Positions 1-41,098 of a DNA stretch of 41,098 bases are shown piece after piece; positions within the stretch are counted from its first letter, which is position 1; each line of letters opens with the position of its first letter. The translations under genes and the position numbers were made by a program. The stretch spans positions 1 through 41,098 of IMG/VR virus record IMGVR_UViG_3300033153_013458. One strand, written 5' to 3'. The notes under the pieces were generated by a model. It searched no databases. It saw nothing but the letters and a program-made list of their open reading frames with translations, and was not told the DNA's origin. Source of the DNA: a virus.

Positions 1-1
1 A

Positions 2-67
2 GTTTCATGTTCATATATTATACGAGAAACGATTGTTGAATTCCTTCAAGAATTTAAGAAAAAGTAA
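2..67 (+). CDS. 3' end of an upstream gene (partial)
   Basis: An open frame enters from the left edge and ends at TAA 65-67. The visible residues end in VEFLQEFKKK, a charged helical-looking tail. Only 21 residues are present, so no function can be assigned. It does not resemble a TnpB C-terminus, although the hairpin just downstream does resemble the end of a TnpB-type element. The frame could also be chance. Confidence 0.3.
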   Translation, partial: VSCSYIIRETIVEFLQEFKKK

Positions 68-83
68 AAAACATTCTCACAAA

Positions 84-136
84 GGAGGAGTGCGACAATT
101 CCTCCCCACGGACAAGCCGTGGGGTTTCCTTGTCGC
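84..136 (+). repeat. Double hairpin resembling a TnpB-element (IS605/IS607) right end
   Basis: An outer stem GCGACAA (92-98) pairs with TTGTCGC (130-136). It encloses an inner 8-bp stem CCCCACGG (104-111) / CCGTGGGG (117-124) with loop ACAAG. GGAGGAG lies just upstream and can compete with CCTCC. A 'CTCCCCACGG...CCGTGGGG' hairpin is, from family knowledge, common at the 3' end (omega-RNA region) of TnpB-carrying elements. No tnpB is visible on its left within the window, so this could be the end of an element lying outside or a solo remnant. There is no T-tract, which argues against a simple terminator. Confidence 0.5.
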
Positions 137-144
137 CTGAATCT

Positions 145-264
145 ATGAAAGTGATGTCTTTTCTTTTGAGTGTTATTGTTTCTTTTTTGCTTGTGTTAAT
201 ATTCTTAATTAAACAATTCTTCCCCAAAGGCATTTCTCTAAAAATCTCGTATAATCTTTCATGA
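145..264 (+). CDS. Possible 39-residue single-pass membrane peptide
   Basis: ATG at 145 opens a 39-codon frame whose residues 4-22 are almost entirely hydrophobic (SFLLSVIVSFLLVLIFLI), followed by KQFFPKG and a short polar tail. This is the pattern of one transmembrane helix. Its stop TGA (262-264) overlaps the next gene's ATG (261-263) as ATGA, the junction style used throughout this gene run. There is no clear ribosome binding site, and T-rich DNA readily gives hydrophobic frames by chance, so coding is plausible but unproven. No function is suggested. Confidence 0.35.
   Translation: MKVMSFLLSVIVSFLLVLIFLIKQFFPKGISLKISYNLS
250..255 (+). promoter_or_regulatory. TATAAT -10 element 5 bases before an ATG (leaderless-type start)
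   Basis: TATAAT at 250-255 is followed by five bases (CTTTC) and the ATG at 261. A -10 hexamer placed here would start transcription at or next to the ATG, giving a leaderless mRNA. The same TATAAT-N4-C-ATG arrangement recurs at 28962 and 39271. No good -35 is seen. Confidence 0.5.
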
Positions 265-1064
265 ATCGATCACAAATCGTTGAAGACATCATTGTCGAAT
301 TACGTGATTTCGCCAAACTCTATGCAATCGACTCACTTTTTGTCGTTGGCGGTTATTGCAGAGCAAAAATCATGAATGAAGTTGATGCCATTAATGACAT
401 TGACATTGCTTCTGCTTATCCTCGTGAAGCCATGAAGCTCTGTGGACTTTTCTCTTCTGAAGTTTTGCATGAAGTGCCAAGATTCTATCATCGCACTGGG
501 ACTGGAGTCGTGGAGACAAAAAACGGTTTAAGAATTGAATTTCAGAGTCAGTCTTCTAATTCTTACATGCAAAACGAAACAATCCGTTCTTGGATGAGAA
601 AAAAAAGTATTCGAAACACGAGTCTATTAAACAATGTTTACGGAAGAGATTTCACAATCAATAGCATCATCATGTCTTTGAAGAATGGTGAACTTTATGA
701 TTTGACAAAACGTGCCGTGCATGACATTCAGAAGAAACGAATCGTTACGATTCTTCCAGCCGAGTTAATTGTTCAGTTCAATCCTCTCATCATTCTAAGA
801 GCAATTCGATTTGCGACGCGATATGACTTCATCATTGACGCCATGTTGAGAAAAACGATGAAAGAAAATATCAATTCACTTTTCAAGCATTATTCCAGAG
901 AAAGAATCACACAGGAAATTGAGAAAATTCTTCAATCTGATGTAGAAAAAGGATTGGAACAATTAAAGAAATTCAATTTGACGAGAGCAATCATTCCCGA
1001 GCAGTTGGACAAATATATCAAAGCGAGAAAAAATGAAAAGAATAAAAGCACAAACGAGTCTTGA
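261..1064 (+). CDS. CCA-adding enzyme / poly(A) polymerase family nucleotidyltransferase (short form)
   Basis: This 267-residue protein has the class II nucleotidyltransferase head: VVGG at about 28-31 with Arg34 (GGxxR-type motif), DID with Asp46 and Asp48 as metal ligands, RDFTINSI near residue 130, then PLIILRAIRFATRYDF and SRERITQEIEKIL, the neck motifs that read nucleotides and tRNA. The family adds CCA to tRNA 3' ends or adds A tails. Cellular CCA enzymes are usually near 400 residues; this one stops soon after the neck, so the tRNA-gripping body and tail domains are reduced or absent. It overlaps the previous peptide by ATGA and the next gene by 32 bases. A phage role in tRNA repair or RNA tailing is inference; no tRNA gene is in the window. 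Confidence 0.85.
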   Translation: MNRSQIVEDIIVELRDFAKLYAIDSLFVVGGYCRAKIMNEVDAINDIDIASAYPREAMKLCGLFSSEVLHEVPRFYHRTGTGVVETKNGLRIEFQSQSSNSYMQNETIRSWMRKKSIRNTSLLNNVYGRDFTINSIIMSLKNGELYDLTKRAVHDIQKKRIVTILPAELIVQFNPLIILRAIRFATRYDFIIDAMLRKTMKENINSLFKHYSRERITQEIEKILQSDVEKGLEQLKKFNLTRAIIPEQLDKYIKARKNEKNKSTNES

Positions 1065-1344
1065 CATTCTACAAAACATTTTTCCATTGAGTGCCGTTGA
1101 CAACAAAAGAGAAGTTTTGGATTCGAAAGAAGCAACAGTTCTTTATGATTTGTGGAAGAGCGGAAAGAACATCGATGGGAAGGTCATTGCTCCTTTGGAA
1201 TTTGACCGATTAGTCATGGCGTCTTTAAAGACAAAAGGTTATCTCAAAAGCAACGGATTAATGGTTGAATTCACGAAGAGAGCAAAAGAGGTCATTAAGA
1301 AATTCATTCTTGACAAAGAAAAAAACACATTTAAGGAAAGCTAA
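1033..1344 (+). CDS. Hypothetical protein, winged-helix-like
   Basis: This 103-residue protein begins inside the end of the nucleotidyltransferase gene (32-base overlap, different frame). Its middle, from ATVLYDLWKSGK through LVMASLKTKGYLKSNG to FTKRAKEVIKKFIL, has the rhythm of a winged helix: a helix, a second helix ending in 'LKTKGYL', then a 'T.RAKEVI' closing helix as in MarR-type folds. That is an impression from pattern, not a domain match. No ligand-binding residues stand out. It sits in a translationally coupled run, so it is probably expressed with the nucleotidyltransferase and the Nudix-like protein. Confidence 0.6.
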   Translation: MKRIKAQTSLDILQNIFPLSAVDNKREVLDSKEATVLYDLWKSGKNIDGKVIAPLEFDRLVMASLKTKGYLKSNGLMVEFTKRAKEVIKKFILDKEKNTFKES

Positions 1345-1346
1345 AA

Positions 1347-1898
1347 ATGCTTTTAATTAAAAAGGCAGACAAGCAAAAATCTAAGGTTGTTTTTGAGACG
1401 GATTGGATTTCGATCAAACAAATTGATGATTATTTCTTCATGCACGAAAAGAGATGCAACGGACACATTGTAGCCGTTTTAGGATGGAAAGGAGAAAAAG
1501 AAAGACCAGACATTTTAGGACGATTTGAAATTTGTCCTGCTCACCAAGACGGGAAACAACTTTGTTCATTGACTGGCGGAATAGACGAGAAGGAAAATTC
1601 ATGGGATGACGCTGCTTTGAATTTTGCTCAAGAGGAATTAGAAGAAGAGTCAGGAATTAGTGTTAAGAAGGATCGTTTTGTTGATTTGGGAACAGTTAAA
1701 CCGAGCAAGGCTGCTGATACTATTGTTCATTTATTCAGCATTGATTTGCCAGATGAAGAGCCTATTAAAAATCCAAAAGGTGACGGAAGCAAAGGAGAAA
1801 AAGGAGCATATTGCAAGTGGATTTCGTTTGACGAAGCCATTGGCTGTAAAGATCCGTTAATGCATGTTATGATTTTGAGATTGAAACAAAATGTCTAG
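1347..1898 (+). CDS. Nudix hydrolase-like protein
   Basis: This 183-residue protein has a Nudix-like core: SLTGGIDEKEN, then DDAALNFAQEELEEESGI, matching the GG...REUxEExGU box from about residue 77 to 105. Nudix enzymes hydrolyse nucleoside diphosphates linked to another group (dNTPs, ADP-ribose, NADH, capped RNA). The helix acids EELEEE that bind metal are kept, but the usual Arg of REUxEE is Glu here, and the spacing between GG and the helix is a few residues longer than standard. Activity is therefore uncertain. A purine-rich AAGGAAAG lies 5' of the ATG, and its end overlaps the next gene by 8 bases. Confidence 0.72.
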   Translation: MLLIKKADKQKSKVVFETDWISIKQIDDYFFMHEKRCNGHIVAVLGWKGEKERPDILGRFEICPAHQDGKQLCSLTGGIDEKENSWDDAALNFAQEELEEESGISVKKDRFVDLGTVKPSKAADTIVHLFSIDLPDEEPIKNPKGDGSKGEKGAYCKWISFDEAIGCKDPLMHVMILRLKQNV

Positions 1899-2307
1899 AA
1901 AAGCTGAAATCACGATTAGGGCGAGAAATCTTGTTACTCAGAAAAAGCTCATGAGAAAACTTTCATGGCGTGATAGTTGGGTTGATGAGAATGGCGAATT
2001 GAATGAAGTCGTTTACGAGGACATTGGTGGTGACATCAAATTTGTTTATGACCCTAGAGTGAAGAGATCAATTCCATATGTAGTTGATGTGTTAGTTCCT
2101 TCTCGAATCAACACTTTTGATAGAGTTAAGCGAATTGTTGGTTCTATGAATTTTCCACATTCGGTAGTAGACGATGTTCCTGGTAGAGAAATCACGATTT
2201 CGATAGAAGAGAAAGAGACGGAAGGACAATTTAATGATTTAATTTCTGATTTGGAAGTTCTTCTTCGAAGTGCAAAATTTTGTGATTATGAAATTGATTT
2301 GTTGTGA
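1891..2307 (+). CDS. Hypothetical protein
   Basis: I do not recognise this 138-residue protein. It starts within the last codons of the Nudix-like gene and ends in a GTGA overlap with the next gene. The sequence alternates short strands and charged turns (ITIRARNLVTQ, VVDVLVPSRINTFDRVKRI, REITISIEEKE) and ends in a helix with an acidic tail. This suggests a small alpha/beta fold, perhaps two ferredoxin-like repeats. No membrane segment, signal peptide or cysteine cluster is present. Confidence 0.65.
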   Translation: MSRKAEITIRARNLVTQKKLMRKLSWRDSWVDENGELNEVVYEDIGGDIKFVYDPRVKRSIPYVVDVLVPSRINTFDRVKRIVGSMNFPHSVVDDVPGREITISIEEKETEGQFNDLISDLEVLLRSAKFCDYEIDLL

Positions 2308-2822
2308 ACTGGTTTAAAAAAATCATTGGTTCTGTAAAGAGAATTGCTTCTATAAGAGGCGAATGGTTCATTGATGACTCTGGTTTTTCTCAATTCGCAG
2401 ACGGTGACATTGGAGATTTGAATCATGAAGCAATGGCTCTTCAAACGAAAGTTCCTGATGAATTATGGGAGCGATTTGAAAAAATGGATTTGACTGATGA
2501 AGAGATTAAAGAAATAGGAGAGGATTTTTGTGCATATATGTGGAGAGGAGGAGAAGCAAGAGAATGGATGGTTGAGAAGGAAAACTGGATTCGAGTTCAT
2601 GGAAATAATTTTGAATTAAACACATTAGATCAAAGTGCATTAGACAATATTGTGAATTTTCTATATAAGGAATTAGATGAATCTGAATTCGAAAACGAGG
2701 AAATATGCATTGATGAATTATCTTCTGGTCGTTGGTATTGCATAAACGCGAGACAGTTAATTGACTCAATTGATGCTGGACAAGGACTGATACGTCTTAA
2801 GATGAGGGGATCTTCTTATTGA
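2304..2822 (+). CDS. Hypothetical protein with N-terminal MNWFKKI motif
   Basis: This 172-residue protein starts at GTG 2304, whose GTGA overlaps the stop of the gene before. The start is supported by the resulting N-terminus MNWFKKIIGSVKRIA, which matches the starts of three other genes in this run. The body is acidic and mostly helical (ALDNIVNFLYKELDESEFENEE). It ends within TTGATG, so the next gene begins at the last base of its stop codon. No known domain was recognised. The shared N-terminal peptide suggests a common targeting or processing signal, discussed in the findings. Confidence 0.7.
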   Translation: MNWFKKIIGSVKRIASIRGEWFIDDSGFSQFADGDIGDLNHEAMALQTKVPDELWERFEKMDLTDEEIKEIGEDFCAYMWRGGEAREWMVEKENWIRVHGNNFELNTLDQSALDNIVNFLYKELDESEFENEEICIDELSSGRWYCINARQLIDSIDAGQGLIRLKMRGSSY

Positions 2823-4015
2823 TGAATTGGCTTAAAAAAATAGCGCAAAATGATTTAAGAAAAGAATTTCCTCAATGGGGAACTCCGAGTTGTCCTCAAT
2901 GTGGACAATTGATTTCTAATCCTGAAAAATTTTCTAATTGTCCAAAGTGCGGCAGGACGACGAGCGATCTTGAAAAAAATCAATATAAATGTCCAGAATG
3001 CGGAGAAAGAATCACGACAGGAAGGATAGGAGATTGCTTTAATTGTGGATATAATTGGATTCAAAAAACAGTTGATTTAGAATCTAATATGGAAGAGATT
3101 TTTTACGGCATAAGGAATCTCGCTGCTAATGACTTTTTGGAAGCGGCAAGAAAATTAGGAGCTAAAACTGTTGAAGATTTGACTAAACTTTCTTATGACA
3201 AACTTCTCAATACAGCAAGAGAAAATTTTAGGGAATCCTATCCAAACAATCCATATTGGCATGACAGATGGAACAATCTTTTCTTTCCATTGCTTTATAT
3301 TTCTGGAGAAGAAATGGTTTTGCCAGAGCAATTCAAGAAGTGGCTTGCCTATATTCGCTACGAATATGAAAACGATTCAGAACGAATTGCTCAAGAAAAG
3401 AAAAATAAAGAAGAAGTCGAACAGATGGAAGAAGAAGAAAAACGGGAAGAAGAAGAGAAAAAAGAAAAAGCCAAATTATTTGCTCAAAAATTACTAGACG
3501 CAAAATTAGAAGGATGGGAAGATGCGACATTTAATGAAGCCTATAAGAGTGCTCTCGATTATTTGAATGAATTACCGTCAAAAAGAAGTCTTTGGAGAAA
3601 AGAAGTCAGAGACATAGCAAAAAGTTTATTTAGTAGAGAATTCAAAGTCAAACATTATTACATGGAGCCGAAAGAGGCTGAAGAATTCATAAAAAAGAGC
3701 AACGATCTTGTTAATCAGTCTGGTGGTTTTGAGTTTCTTTCAACTGAAGACATTGTAGACATTATTAACAAAACAATTGGCATTACAGACAGCAAGGATT
3801 TTTGGTTTGGGAGGAATTGGGGAAATGTGCATCCAGGGTATACTGCGACTTGGGTTTTAAATCCAGCCAACATGTTGAAATATAACGCAGGAAAAGAATT
3901 AAAAGAAAGAATTAAAGCATGGAAAGACGATCAATCTGTTCTTCAATCTGTCTATTATCTATTAGACGAAGACAATAGATCTTTATTTTTTAAGGTAAAA
4001 AATGAAAAGGATTAA
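2822..4015 (+). CDS. Zinc-ribbon protein with N-terminal MNWLKKIAQ motif
   Basis: The start is taken as ATG 2822 (the A is the last base of the preceding TGA) rather than TTG 2819, because it gives MNWLKKIAQ in line with neighbouring genes. The protein is 397 residues. Residues about 20-75 hold eight cysteines in four CxxC knuckles (CPQC, CPKC, CPEC, CFNC), consistent with two zinc ribbons. A central stretch around residues 185-220 is a highly charged Glu/Lys coiled coil. The C-terminal half ends with FWFGRNWGNVHPGYTATWVL and is not recognised. Zinc ribbons usually bind nucleic acid or protein; the role here is unknown. It overlaps the DUF192 gene by 14 bases. Confidence 0.75.
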   Translation: MNWLKKIAQNDLRKEFPQWGTPSCPQCGQLISNPEKFSNCPKCGRTTSDLEKNQYKCPECGERITTGRIGDCFNCGYNWIQKTVDLESNMEEIFYGIRNLAANDFLEAARKLGAKTVEDLTKLSYDKLLNTARENFRESYPNNPYWHDRWNNLFFPLLYISGEEMVLPEQFKKWLAYIRYEYENDSERIAQEKKNKEEVEQMEEEEKREEEEKKEKAKLFAQKLLDAKLEGWEDATFNEAYKSALDYLNELPSKRSLWRKEVRDIAKSLFSREFKVKHYYMEPKEAEEFIKKSNDLVNQSGGFEFLSTEDIVDIINKTIGITDSKDFWFGRNWGNVHPGYTATWVLNPANMLKYNAGKELKERIKAWKDDQSVLQSVYYLLDEDNRSLFFKVKNEKD

Positions 4016-4367
4016 CGTTGAAATTGCGGACACTTCGGAAAAATTGGCTCAAGGATTGATGTTTCGAAAATCATTGGATCAAGACGATGGAATGTTATTT
4101 AAGTTTCCATCGAAGAATTTTATGTCTTTTTGGGGAAAAAACACATATATTCCTCTTGATTTGGCTTTCATCAACAATGAGGGAAAAATCATAGAGATAA
4201 AAGAAATTGTTCCAATGTCTACAAAAGCAATACGCAGTGCTTTTCCTTGTCGTTATGCGCTGGAAGTCAATGCTGGTTTTTTTGATGAGCAAGACATCAA
4301 AGTCGGATCAAAGATCGAAATTGATGAAAAAAATGGAAAGATAAAATTTTTCAATGAATTGGTTTAA
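4002..4367 (+). CDS. DUF192 family protein
   Basis: This 121-residue protein covers the whole DUF192 fold: LAQGLMFRKSLDQDDGMLF, then FWGKNTYIPLDLAFINNEG, an I..I..I strand pair and YALEVNAGFF near the end. These match the family signature of 'GLM.R..L....GMLF', 'W..NT.IPLD..F' and 'LE..AG'. Members are small beta proteins, often secreted in bacteria and also carried by phages; their biochemical role is not established. There is no signal peptide here, so it is probably cytoplasmic. It overlaps genes on both sides by 14 bases, indicating translational coupling. Confidence 0.85.
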   Translation: MKRINVEIADTSEKLAQGLMFRKSLDQDDGMLFKFPSKNFMSFWGKNTYIPLDLAFINNEGKIIEIKEIVPMSTKAIRSAFPCRYALEVNAGFFDEQDIKVGSKIEIDEKNGKIKFFNELV

Positions 4368-4770
4368 GAAAGCAAAATCTCGTTTACAAGAAGCAATTGA
4401 AAGATTTGGATTTACGAACGATTTTCGTGAAGCAGGTTACATTTTGACTGATAGAAGCATGTTGGACCTTAGCAGGAAAAGAGAATGCGTTCTTACGACT
4501 ACGGACAAGGATTAGGCGGAACTGGGGGCAGATTAGATTTTATGAAAGAAACAGGAGCTATTCGATTTGAGTTCTATAATGGTGACACGATTTCTCTCCA
4601 CATGCTTCTTCCTCCGACTATTCGGCAAAATCAATTAATTGCTAATTTGGTGAAAATTTTAGGCAAAGCAGGAGAAGTGGTAATTAATGCTTCTGGATTT
4701 AAAGATTCGATAGATTTTTTTTCCTGGTTATAACTATCAAGTTAGACAAGTTTTGGATTCTTTACGTTGA
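4354..4770 (+). pseudogene. MNWFKKA-motif protein broken by two compensating frameshifts
   Basis: ATG 4354 starts MNWFKKAKSRLQEAIERF and stays open for 53 codons to a TAG near 4515. Near the A4 tract 4477-4480 the coding signal jumps by -1 to the frame starting MRSYDYGQGLGGTGG (ATG 4485), which stops at TAA 4731-4733 just after a T8 tract (4715-4722). A +1 shift at that tract returns to the first frame and reads FFPGYNYQVRQVLDSLR, ending at TGA 4768-4770. That stop overlaps the next gene's TTG start, exactly the junction style of this run. Adding one base and removing one base would restore a 139-codon gene. The cause may be two indels in the sequence data or a decayed gene. The segment 4485-4733 could still be made alone (82 residues). 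Confidence 0.6.
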
Positions 4771-6212
4771 ATTGGTTTAAAAAAATAGCACGGTCTTTTT
4801 CATCAGATTTTCTTTTTGTAGACAAGGAAGATATATGGCAACATTCAAGCCTTGAAGGAAAATTATTAGAACTTTTCAAGACAGAATATGTTGTCGCAGA
4901 ACTAAAAAGACGACAACAATTGACTCCAGAACTCCAATTCAACAAAAGAACGAAGTATTGGATTTCAAAATTAACAAATCGCATATGGCGAACTGTGAAT
5001 GAGGTTGCTTCGGAAATATTGCAACATCTCAATTATTGGCTGGAATTTCACACTGGATCTAGTTTTGCTGAACGAATTATGGAAGGCGAATTTGGCGAAT
5101 CTTATATTACCGAGGAAGGAATTGTTGTTTTAGGTGGGGGTTTTTCTTTTGATTTAAAAGACCATGTGATTGAACTATTTTTAAGGCAAAATCCTTGGTT
5201 TGTCGAACAATGGTGGGCTGAAGAAGAGGAAATGAATGCGGAAGAAGATCCAGAGTATCGACAAGACTTTAGCACTTGGACTGATGAAGACAAATTACAA
5301 AATGTTAAGGAAAGCCTATTGGAGATTGCTGACAGTTGGTCAGAAATTGAACGCACATTAGGCCCTGGACTTGATGATGCAGTGAAAGATGTGATTCGAA
5401 ATAAAGTTTATCCTGCATGGCGTGAACATTGGATGAATCGGCAAAGTCAAAATCAGATGTATACGATTGAAGAAGCCGAAGAAAATGTTTATTCTGCAAG
5501 AAATCGTCTTGCCAAAGCAATTGAGAAGCAAAATTTAAATGAGCTTCTGGTCTCGATTAATCTTGCTTTGCAAGCAGAACATGTCCATGGTTCAATGAGC
5601 GAACATATGGAAGTTTCAAATCAAATTCTGGATAAACTATCGAATCTTGATACTAGAGAACTCGATGATTTTGTTAATAAAATCACAGGAGCTTATCATT
5701 GGGCATCATTAGATAGTTGGTTTAAGAAAATAGCTCAAATGTTTGATGAAAAAGAAATTGACGAAAATTTGCCAGATGAGCAGTTTGTTGAAGAAGAATC
5801 ACTTCCAGTCGTGACTCCTCAAAACATTTATGATTATCTCGAACCAGAAGAAGGGCAAGAAGAAGAATCTGCTCAACCAGAAGAACTCAAAACTCCTCCC
5901 GAACCAGTTCCAGAAGAGGAATTCACTCTTGATACTAGAAGCCAATTGGAAGATGCAATTAGTTCAAATCAATGTGTCTCAATGCGATATACGACACGTA
6001 AAGGAATTGATGTAGGGACTCGAATAATTGAGCCATATGCTATTTTTTTCGCTCATACGACTGGTAATGAGATTCTAGTTTCATGGGATCGTACTATCGG
6101 AGCAATTCGTGCATGGATCATTTCTGATTTTAACATTCAACCTGGTTCAGTTCGAGTTTTCCCAGGAGATTTTTATCATTTTGAGAAAGATAAATTCATT
6201 TTTAAACCGTGA
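4767..6212 (+). CDS. Fusion protein with two NWFKKIA motifs and a WYL-like C-terminus
   Basis: TTG 4767 is chosen because it gives MNWFKKIARSF and overlaps the preceding stop TGA 4768-4770. The protein is 481 residues. Residues 1-310 are mostly helical and unrecognised. At residues 317-324 a second copy of the motif appears (SWFKKIAQ), as if a second gene that once began with it had been fused in frame. An acidic, proline-rich linker follows (about 330-385), then a C-terminal beta-rich domain with AISSNQCVSMRY, TRIIEPYAIFF and IRAWIISDF, which resembles WYL-type ligand-binding domains. WYL domains bind nucleic acid or ligands in regulators; that assignment is tentative. Confidence 0.7.
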   Translation: MNWFKKIARSFSSDFLFVDKEDIWQHSSLEGKLLELFKTEYVVAELKRRQQLTPELQFNKRTKYWISKLTNRIWRTVNEVASEILQHLNYWLEFHTGSSFAERIMEGEFGESYITEEGIVVLGGGFSFDLKDHVIELFLRQNPWFVEQWWAEEEEMNAEEDPEYRQDFSTWTDEDKLQNVKESLLEIADSWSEIERTLGPGLDDAVKDVIRNKVYPAWREHWMNRQSQNQMYTIEEAEENVYSARNRLAKAIEKQNLNELLVSINLALQAEHVHGSMSEHMEVSNQILDKLSNLDTRELDDFVNKITGAYHWASLDSWFKKIAQMFDEKEIDENLPDEQFVEEESLPVVTPQNIYDYLEPEEGQEEESAQPEELKTPPEPVPEEEFTLDTRSQLEDAISSNQCVSMRYTTRKGIDVGTRIIEPYAIFFAHTTGNEILVSWDRTIGAIRAWIISDFNIQPGSVRVFPGDFYHFEKDKFIFKP

Positions 6213-6248
6213 AAATTAAAATACAAGGGAATTAGGGTTAGTTTTTAG

Positions 6249-6272
6249 TATAATTTAAATCAAAAAAGAGGT
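6249..6272 (+). promoter_or_regulatory. -10 element and ribosome binding site for the 526-residue protein gene
   Basis: The 67-base gap after 6212 contains TATAAT (6249-6254) and then AGAGGT (6267-6272), seven bases before ATG 6280. No convincing -35 hexamer is visible. This is the first real gap in the run and probably marks a new transcript start. Confidence 0.45.
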
Positions 6273-6279
6273 CAATAAA

Positions 6280-7860
6280 ATGCAAAAAGATTTTATAGAA
6301 GACATGCTTGGATTAGCGAACTATGCAGATAAGATTGGTCATTTTTCGCTAGCCAATGACATTGAAGAAGCCATTAAGGATCGTAGTCTTTTGAAAGTGG
6401 CTCAATATGTGGGAGCGATTGGATATGCTTTGCAGTTCGGAAGACGATCCGTTGCTAATTGCATAAGAAAGAAGAGAGCCTCTTCAAATCAACCTATGCA
6501 AGAAATCGTAATGGAATGTTTAAGCGAATTTCAAGAACAACCATTTTATGAAAATAAATGGCTTGGCAAATATGCAAGTCAAGATGTTCAATTTTATGTT
6601 AATAAATTGATTAAAGAAGCAGCACGAGCAGGAATTGATCCTTCTTCAGCGACTACAAATTTCATTAAAGATTTGACTGAGCAAAATGATCTTCAAAATG
6701 ACATTGGCAAAATCAATAAACTATGGCAACGAGTGAAAGAGTCTTCTCTAGACAAAGATGAGAAGTTCGGGAATCTCGCACAGCTGGCAAAAAAAGTAGC
6801 ACAGCTTTCAAATTGGCAAGGAATGAAAAATCTATGGAGAAAGTGGAGAGGCGGAGAAACTCGCCAAGTTGAAGGTTTACTCGATGAAATTCAGCAAAAT
6901 CTTCAATATATGATTCAAAGTGTAGCTGCAATTCTACCGAAAGCCAAGCAAATCGGAACGGTTTTAGGGGTTCAGCCAGACCAAGATTATGATAGGTTCT
7001 ATGCGTTATTGCAACAGTATATGTCACAAAATCAAGTTCAAGCTTCGAAAAACAGATGGAAAAGATATTATTTAGAAAAAGAATCAGCACAAACTGCAAA
7101 TGCATACGAACCCGGATATACGTATGAACCTGATCCGTATAAACCTAGACAAATTCCTGCTGGTAAACCAAAAGGAGGAAAATTCCAGAAGAAAGTGCAT
7201 CCCGAATACATTCCGCCTGCTGAGTATGACCCTTCTATAGAAAGTACGACAGGTGAAAAAAGAGTTACATATAGACCTGCTCAAATTCAACCTGAATTTA
7301 AAGGCAAAATAAATCAACAAGATGCACTTTTGGTATATAATAATATTCCTAAAGTACAAAGATCTTTACAAACATATTTTAATAATCTCAATAATCTTTT
7401 TGCAAAATTACAGACATTCAGAAGTATCACATCGGATGAAACGATAAGAGGTTTGTCTCAAAAGGCATTTAATGTTTTTAACGAAATGTATAGCAAGCAA
7501 AATCCATTCGATATTACGGCTCTTCAGAATATAGCAAATGTAGTTGGTAATCTACAAAACCAGCTTTCGTCATTGCCTGCAACAGAAACCACATCAGCTG
7601 ATGAGACAACAGCAACAGAAGTCGAATCTCCTGGAGAAGAGAGCACCGTGCAATTTGCGACTGAAGGAAGCAATTTATATCAACGGTTTGTTAACAAGTT
7701 GCCACAGATGAATCAAAAACAAATTTCCGATCTTGCTATAGTAATTAATTATCTTGAAAAAACTTTAGGAGAAGTGGATCCAGATTTACGAAATATTCGA
7801 GATCATATCAAATCAATTCAACAGACTCCCGCAGGGGGACAAACAAAAGCAGTTTCTTAA
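6280..7860 (+). CDS. Hypothetical virion-type protein with ADK-type helical hairpin at the N-terminus
   Basis: This 526-residue protein opens with ANYADKIGHFSLANDIEEAI (about residues 13-32), a small helical module that recurs in similar form at the very end of the 1076-residue protein at 23857 (KVADRFDKNGQTVLANKVD). The first 270 residues are helical. A tyrosine/proline-rich stretch follows (about 275-345, with EPGYTYEPDPYKPRQIP), then a second helical region and a Thr/Glu-rich linker near 440-465. Helical blocks joined by low-complexity linkers are common in phage virion or ejected proteins. I recognise no enzyme motif. It has its own ribosome binding site. Confidence 0.75.
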   Translation: MQKDFIEDMLGLANYADKIGHFSLANDIEEAIKDRSLLKVAQYVGAIGYALQFGRRSVANCIRKKRASSNQPMQEIVMECLSEFQEQPFYENKWLGKYASQDVQFYVNKLIKEAARAGIDPSSATTNFIKDLTEQNDLQNDIGKINKLWQRVKESSLDKDEKFGNLAQLAKKVAQLSNWQGMKNLWRKWRGGETRQVEGLLDEIQQNLQYMIQSVAAILPKAKQIGTVLGVQPDQDYDRFYALLQQYMSQNQVQASKNRWKRYYLEKESAQTANAYEPGYTYEPDPYKPRQIPAGKPKGGKFQKKVHPEYIPPAEYDPSIESTTGEKRVTYRPAQIQPEFKGKINQQDALLVYNNIPKVQRSLQTYFNNLNNLFAKLQTFRSITSDETIRGLSQKAFNVFNEMYSKQNPFDITALQNIANVVGNLQNQLSSLPATETTSADETTATEVESPGEESTVQFATEGSNLYQRFVNKLPQMNQKQISDLAIVINYLEKTLGEVDPDLRNIRDHIKSIQQTPAGGQTKAVS

Positions 7861-7861
7861 A

Positions 7862-8302
7862 ATGGACATTAAGTTCCCAGTCGTGATTACTAAATACAGC
7901 GAAAAAAGCAATCCATCTCGTTATCTTTTCGTCTATTCTTCCGAAGATGAAGAAGACATTTCTGTCAATCATCCTGACATTTTGGATTGGCAATCTGGTT
8001 TAGAAAACCTTAAACAAAAACACGTTGAACCTGTTAAACAACAAGAAAAAGAAAAGGAAGATATTGATGACTCTTGCATTGCGATTGTTGAAAAAGTAGA
8101 CATTAATGATGCTTCAGAAGACATTGAAGAAGTGAAAAAAATGTTAACAGACTTATTTATGTTTGATTCTGCCGATTTTTTAAAAAGGTTTTTATCAAGC
8201 AGAAATCCAATTAATTTGTATAGTGCGATTGAGAAAACACGATTGCAAGATCCTTTGTCACACTATAGATTGTGTAAAGTTGCAAAAAAATTGAATTTAT
8301 AA
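7862..8302 (+). CDS. Hypothetical acidic protein
   Basis: This 146-residue protein begins two bases after the previous stop. It starts with a beta-like segment (KFPVVITKYSEKSNPSRYLFVYS), passes through a Lys/Glu-rich linker (about residues 55-75) and ends with a helical region including RFLSSRNPINLYSAIE and YRLCKVAKKLNL. No domain was recognised. Its close spacing suggests co-expression with the 526-residue protein. The roughly 90 bases after it hold no gene and no clear terminator. Confidence 0.65.
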   Translation: MDIKFPVVITKYSEKSNPSRYLFVYSSEDEEDISVNHPDILDWQSGLENLKQKHVEPVKQQEKEKEDIDDSCIAIVEKVDINDASEDIEEVKKMLTDLFMFDSADFLKRFLSSRNPINLYSAIEKTRLQDPLSHYRLCKVAKKLNL

Positions 8303-8392
8303 GAAGGAAATTCAATAAAAAATAAGGAAAATAAAACGGACTCCATTGTGATAGGGGTCTAATGTAAAACTATTTTGTTGGAGAAAAATGAT

Positions 8393-8938
8393 ATGGACGA
8401 TTTTAAATTCATCACAAACATCAAAAACCCTTGTGGTGATGGCCAAACTTTCGAAGACTATGTCCAGAAAGTTTTGAACAAAGAGGCTGCTGGAATCGCT
8501 GCTCCAGATGGCGAAGACGGAAAGCCAGATAAGAGCCAAGGACAAGTCATTAGCGGAGATCCGGATGCAGGAAAAGATTTTCAATCTGGCGAGTCAGTTG
8601 ATGGCAAGAAATCTGATGACAAAAAGAAATCTGCTACAGATAAAGAAGCGGCCGGTGAAGCAAAAGTAGGCGACCAGGATCGAACCATTCCCATAAGCCT
8701 TCCTGCTGATAAAGAATTTCAGAAGGGAGAGTCCGTGGATGGAAGCAAGGTCACTACAAAAGCCAAGAAGACCGAAGCCAATGTAGATGCTAAAGGCAAA
8801 AAAGAGGCCACAAAAGCATCCGCTTCCAATTGGGTGAAGATTTCTAATCTCAATGCCAAAGAGAAAACCATGTTGAGAAAATATTGGCTGACTCAGTATC
8901 CTCGTGAATATGTCGATGCGATGATCGAAGATCGCTAA
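8393..8938 (+). CDS. Low-complexity virion-type protein with an internal duplication
   Basis: ATG 8393 is preferred over the upstream TTGs because GGAG (8380-8383) lies nine bases before it. The 181-residue product has a short folded start (MDDFKFITNIKNPCGDGQTFEDYVQKVL) and a long Lys/Asp/Gly/Ala-rich middle. The middle contains two related copies of one unit: GKDFQSGESVDGKKSDDKKK and, about 45 residues later, DKEFQKGESVDGSKVTTKAK. A compact C-terminal helix pair follows (NWVKISNLNAKEKTMLRKYW, then YPREYVDAMIEDR). The extended linker between two ends suggests a tether or scaffold-like role, which is inference. Confidence 0.7.
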   Translation: MDDFKFITNIKNPCGDGQTFEDYVQKVLNKEAAGIAAPDGEDGKPDKSQGQVISGDPDAGKDFQSGESVDGKKSDDKKKSATDKEAAGEAKVGDQDRTIPISLPADKEFQKGESVDGSKVTTKAKKTEANVDAKGKKEATKASASNWVKISNLNAKEKTMLRKYWLTQYPREYVDAMIEDR

Positions 8939-8957
8939 TTCTATTAAGGAGATGGCC

Positions 8958-9413
8958 GTGCATATAACACCATCCGGCAATAAACGACAGATGGTTGGTC
9001 AACGATATGATTGCGATTCATTCACGAATGAAATCGTTGAAAAGATTTTGCCTAAAATTGCAGCAACTTTTGACATGCAACCAGATGATGCTGTTGAGCA
9101 ATTGTCTTATCCACCTAGAATCCCAATCGATAATGTATCCGATGATGGAATTGAGAGAGACGATCTTTCCGCTACCATGAACGATAGCAACGGTCTTCCT
9201 CAGGAAATGGATACCAATTATTCACTGGAAGAATTTGATCCAAACAATAAGACACATCGAGCATTATTGGATGCTTTAACAGAGATTTCTCAGCAATCGG
9301 GACTTGTAAGTCCTGGTGTCTTTAAGCATAAAGTAAATGCCGAAGCAAACAGTATCACAATTTCTTTTGTGAGAGTTAGCGGTGGTACAGATAAATTGGT
9401 AGAAAAACCGTAA
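8958..9413 (+). CDS. Hypothetical protein (GTG start)
   Basis: AAGGAG at 8946-8951 touches the in-frame ATG at 8952, which is too close for initiation. GTG 8958, six bases downstream of it, is better placed and gives MHITPSGNKRQMVGQRY, 151 residues. The sequence has no recognised domain. A helical segment (NEIVEKILPKIAATFDM) is followed by an acidic middle and a C-terminal region ending in a strand pair (KVNAEANSITISFVRVSGG). It lies in a close run with the genes on both sides. Confidence 0.68.
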   Translation: MHITPSGNKRQMVGQRYDCDSFTNEIVEKILPKIAATFDMQPDDAVEQLSYPPRIPIDNVSDDGIERDDLSATMNDSNGLPQEMDTNYSLEEFDPNNKTHRALLDALTEISQQSGLVSPGVFKHKVNAEANSITISFVRVSGGTDKLVEKP

Positions 9414-9423
9414 GGAAAATACA

Positions 9424-10485
9424 ATGATAGCTAAACATTCATATTCTGGTGAAACTTTTGATTTTTTTCTTTCAAATTTTACTCCGAAAGAAAAGGAAGA
9501 CATTAAAGAAACAAATTTGATTAAAGTGGCGTCGAGCTGTGTAGACTGTCCTGTTTCAGGAAATGTCTCTGCTAGTACATGCAACACGTGCAAACATGCT
9601 TCTGGAGTTTCTTACATTGACGAAGTCACGCATATTAAATGTGCTTATGAAGAAAATAAAGGACTTAAAAAAGAAGCTTCTTCTGTACAAGGATATCATT
9701 GGGACAATGTGGCTCTTCCGAGTCAAGAAAAATTTGACAGTGTGCAAAATGAAATCAGAGACAAAATCGCTGAAGAATTGAAATTCGCTGCTGGGAAAAT
9801 CAATGTCAAATTGGCTCAAGATAATCTTGATGATTTTGCCAAAATGGCACGAAAAGAGCGTCTTTCTGGCAGAAAACTCGAACGAGCGGCACAGAAATAT
9901 GTTTCTAAATTGACTGAAAAAATCGCTTTACCAGAACGAAGAACAAATAGTGGCAAATTAGATGAAATCTTTTCTGCTGTCATGAAGAACACGAAAACAA
10001 TCGTATCAACTATGTCGTCTCCGACTGTAGGAGATAATGAAACTGCTTCTGGTTCTTATCTTGGATCAAAAACAAATCCAAATACAATTTGGAATCCCGA
10101 TGAAATAAGAAAAGCTGCTCAAGTTCCAGGAAATGATGAAATCATTCGAGAGTCAAAAAAAATAGTTGAAGAAGAGAAAAAAGAGGCTAAAAAGTCATAT
10201 TGGAAGAATCTTCAAGAAAAATTGTCACAAATTAATGTGATTCCAAACGCTAAAGTTCATTCTACTTCAACAAAACAAAAAAATAGTTTTAATAGCAATT
10301 TACCACAAAATGGTATGGGGATTTTTGGCGATCATAAAGAGTTCGATAATGTGCCAGAAAAAACCGCTGGCGAAACAATTAAAGACAATATAGAAAAAGT
10401 GACTGCAGAAAGGAAAAAAGAAAAACAAACGTTTTCAACTGAGACTGCTAAGAAAATGGAAAGCGAAAATTGGCTTTTCAAATGA
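9424..10485 (+). CDS. Hypothetical protein with a six-cysteine cluster
   Basis: This 353-residue protein is preceded by AAGGAA. Near residues 38-75 it has CVDCPVSG, CNTCKHASG and a later Cys in HIKCAYEEN, a spacing that could hold one or two metal ions. The rest is charged and helical (KIAEELKFAAGKINVKLAQDNL, RKERLSGRKLERAAQKYVSKL) with Ser/Thr/Asn-rich linkers, ending in a coiled-coil-like region. I see no catalytic motif. Position just upstream of the intein-bearing 1558-residue gene and the portal suggests a virion or assembly protein, by context only. Confidence 0.7.
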   Translation: MIAKHSYSGETFDFFLSNFTPKEKEDIKETNLIKVASSCVDCPVSGNVSASTCNTCKHASGVSYIDEVTHIKCAYEENKGLKKEASSVQGYHWDNVALPSQEKFDSVQNEIRDKIAEELKFAAGKINVKLAQDNLDDFAKMARKERLSGRKLERAAQKYVSKLTEKIALPERRTNSGKLDEIFSAVMKNTKTIVSTMSSPTVGDNETASGSYLGSKTNPNTIWNPDEIRKAAQVPGNDEIIRESKKIVEEEKKEAKKSYWKNLQEKLSQINVIPNAKVHSTSTKQKNSFNSNLPQNGMGIFGDHKEFDNVPEKTAGETIKDNIEKVTAERKKEKQTFSTETAKKMESENWLFK

Positions 10486-10486
10486 T

Positions 10487-13400
10487 ATGTTCAACTTAAA
10501 AAAATATAGATATGCAGATACTCAAGATGCAAGTTTCGTAGAAAACATATCAAATAAAGGTGATATTCAGAATTTTCCTCCAGATTTAAGAAACGTTGCT
10601 CTTGAAACTCAAGATAATCTTGAAAATGCAGATGTAGAAAAAGAAGAGGTTGAAAAAACATACGAAACGTCTGATTTAAAGGAGCAATTTAACAACTATT
10701 CCAATCTCGCTTATTTAAAAATGTTGCAGGATAAGTACGAAGGTGTTCCTGAATTTCAAGATCTTATAGTTAAACTTCAAGCCAGGGAAATAACAGAAGG
10801 TGATCTAGAAAATTTTAATGAAATCATGCAAAAAGTTTTAAACGGAGAAATCTCGCCAGAAGAACAAATAGCAATTAGTGGCACTGATGTCCAATCCGCA
10901 GCAGCAAGCATGTTTAATAGAGACTTGCCATTAATTCAACAGACAATCTACAAGGAAAGAGAAGCAAGAGAAAATGCACAAGTCGCATCTTCTTCAAAAC
11001 AGGTTAAAAAAGGACAAATTATTCCAGACCAAAATTTAATGAATGAACAAAATAATCAAGTCATGTCGACTGTCCTTCCTGTTGAAGACATTGGCGATTT
11101 TATAAATAAAATGGTTAAAATCATCTTAAGCGGAGATGAAACAAGTTTTAACCAAGCTCAATCTGAAATTGTGTCTAATGTGTCTGCCGATTTGGAGCAG
11201 GAAGCTCAAAGTGCTTTTGGCTCCTTGAAAGAATTTTTAGGAAGAGCAGAGGAAGAAGAAGAAATTGCTTCAATTCTTACTAGAGTCTATGGACTTCTTC
11301 CTTCGACACAAAGCTCTGGTGAAGCAACTTTGCAAGAGGAGCCGATGATGGCTAAGTCATTTAATCTTTCAAAACATTCAGAGAAAGAAGAGGGACTGAC
11401 AAAAGAAGCCTATTTCCATGTCGGTGATAGCTACTTGATGTACGGTCCAACTGAAAAACGAATTTGTCCAAAATTAAGAGGAAGAGGCGGTGGAAAACCA
11501 GGAGGCTCAGATGTCGTGTCTGAAGAAATTTGCCGTTTTCACTGTCTCGATGGGATAATCATAGATGATAATAAAACTATCTGTGGCGAAGCACTTTGGC
11601 GTGCTAATGTGATGGATAAGTTCAGTCGTGAATATGTTGATAAAGAAGGAAAAATTGTTGGTGGGTATTTGAATAAGAGATTTGAAATTGATCGAAATGT
11701 GGCACCAGAAAACAGCGCTCGCCTGAAACCAGGAGAAACTAGAAAACCTAGACCTCCAGAATTAGGCGTCACCGAATCTCGAATGCAAGCAATGCGAAAT
11801 AAAGAAGGAGAAGCAAGAGATTATCGTCCTGCGACCAATACTGGTCAGCCCTTCAATTGGCAAAAAGATGTAGATCAAAACAATGTCAACCAGACTCAAA
11901 AAGAACGAGATCGTAGAGAAGAAGCAATGGGTCATCAGTTGGTTCAATACACAAATAAAGAACAACTGGAAAACCATCCGAAGATGGAAAAACAAGCTCA
12001 AGTTATTCCAGACGATGGTTACGCTGATGGAGGCGAACCATATACTGACGAAGAAATGGATTTAATGGCAAAGCCCATTAAGCCTACTGTTCTCGATAAT
12101 GGCATTCGCATATATAAAATTGGCAATATGTTTTTACCTGGTCTCAATTTTAACCCGAGATATGAAAACCGCTTTGGTCGTATATTGATTGGAGGAGATA
12201 GAGGAGATGTCATTGCAGATAGTGCTTATAATGATGAGAAAAATGGAAAAAGAGGGGTTTTTCTTAGGAATGTAATTTTTAGAACAACTATTGATTTTGA
12301 CGATCTCCTGCCAGAGGAACTTCGTAATGAAGCCGAAAATGTGATACTTTTTGCTTATGAATCCATTCAAGGGGATGCCTTCATTCCTCAAAAAAATGCA
12401 AATAAACCAAAATTAAAAAAACAATTCGCCAAAGAAGCAAAAGGGAAGAAATTCATTCAGGATGCAGTTAAAGACGAAGGATCATTTACAGAATATTGTG
12501 GTGGAAAAGTCACTCAAGAATGCATAGAACGTGGCAAAAAAAGTCCAGACACCAAAACGAAACGTAGAGCCAATTTGGCTGAAACTTTGAGAGGATTGCC
12601 AAGAAAAAAGAAAAAAGCATTTAACCTAAATGAATATAAAAGTGCTGCTAAAGAACCAAAAAAAGCAATAGCTAATTCACCAATTGTCGCTTATCAAAAA
12701 CTCGTTAGTGAAGTGACAACAGCAACTAGCCCTGAACAACTGGATTCAATTAATAAAAGAGCCATTAAAGCTGAATTGCCAGATCTTCTTGGAAGGCAAC
12801 TCAGCGATGCTATTTTAGAAAAATCTAGAGAACTATCAAAAAATGATGATTCTCAGCTGATCGATTCTCCAAAAGACGAAGCCAAACCAATGATGATTTC
12901 CCAGGAAATGGGAACGGCAGTGATAAATCCTTCTGCTACATCTTCTCAAAAAACAAAAAAAGCAAAGTCAAAGTATCCAAAATCTGAAACAACTCCTTAT
13001 AATCCATGGGCAGTTTGTTTTGTTCCTGGAACATTTGTTACAATGAAAGACGGAACATCTGTTCCTATTGAAAAAATAAAAATTGGAGATTATGTTATTT
13101 CACATCGTGGAAATCCACAAAAAGTTACGAAAGTTTTTAGTAGATTTGTTGATGAAAAATTGTTAAAAATACAAGTTAATGGTGTTGCAGACAAAACAAT
13201 TGTCACAAAAGATCATCCATTTTTTGCCATGACTTCTACAAGAAATTTTAAAGGTTATGCGAAAGATCAGAATAAAAACAAAACAGGAAAACGATGGTAT
13301 TCAGATACCTATGAAGACAGTCCCAAATTTATAAAAGCTCGATATTTAAAAAAAGGCGATGCTTTACATTCTCCAAGTATCAATTTTCTAGACAGGGATG

Positions 13401-15163
13401 TATCATTGAATATCAACGAACAAGATGCTTTTGTTATGGGTCTATATTGTGCAGAAGGATGTCTTGATAGAAGGCCAGTAGCGAAAACATGGAAATGCGG
13501 GAACAGACATAATAGAAAGGACACATTTGTTCCTGTGGACAAGAGCTATAGAATCAAATTCGCTTTAAATAATTTTGAAGATAAATTTGCTATTAATTTT
13601 TTGAAGAAATATAGTAATAATAAACTTAATATTTATGGACCATATAGATCTAGTCCCAAAGCAGTTTATATAATTCTTTCATCAAAAAGTTTATATAATT
13701 TATGTGAAAAACATATTGGAAAATATTCTCAAAAGAAAACTTTAAGTAATGCACTCATGAGTATGTCGCCTGCTATTTTGCGATATTTTCTTATTGGTTA
13801 TTTTTTGGGAGATGCCAATATAGAAAGAAGTTCTTTTCAAAAGAAAAATAATAAGTATTCATCGTTTCAATCTTCAGGAAAAATGAAAATATATGCCACA
13901 TCTGCTTCTAGAAATTTAATAAATCAACTATTTTGGATTTGCGAGAAATGTGGCATTGTAGCAACTACAAGAAAACAAAAAGAAAATAGGGGACCATATA
14001 ATAGAGAAAAATCATATTATAATTATGGGGTAGAGCTTGATGCAACCGAATCCTGTAAACTTTTGCCAGAATTTAATAAATTAAAAGTTTTTGGAGATGA
14101 CATTTTGATTACTCCGTCTGGTCGAAAAGCTCAAAGATTTGCTATGGCAGCCTGTACCTATGGAAAAGTTATTTCAGTTAGTGAAACTGATTATTCAGGG
14201 AAGACTTATAATCTTGAGGTAGAAAATGATAACACTTATGTTGCCAATCTTTGTTCCGTTCATAATTGTTCAGAATCAACAGGAAGAGAAGATAAAGAAA
14301 AATACGAAAGCTGTGTGCAGGACGTCAAAAAACAAAACAGAAAAAGTAACAAACAAAAAAAGAGTAAATCAGCAAGCAATAAAACAGCAACTTATGGTTG
14401 GTCTTTCTCTCAAGATTTTTATGAAGAATTAGAAAGAGCATTAGAAAAGAACATTTTATCTGATCCGGTTTTTAAAAAAGGATTAGAAGATTTGCTCGGT
14501 TTCGCTAGAGAAGGAGCCTATGCCGAAGGAGTTCCAGTTGACATTTTAATAGATTCTGCAATGGAACAAGCGGAACAAGTTAATACTGTTACCGATCTAT
14601 CCTCTCCTGTGGAAGTCTGGATTGACGAGGAAGGATATTTAACTGTTGAAGTTCCAGAAAGGGATGACTTCAACTATGAAGGAGAAAATCTTGCCAAATC
14701 TTTTAATCTAAAGAAATTCAAAACCGCTCAAATGACAGGATTAAGAGGACCAGTTGGTCCAGAAAATCCAATATCAGATGATCTTGGACTAAGTCCAGAT
14801 TATTTGCCAGATGAAGACTTTGATAAAGAAGTGCCTCTAAGCGAAGTGGTAGAAGAATATATGGGCGAAGTAGATCGAGCAGAAAATTCAGAACAACTAC
14901 TAAAGGCAATTCTTGATGCTCATAAAAATTGGAAAACAGAAGGATTGTCAATGCGAGATCTAGACCAAATCATGGACGCTGCTTATGATAGAGGAAAAGA
15001 ATTAGGTGTGGATTTGGAACAGGAACTTTATGGTGAATCAGATCGTGTCTTTGAAGACATAGGAATTGAAGGACCTCCTATTACACAAAGAAGCAGAGGA
15101 CCTAGATATTTCGCTAAAAACAAAAAACCAATTAAAGAATCTCAAACTAAAAAAAAAAGTTAA
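10487..15163 (+). CDS. Giant multi-module virion-type protein containing an intein
   Basis: The frame encodes 1558 residues; removing the intein (13016-14266, 417 residues) leaves 1141. The start MFNLKKYRYAD is echoed three more times inside: SFNLSKHSEKEE near 11353, AFNLNEYKSAAKE near 12617 and SFNLKKFKTAQ near 14698. It therefore looks like four units fused head to tail. One unit has CPKLRGRGGGKPGG and CRFHCLDG (possible metal site). After splicing, NPWAV joins CSESTGREDKEKYESC, a motif I associate with tailed-phage virion proteins. The region after the intein (ILSDPVFKKG to IEVW-like VEVWIDEEGYLTVEVPE) is duplicated in the next reading frame. The frame ends at an A10 tract followed by AGT TAA; see the frameshift entry. 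Function is unknown. Confidence 0.8.
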   Translation: MFNLKKYRYADTQDASFVENISNKGDIQNFPPDLRNVALETQDNLENADVEKEEVEKTYETSDLKEQFNNYSNLAYLKMLQDKYEGVPEFQDLIVKLQAREITEGDLENFNEIMQKVLNGEISPEEQIAISGTDVQSAAASMFNRDLPLIQQTIYKEREARENAQVASSSKQVKKGQIIPDQNLMNEQNNQVMSTVLPVEDIGDFINKMVKIILSGDETSFNQAQSEIVSNVSADLEQEAQSAFGSLKEFLGRAEEEEEIASILTRVYGLLPSTQSSGEATLQEEPMMAKSFNLSKHSEKEEGLTKEAYFHVGDSYLMYGPTEKRICPKLRGRGGGKPGGSDVVSEEICRFHCLDGIIIDDNKTICGEALWRANVMDKFSREYVDKEGKIVGGYLNKRFEIDRNVAPENSARLKPGETRKPRPPELGVTESRMQAMRNKEGEARDYRPATNTGQPFNWQKDVDQNNVNQTQKERDRREEAMGHQLVQYTNKEQLENHPKMEKQAQVIPDDGYADGGEPYTDEEMDLMAKPIKPTVLDNGIRIYKIGNMFLPGLNFNPRYENRFGRILIGGDRGDVIADSAYNDEKNGKRGVFLRNVIFRTTIDFDDLLPEELRNEAENVILFAYESIQGDAFIPQKNANKPKLKKQFAKEAKGKKFIQDAVKDEGSFTEYCGGKVTQECIERGKKSPDTKTKRRANLAETLRGLPRKKKKAFNLNEYKSAAKEPKKAIANSPIVAYQKLVSEVTTATSPEQLDSINKRAIKAELPDLLGRQLSDAILEKSRELSKNDDSQLIDSPKDEAKPMMISQEMGTAVINPSATSSQKTKKAKSKYPKSETTPYNPWAVCFVPGTFVTMKDGTSVPIEKIKIGDYVISHRGNPQKVTKVFSRFVDEKLLKIQVNGVADKTIVTKDHPFFAMTSTRNFKGYAKDQNKNKTGKRWYSDTYEDSPKFIKARYLKKGDALHSPSINFLDRDVSLNINEQDAFVMGLYCAEGCLDRRPVAKTWKCGNRHNRKDTFVPVDKSYRIKFALNNFEDKFAINFLKKYSNNKLNIYGPYRSSPKAVYIILSSKSLYNLCEKHIGKYSQKKTLSNALMSMSPAILRYFLIGYFLGDANIERSSFQKKNNKYSSFQSSGKMKIYATSASRNLINQLFWICEKCGIVATTRKQKENRGPYNREKSYYNYGVELDATESCKLLPEFNKLKVFGDDILITPSGRKAQRFAMAACTYGKVISVSETDYSGKTYNLEVENDNTYVANLCSVHNCSESTGREDKEKYESCVQDVKKQNRKSNKQKKSKSASNKTATYGWSFSQDFYEELERALEKNILSDPVFKKGLEDLLGFAREGAYAEGVPVDILIDSAMEQAEQVNTVTDLSSPVEVWIDEEGYLTVEVPERDDFNYEGENLAKSFNLKKFKTAQMTGLRGPVGPENPISDDLGLSPDYLPDEDFDKEVPLSEVVEEYMGEVDRAENSEQLLKAILDAHKNWKTEGLSMRDLDQIMDAAYDRGKELGVDLEQELYGESDRVFEDIGIEGPPITQRSRGPRYFAKNKKPIKESQTKKKS
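13016..14266 (+). mobile_element. Intein with LAGLIDADG endonuclease in the giant virion-type protein
   Basis: This in-frame insertion of 417 residues begins with Cys in CFVPGTFVTMKDG (block A) and has the block B motif TKDHPFF. It carries two LAGLIDADG-like helices (VMGLYCAEG and LIGYFLGDAN) and ends with YNLEVENDNTYVANLCSVHN, followed by Cys as the first C-extein residue. All residues needed for standard Cys-to-Asn/Cys protein splicing are visible. The host sequence rejoins as NPWAV-CSESTG. The acid residues of both LAGLIDADG helices are present, so homing activity is plausible. Confidence 0.92.
15149..15158 (+). other. A10 tract: probable -1 frameshift joining the giant protein to the next frame
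   Basis: The zero frame reads ACT AAA AAA AAA AGT TAA. A -1 slip on the A run (A AAA AAA type) reads AAA AAG TTA ATT CCT and stays open to 15834. The -1 frame from 15151 encodes the missing first half of a repeat that is complete in the giant protein, so the two frames belong to one coding unit. This is either programmed slippage giving two products or a one-base length error in the homopolymer. Confidence 0.6.
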
Positions 15164-15834
15164 TTCCTAAAACAGCATCCTATCCATTAGATCTAGATTT
15201 CTCTAATTATGAAATTCTAGCAGAAATTCTTCAAAACAAAATTTTTATTAATCCTCAATTTAGAGATCAATTGGCAGAAGAAGTCGGTCTGTATGAAGTC
15301 TCAAACGAAACCCTTCTTGATGCTGCTCTCGATCATGCTGAACAAATTAATACAATCACTGATCCAGAAAGCGATCCTATTGAGGTCTGGCTGTCGAAAG
15401 ATGGATATTTGACAGTCGATATTCCAAATGAATTATCTATCTATGCAAAAAACGAACATGCACAAAACAAAAAAGCAGAACTTGATGATGATAAAAGAAT
15501 AAAAGATTGTGGATTCTGCCATCAAAAGGCAATCTATAGAAAAAACGAAAAAGGAAATTGGTGTTGCGAAGAATGCGGACAACCAGAACCTCATTCTGTT
15601 TCAAATGAACTCGTGCAGCCATTTGTGAGAAGCTTGCCATATGGTACAAGTGACGGCACAAACAGAGAGTCAAATGCTTCTCTTCGGAAACGACTTACCA
15701 CAGCACAAAATGGTATAATGTGGAAGAATAGAAGGAATCCTAGAAAATTAAAACGGATTCTTGACAATGTCGTTCCAGATGAAGATCAAGAAGATATCGA
15801 AAATAGTGCAACCGATTTGGCTCTTGAAGAATAG
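15151..15834 (+). CDS. Continuation of the giant protein: duplicated EVW-GYLTV module and zinc knuckle
   Basis: Open without an ATG from 15151 to the TAA at 15832-15834 (227 residues if entered by -1 frameshift, about 1.78 thousand residues for the fusion). Used alone it could start only at TTG 15271, which would cut the first repeat in half and has no clear ribosome binding site. Residues LIPKTASYPLDLDFSNYEI to PIEVWLSKDGYLTVDIPN parallel the giant protein's region TATYGWSFSQDF to VEVWIDEEGYLTVEVPE, including HAEQINTITD versus QAEQVNTVTD. A zinc knuckle follows (CGFC and CCEECG), then a basic region RLTTAQNGIMWKNRRNPRK. It ends just before the portal's AGGTGA ribosome binding site. Confidence 0.65.
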   Translation, partial: KKKLIPKTASYPLDLDFSNYEILAEILQNKIFINPQFRDQLAEEVGLYEVSNETLLDAALDHAEQINTITDPESDPIEVWLSKDGYLTVDIPNELSIYAKNEHAQNKKAELDDDKRIKDCGFCHQKAIYRKNEKGNWCCEECGQPEPHSVSNELVQPFVRSLPYGTSDGTNRESNASLRKRLTTAQNGIMWKNRRNPRKLKRILDNVVPDEDQEDIENSATDLALEE

Positions 15835-15842
15835 GTGAATTT

Positions 15843-18800
15843 ATGCCCGATAAAGGAATTATAATTCAACCAGGTGATCCCGAGTTTAATGACCCATCCT
15901 ATAAAGAAGGATGGGGAAATTCCTTGCCGCCAAAAGAAGCAATGCAGAAGAAAATGTCAGAACTCGGAAGCACCTATAATCATGCTTTGCCTACGACTGC
16001 CGTCACTCCGTATTTTCATAAGACGGCACAATCATCCGATATCAATACAATCTTTACGAATCCAATGTGGTTTTCACCACTGCATACCCCACAATCGTGG
16101 CAAATAGCTAGCAGGCGCAGAGAGATTTACCAATGGTCGTTTGTTTCTTCGAAAAAACCGTGTTTTCTAACGAAATATGGCGATTTTTCGCTAGAAAAGA
16201 TTGAAGATATATATACATTAATGAACTCGAAGGTCGTTGAAAACAAGGATTTGTATATACAAAACGCTAAAAGCCAACCTGCAAAAATCGACATTGCTAC
16301 CAAACGTCATGTTAAAAAGAAAGCAAATGAAATTAAAGTGATGGGCATTTCTCTGCCAATCACTGTCACACATGATCACGATTGCATGGTGGTTGAGAAA
16401 AAACAAGTCAAGTGTTCTAAAGGCATTAATAAGTCTAAAAATTGCATTCGAAACATGAATTCTCCAATTTGCCAAGGAATCAAATGCCGAAAATGGGAAA
16501 CTGTGGATTATGAAATTTCTAAAAAGAAAGCAAGAGATGTCAAGAAAGGTGATTATTTTCTTGTTCCATTTTCAAAGGAAGTGAAAGAAAGTGTCATTAA
16601 AACTGAAGCACAGGCCAAGTTTGCTGGACACCTTGCTTCTGATGGTTGTGTGTCTCCAGATCGAGTCGGTGTTAGAATTTTTATGCATTCAGATGAAGTC
16701 GAATATGTTCTTCCTCCAGTGAAAGAAACATTTAATGATTTTGGTTTTTCTCCAGGCGTGAAAACTTCACGGCATTCACAATGTCTCGTCACAGCAAGAA
16801 CTGGAAGCATTGCTATTACTGAATTCGCCAAAAAACTAGTTAAAGGAAAAAGTATAAATAAAAAGTTCACTGAAGAAGTGATGCTGCTTGAACCAGAACT
16901 CCAAAAACATGTTCTCGGAGCTTATATTCAATCTGATGGATCGCTTTCTAAAAGTAGCGACAATGTTGAAATAACAACTATTTCTCCTCATCTTGCGAAT
17001 CAATTGTTGATGATTTGTTTTCGATGTGGTATTTTAGCATTTTGCGGAAGATATAATATTAGTCAATCGTCAAAAACTTTTCCAACCAAAAATAAACATC
17101 GTTATGTCATCACCATTCCATCCTCAGATGTATATTCATTAGCTCCTTATGTTCCTGGAAAATTAGGCATTTTTAATAGAGACGAAGACGAAGAAAACGA
17201 AGAATTTGTATATACATACACTATGTTAGATGGCGATATGGGAAAGGTGAATCAACTCATTCCTCCCAAGAAAAAACGCACTCATAACAAGCGATTCTTC
17301 TGGAAAAACTATGTCATAACTCCAGTAACAGCAAATACTTCCTTTGATTACGAAGGTGATGTCTATGACGTGAGAGCACCAGATGATTTTACAGTCACAG
17401 CGAATGGCGTTGCCATACATCAATGTCGATTCTTCTACCAGTGTTTTACTCCTGAAAATTTAGTGTTGATGGCAAACGGAACTGAAAAAAGAATAGACAA
17501 AATCAAAAGAGGCGATTTAATTATAGCTGGTGATGGAAGTTCACAAGAAGTTAAAAATATCTTTAAGAGATGGACGAAAGAAAAAGCATTAGAGATTGGC
17601 GTTAGCGGAAATACCAGAAAAATAAAATGCACAAATAATCATATCATTCCGAGTATCGACAAGGATACGTGGCGTAAAAGCCATTTAACTACACCTTCTG
17701 AGAGAAGAAAAAAAGAAAGATTAAGAGATAACGATGATGTCGAATTTAGGATTAAGTGGGATTGTGCTGAGAATCTCTCGTTGAATTCTTTTCTTTATAC
17801 TCCTTCTACCAATATCGGCAATGGATATGATGCCTCTCTAGAAAAATGTTATGTTTTTGGTGCTTTCGTTGCTGAAGGAAGCTATTATTGGCATTTGTAT
17901 AAAGGAGAAAAGAAAAGAACTAAAGGAATTAGGTTTTCAATAAATAAAAACGAGGTTTCAGACGATAATTCTGAAAATTTGTTTGGAAATAGAATTATTC
18001 GATTTTTGAAAAAATCTCAACACAACAAAGTATCTCTGTATTCAGCTGGGAAAAATGAAAAAGGAGTAGAAAAAAACAGTTGTGACATTAGTGTTAGCAA
18101 TGTAGATTTTACAGAAGAATTTTATAAATTTTGTGGAAATAATCCAAAAATCATTAATTTTGATTTTATTAATTCTGCTTCAAAAGAACAATTATTATCA
18201 TTCTTGGCAGGTTATATTGACGGAGATGGGTGCTATAATGTTTCAAACGGATGCCAAATTATTACTTTTGATAAGAATTTAGCATCACAAATTTCTTTTA
18301 TTTGTGAAAAATTAAAGTTAACTTATTCTCTATCACAATCAAAATCAAGCGGTTTTAGCGATGGAGAAAATTACGATGCTAATAACGTTGATCGATTTTG
18401 TATCAGAATTTCTCGATTTGCTTGTGAATCTTTAAAAAAATATTCTTGTAAAATTACAAATCTTGATGTTCATAATACTAAATATGGAAATTATTTATTT
18501 GTTGATGACAAAATATACAGAAAGATAAATTCTATTTCCGAATTCACTTATGAGGGATATGTATACGATCTCGAAATAGATAACGTGCATTCTTATTGCG
18601 TAAATAGAATGGCAGTTCATAACAGCGAACCCAAGGTTGCTGCAGGCATCGATTTTTATAGTCAATTTCCAGTTAACGGGTTCAAATTGGTTTGGCCACA
18701 TAGTACGGGAGAAAGAAAACTTCTTAAATTTTTTGAACGAGAAACCAAACGCCTCGATCTTGTTAACATTCTGAGACAAATTTCTAGTGAATATTACATG

Positions 18801-21800
18801 TTAGGTGATGTTTTTCCTCATGCTGACATTTCTTGTCCGACTTGCAAAGGCAATCCTTATAATCCAATGACTGGAGAAATGTGCAATCATGCAGGCGGGA
18901 ACATCAGTCGCATTAAAATTTTGAATCCTGATTGGATCGAAGTGACGGACACCATTTTTGCTGACGAAGAGCAAATTGTGTTGATTCCAGATGAGCAAAT
19001 TGTGAGAATCGTTTCTACTAAACAGCCAAGACAAATTTATGATCGATTGTCGCCTCAAATCAGGCAACTCGTAATGGCACAAAAACCGATTTTGTTGTCG
19101 AATCGAGTAGTGAGTCATTTGAAGCACATGCCTGCCCCGTATGGAATATACGGCACCTCTCTCATTCGTCGTCTTTTCACAACTCTTGCTTACAAAACGA
19201 AAATCATGACGGCGAATTGGATTGTTGCTGAAAGGCTGATCATTCCAGTTCGGATCGTCAAAATCGGAAGTGACAATCGTCCTGCGACTTCGGCAGACAT
19301 CGCAGAATTCAATCAAATGTTGGCGGCAACAACGAATGATCCTAATTTAACTCTCGTCACACATCACAATCTAGACTATGATTGGATCGGTGCTTGTCAC
19401 GATGAAGAAACCGAGGTTCTAACTTCTTCTGGTTTCAAGAAATATGGATCTTTCGATTCTGATGAAGAAATTCTCACTTATAATGTATATACAAAACGTC
19501 TGGAATATCAGAAGCCACAGGCGTTTCATGAGTTTGATTATGATGGAGATTTGGTTCATTTCGAAGGAAAGCAAATTGATATTAAAGTCACGCCCAATCA
19601 CAGAATGCTTGTTCAAAAACGAAGATCTGATGATTGGCATGTCAAATTTGCAGATGAAGTCAGGTCAGGAGATCATCTTCTTGCTCATGCTCAATATGAC
19701 GGCGAAAAATTCAATCCTGTAGTAAACATTCATGATCAATTAGTGGACTTGAAAGATTTTCTATCTTTTGTTGGTTATTATTTGTCTGAGGGATCAATCA
19801 AATTCAACAAAAAACGCAGGGAATACATTGTTACGATTGATCAGAGTCCGAAAATCAATCCAAAAATTTGCGAATGCATAGAAAAAACTCTCTCTTCTCT
19901 TCCTTATAAATATTCTGTCTTGAAGAACGATGACAAAAATCGGTATCGAATTTTCAAGAAATCGTTGTGTGTGTTCTTGGAAGAGAATTTTGGTCGTTAT
20001 TCCAGAAATAAGAAAATTCCAAATTGGATTAAAAATCTTCCTTCCGATTATTTAAGAGTTTTGATTAATTCATTGATGAACGGAGATGGTTATAGCATTA
20101 AAAACATTCACACTCGCAACAAAATCTATACTACTATCTCTAAAACATTAGCAGATGATGTACAAGAAATTGCCTTTAAGTCTGGTTATAATGTTCGTAT
20201 TCTTAAAGAGAAAACTAAAAACGTCAATATAGTCTATCGTGTTCGTTTTAGTGAAGGAAAATGGAGCAAAGGCAACGAACCTCGACTCAAAAAGCATCAC
20301 ATTTCTCGCGTTCCTTACAAAGGCAAAGTTTGGTGTTTCACTGTGCCGAATGGATTTTTTGTCACTCGACGCAATGGCAAGATCGCGATTCAAGGCAATT
20401 CAGGCAAGATTCTTCAACTCGGTCAAGAAATGGAGCATATTGACAAAGAGATGTTGGATGGTTTGATGTTAAATCAAGCATTGCTCAATGGCGAGATGTG
20501 TTTGACGGGCGATCATGAAGTCTTGACTGATTCTGGTTATAAAATGATTGATTGTGTTGAATTCAAGGATCAATTGTGTGTTTGGGATGATGACAATCGA
20601 ACCTATCGATTTGAGAATCCCAGAGACATTTTTAAATATGAAGATGTTGATGACATTTTCGAAATTCATTGTGGTAGAAAGATTCTTTTCAAATGCACTG
20701 GTGCTCATAAAATTGTCATTCGACCAGAAAAAGATCATCAAAAACATGATACCATTACTGCCAAGGAATTATTTAATAACGAATCTCAACATGTATACAC
20801 ATTGATGAGGGATGGCAATTATTGCGAGATTACCAATGTAGTCAAGAAGCCGCATAAGAATGCTGTTTATTGCTTTAAAACGAGTACTGGTTATTTTATG
20901 GCTCGTTATAGAGATTTTGAATTTATAAGTAGCAATTCTGGATACCAATGTCATGATGTTGATCAAACAGAAGTCTTGACACAAAGTGGATTCAAAAAAT
21001 ATGACGATATTACCGAGGATGATTTAATTGGAACTTTTAACGAAAAAACAGAGGAACTTGAGTATCAGCCTTATTCTAATCGTTATGATTATTCTTATGA
21101 TGGAAGAATGATTCATTTTAAATCAAAACGTATGGACTGTTTGGTTACTCCAAACCATAGGATGTTAATTAGAAACAGAAATAGTCGAAATAAAGATAAA
21201 TGGGAAATCTCTTTTGCAAAAGACGTAACGCCAAGTCACCAATTTAGGACTGTTGTTAATAAATGGCAAGGAAGAAATAATTTTCCAAAAACAATTAGAA
21301 TTGACAATGAATACGAATTGGATCTTGAAGATTATATCAAATTAGTTTGTTATTTTGCTGCTGAGGGATCTATTCGTCGTGAGACAAGAAAAGAAAGATC
21401 TACTTTTGGAGAACCAGCTACTACAACAATTTGCCAGTCTGAAAAGGGGAAAGCATTTATTGGTATCAAAAAACTTTCTGATTCGATTTCATATCGTGTA
21501 CGACACTATGCAAAATATGATCAATTTTGTATACATAACAAAAAGCTGACTACCCATTTGATTAGTGCGTGTGGTTCTCGTAGCGAGAATAAACGCATTC
21601 CTTCTTGGATTAAAGAATTGCCGACCAGATATTTGCATTTAGCTATTAATTGTCTTATCGAAGGAGATGGTTATTTAGAGCATTCTGTTAAAAACGGTTA
21701 TCAATATGGATTTGAAGTTAAAAGCAAGCAATTAGCTGAAGACTTGTATGAAATAGCATTTAAATGCGGTTATTCGCCACTCATGGCAAAACGCAAAAGA

Positions 21801-23078
21801 CGAGATCTTTGGGCAGTGGATTTTTCTGATGCTCCTAGCGGTCGCTATCCATATTTAACAAGCAAATATATTGAAGAAGAAAACTATAAAGGTAGAATTT
21901 TTTGCTTTACAGTTCCAAATGGTTTATTTATAACAAGAAGGAATGGTAAAATTTCCATTCATGGGAATAGCGCTCAAGTTGGTGTAGAAGTTTTGATTCG
22001 TCGTCTTGAGGCTTGGCGCACTACATTGGCTGAATGGGTTGAGGAGCGAATTTTCAAGCCAATCGCTCAAATGAAGGGATTAATTGACAAGGAAGCCAGT
22101 GAGGAGTCAGGAGAAAACATTTGGCTTTATCCCATTTTAAAATGGAATGATCTTAATCTGAAGGACAAGACACAATGGTATCAACTTCTCATGCAGCTTC
22201 ATGATAAACAAGTTATTTCAACTCAAACTCTTTGTGATGAGCTTGATTTAAATTACGATCAAGAAGTTGAGCGTTTGCGTTATGAAATGGCACAGGCAGG
22301 TCCAATGGGGGCTCAACTCGGTGGAATGGGTGAAATGGGTGGCGGAATGCTTGGCGGCGGTCTTGGTGGCGGTGGCATCAGTGCTCCAGGCGGTGGTGCT
22401 GCAGCTCCACCGCCTCCAGGTGGAATTCCTGGAATGCCTGGAGGCGAAATGGGCGGTGGAATGCCTGCGCCAGGTGGAGCCCCTGGTGGTGCAGCAAGTC
22501 CTATTGCCGCTGGTCAACCGATGAAAGTTTTAAAACGCAGCAAAGCAAAAGCGATTCAGGAGAAGCAAGAACCGATGCAGTTTGGTCAGGTGAAATTCAC
22601 TGGAATTGAGCAGGAATTTCGCAAGATGTTAGACAATGTTGTTAGTACAATGAAGATTAGTTCTCCTTATTATTTTCAATATAAAGTAGAAAAGACTGCG
22701 GGTGGACAACCTTATTCCATTGATTTTGCTTTTCCAAAACTTCGGCTTGGCGTTGAATTAGATGGCAGTGTCTGGCATAGCAATCCAAAGCAAGTACAAC
22801 ATGATCGGCAAAGGGATAACGAACTAGCAATGAAGGGGTGGACGGTTCTCAGGTTTGATGACAAAACAATGGAAAGTCAGCCAAATGCAGTTCAAAACGT
22901 TGTTGTCAGTTATTTACAAAAAGCCATGTCGAGAGGAAGAGTCAAGAGATCCAAGGTGGACTCTGGAGACGGTGACACTAACTACATCACTGTTTATGCT
23001 GATCGTTTAATCAACGTTTACAAAGACGAGTTGCCTGAAGGATTAATCAAATTGGCATTAGGAGAAGAGGAATGTTAA
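15843..23078 (+). CDS. Portal protein interrupted by five inteins, with C-terminal DUF559/Vsr-like nuclease domain
   Basis: The frame has 2411 residues. Five inteins occupy 1644, leaving about 767. The rejoined host reads ...RRREIYQW-CRFFYQ-SEPKVAAGIDFY..., ...DWIGA-SGKILQLG..., ...NGEM-SGYQ-SAQVGVEVL..., which reads as a continuous portal: the N-terminal YQWCRFFY/AAGIDFY region, a Cys/His knuckle (CPTC and CNHAGG), KTKIMTANWIVAERL, and the helical stem and crown. Portals form the dodecameric DNA channel at one capsid vertex. A Gly/Met/Pro-rich linker (about 22290-22520) leads to YSIDFAFP, LGVELDGSVWH and GWTVLRFDDKTM, the pattern of a DUF559/Vsr-type PD-(D/E)XK fold. AGGTGA lies before the ATG. 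It overlaps the next gene by 7 bases. Portal identity is fairly sure; the role of the nuclease-like tail is unknown. Confidence 0.88.
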   Translation: MPDKGIIIQPGDPEFNDPSYKEGWGNSLPPKEAMQKKMSELGSTYNHALPTTAVTPYFHKTAQSSDINTIFTNPMWFSPLHTPQSWQIASRRREIYQWSFVSSKKPCFLTKYGDFSLEKIEDIYTLMNSKVVENKDLYIQNAKSQPAKIDIATKRHVKKKANEIKVMGISLPITVTHDHDCMVVEKKQVKCSKGINKSKNCIRNMNSPICQGIKCRKWETVDYEISKKKARDVKKGDYFLVPFSKEVKESVIKTEAQAKFAGHLASDGCVSPDRVGVRIFMHSDEVEYVLPPVKETFNDFGFSPGVKTSRHSQCLVTARTGSIAITEFAKKLVKGKSINKKFTEEVMLLEPELQKHVLGAYIQSDGSLSKSSDNVEITTISPHLANQLLMICFRCGILAFCGRYNISQSSKTFPTKNKHRYVITIPSSDVYSLAPYVPGKLGIFNRDEDEENEEFVYTYTMLDGDMGKVNQLIPPKKKRTHNKRFFWKNYVITPVTANTSFDYEGDVYDVRAPDDFTVTANGVAIHQCRFFYQCFTPENLVLMANGTEKRIDKIKRGDLIIAGDGSSQEVKNIFKRWTKEKALEIGVSGNTRKIKCTNNHIIPSIDKDTWRKSHLTTPSERRKKERLRDNDDVEFRIKWDCAENLSLNSFLYTPSTNIGNGYDASLEKCYVFGAFVAEGSYYWHLYKGEKKRTKGIRFSINKNEVSDDNSENLFGNRIIRFLKKSQHNKVSLYSAGKNEKGVEKNSCDISVSNVDFTEEFYKFCGNNPKIINFDFINSASKEQLLSFLAGYIDGDGCYNVSNGCQIITFDKNLASQISFICEKLKLTYSLSQSKSSGFSDGENYDANNVDRFCIRISRFACESLKKYSCKITNLDVHNTKYGNYLFVDDKIYRKINSISEFTYEGYVYDLEIDNVHSYCVNRMAVHNSEPKVAAGIDFYSQFPVNGFKLVWPHSTGERKLLKFFERETKRLDLVNILRQISSEYYMLGDVFPHADISCPTCKGNPYNPMTGEMCNHAGGNISRIKILNPDWIEVTDTIFADEEQIVLIPDEQIVRIVSTKQPRQIYDRLSPQIRQLVMAQKPILLSNRVVSHLKHMPAPYGIYGTSLIRRLFTTLAYKTKIMTANWIVAERLIIPVRIVKIGSDNRPATSADIAEFNQMLAATTNDPNLTLVTHHNLDYDWIGACHDEETEVLTSSGFKKYGSFDSDEEILTYNVYTKRLEYQKPQAFHEFDYDGDLVHFEGKQIDIKVTPNHRMLVQKRRSDDWHVKFADEVRSGDHLLAHAQYDGEKFNPVVNIHDQLVDLKDFLSFVGYYLSEGSIKFNKKRREYIVTIDQSPKINPKICECIEKTLSSLPYKYSVLKNDDKNRYRIFKKSLCVFLEENFGRYSRNKKIPNWIKNLPSDYLRVLINSLMNGDGYSIKNIHTRNKIYTTISKTLADDVQEIAFKSGYNVRILKEKTKNVNIVYRVRFSEGKWSKGNEPRLKKHHISRVPYKGKVWCFTVPNGFFVTRRNGKIAIQGNSGKILQLGQEMEHIDKEMLDGLMLNQALLNGEMCLTGDHEVLTDSGYKMIDCVEFKDQLCVWDDDNRTYRFENPRDIFKYEDVDDIFEIHCGRKILFKCTGAHKIVIRPEKDHQKHDTITAKELFNNESQHVYTLMRDGNYCEITNVVKKPHKNAVYCFKTSTGYFMARYRDFEFISSNSGYQCHDVDQTEVLTQSGFKKYDDITEDDLIGTFNEKTEELEYQPYSNRYDYSYDGRMIHFKSKRMDCLVTPNHRMLIRNRNSRNKDKWEISFAKDVTPSHQFRTVVNKWQGRNNFPKTIRIDNEYELDLEDYIKLVCYFAAEGSIRRETRKERSTFGEPATTTICQSEKGKAFIGIKKLSDSISYRVRHYAKYDQFCIHNKKLTTHLISACGSRSENKRIPSWIKELPTRYLHLAINCLIEGDGYLEHSVKNGYQYGFEVKSKQLAEDLYEIAFKCGYSPLMAKRKRRDLWAVDFSDAPSGRYPYLTSKYIEEENYKGRIFCFTVPNGLFITRRNGKISIHGNSAQVGVEVLIRRLEAWRTTLAEWVEERIFKPIAQMKGLIDKEASEESGENIWLYPILKWNDLNLKDKTQWYQLLMQLHDKQVISTQTLCDELDLNYDQEVERLRYEMAQAGPMGAQLGGMGEMGGGMLGGGLGGGGISAPGGGAAAPPPPGGIPGMPGGEMGGGMPAPGGAPGGAASPIAAGQPMKVLKRSKAKAIQEKQEPMQFGQVKFTGIEQEFRKMLDNVVSTMKISSPYYFQYKVEKTAGGQPYSIDFAFPKLRLGVELDGSVWHSNPKQVQHDRQRDNELAMKGWTVLRFDDKTMESQPNAVQNVVVSYLQKAMSRGRVKRSKVDSGDGDTNYITVYADRLINVYKDELPEGLIKLALGEEEC
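16137..17423 (+). mobile_element. Portal intein 1 (LAGLIDADG; Ser1, C-terminal Gln)
   Basis: 429 residues from SFVSSKKPCFLTKYG to NGVAIHQ, with Cys as the next extein residue. Block A is LTKYGDFSLEKIEDI and block B is TVTHDHD. The LAGLIDADG-like helices are FAGHLASDGCV and VLGAYIQSDGS, and block F is GDVYDVRAPDDFTVTANG. The boundary is set by restoring the portal motif YQW-CRFFYQ. This makes residue 1 Ser instead of Cys and the last residue Gln instead of Asn, both non-standard. An alternative start at the Cys of PCFLT would leave eight extra residues in the portal and give a block A that is too short. Confidence 0.85.
17442..18623 (+). mobile_element. Portal intein 2 (LAGLIDADG; Cys1, HN, +1 Ser)
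   Basis: 394 residues from CFTPENLVLMANG to VNRMAVHN, followed by Ser of SEPKVAAG. Block B is CTNNHIIPS. The LAGLIDADG helices are VFGAFVAEGSY and FLAGYIDGDGC, the second nearly consensus. Block F is YEGYVYDLEIDNVHSYCVN. It starts only 18 bases (residues CRFFYQ) after intein 1 ends. Splicing residues and both endonuclease acids appear intact. Confidence 0.92.
19395..20399 (+). mobile_element. Portal intein 3 (LAGLIDADG; ends GN, +1 Ser)
   Basis: 335 residues from CHDEETEVLTSSGFKKYG to RRNGKIAIQGN, followed by SGKILQLG. Block B is VTPNHRMLVQKR. The endonuclease motifs are FVGYYLSEGSI and LINSLMNGDGY, and block F is YKGKVWCFTVPNGFFVTRR. The penultimate residue is Gly rather than the usual His. 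It is clearly related to intein 5, which shares both ends. Confidence 0.92.
20499..20936 (+). mobile_element. Portal intein 4 (mini-intein without endonuclease)
   Basis: 146 residues from CLTGDHEVLTDSGYKMI to YRDFEFISSN, followed by SGYQ. Block B is CTGAHKIVIRP and block F is NAVYCFKTSTGYFMARY. There is no LAGLIDADG helix between them, only about 60 residues, so it is a natural mini-intein that can splice but not home by itself. The penultimate residue is Ser instead of His. Confidence 0.88.
20949..21968 (+). mobile_element. Portal intein 5 (LAGLIDADG; paralogue of intein 3)
   Basis: 340 residues from CHDVDQTEVLTQSGFKKYDD to RRNGKISIHGN, followed by SAQVGVEVL. Block B is VTPNHRMLIRNR. The endonuclease motifs are LVCYFAAEGSI and AINCLIEGDGY, and block F is YKGRIFCFTVPNGLFITRR. 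It begins just 12 bases (residues SGYQ) after intein 4 ends. Both ends match intein 3 closely, pointing to a common ancestor. Confidence 0.92.
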
Positions 23079-23440
23079 GAATTCAATCTCAGACAGCATT
23101 TGAGTATGGTGGCGAAAAAGGCGAGATGTATTATCCCGTTCAGGCAGGAATGTTAAAAGCAGTGGTTGGACAATTGCAAAGAAAGATAGAAATTGCACTT
23201 AATCGTTTGGAGGAAGTTAAAAATCCAGATGAACCTATTTTTTCAGCAATTAATGAATTGCAAGTTGCTAAAAAAGCTGTGATTCATGCGTTGAATGATG
23301 TCGCGACGAGTGAAGCGGGAATTGTTGGAAGGTCTGATTTATTTGTTCCTCCCTCAGTTTCTTGGTCTCAAACCAAGAATGTTCCTATTGAAGAACAGAT
23401 AGAGGCGAGAGAAGATTTGTTTAGCAGAAGGGCAGAGTGA
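23072..23440 (+). CDS. Hypothetical protein after the portal
   Basis: This 122-residue protein starts within the last codons of the portal gene (7-base overlap). It is helical through most of its length (MLKAVVGQLQRKIEIALNRLEEV, INELQVAKKAVIHALNDV) and ends with PSVSWSQTKNVPIEEQIEAREDLF. No domain was recognised. Coupling to the portal suggests a small head-assembly or connector-associated role, which is inference from position only. Confidence 0.68.
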   Translation: MLRIQSQTAFEYGGEKGEMYYPVQAGMLKAVVGQLQRKIEIALNRLEEVKNPDEPIFSAINELQVAKKAVIHALNDVATSEAGIVGRSDLFVPPSVSWSQTKNVPIEEQIEAREDLFSRRAE

Positions 23441-23441
23441 G

Positions 23442-23852
23442 ATGTCTTGGCTAAAAACATCTTGGGGAAAACCCATTAAGGATCGTAACATTCGCTGGAA
23501 AGAAAGTTATGGCAAAAGGTCCAAAATTGTTAAAAAGAAATTCGACAAGATTCTTCCTCACTCCTATTATAGATGGGAAGGGCACGATTACTATTCTGGG
23601 CATGATTATTATGTTGTAGTTGGTCCCTCTATTTCTCGTCGTTATGGAAAATGTTTTTTTGCTGGTCATAAAAAACTTCCCTTAGAAAGACATAAAAAGT
23701 CCTATTCGCCTACTGGTAAATATTTTTCAAGTTTAATGAGTGCGTTAAGACACGCTTATGATAAGTGGAGAACTCCAATTCCTAAAGATGCCGTCAACTA
23801 TCTTAAAAACGATTTAATAAACATTAAAATTCCTAGACACGTTAAAGAGTAA
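23442..23852 (+). CDS. Hypothetical basic protein
   Basis: This 136-residue protein begins one base after the previous stop. It is rich in Lys, Arg, Tyr and His (DKILPHSYYRWEGHDYYSGHDYYVVV, HKKLPLERHKKSYSPTGKYF), suggesting a basic beta-rich surface that could touch nucleic acid. Its N-terminus MSWLKTSW is loosely like the MNWFKK starts upstream but lacks the KIA part. No known family was recognised. Confidence 0.65.
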   Translation: MSWLKTSWGKPIKDRNIRWKESYGKRSKIVKKKFDKILPHSYYRWEGHDYYSGHDYYVVVGPSISRRYGKCFFAGHKKLPLERHKKSYSPTGKYFSSLMSALRHAYDKWRTPIPKDAVNYLKNDLINIKIPRHVKE

Positions 23853-23856
23853 GACA

Positions 23857-26800
23857 ATGGATATTAAATCTTTTCTTTTAAAAGAATCTTGTAATCGAAC
23901 AGATGAAATTCCGATAAGGAATTTTTTGCTTGAAGACGCAGAGTTTCATCTTAATCAAGAATTCGAAATTAGACCGTTAATAAAAGAAGCGTCAGCGAAG
24001 AAAGAAATGCTTTCTGATGGAATGTTTCATCTTGCATTTCTCGATAAAGAAGCGATGCCTCTCATGCCAGGAGTGAGCAATTTTGCTTACGCTTCTAATA
24101 TTGAATTCGAAGATTTTCCTTTTGACGACCATAAAAAAATTGCGAGCATTCAAAATGCGGTGAAAGAAAAGTTTGTTCCGTTGTTAATTCATCGAATTAA
24201 AACAGCGAAAGGACAATTCGTTCAAGTCGACTTACGCGAAGTGATGGGGAAAAAAGACGATCCTATAAGTCCTTTTTACATTCGTTTAAAATTTAAGAAG
24301 CATCTTCTTCCGTCGTCATCGGCTCCTGCGATCAGATCAGACATGGCAGAGTTGTCACCAGAACTTGTTAAAATCATTGATGAATTGGACGAGACTTCAA
24401 TTGGAATTCTTCCTTATTATAATAAGACGGAGCAAAATAAAAAAGAAGCTATTGATCAACTTGCCAACGAAATGCAATGGAATGTAGCTAAATCTCAATC
24501 TTTTTACCCAAATCATCTAAAAGATTTTTGGGCACAAATGCAAGATAGGATTGTTAAAGGAGGAAAAGATTGGCCCAAACTATTTGGGCAGATTTCGAGA
24601 CGAGAATATTCGAGATCAATCATAAGAAAAGCAGAAGAAGTCGATCAGATGAGAAGCACTTTTGAGCTATTATGGGCGATTCATTATGCTGAAAATCCTC
24701 CAAACAAACCTGGCATTGAAAAATTTAGTCTTTTTGATTCAAGTCCACAAGTGATGGAGGAAAAAAGAGAAAAACTTTTACAGTTTTTATTGCAAGAATA
24801 TAAAGATAAAGCAGCAAAGATTCAACAATCTCCTGTTGCCCAGAATGATAAAATTGATTATCAATCTCTCGCTTATCGTAAAGCGAAAGAATCTTTTGAA
24901 AGAATATGGAGAGTTTTCAGCCTCAATCCTGAAACTAGAGATATTTCAAAAATGAAGTTGAGAGGTGGGGCACCTCCGCCTTATGACAAACTGACACAAA
25001 ATGATTTAAGATCAATGATAAAATTTCTGAAGATTCCTGAGCTTCGATTTCACGCCATGCCGAGAAAATTCCCAAATGGAATTGACATGGATCACATTTA
25101 TCCTCCTGTAGAATATGATCGAGACGCTGGCGAGTTTGATTTGGATTACAAGAGTGGCAATTTTGGACTTGTCGAATGCAAAAGAAATCTTGATGCCGTT
25201 ATTGATATTTTGGAAACCTATGGTCCTCAATTTTCCAAAATCTATGAGGAGATAATGAGTGAAACGATGCTTCCACCAGATGTGAGAAAATTGATGTCTT
25301 CTCACACTGGGGCTGATAATTTGCTTTTCATGTTTGATGAGCTGCAGAATCTTCAAGTAGTCCACGATGCGACTAAACAATTGGAACAGAGTCCAGTTGC
25401 AGACACTTATTATGGACTATATCCAATTATTGATCAAATTAAATCTCAATATGGTGATAGAATTGCTTCTTGGATTATTGACTATTTGGATGTCAAATTT
25501 GCTAATAAAGACAAGAAAAAAATTCAGGCACAGGAGAAGCATTTACAGGCGAAAAATCCAGATGCTAATATATGGGCAAAAAGCCAAAGTGAAGCCTTGC
25601 GTTATGCAGAACAGCTCGGAAAAATCAATAGTGATCATGGCGGTGATGTGGAAGCCTTTGCGGCTCAACTTTTAAAAACACAACCCATTGGCAACAAAGC
25701 GAATAGAAATGTTCTTACATATGCTCCTATGCTTTATAGAGTATTAATTACACAAGGATATCATGCTGCAAAAATATTCGACCTAGTGAATTATCTGATT
25801 TTAAAACACACAGAAGATCCAGTTTTTGGAGTCAGAGGTCGCAATTATTCTACGGGAGGAGTAAGTGGCGAAGTTCTTCTTGGAATTGAATATGCATCTA
25901 ATGTTCCCCTTAGAAAGATTCACCATGGAGAAGAATTGAATGTTCAAATGTTGCAAATGCAAGGAAAAGATCCATTTGGATCTTCTCCAGAACAATTGAG
26001 ACAAAGTCCTTATGCTCCTCATGCTGAAGAAGAAGCTTTGGTAATGCCTTCAGAAAAACCTGTTAGTCCTGAGATTGAATCGACATACGCAGGCGATAGA
26101 CCTGTCAAATTGCTTCCTGCCATTACCTATACTGTTTTACAGACTTCTAAAGCTGAAAAAGGCATGTTGAGAAGCACTCGTTATAAGAAAAAGGAATTAG
26201 AAGTTGGAGAAGAAGGCTTGGGAAGTGAGATGCAGGAGACTGGTTACATTGGAAAGAATCGATTTGACACTTTAGAAGAAGCATTGACAAAATTGGAAAA
26301 TCTTTATGCTGGAGCGAAGGATCTTTTGGGCGATCGATTCGAGTTAATCAATCAACGAATGGATTTAGCGACTAAAAGAATTAGACAGGCGATTGAGACT
26401 GCGATTGAATTAAGAGATGCAGAAATCAAAGCAACTACTGGACTGGACATTAAGAGTGAAACTGGTCAAAGTTTAGAGCAATCTTTGACCAATTTGAATA
26501 AGGACATTGTTGAGACTCAAGATAAAATAATGGAAGTTAGTGAAGATTATTTTGATAAAGTCGAATCAGCAGAAGAATTTTCTACAGGTTTAGCTGGAAT
26601 GCCAACATATACGGATGATTTTTTAACAGCCCATTATGGTTCTTTGTTGAGTCAAGGAGACAAGTTTGTAAAGGCATTAGTTTTGCGTTTAGTTGAAATG
26701 AAAAAGTTTAACGCATTAGACTATATGGTTAAGAATAAAATTCCTGCAGCATGGATAAAACAAGAGTATTTGAATAGTTGCAATGAAAAGTTAGTCATTT

Positions 26801-27087
26801 CGCAACAATGCATAAACGAGTTTATCGATTATTTAGAGTATTACATTAAAAGTCAAGAGATAAAACAAAAAGAAATTGAAGAGAAAGGATATTTTACAGA
26901 AGAAAAAATGTCACCAGAAAAAGAAAAAAGTCCTTTTTTTGTGCCGCTTAAAGAACCAAAAGAAGAGAAACAAGAATCAGTCATTGATAGACTTGTTAAA
27001 GTTGCTGATCGTTTTGACAAAAATGGTCAAACTGTCTTAGCAAACAAAGTGGATCTATTGCTCGAAAAAATCAAAAAAGATGATTAA
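23857..27087 (+). CDS. Large hypothetical virion-type protein (1076 residues)
   Basis: I do not recognise a catalytic domain in this 1076-residue protein. The first 140 residues are mixed alpha/beta; the middle is helical with Gln- and Lys-rich segments, and residues about 830-935 form long amphipathic helices (RQAIETAIELRDAEIK, LTNLNKDIVETQDKIMEV). The last 35 residues (LVKVADRFDKNGQTVLANKVDLLL) repeat the short helical module found at the start of the 526-residue protein. It lies between the portal and the prohead protease and overlaps the next gene by 8 bases. A virion structural or ejected role is inferred from size and place. Confidence 0.72.
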   Translation: MDIKSFLLKESCNRTDEIPIRNFLLEDAEFHLNQEFEIRPLIKEASAKKEMLSDGMFHLAFLDKEAMPLMPGVSNFAYASNIEFEDFPFDDHKKIASIQNAVKEKFVPLLIHRIKTAKGQFVQVDLREVMGKKDDPISPFYIRLKFKKHLLPSSSAPAIRSDMAELSPELVKIIDELDETSIGILPYYNKTEQNKKEAIDQLANEMQWNVAKSQSFYPNHLKDFWAQMQDRIVKGGKDWPKLFGQISRREYSRSIIRKAEEVDQMRSTFELLWAIHYAENPPNKPGIEKFSLFDSSPQVMEEKREKLLQFLLQEYKDKAAKIQQSPVAQNDKIDYQSLAYRKAKESFERIWRVFSLNPETRDISKMKLRGGAPPPYDKLTQNDLRSMIKFLKIPELRFHAMPRKFPNGIDMDHIYPPVEYDRDAGEFDLDYKSGNFGLVECKRNLDAVIDILETYGPQFSKIYEEIMSETMLPPDVRKLMSSHTGADNLLFMFDELQNLQVVHDATKQLEQSPVADTYYGLYPIIDQIKSQYGDRIASWIIDYLDVKFANKDKKKIQAQEKHLQAKNPDANIWAKSQSEALRYAEQLGKINSDHGGDVEAFAAQLLKTQPIGNKANRNVLTYAPMLYRVLITQGYHAAKIFDLVNYLILKHTEDPVFGVRGRNYSTGGVSGEVLLGIEYASNVPLRKIHHGEELNVQMLQMQGKDPFGSSPEQLRQSPYAPHAEEEALVMPSEKPVSPEIESTYAGDRPVKLLPAITYTVLQTSKAEKGMLRSTRYKKKELEVGEEGLGSEMQETGYIGKNRFDTLEEALTKLENLYAGAKDLLGDRFELINQRMDLATKRIRQAIETAIELRDAEIKATTGLDIKSETGQSLEQSLTNLNKDIVETQDKIMEVSEDYFDKVESAEEFSTGLAGMPTYTDDFLTAHYGSLLSQGDKFVKALVLRLVEMKKFNALDYMVKNKIPAAWIKQEYLNSCNEKLVISQQCINEFIDYLEYYIKSQEIKQKEIEEKGYFTEEKMSPEKEKSPFFVPLKEPKEEKQESVIDRLVKVADRFDKNGQTVLANKVDLLLEKIKKDD

Positions 27088-27421
27088 GAAAACTGGAAAT
27101 CAACATAGCGAAACATTAAATAAGGTAGCAGAACATTATAAAATGGCATTTCCATTGAATTTTAGTGTTGTGCTTCCAAGAGAAGAAGCAGTCGACGAAC
27201 AAGCCTATAGACGGGCATTAATAGGATCTCTTTCTGCTCCTCTTCAAGAAGTTTTAAGAAAAATGAATTTTGTTGATGTGAATGTTTCGGAGCATCCAAA
27301 AGGACTCGCCATAAGTGTTAAACATGACATGCCAACTTCAGAAGAAGGCTTAAGCACAATAAAACAATTTGAAGACGAGTTAAAACGAAAGGGAATTCAC
27401 GTCAAACTAATTAGAGTTTGA
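27080..27421 (+). CDS. Hypothetical protein
   Basis: This 113-residue protein overlaps the large gene before it by 8 bases. It shows alternating helices and strands (FSVVLPREE, RRALIGSLSAPLQEVLRKMNF, VDVNVSEHPKGLAISVKHD, KGIHVKLIRV), suggesting a compact alpha/beta fold. No motif was recognised. A 72-base AT-rich gap follows, with no clear terminator or promoter, before the protease gene. Confidence 0.65.
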   Translation: MIKKTGNQHSETLNKVAEHYKMAFPLNFSVVLPREEAVDEQAYRRALIGSLSAPLQEVLRKMNFVDVNVSEHPKGLAISVKHDMPTSEEGLSTIKQFEDELKRKGIHVKLIRV

Positions 27422-27493
27422 TTTTAGCAGGAAAAATAAGAATAAAATTGGTAGATTAAGTAGCGATTAAGAAAACAAACTAGAGTTTTAATC

Positions 27494-28966
27494 ATGTTTG
27501 AAAAAAGAGCAACTTACAAAAATAATTCAGTTAATGTTCTTCATAATCCAGATTTTAAATCTGGAAATCATGATTTCATCCATTCTCTTGATCTGAAAAT
27601 AGCATCAAAAGAAAGCAATCTCAAGAATAGTGACAATAGTGAATTCGATCTTGAAGCCGAAGTGAAATCACATCCTGATTCTCTTTTTGTCAAATGTTTT
27701 GCCATCAAAGCAAATGAAACAAATGACAATGGCGATTGGTTTGGAACGGCAGAACTCAAAAAAGCATATGGAACTTTTGTTGGTGTGCCTATCTTCACTA
27801 ATCATCATAATAATGAAGTCGAAAATGCAAAAGGCAAAGTTGTTCATTCCTGGTATGATGACGAAAAAGATGGAATTTACATCATAGCCAGAATTGATGC
27901 AGTCGCCTATCCAGAATTGGCCAGAGGAATCAAACAGGAATATATAGTCGGTACATCAATGGGTGCGCAAGTCGAGCAAAGCATTTGTTCGATATGCCAT
28001 AATTCTGCAACAAAACCTACTGAATTTTGTAACCACATAAAAGAAATGAAGGGTAAAAAACTATCTGGCAAGACAGAATGTATATACAAAACAAACGGAA
28101 ATGGCAATTGTCCAATTTGTGGATGTGGCGAAAAGGATCAAAAAATTCTTGAATATGTCGATTCTGAAGTGCATGAGAAAAACTATGGATTGAAGTTCAT
28201 TGAGAATAGTTTGGTAGTCAATCCTGCTTGTCATGAATGTGGCATTACAGAAATTATTGATGTGTCAAAATTCCTGAAGAAAGTTGCGATACTTAATGAT
28301 TCACTTCCTAAATTGTTGAAAGCGGCTTCAACTCACCCAATTGCTTGCGACGATTCAAGTTGCATGTCATTAGTCAATGAAAAAGATATGGAAACTTTTG
28401 ATAAAAGTCTAATTTGTTTGAACAAGTTTGCAAATGGATTAAAAGAAATCGAAAAAGCTCAAAGTCTTGAGAAAGAATGTGTTGAAGTTTCGAAAAACAT
28501 GGACAAAATTGAGAAGCAAGCTAGTGAAAAAGACATTCAAGATCTTCGAACCGCAATCGATTTGATTAGTGAAGTTTCGAAGAAGATAATCGACCAACGC
28601 CAGAATGTTGATTTAGAATTTCTAGAAGACCTCATCCAGAGTCTAAGTAAATTGCAGGAATCCACGGATGAATTAGAGCAGATGGGTTTTAATCGCCTGC
28701 CAGAAAATTCTGTTGCTACAGAAACTCAAACAACAATTCCAGGGATGGAAACTCCAGTTCCAGGAACACCAGAATCAGAAGTTCCCGTTTCCCCTGTCGG
28801 AGAATCGAAAGTTACGACTGGTCCGACACCATCTGGAGTCGGCACTGTCACTGGTCCTCTTGCCAATTCGTTGTTTAAGATGGTTAAGAATTCCAAGTCT
28901 AAGTCAATCAGCATTCCGTTAAGATTTGGTAAAAAAAGAGGAAAAACCTCAAGAAAATTAGTATAA
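27494..28966 (+). CDS. Prohead (capsid maturation) protease
   Basis: This 490-residue protein matches phage prohead proteases: KCFAIKANETNDNGDWFG, then TFVGVPIFTNHHNNE with His104 or His105 as candidate catalytic His, a GIYIIARIDAVAYPELA strand and helix, and EYIVGTSMGAQVE with Ser155 as candidate nucleophile. A cysteine/histidine-rich insertion follows (CSICHNSA, CNHI, CPICGCGEK, CHECG), likely metal-binding and found in some relatives. The C-terminal third is helical with a Pro/Thr-rich tail. The family cleaves scaffold and head proteins inside the prohead. Its place between portal and capsid genes fits. An embedded TATAAT near its 3' end serves the next gene. Confidence 0.85.
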   Translation: MFEKRATYKNNSVNVLHNPDFKSGNHDFIHSLDLKIASKESNLKNSDNSEFDLEAEVKSHPDSLFVKCFAIKANETNDNGDWFGTAELKKAYGTFVGVPIFTNHHNNEVENAKGKVVHSWYDDEKDGIYIIARIDAVAYPELARGIKQEYIVGTSMGAQVEQSICSICHNSATKPTEFCNHIKEMKGKKLSGKTECIYKTNGNGNCPICGCGEKDQKILEYVDSEVHEKNYGLKFIENSLVVNPACHECGITEIIDVSKFLKKVAILNDSLPKLLKAASTHPIACDDSSCMSLVNEKDMETFDKSLICLNKFANGLKEIEKAQSLEKECVEVSKNMDKIEKQASEKDIQDLRTAIDLISEVSKKIIDQRQNVDLEFLEDLIQSLSKLQESTDELEQMGFNRLPENSVATETQTTIPGMETPVPGTPESEVPVSPVGESKVTTGPTPSGVGTVTGPLANSLFKMVKNSKSKSISIPLRFGKKRGKTSRKLV

Positions 28967-28967
28967 T
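28962..28967 (+). promoter_or_regulatory. TATAAT -10 element for the homing endonuclease gene (leaderless-type)
   Basis: TATAAT 28962-28967 lies at the end of the protease gene, and ATG 28973 follows after five bases (GATGC). This spacing matches the elements at 250 and 39271. No ribosome binding site is seen before the ATG, which fits a leaderless start. Confidence 0.5.
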
Positions 28968-28972
28968 GATGC

Positions 28973-30109
28973 ATGAAGAGAGAGAAGTGGAATAGAGAAA
29001 AAATAATAAGTAGAATTTCACATCTTCAAAAAAATAACATTCCATTAAATTCAGGTTTCATACAAAACCGTTATCGTGCATTATATCTGGCTTCATGTAG
29101 GCATTTTGGAAGCTGGACAGAAGCACTTGCAGCTATTGGAGTTGATTCGTGTAAAGTTCTTGTAAGAAAAAAATGGAATAAACAAAAAACTATCGATGAA
29201 ATTCTTGAAAGAAAAAAAGCAAATAAACCGTTAAATTCTAATGTTATTCAAAATAATGACAAGAAATTAATGGCAGCAGCACTCAAATATTTTGGTGATT
29301 GGAATTCCGCAATTAAAGCCAGTGGGTTAGATATTGATGAAATTCGAAAACCCAATAAAAATTGGGCAATTGGCGATATGAAAGAATTGGCTGAAAGGAA
29401 AGGAGGAAAGTGTTTATCTGAAAAATACATCAATGCAAAAACTTATATGAAGTGGCAATGTGCAGATGGACATGTTTGGACAGCTAAACATAACTGCATC
29501 AGACGTAGTTGGTGTCCATATTGCTCAAGGTATTTATCAGAAGAGAAATGTCGTTTTATTTTTGAAGAATTAACAGGAGAAAAATTCCAACGAACTAGAA
29601 AAATTTTAGGGAAAGGATTTGAGCTAGATGGATATTGCAAAGATCTAAAAACTGCTTTTGAATATCAAGGACAACAACATTATTATTTTGTTAAGTATTT
29701 TCATAAAACAAGAGAGAAACTTGACAAAATAAAAGAAAGAGACAAATATAAAATAAAGAGATGCAAAGAATTAAAAGTGTCTTTAATAGTCATTCCTTAT
29801 ACTGTTTTTGACAATTCTAACGAAGTTAATTTTATATTTCGAAATCTCCAATTACTTAATGTTAAAACAATATGTAATGTTGAAGATTTTTCTTATGATG
29901 GATTTATTAATTCTAAACTTTTATCAATTAAGAAAATTGTTAAAGAAAAAGGTGGAAAATTAATTTCCAATTTTTATGCAGGAAGTAGTCATCCAATAAT
30001 AATTGAATGTAAAAGAGGACATATGCATAGCACGACATGGGACATATTAAAGCAGGGTCACTGGTGTGCCAAATGTGGCTATTTAGATAGATACAAGAAA
30101 GCATCTTAA
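28973..30109 (+). CDS. Free-standing homing endonuclease-like protein (HNH-associated repeats, zinc ribbons, PD-(D/E)XK-type core)
   Basis: The 378-residue protein starts with two copies of a helical repeat: W...I...I......N.PLNS..IQN...L..A....FG.W..A....G. This is the type known as the homing-endonuclease-associated repeat. A zinc ribbon follows (CADGHVW with CPYCSRY), then FELDGYCKDLKTAFEYQGQQHYYF and RDKYKIKRCKELKVSLIVIPY, which fit a PD-(D/E)XK/Vsr-like core with Asp, Glu and Gln/His. The C-terminus has a second ribbon (CKRGHMH and CAKCG). Such enzymes cut specific DNA to spread their own gene. It has its own -10 element and a terminator and sits between protease and head genes, so it looks like an inserted cassette. 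Confidence 0.8.
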   Translation: MKREKWNREKIISRISHLQKNNIPLNSGFIQNRYRALYLASCRHFGSWTEALAAIGVDSCKVLVRKKWNKQKTIDEILERKKANKPLNSNVIQNNDKKLMAAALKYFGDWNSAIKASGLDIDEIRKPNKNWAIGDMKELAERKGGKCLSEKYINAKTYMKWQCADGHVWTAKHNCIRRSWCPYCSRYLSEEKCRFIFEELTGEKFQRTRKILGKGFELDGYCKDLKTAFEYQGQQHYYFVKYFHKTREKLDKIKERDKYKIKRCKELKVSLIVIPYTVFDNSNEVNFIFRNLQLLNVKTICNVEDFSYDGFINSKLLSIKKIVKEKGGKLISNFYAGSSHPIIIECKRGHMHSTTWDILKQGHWCAKCGYLDRYKKAS

Positions 30110-30143
30110 TTAAAGCGCTTGATGTAATATGTTGAGAGAAAAT

Positions 30144-30174
30144 GCAAAGAAGGATTTTTCTTTGCGTTTTTTTT
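30144..30174 (+). terminator. Rho-independent terminator after the homing endonuclease gene
   Basis: The stem GCAAAGAA (30144-30151) / TTCTTTGC (30158-30165) has loop GGATTT, is extended by flanking AAT/GTT pairs, and is followed by T8 (30167-30174). Confidence 0.85.
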
Positions 30175-30191
30175 ATCATAATAGGTGAATC

Positions 30192-30434
30192 ATGGCTAAA
30201 TCAATTTGTGCAAATTGTAAATTTGTTCTCAAAAAAGAGATTGAACTTAACACAGAAGATGATCTTTTGAATTTCTTGAGAGAGGAAGAAACATGGGAAT
30301 GTGAGAAAAAAGCAGAAACTCATCAAAATTATGTCACTGAAAAAACTTTGATCGTCAATCAAAATGCTAATGAAAAAAACGAGAAAGGAGATTGTGCGGA
30401 TTTCGAATCGTCTGGAGCTATAGGAGATTTTTAG
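30192..30434 (+). CDS. Small putative metal-binding protein
   Basis: This 80-residue protein has CANC near the N-terminus (residues 6-9), a Cys in TWECEKK and another in KGDCADF, a spacing that could hold one zinc ion. The centre is an acidic helix (NTEDDLLNFLREEETW). AGGTG lies upstream of the ATG. It sits between two terminators in a short two-gene island. Its function is unknown. Confidence 0.6.
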   Translation: MAKSICANCKFVLKKEIELNTEDDLLNFLREEETWECEKKAETHQNYVTEKTLIVNQNANEKNEKGDCADFESSGAIGDF

Positions 30435-30502
30435 CAAATTTTCTCGATTCAAATGAAGGATTTTCACAGAAAAAAAAGCAATTTAATGGATAGTTAAGAT
30501 TG

Positions 30503-30508
30503 GATAAT
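30503..30508 (+). promoter_or_regulatory. Possible -10 element (GATAAT) four bases before ATG 30513
   Basis: GATAAT at 30503-30508 is followed by TAAG and the ATG. There is no purine-rich ribosome binding site immediately before the ATG. The layout resembles the leaderless-type starts elsewhere in the window but with one base less spacing and a weaker hexamer. Confidence 0.3.
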
Positions 30509-30512
30509 TAAG

Positions 30513-30860
30513 ATGCTTCATATCACAAAAATTTCTCAATCTGGATTGCGCTTACCAGCCAATGTTCGAAAACGATTAAACAATCGAATTGTAGACATCA
30601 TCAAACCTCTTCAAAATGAGATTCCTCTTAGCGACATTGATGACGCATTAAGATCTGAAGGTTGTCTGTTGATTCAAGAAGACGGAACTCCATGGTCTGG
30701 CTTTTTGACAGGAAGAGAAGGAAGAACGACTATTGAAGTGGCATCGATTAACTCTAAAAATAACCAAAACATGTATGTTCCATTTGTCAATACCATGCTT
30801 GTTTTATATTGGCATAAAATGGATTCAGGTCGTTACGAGACGATTGCCTATCTTTCTTAA
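30513..30860 (+). CDS. Hypothetical protein
   Basis: This 115-residue protein has a helical first half (LPANVRKRLNNRIVDIIKPLQNEIPLSDIDDALRSEG) and a beta-rich second half (CLLIQEDGTPWSGFLTGREGRTTIEVASI, NMYVPFVNTMLVLYWHKM). No domain was recognised. The first part has the look of a small DNA- or protein-binding helix bundle. It is followed by a strong hairpin terminator, so it ends a transcript. Confidence 0.62.
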   Translation: MLHITKISQSGLRLPANVRKRLNNRIVDIIKPLQNEIPLSDIDDALRSEGCLLIQEDGTPWSGFLTGREGRTTIEVASINSKNNQNMYVPFVNTMLVLYWHKMDSGRYETIAYLS

Positions 30861-30874
30861 TTTCTAAAATTATA

Positions 30875-30924
30875 TTTTCTTTCATTCTTGAAAGAAAAAA
30901 AGAGGAATTTAGCTCCTTTTTTTT
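30875..30924 (+). terminator. Tandem hairpin terminator before the scaffold-like gene
   Basis: The first hairpin is a perfect 10-bp stem TTTTCTTTCA (30875-30884) / TGAAAGAAAA (30889-30898) with loop TTCT. The second pairs AGAGGA (30901-30906) with TCCTTT (from 30914), loop ATTTAGC, and runs into T8 (30917-30924). The first has T and A runs on both sides and could work in either direction. Confidence 0.75.
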
Positions 30925-31009
30925 GTATGCATTAGTTAAGTATCTTGACAGAATTTTTTTCTTTTAAGTGACTTCTTGCATAATGAAAGTAATAGATTTT
31001 TCTAGTGAC

Positions 31010-31097
31010 GGGACATCCCAAAGTAAAGCCTCTGGAGAACACTTTAAGTGAGCGAGGTTTTGTGAAGGAGGAAACTCAAAAGTCTTTGGCCTTTGGG
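31010..31097 (+). ncRNA. Candidate structured leader RNA upstream of the scaffold-like gene
   Basis: The 293-base gap before 31154 is not empty. CCCAAAG (31017-31023), a UAAA bulge and GCC (31028-31030) can pair with GGC-CTTTGGG (31088-31097), closing a domain. Inside are CACT/AGTG (31040-31050) and GAG-GAAA-CTC (31068-31077), the latter capped by a GNRA tetraloop. CCTC (31029-31032) and GAGG (31054-31057) offer a competing stem. AAGGAG (31142-31147) precedes ATG 31154. No known riboswitch consensus was matched with confidence. It may regulate or stabilise the scaffold/capsid mRNA. Confidence 0.4.
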
Positions 31098-31153
31098 TAG
31101 TTCATACTCGAAAAGCTGGTTAACTCTTTTTAATAAAAGATAAGGAGTAAATA

Positions 31154-34100
31154 ATGCTTGATAAAGAGAGTAGACAAAAATTACGAGACCAACTACGAAG
31201 CACTATTGATAAAGCAAGTTCGAAAGTCATAACCGAAGTTCGTGCTGAACGTGGCGATTTTCGAATTGTCCTGTCGAACAAAAGTATCGATCACTTCTAT
31301 AAAGATGCAAATGTCGCACAAATCAAAACCGCAGAACTAGATGACGAATTAGTTGGATATATAGAAAAAAGTCCCGAAGATGTCGCTGCCCTCATGCTAG
31401 ATGAATTCATTGATAAATTTAATGTTCAATCATTCGAAAAAACTGCTGCCCACTCAACACAAAATGTGGAAACCTATCAACGAATTACAGAAAAACAAAT
31501 TGATAATCAGAAAGTTCCTCTTCATCCACGTGCCGAAGCTGGACAACCATATCGAAACATTACAGAAAAACAACTTCCACAACAAGATGAGCGTCATGGC
31601 ACCTATAACGTCACTACCGAAAAGCAACTAAAAGATGAAAGTAGCACGTTTAAAGGAGAGCCTTTGATCGCAGCAGAACGGCAAAAAGAAGATCGAACAG
31701 TCATTACTGAGGGACAGTTTGAAGACGAAACCCAACAAGGGTCTGTTAAACATGGTGAAATTGGTTCGGAATTTAGCGGAGATCAAACTCATATGATTAC
31801 AGATAAGCAAATTCAAGAACTATTATCACATCAGGGATGGGAACAAGCCAAAACAATTACAGAGGGGAAAGATCAACTCGGAAAGCAAACAGGAGAACTG
31901 TCCAGATTAACTGCGGAATCGGCAGAAAAAATGCTTAAAGAGGCAATGGAATCTCTAGGAAGAACAGTAGTTGCTCTTGGAGTCACTCCCGATGAAGTTT
32001 TTGATGTCGTGAAATCATTGACGTCTCATCAAAATAAAGAAGCGGCTTTGGCAAGTGTGATGCGATTTCCGCATGATGTTTCAGACATTATAACTGCCGT
32101 CAATCGAAAGAAATTTCATGGAAAAATTGCTTCTTTCGATGTGAGTCAAGAAAAATTGGCATCAGCCATTCTTCGACAGCTTTCCAACATTGAAGGGGAT
32201 TCGAGACATGTGGCTTCAGCAATGTTCTCAATTGCCAATTTGAATGATTCAAGCAAAATTTCAGAAGCTTCTGAGACAGCTTTGATTCAAAAAGAGACAT
32301 CATCTGAAACCAAAGTAGATCCAGATGATGCTAAATCTGTTTTCGCATCAATTTTGGCTGGAAAGAAAGACGAATTTAAACTCGAAGGCGATGCGTCAGA
32401 AGATGGAATGTATCAATATTCAGGAAGCTTGACTGAAGTGGATGAAAATCCAGAAAATCAAGAAAAATTTGCAGAAAAAGCATTTGATCATTGCAAGATA
32501 ATTGTTGCGAAACAGTCTCCTGATAAAATCAAAGAGGCTAATTTGGTTCCCGTGTCAGTAGATGTAGATCAAGAAAAAGGGACCTTTGATTTGATCATGA
32601 AAGACATCTCAGTGACTGACACGAAGACACTTGAAGCAAGATCGGAAAGACGAAAGAAACTTGCTAAAGAAGCCGTGAAGAAAGAAGCGCAAATGCCAGG
32701 TGGCACGATGCCGCCAGCGGGTGGTCCAGAAATGCAAAATCCAGCTCCGCCTCCAACTGGTGCCGATATGGGAGGTCCTCCAACCGAAAGCTTTGGGCAA
32801 GAACCACCTCTTGGTCCTCCAGGAGAAGCTGAAGCGCCAAGCGGAGAACCGAAACCCCCAGGATCAAGTTGCCCTGCATGCGGATCAGACGATGTAGACG
32901 TTGACGGAGGAGATTTCCGTTGTAATTCGTGTGGGGCAGACGGTGAAATAGAAGTTTTGTTGAGAATGAAAAATTGGCCTGGCACAATTGAGGAATCAGA
33001 AAGCAGAGAAGAAGAAGGAGAAGGAGATATTGAAGACGGATTTGAACTTGGTGGGTCTGAAGAAGATGCAGGTCTCGAAGGGGGTCTAGAAGGAGGCGAA
33101 CTTCCTCCAAACGTGCCCGTCGCTGCGTCAATTAGTCTCAAACCCAATACCTTGAATAAGTTGTCGTCTCAGAAAATAAAACTTGGAAGTGTGTGTCCAA
33201 ATTGTGGAAGTAATAATTGCGATCTTCTTGATCATGAAGGGATCTGTTATAGCTGTAACACTGAATATAATGTGACACTTCTTACCGAAAAAGGCAAACC
33301 TTATAAATTGGCTGCCAGATTTGAATGGGTTCCCGTTTCTCGAATAGAAACAGAAGAATGCGAAGGTTGCAATAGAATCAAATTGGCATTTAGAAAAGCC
33401 CTCAGTGACTATGGATTGAGTTTTAGCGAATTTCATGAGATGAGTTCGTGGAAAGACAAAGGAAATACCATTTTGAAGATGTCGAAAACAGGAGTTCTGG
33501 ACAGGGTTCTTAAAGCCTATAAAGAGGATCTTCCAATAGAAAAAGTAGCTTCTACTTTGCCGCTTCGTTGGAAAGAATATGAGGATGTCGATAAGTTTCC
33601 TAGTCAATCATGCCTAGAAAGACTTAATCGTCGTTTTGGAGAGAATGCATCTGCAATGTCTGGACCGTGTGAAGGCAAGAAATTGGCAGAATGTGTCTGT
33701 AATCAACTCAAGTCATTAGGAATCTATTCTGATGGCTTAGCCGCTAAAGTTGCCAATGTTCATATGTCAAATGATCCAGAAGAGCAGTTTCCGACAGAAG
33801 AGTGCATTGGAACGATGAAGCAAGAAGGATTTCGATTGAAAGAGGCAGGATTAGTTTGTGATTGCTTGAAGGCTGCATATGCCAGTCATGAAGACTTGTT
33901 GATTGAAGCCATCACTAACACCGAACTAGACAAAAAATCACAAATTTTTGAGGAAAAAGAAGAAGTTATCGAAGATGGCCCTGAAGATGTTACCGTCTTG
34001 AATGAGGAAGAAACCATTGACGAACCACTTGTCGAGACGGAAGAAGAAACGATCGATGAAACTCCTGATGTTACGATTGACGAAATAGAAGAAACCGAAA

Positions 34101-36172
34101 TTCCAGAAGTTTCTGAAATCACTGAGATTGGAGAAGTTCCAGAAGAAGAGGTCGACATCACTCTCACGCTTTCTAAAGACACTGCAGAGGAAATTTATGA
34201 TGCTATTAATGAGGTCATCAGCACTGACATCGGAGCAGAAGCTGAGCCTCTTGGTGTCGAAGAAGTGACTGAAGAAGTGGTAGATGTTGGTGCTCCAGAA
34301 GAAGAAACAGGGGAAACCATAGAAGAGGAATTAGCAGAAACTCCTGGAGAGGTTTTGGAAGAGGAAGAAATTCCTGGTGAACTTGAAAACGCTGAAGAAA
34401 TTAGCACTGGCGGTGAACTAGCTAAAGAAGGAGATGAAGACAAGGAATGTGCTAAACCTTTAGCAAAGAAAGAGCCAGTTGAGTGCAAAGAGCCAGTTGA
34501 ACGCAAAGAACCAGAGAAAGAAAAGAAACCAGAGGAAAAGGAAGAAGGAAAAGAATGTGTAGCTCCCGTGACGGCTTCCAAAGAAGAGAAGGATGACGAA
34601 AAAGACGAAAAAGAAACTGATGATAAAGAAAAGAAAGACGGAAAAGACAAGAAAGACGGAAAAGACAAAAAAGAAGAAGGTTCTAGTGCCGATGAATATG
34701 CGAGTCGGATCTTAGGAAAAGAAAAGATGAACGAAGTGATGAAAGAAGTTCCTGATGATCTTAAAGGCGATGTCATGCGAGCTTTGAAAGAAAAGAAAAA
34801 AGCTTCAACAGAAGATCTTTTGTATAAAATGAAAACTGGCACGATCACGAAAGAAAGCCAAGGAGTATCAAATATGATTGACAGCCTTATTAAGGCTGCT
34901 CAAGAAGAACCAGAAAAATTTAAATACATGGCTGAAAAGCCAGTCAAAACAATTGAACGACCAGCTCAAGATTCGGTCGATTTCAAATATCAGAATAAAG
35001 GAAAAATAGGACACGAAGACAAATTTGATGCTGCAAATCCAGATGTGCCCAGAAAGAAACAATTGTTAGGCACAGAAGGAAAAGATATGGGAGTCAGTGA
35101 CACTGGCGATATGCCGACGATTCCAGCTGGGTCTGCAGCAATGAAGGGCGAACAACATTATCGTCCTGAAAAACAGAAAGAAGTTGATCCTAATCAAGGA
35201 GGAGAATCAACGACTGCATCAAATGAAAAAACAGTGAAAACGGCTGAAACAAATAAAGAAACCAAAACAGCAAAAAAGAAAAGTAAAAAATCAAAAAGCG
35301 AGAAACAAATGAAGTCAGCAAATGATAAACCAACTAAATTTAAAGTAGAAAGTTCACATAAGATTTTTAAAGGACTTAAAGCTTTAATCGCTTCAGGAAA
35401 AAAATCAGTCAAACTAAGTGATGGAACTGAATATGACATCACAAAAACAAAAGATAAAAAATCATTTGTCTTGACTGCTCAAGAAAAACAATTAGTCCAT
35501 ATAAGGACTAATGAAAACGATCCCGATATCAACCAAACCAGTGGACCTGGTAAAGGAAAAGTCAAATCCGATAAACCACACAGCTTAGCTGTTAATGAAC
35601 CAGCACCGTCAGAAGGAATGTCAAGTCCTGATGTGCCAGAAGCTCCAAATTCTGGCCAACTCACGAGAGAAGAAACAGTGACTAACAAACTGGAAATGCC
35701 AGAAATTCCTGCTGGTGGTGGACAAGATCCAATCTACGATCAAAACGAAAAGAACACACCAGAGAAACAGGAAGAAGTGTTGGGAATAGATCCTCCACTA
35801 ACGGCAGGAGGAAAAGTAGATATTAAGAAAGAAGCCACGCGAGTAGCAGGAGAGATGCTGAAGAAAGGAAAGATTAACGCAGATCAATTGAACGACCAAA
35901 TTACATACCTGTCTCAACTGACTATGCCGCTTTTGAAACAATATGAAGAAGATATTCTTAAAACCGCTGATGCAACAAAAGAAGCAGGACTAGAAAAGAA
36001 AGCAAATGCAGATGCCGTTGAAACGGCGTTGGTGATTCCAGCGTCGACGAAAGTAGATGAAAACGAAGGGTCGCTAATCGGTTCGTTGCAATCAATGATG
36101 ACTCTGAATAAACGAAATGAGGAACATCGGAAATTGCTAGACGAAAAAGGTGATTCAAGCGTTTTCAGATGA
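31154..36172 (+). CDS. Giant scaffold/prohead-core-like protein
   Basis: This 1672-residue protein is encoded between the prohead protease and the capsid genes, the usual place of a scaffold or core protein. Residues about 105-245 carry six copies of an ITEKQ(L/I)-type repeat. Two zinc ribbons follow: CPACGSDD with CNSCGADG (around residues 575-600) and CPNCGSNN with CYSCNTEY (around 680-705). Further on is a Cys-containing region (CEGCNRIK, CDCLKAAY), an acidic stretch rich in Glu/Thr/Ile/Val, then a Lys/Asp/Glu stretch (KKDGKDKKDGKDKK), and a C-terminal region with KGLKALIASGKKSVKLSDG. Long low-complexity segments suit a protein that fills the prohead and is degraded. The assignment rests on context and composition, not a domain match. 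Confidence 0.75.
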   Translation: MLDKESRQKLRDQLRSTIDKASSKVITEVRAERGDFRIVLSNKSIDHFYKDANVAQIKTAELDDELVGYIEKSPEDVAALMLDEFIDKFNVQSFEKTAAHSTQNVETYQRITEKQIDNQKVPLHPRAEAGQPYRNITEKQLPQQDERHGTYNVTTEKQLKDESSTFKGEPLIAAERQKEDRTVITEGQFEDETQQGSVKHGEIGSEFSGDQTHMITDKQIQELLSHQGWEQAKTITEGKDQLGKQTGELSRLTAESAEKMLKEAMESLGRTVVALGVTPDEVFDVVKSLTSHQNKEAALASVMRFPHDVSDIITAVNRKKFHGKIASFDVSQEKLASAILRQLSNIEGDSRHVASAMFSIANLNDSSKISEASETALIQKETSSETKVDPDDAKSVFASILAGKKDEFKLEGDASEDGMYQYSGSLTEVDENPENQEKFAEKAFDHCKIIVAKQSPDKIKEANLVPVSVDVDQEKGTFDLIMKDISVTDTKTLEARSERRKKLAKEAVKKEAQMPGGTMPPAGGPEMQNPAPPPTGADMGGPPTESFGQEPPLGPPGEAEAPSGEPKPPGSSCPACGSDDVDVDGGDFRCNSCGADGEIEVLLRMKNWPGTIEESESREEEGEGDIEDGFELGGSEEDAGLEGGLEGGELPPNVPVAASISLKPNTLNKLSSQKIKLGSVCPNCGSNNCDLLDHEGICYSCNTEYNVTLLTEKGKPYKLAARFEWVPVSRIETEECEGCNRIKLAFRKALSDYGLSFSEFHEMSSWKDKGNTILKMSKTGVLDRVLKAYKEDLPIEKVASTLPLRWKEYEDVDKFPSQSCLERLNRRFGENASAMSGPCEGKKLAECVCNQLKSLGIYSDGLAAKVANVHMSNDPEEQFPTEECIGTMKQEGFRLKEAGLVCDCLKAAYASHEDLLIEAITNTELDKKSQIFEEKEEVIEDGPEDVTVLNEEETIDEPLVETEEETIDETPDVTIDEIEETEIPEVSEITEIGEVPEEEVDITLTLSKDTAEEIYDAINEVISTDIGAEAEPLGVEEVTEEVVDVGAPEEETGETIEEELAETPGEVLEEEEIPGELENAEEISTGGELAKEGDEDKECAKPLAKKEPVECKEPVERKEPEKEKKPEEKEEGKECVAPVTASKEEKDDEKDEKETDDKEKKDGKDKKDGKDKKEEGSSADEYASRILGKEKMNEVMKEVPDDLKGDVMRALKEKKKASTEDLLYKMKTGTITKESQGVSNMIDSLIKAAQEEPEKFKYMAEKPVKTIERPAQDSVDFKYQNKGKIGHEDKFDAANPDVPRKKQLLGTEGKDMGVSDTGDMPTIPAGSAAMKGEQHYRPEKQKEVDPNQGGESTTASNEKTVKTAETNKETKTAKKKSKKSKSEKQMKSANDKPTKFKVESSHKIFKGLKALIASGKKSVKLSDGTEYDITKTKDKKSFVLTAQEKQLVHIRTNENDPDINQTSGPGKGKVKSDKPHSLAVNEPAPSEGMSSPDVPEAPNSGQLTREETVTNKLEMPEIPAGGGQDPIYDQNEKNTPEKQEEVLGIDPPLTAGGKVDIKKEATRVAGEMLKKGKINADQLNDQITYLSQLTMPLLKQYEEDILKTADATKEAGLEKKANADAVETALVIPASTKVDENEGSLIGSLQSMMTLNKRNEEHRKLLDEKGDSSVFR
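31475..31880 (+). repeat. Six ITEKQ-type repeats in the scaffold-like protein
   Basis: The protein motifs are RITEKQIDNQ, NITEKQLPQQ, VTTEKQLKDE, VITEGQFEDE, MITDKQIQEL and TITEGKDQL, spaced roughly 20-30 residues apart. The DNA of each copy has diverged, so these are old protein repeats rather than recent DNA duplications. They may be docking sites for a partner such as a head protein or the protease. Confidence 0.75.
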
Positions 36173-36212
36173 AATGTTTTGTTAACCCGGATTAATAAGG
36201 AGGTCATGCGAA

Positions 36213-36797
36213 ATGGCTCTTAAGGAAATTTATCATACGGTTGCATCAGTGCTTCCTATCGATGCCGATGCAGGGACTATTCCTGCAGGATTGCTCGTGA
36301 CTTTGGATGCAAACTTCCTGGTCTCGTTGCCAAATGCTGCTGCCGATATGTGCGTTGGAGTCGCAGGAGACACGAAAAGACAGGCTCCTGGACAGAACAA
36401 TCCAGAAAGTGCGAATGTCGTTATGGGGTCTTATCAAACTACTACTTCTGGGGCAACTCGATGGACCCAGAACAGAGTAGCTGATAACTATAACGAAGTT
36501 CTCGCCAGTTCCGAAATGACGGTCTATCACGGAGCAGGCGAATTCTGGACTGACCAATATGCCAGCGAAAGTACCACAGGTGGAGCGTTGACTTGGACGG
36601 GTGCGGCTCCGTTGTATAACACGTTCGGCACGAATGCGAATGTGACTGCTGGTTCTTGGACTACTGAAAACACTGGCTCATATATCAGCGGATGTTTGCT
36701 TGGCGAACCTCAGGCACTTCCCTCAGGTGTTCCAGGCACTGATGTTCAAGGCTCAATTTCTTATGGAAACTACATCCACTTGAGATTGTGGCACTAA
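36213..36797 (+). CDS. Head decoration-like protein
   Basis: This 194-residue protein has a strong ribosome binding site (AAGGAGGT) before ATG 36213 and lies directly upstream of the capsid gene. It is rich in Gly, Ala, Thr and Ser with regular short strands (AGLLVTLDANFLVSLPNAA, CVGVAGDTKRQ, SEMTVYHGAGEFWTDQYAS, YGNYIHLRLWH). This is typical of phage head decoration or stabilisation proteins. Codons and base composition look more GC-rich than in most neighbours, as in the capsid exons, fitting high expression. No specific family is certain. Confidence 0.65.
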   Translation: MALKEIYHTVASVLPIDADAGTIPAGLLVTLDANFLVSLPNAAADMCVGVAGDTKRQAPGQNNPESANVVMGSYQTTTSGATRWTQNRVADNYNEVLASSEMTVYHGAGEFWTDQYASESTTGGALTWTGAAPLYNTFGTNANVTAGSWTTENTGSYISGCLLGEPQALPSGVPGTDVQGSISYGNYIHLRLWH

Positions 36798-36804
36798 GAT
36801 TGAA

Positions 36805-36836
36805 GTGAATGATATGCTCGGATAGCTCTCATTCAC
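36805..36836 (+). promoter_or_regulatory. Hairpin between decoration and capsid genes
   Basis: GTGAATGA (36805-36812) pairs perfectly with TCATTCAC (36829-36836), and an inner GCT/AGC stem encloses CGGAT. No T-tract follows, so it is not a standard terminator. It could protect or process the abundant mRNA. The rest of 36798-36900 is AT-rich, with AAGGAG before ATG 36901. Confidence 0.5.
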
Positions 36837-36900
36837 AATGTAAGGAAAAAAAACTGTTAATATGATTTTAACAATCTCTTAACAATTCAAGGAGTAAGAA

Positions 36901-37062
36901 ATGTTTGATAAGAATAGTTTGACTAACGAACAGAAAGAGGCTGTCATCGCACAGGCTCTGAACACCGATGAAGGTCGAACTGCACTCGCACAGGCCATGG
37001 TAGAACCAATTAGACGTTCGCTTGAGTATCAGGCTGTTGGACGTAAGTTGCTCTTGGTGGAT
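36901..37062 (+). CDS. Major capsid protein, 5' exon (residues 1-54)
   Basis: ATG 36901 has AAGGAG upstream. The exon reads MFDKNSLTNEQKEAVIAQAL to EYQAVGRKLLLVD and, without splicing, would stop at TGA 37063-37065. It is highly expressed-type sequence, more GC-rich than the intron that follows. The last six codons pair with the intron's internal guide (see intron). Joined to the 3' exon it gives KLLLVD-ELPQGALARYERD in one frame, a 289-residue capsid protein. Confidence 0.88.
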
Positions 37063-38162
37063 TGACCTAAAAAGCTTGTCCACCTAGAGTTGTGAAACTC
37101 TATAAAAAAATCGTGCTCATAACGGAGAACCCTAAGTTGTATAAAAAAATGAAAATTGAAACAAAAGAGAATAAAACGCATATACAATATGGTAACTCCG
37201 TGGGAAGTTTAAGGAAAATTCTAATAGGATTGCAATGAGTAAGAAAACGCGAATAATAAAAGAAGAATTAACAAAACTCTATGTAGAACAGGATAAAACT
37301 ACTTATGAAATTGCTTCTATTTATAGTTGTGATAGAAGAACAATTTCGCGTTATCTTAAGCAATATGGAATAACCATAAAAAGACACAAACGAGCCTATT
37401 CGTTTTATTATGAACAAAAATTAAATGACATTCAAAAAGATTTAATTCTAGGGAGTTTGATAGGTGATGGATGCATTTCCAAACATCACGATGGAGTTAA
37501 TTCTTGCAGATTTTTAGAACAACATTCCATAAGACAATTGGAATACCTGAAATGGAAAAAAGAGATATTAAACAATTTCGTTTCCTCTGATATTAAAATA
37601 ATTGATAACTCAAAAAACAATAGTTATGGAAACGAATTAAGTTGTAATTTTATCACTGTTCTTCATAAAGAATTTGTAAAATTTTATGAAATGTTTTACA
37701 AAAACAAAGTGAAGAGGATCCCTTATTTTCAATTGTCACCTATTAGTTTAGCGGTATGGTATTTTGATGATGGAAGCATAAGCAAATTGGGGCAAAAGGG
37801 CAATTACTATAGTGCTAGATTTCATACAGAATCTTATGATGACGAAAGTATAGCTAATTTACAAAAAATGCTTAAAGATATGGATATTTCGTCTAACACT
37901 ATTAATGTGAAAAAGAAATATAAAATTATCTCTCTTCCACATATAGAAACTAACAAATTGATGAATATTATTGCTCAATATGCAAACTCAATACCATGCA
38001 TGGCTTATAAAATAAAGTTTTCCGATAACCCCGTAGAGACTCAGGCTTTTATGTCTGGAGTGCCAATTCTGAAATGTTTTGGTGCTAACACGCACGACTC
38101 TCTGTTTTCATTCAGAGATGATGGTATAGTCCGTGGCTCCCGAAAGGGATGACCATTTCTCG
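37063..38162 (+). ncRNA. Group I intron in the major capsid protein gene
   Basis: The intron is 1100 bases. P1: exon GGTGGAT (37056-37062) pairs with GTCCACC (37078-37084), with the required U-G wobble at the 5' splice site. P10: AGCTT (37073-37077) pairs with the first exon bases GAGCT (38163-38167). P2: AGAGTT/AACTCT (37086-37101) with a GTGA tetraloop. CGGAG (37123-37127) pairs with CTCCG (37196-37200). P7: CACGACT (38093-38099) with AGTCCGTG (38128-38135) and a bulged C. P8: CTCTG/CAGAG (38100-38117). ATGGTATAGTCC matches the conserved P7 3' segment. The last base is G (38162). It is self-splicing by family knowledge and carries a LAGLIDADG gene in its middle. Confidence 0.9.
37235..38152 (+). 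CDS. LAGLIDADG homing endonuclease encoded in the group I intron
   Basis: The protein has 305 residues. Residues about 10-50 form a helix-turn-helix (TTYEIASIYSCDRRTISRYL). The two LAGLIDADG helices are LILGSLIGDGC (acid Asp78) and SLAVWYFDDGS (Asp178/179), so a single chain can form the full active site. Such enzymes cut the intronless allele at the insertion site and spread the intron; some also help splicing. The gene runs into the intron's 3' core and stops at TGA 38150-38152, ten bases before the 3' splice site, so core RNA and coding sequence overlap. AAGGAAAA lies upstream of the ATG. Confidence 0.9.
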   Translation: MSKKTRIIKEELTKLYVEQDKTTYEIASIYSCDRRTISRYLKQYGITIKRHKRAYSFYYEQKLNDIQKDLILGSLIGDGCISKHHDGVNSCRFLEQHSIRQLEYLKWKKEILNNFVSSDIKIIDNSKNNSYGNELSCNFITVLHKEFVKFYEMFYKNKVKRIPYFQLSPISLAVWYFDDGSISKLGQKGNYYSARFHTESYDDESIANLQKMLKDMDISSNTINVKKKYKIISLPHIETNKLMNIIAQYANSIPCMAYKIKFSDNPVETQAFMSGVPILKCFGANTHDSLFSFRDDGIVRGSRKG

Positions 38163-38870
38163 GAGCTGCCACAAGGCGCTTTAGCCAGGTACGAAAGAGA
38201 CGTTGCTGCGATTGCTCATGTCATCTCACGTCGAGGTGCCGTGCCTGATCAGATTCAGGAAGGCGAAGAAATTTTGGTTCCCACTTTCGAGATTGCTGCG
38301 AATCCCACAGTTCGTTTGTCTGAAATCAAAGCTCGTAGGTTCTATATCGTAGACAGAGCCCAGATTAAGGCAAAAGAGGCGATCCAGAAAGAGGAAGACA
38401 CCAACATTTTCAATGCTTTGCTTGCGGCTGTCAATAACAGAGCAACGCAAATCGTAACGAACGTTGGTACACTATCGCCTGCTTCCTTGAATACGGCTTT
38501 CCGTTTTGTTGAAGAGCATGACTTGGTTGCCACAAAAGTGGTATGCCATGCTCAGCAGTATGCGGCAATTCGTACTTTCGGAAAAGACTTCTATGATGAG
38601 GCAACGACAAGAGAAATCTTGACGTCTGGCCTCTTCGGGCACCTCTGGACCGCAGACATACACGTCTCATCTAGAATGCCAACTGACGAAGTCTTGATAT
38701 GTGCATCGCCCGACACTGTCGGTGCTTTCCCGATTCGTCAAGACATAACAGTATTGCCAGCGGATGATCCTAAGAAACTCCGCTTGGGCTGGGTTATTTA
38801 TGAGGAAATCGGAATAGTTGTCGTCAATGATTATGCTGTTAGTAAAATTGAAATCACTACTGGAACATAA
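38163..38870 (+). CDS. Major capsid protein, 3' exon (residues 55-289)
   Basis: This exon begins ELPQGALARYERDVAAIAHVI directly after the intron's terminal G. It continues with GAVPDQIQEGEEILVPTFEIAANPTVRLSEIKARRF, a helical ED..IFNALLAAV segment and a C-terminal beta-rich region (EILTSGLFGHLWTADIHVS, VLICASPDTVGAFPIRQDI, GWVIYEEIGIVVVNDYAVSKI). This is the order of an HK97-fold capsid protein: N-arm, E-loop, spine helix, P and A domains. At 289 residues it is of ordinary size. An apparent ATG at 38133 lies inside the intron and is not the start. A strong terminator follows at 38907. Confidence 0.88.
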   Translation, partial: ELPQGALARYERDVAAIAHVISRRGAVPDQIQEGEEILVPTFEIAANPTVRLSEIKARRFYIVDRAQIKAKEAIQKEEDTNIFNALLAAVNNRATQIVTNVGTLSPASLNTAFRFVEEHDLVATKVVCHAQQYAAIRTFGKDFYDEATTREILTSGLFGHLWTADIHVSSRMPTDEVLICASPDTVGAFPIRQDITVLPADDPKKLRLGWVIYEEIGIVVVNDYAVSKIEITTGT

Positions 38871-38906
38871 TCCAGTAATTGACTAAAAAAACCAGTGTTT
38901 TCTAAC

Positions 38907-38940
38907 AAAAAAGAGCATTCCATTCGGGGTGCTCTTTTTT
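38907..38940 (+). terminator. Rho-independent terminator after the capsid gene
   Basis: AAAAAAGAGCATTCC pairs with GGGGTGCTCTTTTTT around loop ATTC, with two G-T pairs near the loop, and ends in T6. It closes the head-gene transcript. Confidence 0.9.
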
Positions 38941-38942
38941 CA

Positions 38943-39073
38943 TGTATATACAAAGCGTTGATTTTGACATTCAACTTTTTGTGTTTTGTATATATATTTA
39001 GAACTATCAAAATTCATTCTATATATACATGAGACACTTTTTTTCTAGTCTCGAATCAAAGATGTATATACAT
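38943..39073 (+). repeat. Array of TATATA palindromes between capsid gene and IS607 element
   Basis: Four related sites occur: TGTATATACA (38943-38952, perfect palindrome), TGTATATATA (38987-38996), ATATATACAT (39021-39030) and ATGTATATACAT (39062-39073, perfect palindrome). Sites 3 and 4 are each near an ACTAT...TTC box. Spacings of about 44, 33 and 42 bases are near whole helical turns. They could be operators or simply AT-rich promoter DNA. The remaining stretch to 39281 holds no gene; it has a CTTATTT/AAATAAG hairpin at 39150-39166. Confidence 0.45.
38964..38992 (+). promoter_or_regulatory. Sigma-70-type promoter
   Basis: TTGACA (38964-38969), 17 bases, then TGTATA (38987-38992), which lies inside the second TATATA palindrome. 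The -35 is a perfect match. It points toward the IS607 genes or an early transcript, just after the capsid terminator. Confidence 0.55.
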
Positions 39074-39270
39074 TTAAAACTATTATAGTTCTTATCTATA
39101 CGAGATGTTTTTTTGTTTGGTTCCATAATGATAATTGATAAATATTTTACTTATTTATAAAATAAGCAGGACAACAGGGACTTTTTATTGTATGGTTAAC
39201 AGCTAATTCAAACAAGAATTTTTTTGAAAATTTCTTGAATTTTAAGAAGAAATTCTCGAACAGTTTCTTG

Positions 39271-39276
39271 TATAAT
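39271..39276 (+). promoter_or_regulatory. TATAAT -10 element for tnpA (leaderless-type)
   Basis: TATAAT preceded by TTG (extended -10 style), five bases (AAAAC), then ATG 39282. No ribosome binding site fits before the ATG. It has the same geometry as at 250 and 28962. Confidence 0.5.
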
Positions 39277-39281
39277 AAAAC

Positions 39282-39863
39282 ATGAAAAAATTAAGAGAAT
39301 ATGCGAATCAACATAATGTCACCTATCGAACCGCTTACAATCACTTCAAAGCTGGACTCATTGAGAATGCCTATCAATTGCCAACAGGAACAATTGTAAT
39401 TCCAGATTCTTACCAGCCACCAGTCCAGGATTATGTCGTCACTTATGCAAGAGTTTCATCATCAGAGAACAAAAGCAATCTTGAAAAACAATCAAAACGA
39501 ATTCGAGATTTTTGTGCTGCTAAAGGTTGGATCATTCGAGAAGGCATTGAAGAAGTTGGTTCTGGAATTAACGAAAATCGCAAGAAATTGGACAAGATTC
39601 TCACTGAAAGAAAAGCCACTAAAATCGTAGTCGAGCATAAAGACCGCCTCACGAGATTTGGCTTCAGTTACATCGAAAAATTATGTGATAGATTCGGATG
39701 TGAAATCGTCGTCATCAACCAAGTTGAGAATGGAAAAGAAGATCTTCTTCAAGATTTCATTTCAATCATCACTAGCTTCTGTGCCAAGATTTATGGACTT
39801 CGAAGAAGCAAGAGGAAAACAGAGAAAATTATTCGAGAATTGCAAAATGAAAAAAGAGTCTAA
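39282..39863 (+). CDS. tnpA: IS607-family serine recombinase (transposase)
   Basis: The 193-residue protein opens with a MerR-like helix-turn-helix (LREYANQHNVTYRTAYNHF) and has the small serine-recombinase core YARVSSSENKSNLEKQ with candidate nucleophile Ser59 or Ser60. EEVGSGINENRKKL, VVEHKDRLTRFGF and FISIITSFCAKIYGLRRSKRK follow. This domain order, DNA-binding at the N-terminus and catalysis after it, is the IS607 hallmark. It forms a Ser-DNA link and moves the element by site-specific recombination with little target preference. It overlaps tnpB by 17 bases and appears intact. Confidence 0.93.
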   Translation: MKKLREYANQHNVTYRTAYNHFKAGLIENAYQLPTGTIVIPDSYQPPVQDYVVTYARVSSSENKSNLEKQSKRIRDFCAAKGWIIREGIEEVGSGINENRKKLDKILTERKATKIVVEHKDRLTRFGFSYIEKLCDRFGCEIVVINQVENGKEDLLQDFISIITSFCAKIYGLRRSKRKTEKIIRELQNEKRV

Positions 39864-41076
39864 CACTTTCTTTAAATCATCGACATGCTCCCTCAGATTT
39901 TCTAATTCAGGAAAAATTGACAGTCTCGATCTTTTTATTTCCGAATTCAGAAAAGTCTGTCAGATTTTCATTGACAAGTTCTGGAATGTCGAGAAAATTC
40001 CAAATCTAGTTCCAAGAGAATTCACTTCCAACATCGACACCTGGCTTTCGGCAAGAGCCATTCAAGCAGCCGCAAAACAGGCTTCTGGCATCGTCAGAGG
40101 CACAAGAAAAAAACAGGGACAACGACGATTCAAGCATCAAGAACTTTTCTCGAAGGGAATGTTCAAAAAAGCAAGAATTCTTCAGAAAATCATCGAAAAA
40201 AACGAATGTTCAAAACCAGATATTCAATCTCTCCAGCCTAATCTGGACTCAAGATTTATCACGATTGATCTTGACAATGAAACATCTTTTGACGGCTGGA
40301 TTGTTCTTTCAAGTCTTGGAAATTCTCTCAAGATCGAGATTCCTTTTCAGAGGACAAGACATTTCAATTGGATGGAAAGTCGTGGTTCGAGAAAATCTGG
40401 ACTTCAATTGTCTTCCTCAAAAGCGACTTTCACATTCGAGATTGAGAAACCTCCACAGAAGGAAAAAGGTTCTACGATTGGTCTTGACATTGGAATGAAA
40501 TCAATTTTCACGGCTTCAGATGGTCAAGTCAGTCATCAGGATCGTCATGGTTGGAATCTTGAGAGCATTCAGAGAAAGCTATCAAGACGCAAGAAAGGTT
40601 CAGTTGGATTTCGCAAGGCTCAGGATCACCGAAAGAATCATATCAACTGGTCGATCAACCAGTTGAATTTCAAGAATGTCAAGATTTTAAGAATTGAGAG
40701 GATGAAGCATTTGAGACAGGGCAGGAGATCTTCTCGTCTCATGACTCATTGGACTTACAAGAGCATCTTTGAGAAGTTGACAGACGTTTGCTTAGAATCT
40801 GGTGTCCAGATTCAACAAGTGTCTCCGACTTTCACGAGTCAGAGATGTTCTAAGTGTGGATGGGTTCGTAAGAGGAATCGAAAGAAAAAGCAATTCAAGT
40901 GTGACGAATGTGGATTTGCCACCGACTCGGATTTGAATGCTTCTCTGAACATTTCTCTTGAGCTTCCTGCGATTTGCAAGAAGCAACGATTGTCTCGACC
41001 CAATTTAACTGGTTTTTATTGGGAAGAGACGACTCAGGAGCCTATAGTCCCTGAGGCTCGGAAAGCGGTTTCATAA
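39847..41076 (+). CDS. tnpB: TnpB RNA-guided nuclease (IS607-associated)
   Basis: ATG 39847 is chosen because it overlaps the tnpA end and gives a 409-residue protein of normal TnpB size; the frame is open upstream but that part lies inside tnpA. RuvC residues are present: Asp214 in GLDIGMKS, Glu284 in LRIERMKHL and Asp362 in TDSDLNAS. A four-Cys zinc finger (CSKCGWV and CDECG) lies between the second and third. The N-terminal part is the REC/wedge region with SARAIQAAAKQASGIVRG. TnpB cuts DNA at sites chosen by an omega-RNA from the element's 3' end, helping it persist. It is ancestral to Cas12. All key residues look intact. Confidence 0.92.
   Translation: MKKESNTFFKSSTCSLRFSNSGKIDSLDLFISEFRKVCQIFIDKFWNVEKIPNLVPREFTSNIDTWLSARAIQAAAKQASGIVRGTRKKQGQRRFKHQELFSKGMFKKARILQKIIEKNECSKPDIQSLQPNLDSRFITIDLDNETSFDGWIVLSSLGNSLKIEIPFQRTRHFNWMESRGSRKSGLQLSSSKATFTFEIEKPPQKEKGSTIGLDIGMKSIFTASDGQVSHQDRHGWNLESIQRKLSRRKKGSVGFRKAQDHRKNHINWSINQLNFKNVKILRIERMKHLRQGRRSSRLMTHWTYKSIFEKLTDVCLESGVQIQQVSPTFTSQRCSKCGWVRKRNRKKKQFKCDECGFATDSDLNASLNISLELPAICKKQRLSRPNLTGFYWEETTQEPIVPEARKAVS
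41033..41055 (+). ncRNA. Hairpin in the tnpB 3' end, probable part of the omega-RNA
   Basis: CTCAGG (41033-41038) pairs with CCTGAG (41050-41055), and GAGCC (41038-41042) can alternatively pair with GGCTC (41055-41059), allowing a pseudoknot-like switch. The omega-RNA of TnpB elements usually overlaps the gene's 3' end and runs past it; the window ends 22 bases after the stop, so the guide portion is outside. Confidence 0.4.
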
Positions 41077-41098
41077 ATTTCATAAAACTCGCAACTAT

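Follow-up and report, generated by a model that had tools for sequence, protein, structure and literature searches.

The window, by which we mean the whole 41,098-nt stretch of virus record IMGVR_UViG_3300033153_013458 (IMG/VR), carries genes for a portal, a prohead protease and a major capsid protein, together with a series of inteins and other elements. Its portal is 34% identical to gp14 of Bacillus phage G, in which the gene order is the same (portal, decoration protein, major head protein), and the records that hold portal relatives reach 548 kb. The gp14 match, the shared gene order and the size of these records make it most likely that the window is part of the genome of a large, phage-G-like phage. 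When cellular genomes were scanned once with the capsid gene, a single match came up, a bacterial MAG contig. The stretch 5' of the head genes contains, at 261-1064, 1347-1898, 4002-4367 and 4767-6212, CCA-adding/poly(A) polymerase-like, NUDIX, DUF192 and WYL proteins.

Inteins and other elements of the window

The portal gene (15843..23078, +) is an ORF of 2411 aa, which matches phrog_16240 portal with an E-value of 8e-23 and would leave an extein of 767 aa after predicted splicing of the five inteins that this single ORF contains. Intein 1 (16137..17423, +; site A, Ser1, ending HQ|C) and intein 2 (17442..18623, +; site B, HN|S) both bear a LAGLIDADG nuclease and are separated by an extein island of six residues, CRFFYQ (17424..17441, +). 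The true start of intein 1 is at 16137, directly after Trp98 and 24 nt before the first Cys, because portals empty at site A read QW[CSA]RF without any gap. Intein 3 (19395..20399, +; site F) and intein 5 (20949..21968, +; site H) are also of the LAGLIDADG type and end in GN|S. Between them lies intein 4 (20499..20936, +; site G), set apart from intein 5 by an island of only four residues, SGYQ (20937..20948, +). Intein 4 is a mini-intein of 146 aa without nuclease, and it has a homologue at the same site in relative L002.

Intein 6 (13016..14266, +), 417 aa long and of the form C...HN|C, is inserted in an ORF of 1558 aa (10487..15163, +) situated 5' of the portal. This ORF has no named function, and homologues of its N-terminal part are found at 30 of the 35 portal loci. 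The intein itself is recognized by the Pfam Hint, Intein_splicing and LAGLIDADG_3 families; both its catalytic acids are invariant (alignment A2, 11 rows), and it has a relative in the same gene of L030, about 16 codons further down. Since Pfam Intein_splicing matches reach E-values down to 1e-29 in the window, and since relatives display exact empty sites, the inteins are not chance resemblances.

A few oddities concern the inteins of site A. Intein 1 of the window possesses Ser1 and the block B His, with Gln as last residue where class 1 has Asn; the HQ|C ending is atypical but known. Class 3 was ruled out for the site-A inteins, for in the alignment a block F Asp stands where class 3 has Cys, at what we take to be the position of that Cys. 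In relatives, a subfamily of site-A inteins is without the usual position-1 nucleophile and starts with Met, Leu, Gln, Lys, Glu, Asp or Thr; Cys is at +1 in the rows seen and the block F Asp is kept (examples are L017:8768-9982, L024:4566-5783, L028:8270-9490, L029:8765-9982 and L030:7664-8866). The L128 intein also has Cys at +1. Judging from its freely varying first residue, this subfamily looks like class-2-type inteins. As for portal inteins 2-5 and intein 6, their sequences point to class 1: Cys1 or Ser1, TxxH in block B, a C-terminal Asn, then Cys, Ser or Thr at +1, all in frame. The penultimate residue of inteins 3-5 is Gly or Ser; variation at this position is known among phage inteins (PMC5050341).

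The C-terminal end of the portal (22584..23075, +) is a nuclease domain, assigned by Pfam and Foldseek to DUF559/MTES_1575 and to the I-Bth0305I/Vsr fold. The predicted model reaches a pLDDT of about 90 for the greater part of residues 11-110. Its top Foldseek match is the homing nuclease I-Bth0305I (PDB 3r3p, E 7e-5), with Vsr among the top matches, and residues E, D, H, D and R are invariant in 27 rows aligned apart. By its modelled fold and its catalytic residues, the tail would thus be an EDxHD (I-Bth0305I/Vsr) nuclease. It is absent from phage G gp14. All of the 33 distinct portals reaching it have it, which means that it is not a mobile element. The tail resembles a nuclease domain that was captured and then became fixed in the clade; its fold and EDxHD-type residues are those of I-Bth0305I, but it is fused to the portal. 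In relatives, an intein site (site I) falls within its catalytic motif.

Between portal and protease, an ORF of 1076 aa (23857-27087) gave no match in Pfam or PHROG; long similarity was seen in L002 only (29%), with short C-terminal matches in three other relatives. The prohead protease gene (27494..28966, +; phrog_18299 head maturation protease, E 2e-10) is uninterrupted. Relatives have protease inteins at residues 153, 157 (beside GTSMG, a motif that is presumably catalytic) and 178. Those beside GTSMG in L017, L025, L031 and L032 have Ala as apparent first residue (ASRG...HN|C), and so are again without a position-1 nucleophile. Large protease gaps beyond residue 398 were rejected as inteins, being differences between long proteins. 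Directly 3' of the protease gene is a free-standing homing nuclease (28973..30109, +), with a Pfam HNH_repeat match and, by inspection, a Vsr-like region; a homologue occupies the same slot in L002, i.e. at 1 of the 35 loci.

The major capsid gene consists of two exons (36901..37062, +, and 38163..38870, +; phrog_2522, E 1e-50 for the second) separated by a 1100-nt group I intron (37063..38162, +), within which is a LAGLIDADG_2 nuclease ORF (37235..38152, +; Pfam E 2e-28). The insertion site is VD|ELPQGA, and empty capsids read through it without a gap; it is occupied in the window, L041, L046, L061 and L062, the ORF being missing in L046 and L062 (2 of 5 introns). Its group I character shows in a P1 (GGUGGAU/GUCCACC) that places a U.G pair at the 5' splice site, in a terminal G, and in helices P2 and P9, both backed by compensatory changes. 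At E<=1, Rfam reported no group I intron in the window or in the intron region; the identity of the intron therefore rests on its relatives, empty and occupied, and on the conserved pairing. In the same-site intron of L062, Rfam Intron_gpI matched full-length with E 0.0025, its 27.2 bits falling short of the gathering score (50). In L059, two further capsid sites hold group I introns that exceed the gathering score, and L062 and L058 gave sub-gathering Rfam matches. In the same-site intron of L061 (record G023), the nuclease ORF starts 30 nt in, against 127-172 nt elsewhere, and therefore lies at another place in the ribozyme.

At the right end, a TnpA serine recombinase of IS607 type (39282..39863, +; Pfam Resolvase, E 3.5e-18) adjoins a TnpB (39730..41076, +; Pfam TNB domain, E 4e-17; start placed by inspection at the first in-frame ATG), which is the arrangement of an IS607 element; the window may stop short of its right end and guide RNA. 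TnpB adjoins the portal in L021 and, by position, also in L027's record. The six inteins, the group I intron with its endonuclease, the free-standing homing nuclease and the IS607/TnpB element of the preliminary description were thus all recovered, by means of Pfam, PHROG and empty sites.

Occupancy of intein sites in related portals

One IMG/VR scan with the portal extein yielded 35 relatives, on records that are fragments picked for holding a portal. Without the near-duplicates L009 and L033, and with the window added, the set comprises 34 distinct portals. They contain 61 inteins at nine sites, 59 of them complete, of which 9 are mini-inteins. A patchy distribution of presence and absence, for which a survey of relatives had been proposed, is what emerges. 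In the numbering of the window extein (767 aa), the frequencies of occupancy are 14/32 at site A (residue 98), 4/33 at B (103/104), 9/33 at C (116), 1/33 at D (177), 3/34 at E (354, and 356), 9/34 at F (361), 7/33 at G (394, and 395), 10/33 at H (397/398) and 4/33 at I (661). The count for G leaves out the start of an intein (five residues) in L021. Each multi-occupied site requires 2-8 changes on the portal tree: 7 for A, 3 for B, 8 for C, 3 for E, 8 for F, 5 for G, 8 for H and 2 for I. The sites fall in conserved portal stretches: only 9 of 10000 random sets were as high, a value that becomes marginal (456/10000) with the six well-separated sites alone.

Close relatives carry differing sets. 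L002 has inteins at B and G, its contig being cut before A; L021 has them at A, C, D and E, plus the first five residues of the site-G intein at the contig end. The load of the window is the highest seen but is not unique, since the portal of contig 3300009529_000013 also holds five inteins (A, B, C, F and H). At the other extreme, the portals of L003, L015, L018 and L034 have none, and the partial portal of L035 has none within its covered part. The pair L019/L035, with one site empty in one and occupied in the other, is about 83% identical in DNA; around that site we found no gradient of identity of the kind that co-conversion would leave.

Fisher tests on the 28 site pairs gave no significant repulsion, i.e. 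no sign of mutual exclusion between adjacent sites, and adjacent sites showed no positive co-occurrence either. The sole nominal positive association (p<0.05) was A with C, at p=0.022 uncorrected for the 28 pairs. Taken together, these comparisons suggest that the elements turn over one by one, with no sign of block movement.

A single family, with GN as its ending, comprises the inteins of sites E, F, G and H. In the tree of this family, grouping each site as one clade was rejected, with AU p-values of 1.5e-3 (E), 1.5e-49 (F), 4.6e-7 (G) and 7e-23 (H); the site-G mini-inteins of the window and L002, which are on a long branch, were excluded from the test for G. Seven site changes are needed on this tree, the minimum possible being three. 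The best IMG/VR match of the window's site-F intein is the site-G intein of L008/L009 (46%). Inteins at the same site are less similar than their exteins, by a median of 12 points (228 pairs), so that most pairs give no obvious sign of having spread horizontally in recent times.

A profile of the GN-type family confirmed 357 loci across IMG/VR, of which the best 80 (79 distinct) were kept; they are the best-scoring part and no random sample. Among these 80, phrog_16240 alone matched 55 of 75 upstream (N) flanks and 46 of 70 downstream (C) flanks. The downstream set is 70 of the 73 long-enough flanks, as the match ended inside the intein in L130, L137 and L152. Further flanks of the best 80 matched other portal families, and a few were helicase or methyltransferase. 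Relatives of the window's GN-type inteins thus appear, from their flanking sequences, to reside mostly in portal genes.

The residue at +1 differs between occupied and empty alleles. It is Cys, Ser or Thr in the former, two rows of site B and one of site H showing Asn or Ala in that column because of a one-codon offset. Among empty alleles, it is Ala in 7 of 18 at site A, and Ala or Gly in 17 of 26 at site G.

Concentration in head genes and state of the nucleases

That the elements sit in or beside the portal, protease and capsid genes, as earlier noted, holds in part. In the window the protease is free of insertions, the nuclease coming just after it, and the host of intein 6 has no named function; the concentration as such extends clade-wide. 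It was evaluated on the 17 records with both portal and capsid, the window itself being left out. With custom models included, 33 elements were found in 236 kb from portal to capsid, against 26 in the remaining 1534 kb. This contrast is overstated, because two of the models derive largely from portal inteins and because a single G010 intein contributed two counts. Restricting the search to generic Pfam models gives 13 from portal to capsid versus 21 elsewhere (binomial p 0.0002, kinship uncorrected), and the enrichment drops from about 8-fold to about 4-fold. The concentration in head genes is thus real at the level of these annotations, smaller than the first count, and a property of the whole clade.

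The window inteins with a nuclease have the two LAGLIDADG motifs with their catalytic acids; for the intron ORF the assignment comes from Pfam. These acids are invariant in alignments A1 (27 rows), A2 and A3 (13 rows), and the five full-length window inteins, which are in those alignments, keep both. Of nine pairs of nuclease domains, five had a finite dS; these five, from relatives, gave dN/dS values of 0.15, 0.19, 0.23, 0.21 and 0.21 and are, by this measure, under purifying selection. Pairs that involve the window itself either were saturated or lacked a nuclease. With acids intact and purifying selection in relatives, nuclease activity and competition are possible. The preliminary description had named mutated acids and fixation in all relatives as signs of inactivity that would make competition impossible; the acids being intact, the elements not fixed and dN/dS low, neither sign was observed.

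Origin and possible role of the array

From the above, we consider it highly probable that the head module (portal, protease, capsid) is a homing hot spot, held by selfish elements that are independent of one another and among which an intein family specialised on portals predominates. Independent elements, mostly LAGLIDADG inteins, would repeatedly invade head genes; the inteins would then lose their nuclease, disappear, or move on to a nearby site within that gene. In this view the window is one heavily loaded snapshot of the turnover. The portal and neighbouring proteins would splice, the nucleases would cut empty alleles in mixed infections, and flanking head alleles would gain via co-conversion, as a by-product. 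In that sense marker exclusion is plausible, as a side effect of homing. A bolder version of this turnover makes the portal a long-lived battleground, in which portal-dedicated inteins re-target neighbouring sites, the fixed tail nuclease hits competing DNA and nuclease combat decides head alleles; we regard it as rather unlikely.

Equally doubtful is coordinated marker exclusion, in which the phage would keep the array because the nucleases together give the phage's head genes an edge when infections are mixed. Intact nuclease residues, patchy alleles and the concentration in head genes are as expected from it, and the many empty alleles of sites A and G without a usable +1 residue are what resistant alleles would look like. 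There is also an experimental precedent, the PhiPA3 intron nuclease, which gives a competitive advantage over PhiKZ (PMC11620839). Against it, the sets of close relatives overlap only partly, sites change independently with A and C as the one nominal association, adjacent sites do not co-occur, and four portals are intein-free, one of them on a 548 kb record; moreover, neighbouring inteins of archaeal MCM hinder each other's homing (PMC10643990). One coordinated competition system, as first proposed for this array, is therefore not supported.

Inteins domesticated for timing head assembly by conditional splicing are very improbable. The conserved sites, and in relatives the positions beside the protease GTSMG and within the motif of the tail nuclease (site I), could be seen as favouring such a role, but inteins habitually sit in active sites, and empty alleles are common and scattered over the portal tree. 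Least probable of all, decayed and inactive remnants would fit the nuclease-less site-G intein, the proportion of mini-inteins (9 of 59 complete portal inteins) and the capsid introns without ORF (2 of 5 at the same site), but not the intact catalytic acids of the rest or the low dN/dS.

The homing hot spot that we favour has parallels in known systems. The SPO1/SP82 intron nucleases (Goodrich-Blair and Shub, 1996) are reportedly homing nucleases located in a conserved gene of a phage and capable of acting on a co-infecting one. For jumbo phages, PhiPA3 gp210 shares these two characters with the present elements; competition was shown there by experiment with an intron nuclease (PMC11620839), whereas here it is inferred and the nucleases are many. 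Haloarchaeal mcm and polB (PMC10643990) have like the portal several close sites per gene, LAGLIDADG inteins, patchy occupancy and +1 polymorphism; the present case differs in being a phage structural gene, with nine sites of which up to five are occupied, islands of 4-6 residues, and related inteins at differing neighbouring sites. The mycobacteriophage portal (PORT) and TerL inteins also interrupt DNA-packaging proteins, with Gly for the penultimate His in some and several sites in TerL; the PORT inteins are one group in one subcluster, and the sections of PMC5050341 available describe no multi-intein portal. The Jug phages (PMC12363816) are huge phages with fragmented genes, including portal and protease; they have many introns and some inteins, mainly group I introns with HNH nucleases, whereas LAGLIDADG inteins prevail here. 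In the open-access literature, we found no description of a phage portal with several inteins.

For a single gene, the portals thus offer a natural series of nine intein sites, with numerous combinations and clean empty alleles, that allows direct comparison of site shifting, neighbour interference and nuclease loss. The extein islands of 4-6 residues probe how close two inteins can sit and yet splice and home, and the portal-specialised family shows that inteins can have a principal niche in structural genes. If the nucleases are active, the distinction between selfish and phage-serving homing nucleases becomes testable in jumbo phages.

Follow-up and report, generated by a model that had tools for sequence, protein, structure and literature searches.

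Introduction

How does a phage portal gene come to have 2411 codons, when related portals free of inserts are complete with 752-794 residues? The question is raised by an uninterrupted reading frame at 15843-23078 on the plus strand of the window, by which we mean the whole 41,098-nucleotide stretch of viral DNA analysed here (positions 1 to 41,098 of IMG/VR record IMGVR_UViG_3300033153_013458). An earlier note, made from the letters of this DNA, had proposed that the frame is a single portal gene carrying five inteins. We conclude, with a probability of roughly 0.94, that it is indeed a phage portal gene with five inteins at the junctions given below. We further compare the five inserts with their counterparts in related portals and discuss how they may splice, spread and shift between neighbouring sites.

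Materials and methods

Relatives were collected by scanning IMG/VR with the portal and removing duplicates, which gave 76 distinct portal reading frames (here given L numbers), some of them cut by contig ends. Inteins were mapped by dynamic programming with a long-insert state, and ambiguous boundaries were checked by hand, including those around the micro-exteins SGYQ in the window and CRFYQ in L098. Position numbers denote the residue of the spliced window portal after which an insert sits.

A portal gene with five inserts

The gene and its parts, all on the plus strand, are as follows.

15843-23078, plus strand: portal protein precursor of 2411 amino acids with five in-frame inteins (PHROGs family phrog_16240, portal, 8.2e-23; resembles the phage G portal after removal of the inserts)
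15843-16136, plus strand: extein 1, amino acids 1-98, ending in REIYQW (aligns with intein-free portals; GC 43.5%)
16137-17423, plus strand: intein 1, position 98, 429 amino acids, residues 99-527 (same insert in other portals 42-51% identical)
17424-17441, plus strand: extein 2, the six residues CRFFYQ (equal in length and gapless in intein-free portals)
17442-18623, plus strand: intein 2, position 104, 394 amino acids, residues 534-927 (Intein_splicing 3.3e-13; position also filled in L009)
18624-19394, plus strand: extein 3, from SEPKV to DWIGA (relatives 50-76% identical)
19395-20399, plus strand: intein 3, position 361, 335 amino acids, residues 1185-1519 (Intein_splicing 1.1e-8; position filled in 24 of the 76 distinct portals)
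20400-20498, plus strand: extein 4, from SGKIL to NGEM (gapless against intein-free portals)
20499-20936, plus strand: intein 4, position 394, mini-intein of 146 amino acids without endonuclease, residues 1553-1698 (L009 insert at the same position 43% identical; linked by profile comparison to the 354-398 inteins)
20937-20948, plus strand: extein 5, the four residues SGYQ (counterpart SGYS, AGYN or AAYS in intein-free portals)
20949-21968, plus strand: intein 5, position 398, 340 amino acids, residues 1703-2042 (L015 intein at the same position 63% identical)
21969-23078, plus strand: extein 6, the C-terminal part of the portal with a Gly/Pro-rich linker and a Vsr-like nuclease domain (DUF559 and MTES_1575 matches)

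The inserts sum to 1644 residues and their removal leaves a product of 767, exactly the figures that had been proposed beforehand, and each of the five junction pairs occurs once in the 2411-residue protein. PHROGs portal families match the whole frame, and the spliced product resembles known portals over most of its length, being 33% identical to the portal of Bacillus phage G (3e-78). A scan of 84,980 prokaryote genomes with the window portal found no relative, and an Rfam scan of the whole window gave no match and no sign of known self-splicing introns. In an AlphaFold2 model of the intein-free relative L016, the portal region was of low quality (mean pLDDT 56) and the nuclease domain better.

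The junctions are delimited by portals that lack the inserts altogether, namely those of L010, L016, L018 and L019 (752-794 residues) and of phage G. Aligned to L010, L016, L019 and phage G, the spliced window portal runs gap-free for 12 residues to the left and right of each of the five junctions, so that the smooth portal sequence expected after removal of the inserts was recovered against four intein-free portals. The earlier note had named misalignment of homologues across the junctions, or a correspondence of the inserts to normal portal domains, as evidence against it; instead, the intein-free portals align and the inserts are absent from them. Base composition also sets the two apart, with 30-36% GC in the inserts versus 40-45% in the exteins.

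The inserts as inteins

Scanned as a whole, the frame matches the Pfam families Intein_splicing (1e-29), LAGLIDADG_3 (8.5e-21) and Hint (5.8e-12), and NCBIfam intein_Nterm as well. Taken singly, inteins 1 to 3 match Intein_splicing with 1.4e-5, 3.3e-13 and 1.1e-8, intein 3 lying just below and intein 1 well below the curated cut-off. Inteins 4 and 5 match Pfam weakly and under that cut-off when scanned singly, and they are assigned because their relatives match, through the family profiles and the L009 insert. The family of inteins 3 and 5 finds solved inteins in the PDB (PI-PkoII, 1.1e-14; AceL NrdHF intein, 2.7e-11), and intein 4 matches this family by hhalign profile comparison (96%, 2e-9), while the family of intein 2 matches many solved inteins. 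Intein 1 is the most divergent of the five; its family hits the TliVMA intein in the endonuclease region, and it aligns with the intein 2 family over almost its full length. Its AlphaFold2 model, of moderate quality (mean pLDDT 66), retrieves the TliVMA (5e-17) and PI-SceI (2e-14) inteins as best Foldseek hits, and the first 16 structural matches are all full-length inteins. The Hint fold is indicated by this model for intein 1, by profiles for the families of inteins 2, 3 and 5, and by profile comparison only for intein 4.

The block A start, TxxH-type block B, block F and junction residue that had been claimed for each insert can all be found. As in class 1 inteins, residue 1 is a Cys or Ser: Ser in intein 1 and Cys in inteins 2 to 5. 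Block B reads VTHDH, CTNNH, VTPNH, CTGAH and VTPNH, with Thr-x-x-His in all five (THDH, TNNH, TPNH, TGAH, TPNH), and F:4 is Asp in inteins 1 and 2 and Cys in inteins 3, 4 and 5. The inserts end in IHQ, VHN, QGN, SSN and HGN, followed by Cys at +1 after intein 1 and by Ser after the others (Q/C, then N/S four times). LAGLIDADG motifs with their acidic residues are present in inteins 1, 2, 3 and 5: two with Asp in intein 1 (Pfam LAGLIDADG_3, 2.7e-6), and one with Glu and one with Asp in inteins 2, 3 and 5, where the second motifs of intein 3 (NGDG) and intein 5 (EGDG) were read from the sequence and the first found by pattern. In inteins 1 and 2, a pattern search found both motifs. Intein 4 has no such motifs.

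A penultimate His is found in inteins 1 and 2; inteins 3, 4 and 5 have Gly, Ser and Gly instead. This residue is usual and not strictly defining, as about 5% of functional inteins differ (PMC4031507), and both a Gln end and a missing penultimate His slow splicing in some inteins (PMC4031507). Atypical ends of this kind, Gln in intein 1 and, in inteins 3 to 5, a Gly or Ser next to the final Asn, together with the loss of the endonuclease from intein 4, could mean that some of the five inserts have decayed and no longer splice, which would make the gene a pseudogene or the portal a broken one. We consider such decay very unlikely. The frame is open throughout, and the block B Thr and His, residue 1, the last residue and the +1 residue are intact in all five inserts. 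Moreover, the same odd ends recur in whole clades: 12 of the 29 fully covered inteins at position 98, intein 1 of the window among them, start with Ser or Cys and finish with Gln, and all 24 of 24 inteins at position 361 end in GN. Related inteins are also under purifying selection, with dN/dS of about 0.07-0.22 in those pairs for which dS could be estimated, dS being saturated in several pairs.

Occupied and empty sites in related portals

The 76 distinct portals contain 114 inteins at 14 positions (98, 103, 104, 116, 177, 354, 356, 361, 392, 394, 395, 397, 398 and 661), of which 21 are mini-inteins of 139-174 residues. Nineteen portals have none, 22 have one, 22 have two, six have three, five have four and two have five, and among complete frames this distribution is close to the expectation under independent occupancy. 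Each position used in the window is also filled in one or more further contigs, and there are contigs in which it is empty; related inteins occur at 98 and 361 in many portals, at 104 in L009, at 394 in L009 and others, and at 398 in L015/L060. The closest relative, L009 (78% extein identity), has inteins 2 and 4 in common with the window, its position-104 intein being 55% identical to intein 2 over the 328 residues present in L009. No complete portal other than that of the window has two inteins within the 392-398 cluster. A count of five is, by comparison, not unique to it, and we rejected that idea: L098 (IMGVR_UViG_3300009529_000013) is a second five-intein portal, with inteins of 406, 150, 154, 363 and 159 residues at positions 98, 103, 116, 361 and 398 and the five-residue extein CRFYQ between the first two.

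These relatives also bear on the possibility that the assembly has fused portal variants of several phages, the window being a metagenomic contig that may be incomplete. Such a fusion would not preserve one frame with precise junctions at all five inserts. Different combinations of four or five inteins occur on separate contigs, among them L098, L115, L030 and L107, and the closest relative has inteins 2 and 4 as well. We therefore regard an artefact as highly improbable and take the five-intein gene to be genuine.

The residue that follows the insertion site differs between occupied and empty sites. Where a portal carries an insert, Cys, Ser or Thr stands at +1 without exception, as would be expected if the inserts must splice; where the site is empty, this residue is frequently an Ala, Asn, Glu, Gly or Val. 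At position 98, a +1 residue other than Cys, Ser or Thr is found in 0 of 29 occupied versus 23 of 44 empty sites. This constraint would be hard to explain unless the inserts splice, and it would fit a residue that was either present before or gained after invasion.

Intein families and movement between positions

In a tree of 49 inteins the grouping follows position, with 12 label changes compared with a minimum of 10 and 31.9 in shuffles; positions 116, 398 and 661 each form one clade. The inteins of positions 354-398 belong to one larger family, with Cys at F:4 and GN or SN ends. Within it, intein 3 of the window (position 361) groups with the L013 intein at 394, and the position-354 intein groups with the 361 inteins, which suggests that these inteins have moved between nearby positions, some of the branches having moderate support (90/77).

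A scan with the 354-398 family returned 368 loci. Flanks were examined for 53 loci among the best 80; the flanks match portal exteins in 50 cases and different PHROGs portal families in the remaining three, so in every case checked the predicted inteins sit in portal genes. Inteins of this family were also seen in portals of several other families (L138-L214), and two further positions occur there, YDKLRE^SKYAQAD and WRxxFE^SAQYDKDF.

A clade resembling class 2 inteins at position 98

In addition to the Gln-ended inteins, position 98 carries a sister clade of intein 1 of the window. It comprises 16 of the 29 fully covered inteins there (L028, L029, L040/L115, L052, L054, L055, L056, L095, L097, L100, L110, L117 and others), which end in Ser-Asn, have Asp at F:4 and start with L, Q, T, S, D, E, K, M or V. 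Block B is Ser/Thr-x-x-His, the Ser/Thr missing in one, and the +1 residue is Cys in 15 of 16; the L097 intein has Ser at +1.

In class 2 inteins, Cys+1 attacks the N-terminal junction directly, and the known members, which in 2014 were all KlbA orthologues, begin with Ala1 (PMC4031507). The Mja KlbA intein resembles the Ser-Asn clade in the Ser before the last Asn, the Asp at F:4, Cys+1 and the lack of a conserved Cys1 or Ser1 (PMC4031507), and differs from it in beginning with Ala1 rather than L, Q, T, S, D, E, K, M or V. A comparison of the clade with the KlbA structure gave no sequence match. Except for Ala1, the clade thus fits the class 2 signature, and its members are candidates for a non-KlbA class 2 lineage; if they splice, they would broaden the known splicing mechanisms. 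For intein 1 of the window, class 2 was rejected on account of its Ser1 and HQ end. Class 3, which lacks an N-terminal nucleophile and has a W-C-T motif, was rejected for all five inteins of the window portal, each having Cys1 or Ser1.

Taken together, these patterns may be read jointly. Portal genes would be a general intein hotspot with diversification within the gene; the 354-398 family (F:4 Cys, GN before Ser) would be mainly portal-borne and have moved by one to a few residues, so that copies coexist; and position 98 would harbour a second, non-KlbA lineage that splices without an N-terminal nucleophile. We give this combined picture an even chance of being right as a whole.

Proposed splicing and homing

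Most likely, the five inserts of the portal are removed by ordinary protein splicing, so that a single precursor would splice five times, and four of the five would be capable of homing; no sign of a regulatory role was seen. The gene would be translated into one long portal precursor, inside which the inteins fold separately; each would then excise itself and ligate the flanking exteins to yield the 767-residue portal. The putative LAGLIDADG endonucleases of inteins 1, 2, 3 and 5 would cut portal genes with an empty site, and repair would copy the insert in, whereas intein 4 has lost its endonuclease. The computations show that the inserts are inteins, where their junctions lie, that the sites are filled in some portals and empty in others, and that related inteins are under purifying selection; splicing, its order and the endonuclease activity are what we infer. 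The five inteins occupy five of at least 14 positions used in this portal family. They have probably accumulated independently by homing into a gene that every related phage must carry and whose sequence is strongly conserved where they insert.

Splicing would have to join exteins of six and four residues that lie between neighbouring inteins; we found no precedent in the literature for splicing around a four-residue extein between two inteins. As a variant of this account, inteins 4 and 5 could sometimes leave as one unit, or one could act only after the other, giving two portal forms or delayed maturation, and the same could apply to inteins 1 and 2 around CRFFYQ. Inteins 4 and 5 belong to the same family, have all the needed residues and are four amino acids apart, and L098 and L113 have exteins of five residues flanked by two inteins. 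The length of the SGYQ stretch is, however, constant in the intein-free portals compared, so a portal without SGYQ is probably not functional. We hold this variant to be unlikely and favour five separate excisions.

The nuclease domain and the surrounding contig

The end of the portal and its upstream region contain two further features.

22677-22910, plus strand: C-terminal Vsr-like nuclease domain of the portal, amino acids 2279-2356 (DUF559 5.5e-10, MTES_1575 6.2e-10)
13016-14266: sixth intein of the window, amino acids 844-1260 of the product of frame 10487-15163, the second frame upstream of the portal gene (matches to Intein_splicing, LAGLIDADG and Hint in Pfam)

The nuclease domain is conserved in the relatives compared and was not seen in the phage G portal. 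Its nearest solved relative is the homing endonuclease I-Bth0305I, whose catalytic domain the relatives' domains resemble in sequence (5e-7), with an agreeing fold. The position-661 intein, occupied in L030, L034/L070, L040/L115, L011/L059, L072, L097 and L120, sits in the conserved nuclease motif E-x-DGxxWH (GVE^CDGDVWH).

The sixth intein begins with C, ends with HN before a +1 C and has 30% GC versus 36-37% around it. Genes for HNH-type and LAGLIDADG homing endonucleases and a transposase were also noted at 28973-30109, 37235-38152 and 39658-41076; the contig is rich in mobile elements. It may be part of a jumbo phage, because contigs with portal relatives (L016, L018, L092 and others) reach 548 kb, and among isolates the nearest portal is that of phage G (498 kb).

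Significance and comparison with known systems

Inteins, portal inteins and multi-intein genes are already known. As far as can be told, what is new is how many positions a single gene offers, the micro-exteins, an intein family associated with portals, and the class-2-like clade; the portal gene looks like a major, apparently undescribed intein hotspot. The earlier note had been aware of no described portal with five inteins; in the literature covered, with subscription journals mostly outside the search, we likewise found no report of a portal, or of any single gene, with five. Given this partial coverage, we claim no record. The count is shared by L098, and portal inteins as such have been described (PMC5050341).

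Five inteins in an essential virion gene, one pair of them four residues apart, test the limits of protein splicing and the independence of neighbouring inteins. With 14 positions in 76 portals and empty, mini and full versions, these genes form a natural experiment on the choice of sites by inteins and on how sites are shifted and lost. The portal commonly serves as a marker gene for phages, and portal genes of this kind are easily misannotated or overlooked in metagenomes.

The closest known case is the portal (PORT) intein of cluster C1 mycobacteriophages such as JayJay, gp96 (PMC5050341). It interrupts a homologous portal gene at exactly position 98 (W^CRxFY), the site of intein 1; the portal gene examined has this one intein, of 268 amino acids, and it is weakly similar to the other inteins of our set (33% over 83 amino acids). 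A ribonucleotide reductase gene of Trichodesmium, according to a 2003 title cited in PMC4649490, has four inteins compared with five in the window, and is a cellular metabolic gene. Among crAss-like phages, the Zeta and Delta groups have genomes heavy in introns and inteins, with at most three inteins per genome reported, in other genes, two of them in one TerL (PMC7886860). The haloarchaeal mcm gene resembles the portals in offering several close positions that are occupied in varied combinations, but it is a cellular replication gene with four positions (PMC10643990), compared with the 14 found here.

Follow-up and report, generated by a model that had tools for sequence, protein, structure and literature searches.

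A predicted mobile group I intron with an I-SceI-like endonuclease gene in the major capsid gene of a phage-G-like phage

Capsid introns of phages and the locus compared

Group I introns have been described in several phage genes, including capsid genes. Mycobacteriophage LittleE (Cluster J) harbors a probable group I intron in its major capsid gene, with splicing shown by reverse transcription-PCR and N-terminal sequencing (PMC3706429), and a capsid intron of Tuc2009 is cited in the same publication. Phage introns of the IA2 and IA3 types were described, as were genes with up to three introns in the Bastillevirinae (PMC11878797), where Twort orf142 is also cited as one gene with three introns (Landthaler and Shub 1999). 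Many group I introns were also reported for huge gut phages (PMC12363816).

The virus record IMGVR_UViG_3300033153_013458 was analyzed over its complete length of 41,098 bases, which is “the window” in the following. Its major capsid gene is split by a predicted group I intron (Table 1). Like the LittleE intron, this intron carries an open reading frame (ORF) for a LAGLIDADG-type endonuclease and has relatives with empty sites (PMC3706429), but LittleE is an unrelated phage with an unrelated capsid family, its intron is 819 bp long, and its ORF is I-CreI-like and located on the opposite strand, whereas that of the window is I-SceI-like and located on the sense strand. Capsid introns with a LAGLIDADG gene were thus already known, and the present one is located in a new capsid family and has a well-resolved fold.

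The helices of the window intron follow the same order as those of the T4 td and IA2-type phage introns, including P7.1 and P7.2 between P7 and P3, an ORF looped out of P6, the U-G pair in P1, P10, and the omega-G. The td intron differs by its other host gene and its GIY-YIG endonuclease I-TevI, and only the ORF of the window reads on through P7, P3, P8, and P9.

The split capsid gene

In the ORF list of the window, this region appeared in three pieces: a 5′ part of the capsid gene, short and beginning at 36901, and two ORFs of 305 aa (37235-38152) and 245 aa (38133-38870). Exon 2 (ELPQGALARYERD...) matched NF042927, “HK97-fold major capsid protein,” with an E value of 4e-45 (154 bits, cutoff 80) and phrog_2522 with 1e-50, and was 52% identical to gp27 of Bacillus phage G, the annotated major capsid protein of this phage. 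The gp27 gene is homologous but uninterrupted, reads VGRKLLVVD/PLPQGAL at the position of the junction (slashes indicate junctions), and its product aligned end to end with that of the uninterrupted homologue L002, with 55% identity over 281 aa of the whole protein including the junction. An AlphaFold model of L002 was of low confidence (pLDDT of 53), and nearly all matches listed by Foldseek for this low-confidence model were HK97-fold capsids or encapsulins, with TM-scores near 0.2. The ORF at 36213-36797 upstream of the capsid gene occupies the position of the phage G capsid decoration gene gp26. The window comes from a large, phage-G-like phage, and a single major capsid gene was found in the contig. 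No match at the DNA level was found in annotated phages, and a scan of genome contigs yielded one contig of a metagenome-assembled genome.

Eighty relatives of exon 2 from viral contigs were read upstream in frame. At least 70 of the related capsid genes, plus gp27 of phage G, were uninterrupted across VGRKLL[LMV]VD/(E/P)LPQGAL. All but six of the 80 showed VGRKLL(L/M)VD/ELPQGAL or a near variant across the junction or had an interruption only further upstream. The six exceptions were L026 and L054, interrupted at the site used in the window, L001, L004, and L005, interrupted further upstream, and L051, which was cut by the contig end. Residues 24 to 54 of the 54-codon N-terminal part were nearly invariant among the uninterrupted relatives. 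A previous reading of the DNA without database searches, the sequence-only reading, had named the alignment of capsid homologues across the junction as one of two points on which a split gene depends; this comparison was made, and the intron-less genes read straight through.

Exon 1 terminates in GGTGGAT, and the first codon of the intron is an in-frame UGA, with the junctions GGTGGAT/TGACC...TTTCTCG/GAGCTG. The sequence comparison indicated that the segment between the exons must be excised for the frame of the window to give the protein of the homologues. The insertion separates codons 54 and 55 in phase 0, and the joined frame comprises 54 + 235 = 289 aa, as the sequence-only reading had proposed together with the correct limits of the gene. 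A spliced transcript would contain GGTGGAT joined to GAGCTGCC across 37062/38163. Because the unspliced frame stops at the opening UGA of the intron, it is a fair inference that self-splicing would be needed for every capsid subunit. The contig is a fragment, and a second, intron-less capsid copy may be located outside of it. Just 3′ of the capsid gene, a hairpin followed by a T run at 38909-38942 (AAAGAGCA...TGCTCTTTTTT) is a likely transcription terminator.

Table 1. Features of the split capsid gene and its predicted intron in the window
Feature	Position	Strand	Evidence
Major capsid gene, split	36901-38870	+	Sequence-only reading, confirmed
Exon 1, 54 codons, end ...GRKLLLVD, last base U	36901-37062	+	Aligned to N-terminus of uninterrupted homologues
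Predicted group I intron, 1,100 nt, TGACC...TTTCTCG, omega-G at 38162	37063-38162	+	Comparison
P1, 7 bp; exon GGUGGAU 37056-37062 with IGS GUCCACC 37078-37084, U-G at 5′ splice site	37056-37084	+	Invariant in 6/6 introns
P10 5′ strand AGCUU; partner exon 2 GAGCU 38163-38167, 5 bp	37073-37077	+	Alignment
P2 hairpin, GUGA (GNRA) loop 37092-37095	37086-37101	+	Compensatory change in 6/6 pairs
P3 5′ strand UCGUGC; partner GCACGA 38092-38097	37111-37116	+	Compensatory change in 4/6 pairs
P4, ACGGAG 37122-37127 with CUCCGU 37196-37201, enclosing P5	37122-37201	+	RNAalifold and alignment
P6/P6a, GGG 37202-37204 and GUU 37207-37209 with AAC 38027-38029 and CCC 38030-38032	37202-38032	+	Alignment
Predicted LAGLIDADG homing endonuclease ORF, 305 aa	37235-38152	+	PF03161, E 2e-28; phrog_11023, E 2e-18; I-SceI, E about 3e-6
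P7 5′ strand G[A]GACU; partner AGUCC 38128-38132, bulged A38037	38036-38041	+	Invariant except one A-C in L154
P7.1 hairpin	38042-38057	+	Compensatory change in 6/6 pairs
P7.2 hairpin	38063-38082	+	Compensatory change in 4/4 pairs
P3 3′ strand GCACGA	38092-38097	+	Covariation
P8 hairpin	38099-38118	+	Compensatory change in 3/5 pairs
P7 3′ strand AGUCC	38128-38132	+	Alignment
P9 hairpin, GAAA loop	38135-38154	+	Compensatory change in 5/6 pairs
Exon 2, 235 codons + stop	38163-38870	+	NF042927, phrog_2522

Intron fold and endonuclease gene

Related introns at the identical nucleotide were present in five other viral contigs. L026 and L054 were found via the capsid protein and L082, L095, and L154 via two core DNA patterns, which also gave many further matches to other intron families or by chance. 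After endonuclease ORFs and long loops had been trimmed off, the six same-site introns, including that of the window, were aligned. The alignment contained 64 pairs in 13 helices, P7 and P10 included, and 99.2% of the cells were paired, a percentage that is somewhat favored because trimming and structure were selected with the six sequences in view; this does not explain the compensatory changes. Changes on both sides of a pair occurred at 33 of the 64 pairs, the shuffled mean was 11.5, and none of 500 shuffles was as high. Sliding the 3′ partner strands by one column decreased pairing from 99% to about 50%. Without any structure supplied, RNAalifold returned P1, P2, P3, P4, P5, P6, P6a, P7.1, P7.2, P8, and P9, with compensatory changes at 38 of its 77 pairs; pseudoknots such as P7 and P10 cannot be displayed by this program.

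The pseudoknotted P3-P7 core with P4-P6 and P8 displayed covariation in P3, P4, P6a, and P8, and P7 was nearly invariant. By analogy to other group I introns, the 5′ strand of P7 should be the guanosine-binding site. P7.1 and P7.2 between P7 and P3 mark subgroup IA and are the pattern of T4-like introns. With both predicted hairpins at this location, the core of the window intron is group IA-like.

Most of the helices in the sequence-only reading agreed with the comparison. P1 with the U-G pair at the 5′ splice site was GGUGGAU/GUCCACC in six of six introns, the P2 loop was a GNRA loop in all six, and P8 and the terminal G were supported as well. The proposed P7 with a bulged C, however, was the wrong helix, and the true P7 contains a bulged A at another position (Table 1). 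The helix of GCACGACU with AGUCCGUG is the only bulged-C helix near P8 and was hence taken as the proposed one. Its pairing in the relatives was 78.6% compared to 78.1% after shuffling, and its 5′ strand (38092-38097, GCACGA) is the 3′ strand of P3, covarying with UCGUGC at 37111-37116.

The P10 to the 3′ exon, proposed before, was also supported and has 5 bp in the window. Over the six introns, 96% of its cells were paired, with compensatory changes. The openings of exon 2 in the relatives were GAG CTG, GAG CTT, GAG CTC, GAG TTA, or GAA TTG, all encoding E-L, and the intron partner of P10 tracked these synonymous changes, as in AACUU/GAGUU of L054. L154 possesses a P10 of 7 bp, GCAAUUU/GAAUUGC, when read from the sequence since an alignment gap hides part of it, whereas just three clear pairs in a row form in L095. 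Exon 2 and intron are thereby linked, which supports the predicted 3′ splice site independently.

The window gave no match to Rfam family RF00028 at the gathering score of 50, and a permissive search resulted in 11.3 bits with a wrong alignment. Two relatives also scored below the gathering score, L054 with 21.3 bits (E value of 0.003) and the homologue L095 with 32.5 bits (6e-6). In L095, P3, P4-P6, and P7 were aligned as proposed here, and its AGACU, homologous to the P7 5′ strand, was placed on the AGACU consensus of RF00028. Large inserts lower such scores, and the gathering score is a database threshold and not a biological defining feature. The alignment of the six introns can be used to seed a model for introns missed by Rfam.

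The 305-aa ORF is looped out of P6/P6a. Its match to LAGLIDADG_2 (PF03161) covers positions 3 to 158 of 168, and two LAGLIDADG motifs, LILGSLIGDG and LAVWYFDDG, were identified by sequence reading, with the acidic residues present. Two motifs in one chain and a match over about 200 aa resemble I-SceI and the LAGLIDADG_2 proteins (PF03161 and phrog_11023), but the predicted homing enzyme of the window contains an additional N-terminal, helix-turn-helix (HTH)-like region of about 55 aa. The last ~43 codons of the ORF overlap the ribozyme core at P7, P3, P8, and P9. Since the ORF crosses the 3′ half of the core, translation could hinder splicing; a ribosome moving along the ORF would disturb the core, and this may couple expression to splicing.

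In the relatives, the endonuclease gene was found in different states. L026 contains an intact relative with 55% identity, the gene of L154 is frameshifted, and those of L082 and L054 carry an internal deletion with only the ends kept in frame. In L095, the P6 loop is short and almost bare, and a related endonuclease (34% identity) has moved to the P1 loop. Intact, frameshifted, deleted, and relocated states are as predicted for a homing cycle in which the gene is gained, decays, and invades again, and this six-member family at one site would thereby capture the life cycle of the endonuclease. A search of viral contigs with a degenerate pattern for the endonuclease gave no confirmed relative. 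In L159 (LR745208.1), a 485-kb uncultured phage, an endonuclease relative is located just downstream of, and not inside, a divergent capsid gene (34% identity).

Mobility, alternatives, and further introns

In a capsid tree of 81 proteins, the window, L026, and L054 were placed in different clades, all three with support, and each was surrounded by intron-less genes; these positions were judged from the drawn tree because the group statistic compares labeled groups only with each other. Horizontal homing would fit this scattered distribution, and so would an old presence of the intron followed by repeated loss.

For splicing, cleavage, and homing, we infer the following course. The RNA of the transcript would fold and excise itself by two guanosine-initiated transesterifications, with the 5′ cut after GGUGGAU in P1 and the 3′ cut after the omega-G, P10 aligning exon 2. 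Joining of the exons would yield the 289-aa HK97-fold capsid protein. The I-SceI-like LAGLIDADG endonuclease from the P6 loop would probably cut intron-less alleles at the conserved site, into which the intron could be copied during co-infection. The sequences themselves show the exact place of the insertion, its relatives at this site, a fold that covaries, and the families of the proteins, and covariation, PF03161, and NF042927 support the earlier proposal that the major capsid gene is split by a group I intron encoding a homing endonuclease. We regard it as very likely that the insert is a mobile, self-excising group I intron of this kind, with an endonuclease that probably cuts intron-less alleles.

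A splicing-defective or decaying copy, with the capsid protein coming from another gene, would agree with a 41-kb contig fragment beyond which another capsid copy could be located and with the decaying endonucleases of L054, L082, and L154, but it is very improbable: all core helices of the window are complete, its endonuclease is intact, and both exons contain long, open, and strongly conserved frames. A little less probable still is that no splicing occurs, the insertion is tolerated, and exon 2 is translated alone from the internal GTG at 38133 into an N-terminally shortened capsid protein. The 245-aa ORF beginning inside the intron is formally present, but residues 24 to 54, which this protein would lack, are those nearly invariant in the uninterrupted relatives, and six contigs with the insertion at this one site show strong constraint on the RNA fold. 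An intein or another insertion at the protein level, brought to mind by several inteins in the portal ORF of the same contig, has next to no probability since it is refuted by the in-frame UGA at the opening of the insert and by the RNA fold; in addition, the endonuclease is encoded in a separate frame, and the insert gave no match to a Hint or intein domain.

A self-excising group I intron, as the preferred explanation, corrects the gene calls for the phage-G-like lineage from two broken proteins to one capsid gene. The capsid introns of LittleE and Tuc2009 are joined by a further example, and relatives of the locus seem unusually rich in introns within one structural gene. These extra introns were read from assemblies only. 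L095, read on the reverse strand of IMGVR_UViG_3300025122_005837, appears to carry four group I introns in the first 54 capsid codons (about 3500-5600 in this orientation): one after IIA, a second in ALAQA, a third after EYQA, and a fourth at the site used in the window. The exons would be about 54, 45, 45, and 27 nt in length, followed by a long last exon. A U/...G/ boundary restores the frame for introns 1 and 3, and one of five frame-restoring placements of intron 2 is U/...G/ (205 nt). This stretch gave two RF00028 matches above the gathering score, 68 and 59.5 bits, one of them stretched across two introns. Three introns were found in L082 (924-4355; SLE/Y, LVD/ELPQ, and RR/F) and two in L154 (reverse strand, 3400-6319; LVD/ELPQ and DRA/QIK), and the further capsid introns in both contain LAGLIDADG ORFs. 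L001, L004, and L005 carry one intron at another, upstream site, with an approximate boundary in L005, the one read in detail. In total, about seven insertion sites are distributed across the capsid gene family. Several group I introns per phage gene, as in L095 (four) and L082 (three), resemble Twort orf142, but this is a different gene, and the window has only one intron.

The N-terminal region of the capsid gene may possibly be a battleground of competing introns, where carriage is a weapon because the endonucleases cleave the capsid genes of relatives that co-infect; this is a tentative idea that we consider rather doubtful. Intron carriage by PhiPA3 is described as a weapon between phages in PMC11620839. 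If true for the capsid genes, such a competition would involve related endonucleases at at least seven positions, genes split by as many as four introns, and exons of 9 codons.

Other mobile elements seem to be present in the window. The portal ORF (15843-23078; 2,411 aa) appears to hold five inteins, and by motif reading, the exteins that part two pairs of them are only 6 (CRFFYQ) and 4 (SGYQ) residues long. A 1,558-aa ORF at 10487-15163 contains an intein at about residues 844 to 1260, with matches to Hint, Intein_splicing, and LAGLIDADG_3. Directly 3′ of a protease-like gene, the ORF at 28973-30109 resembles a free-standing homing endonuclease (phrog_559 HNH endonuclease, E value of 9e-28; HNH_repeat). 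At the contig end, 39282-41076 encodes a serine resolvase (PF00239, 4e-18) followed by a TnpB-like ORF and resembles an IS607-type element.
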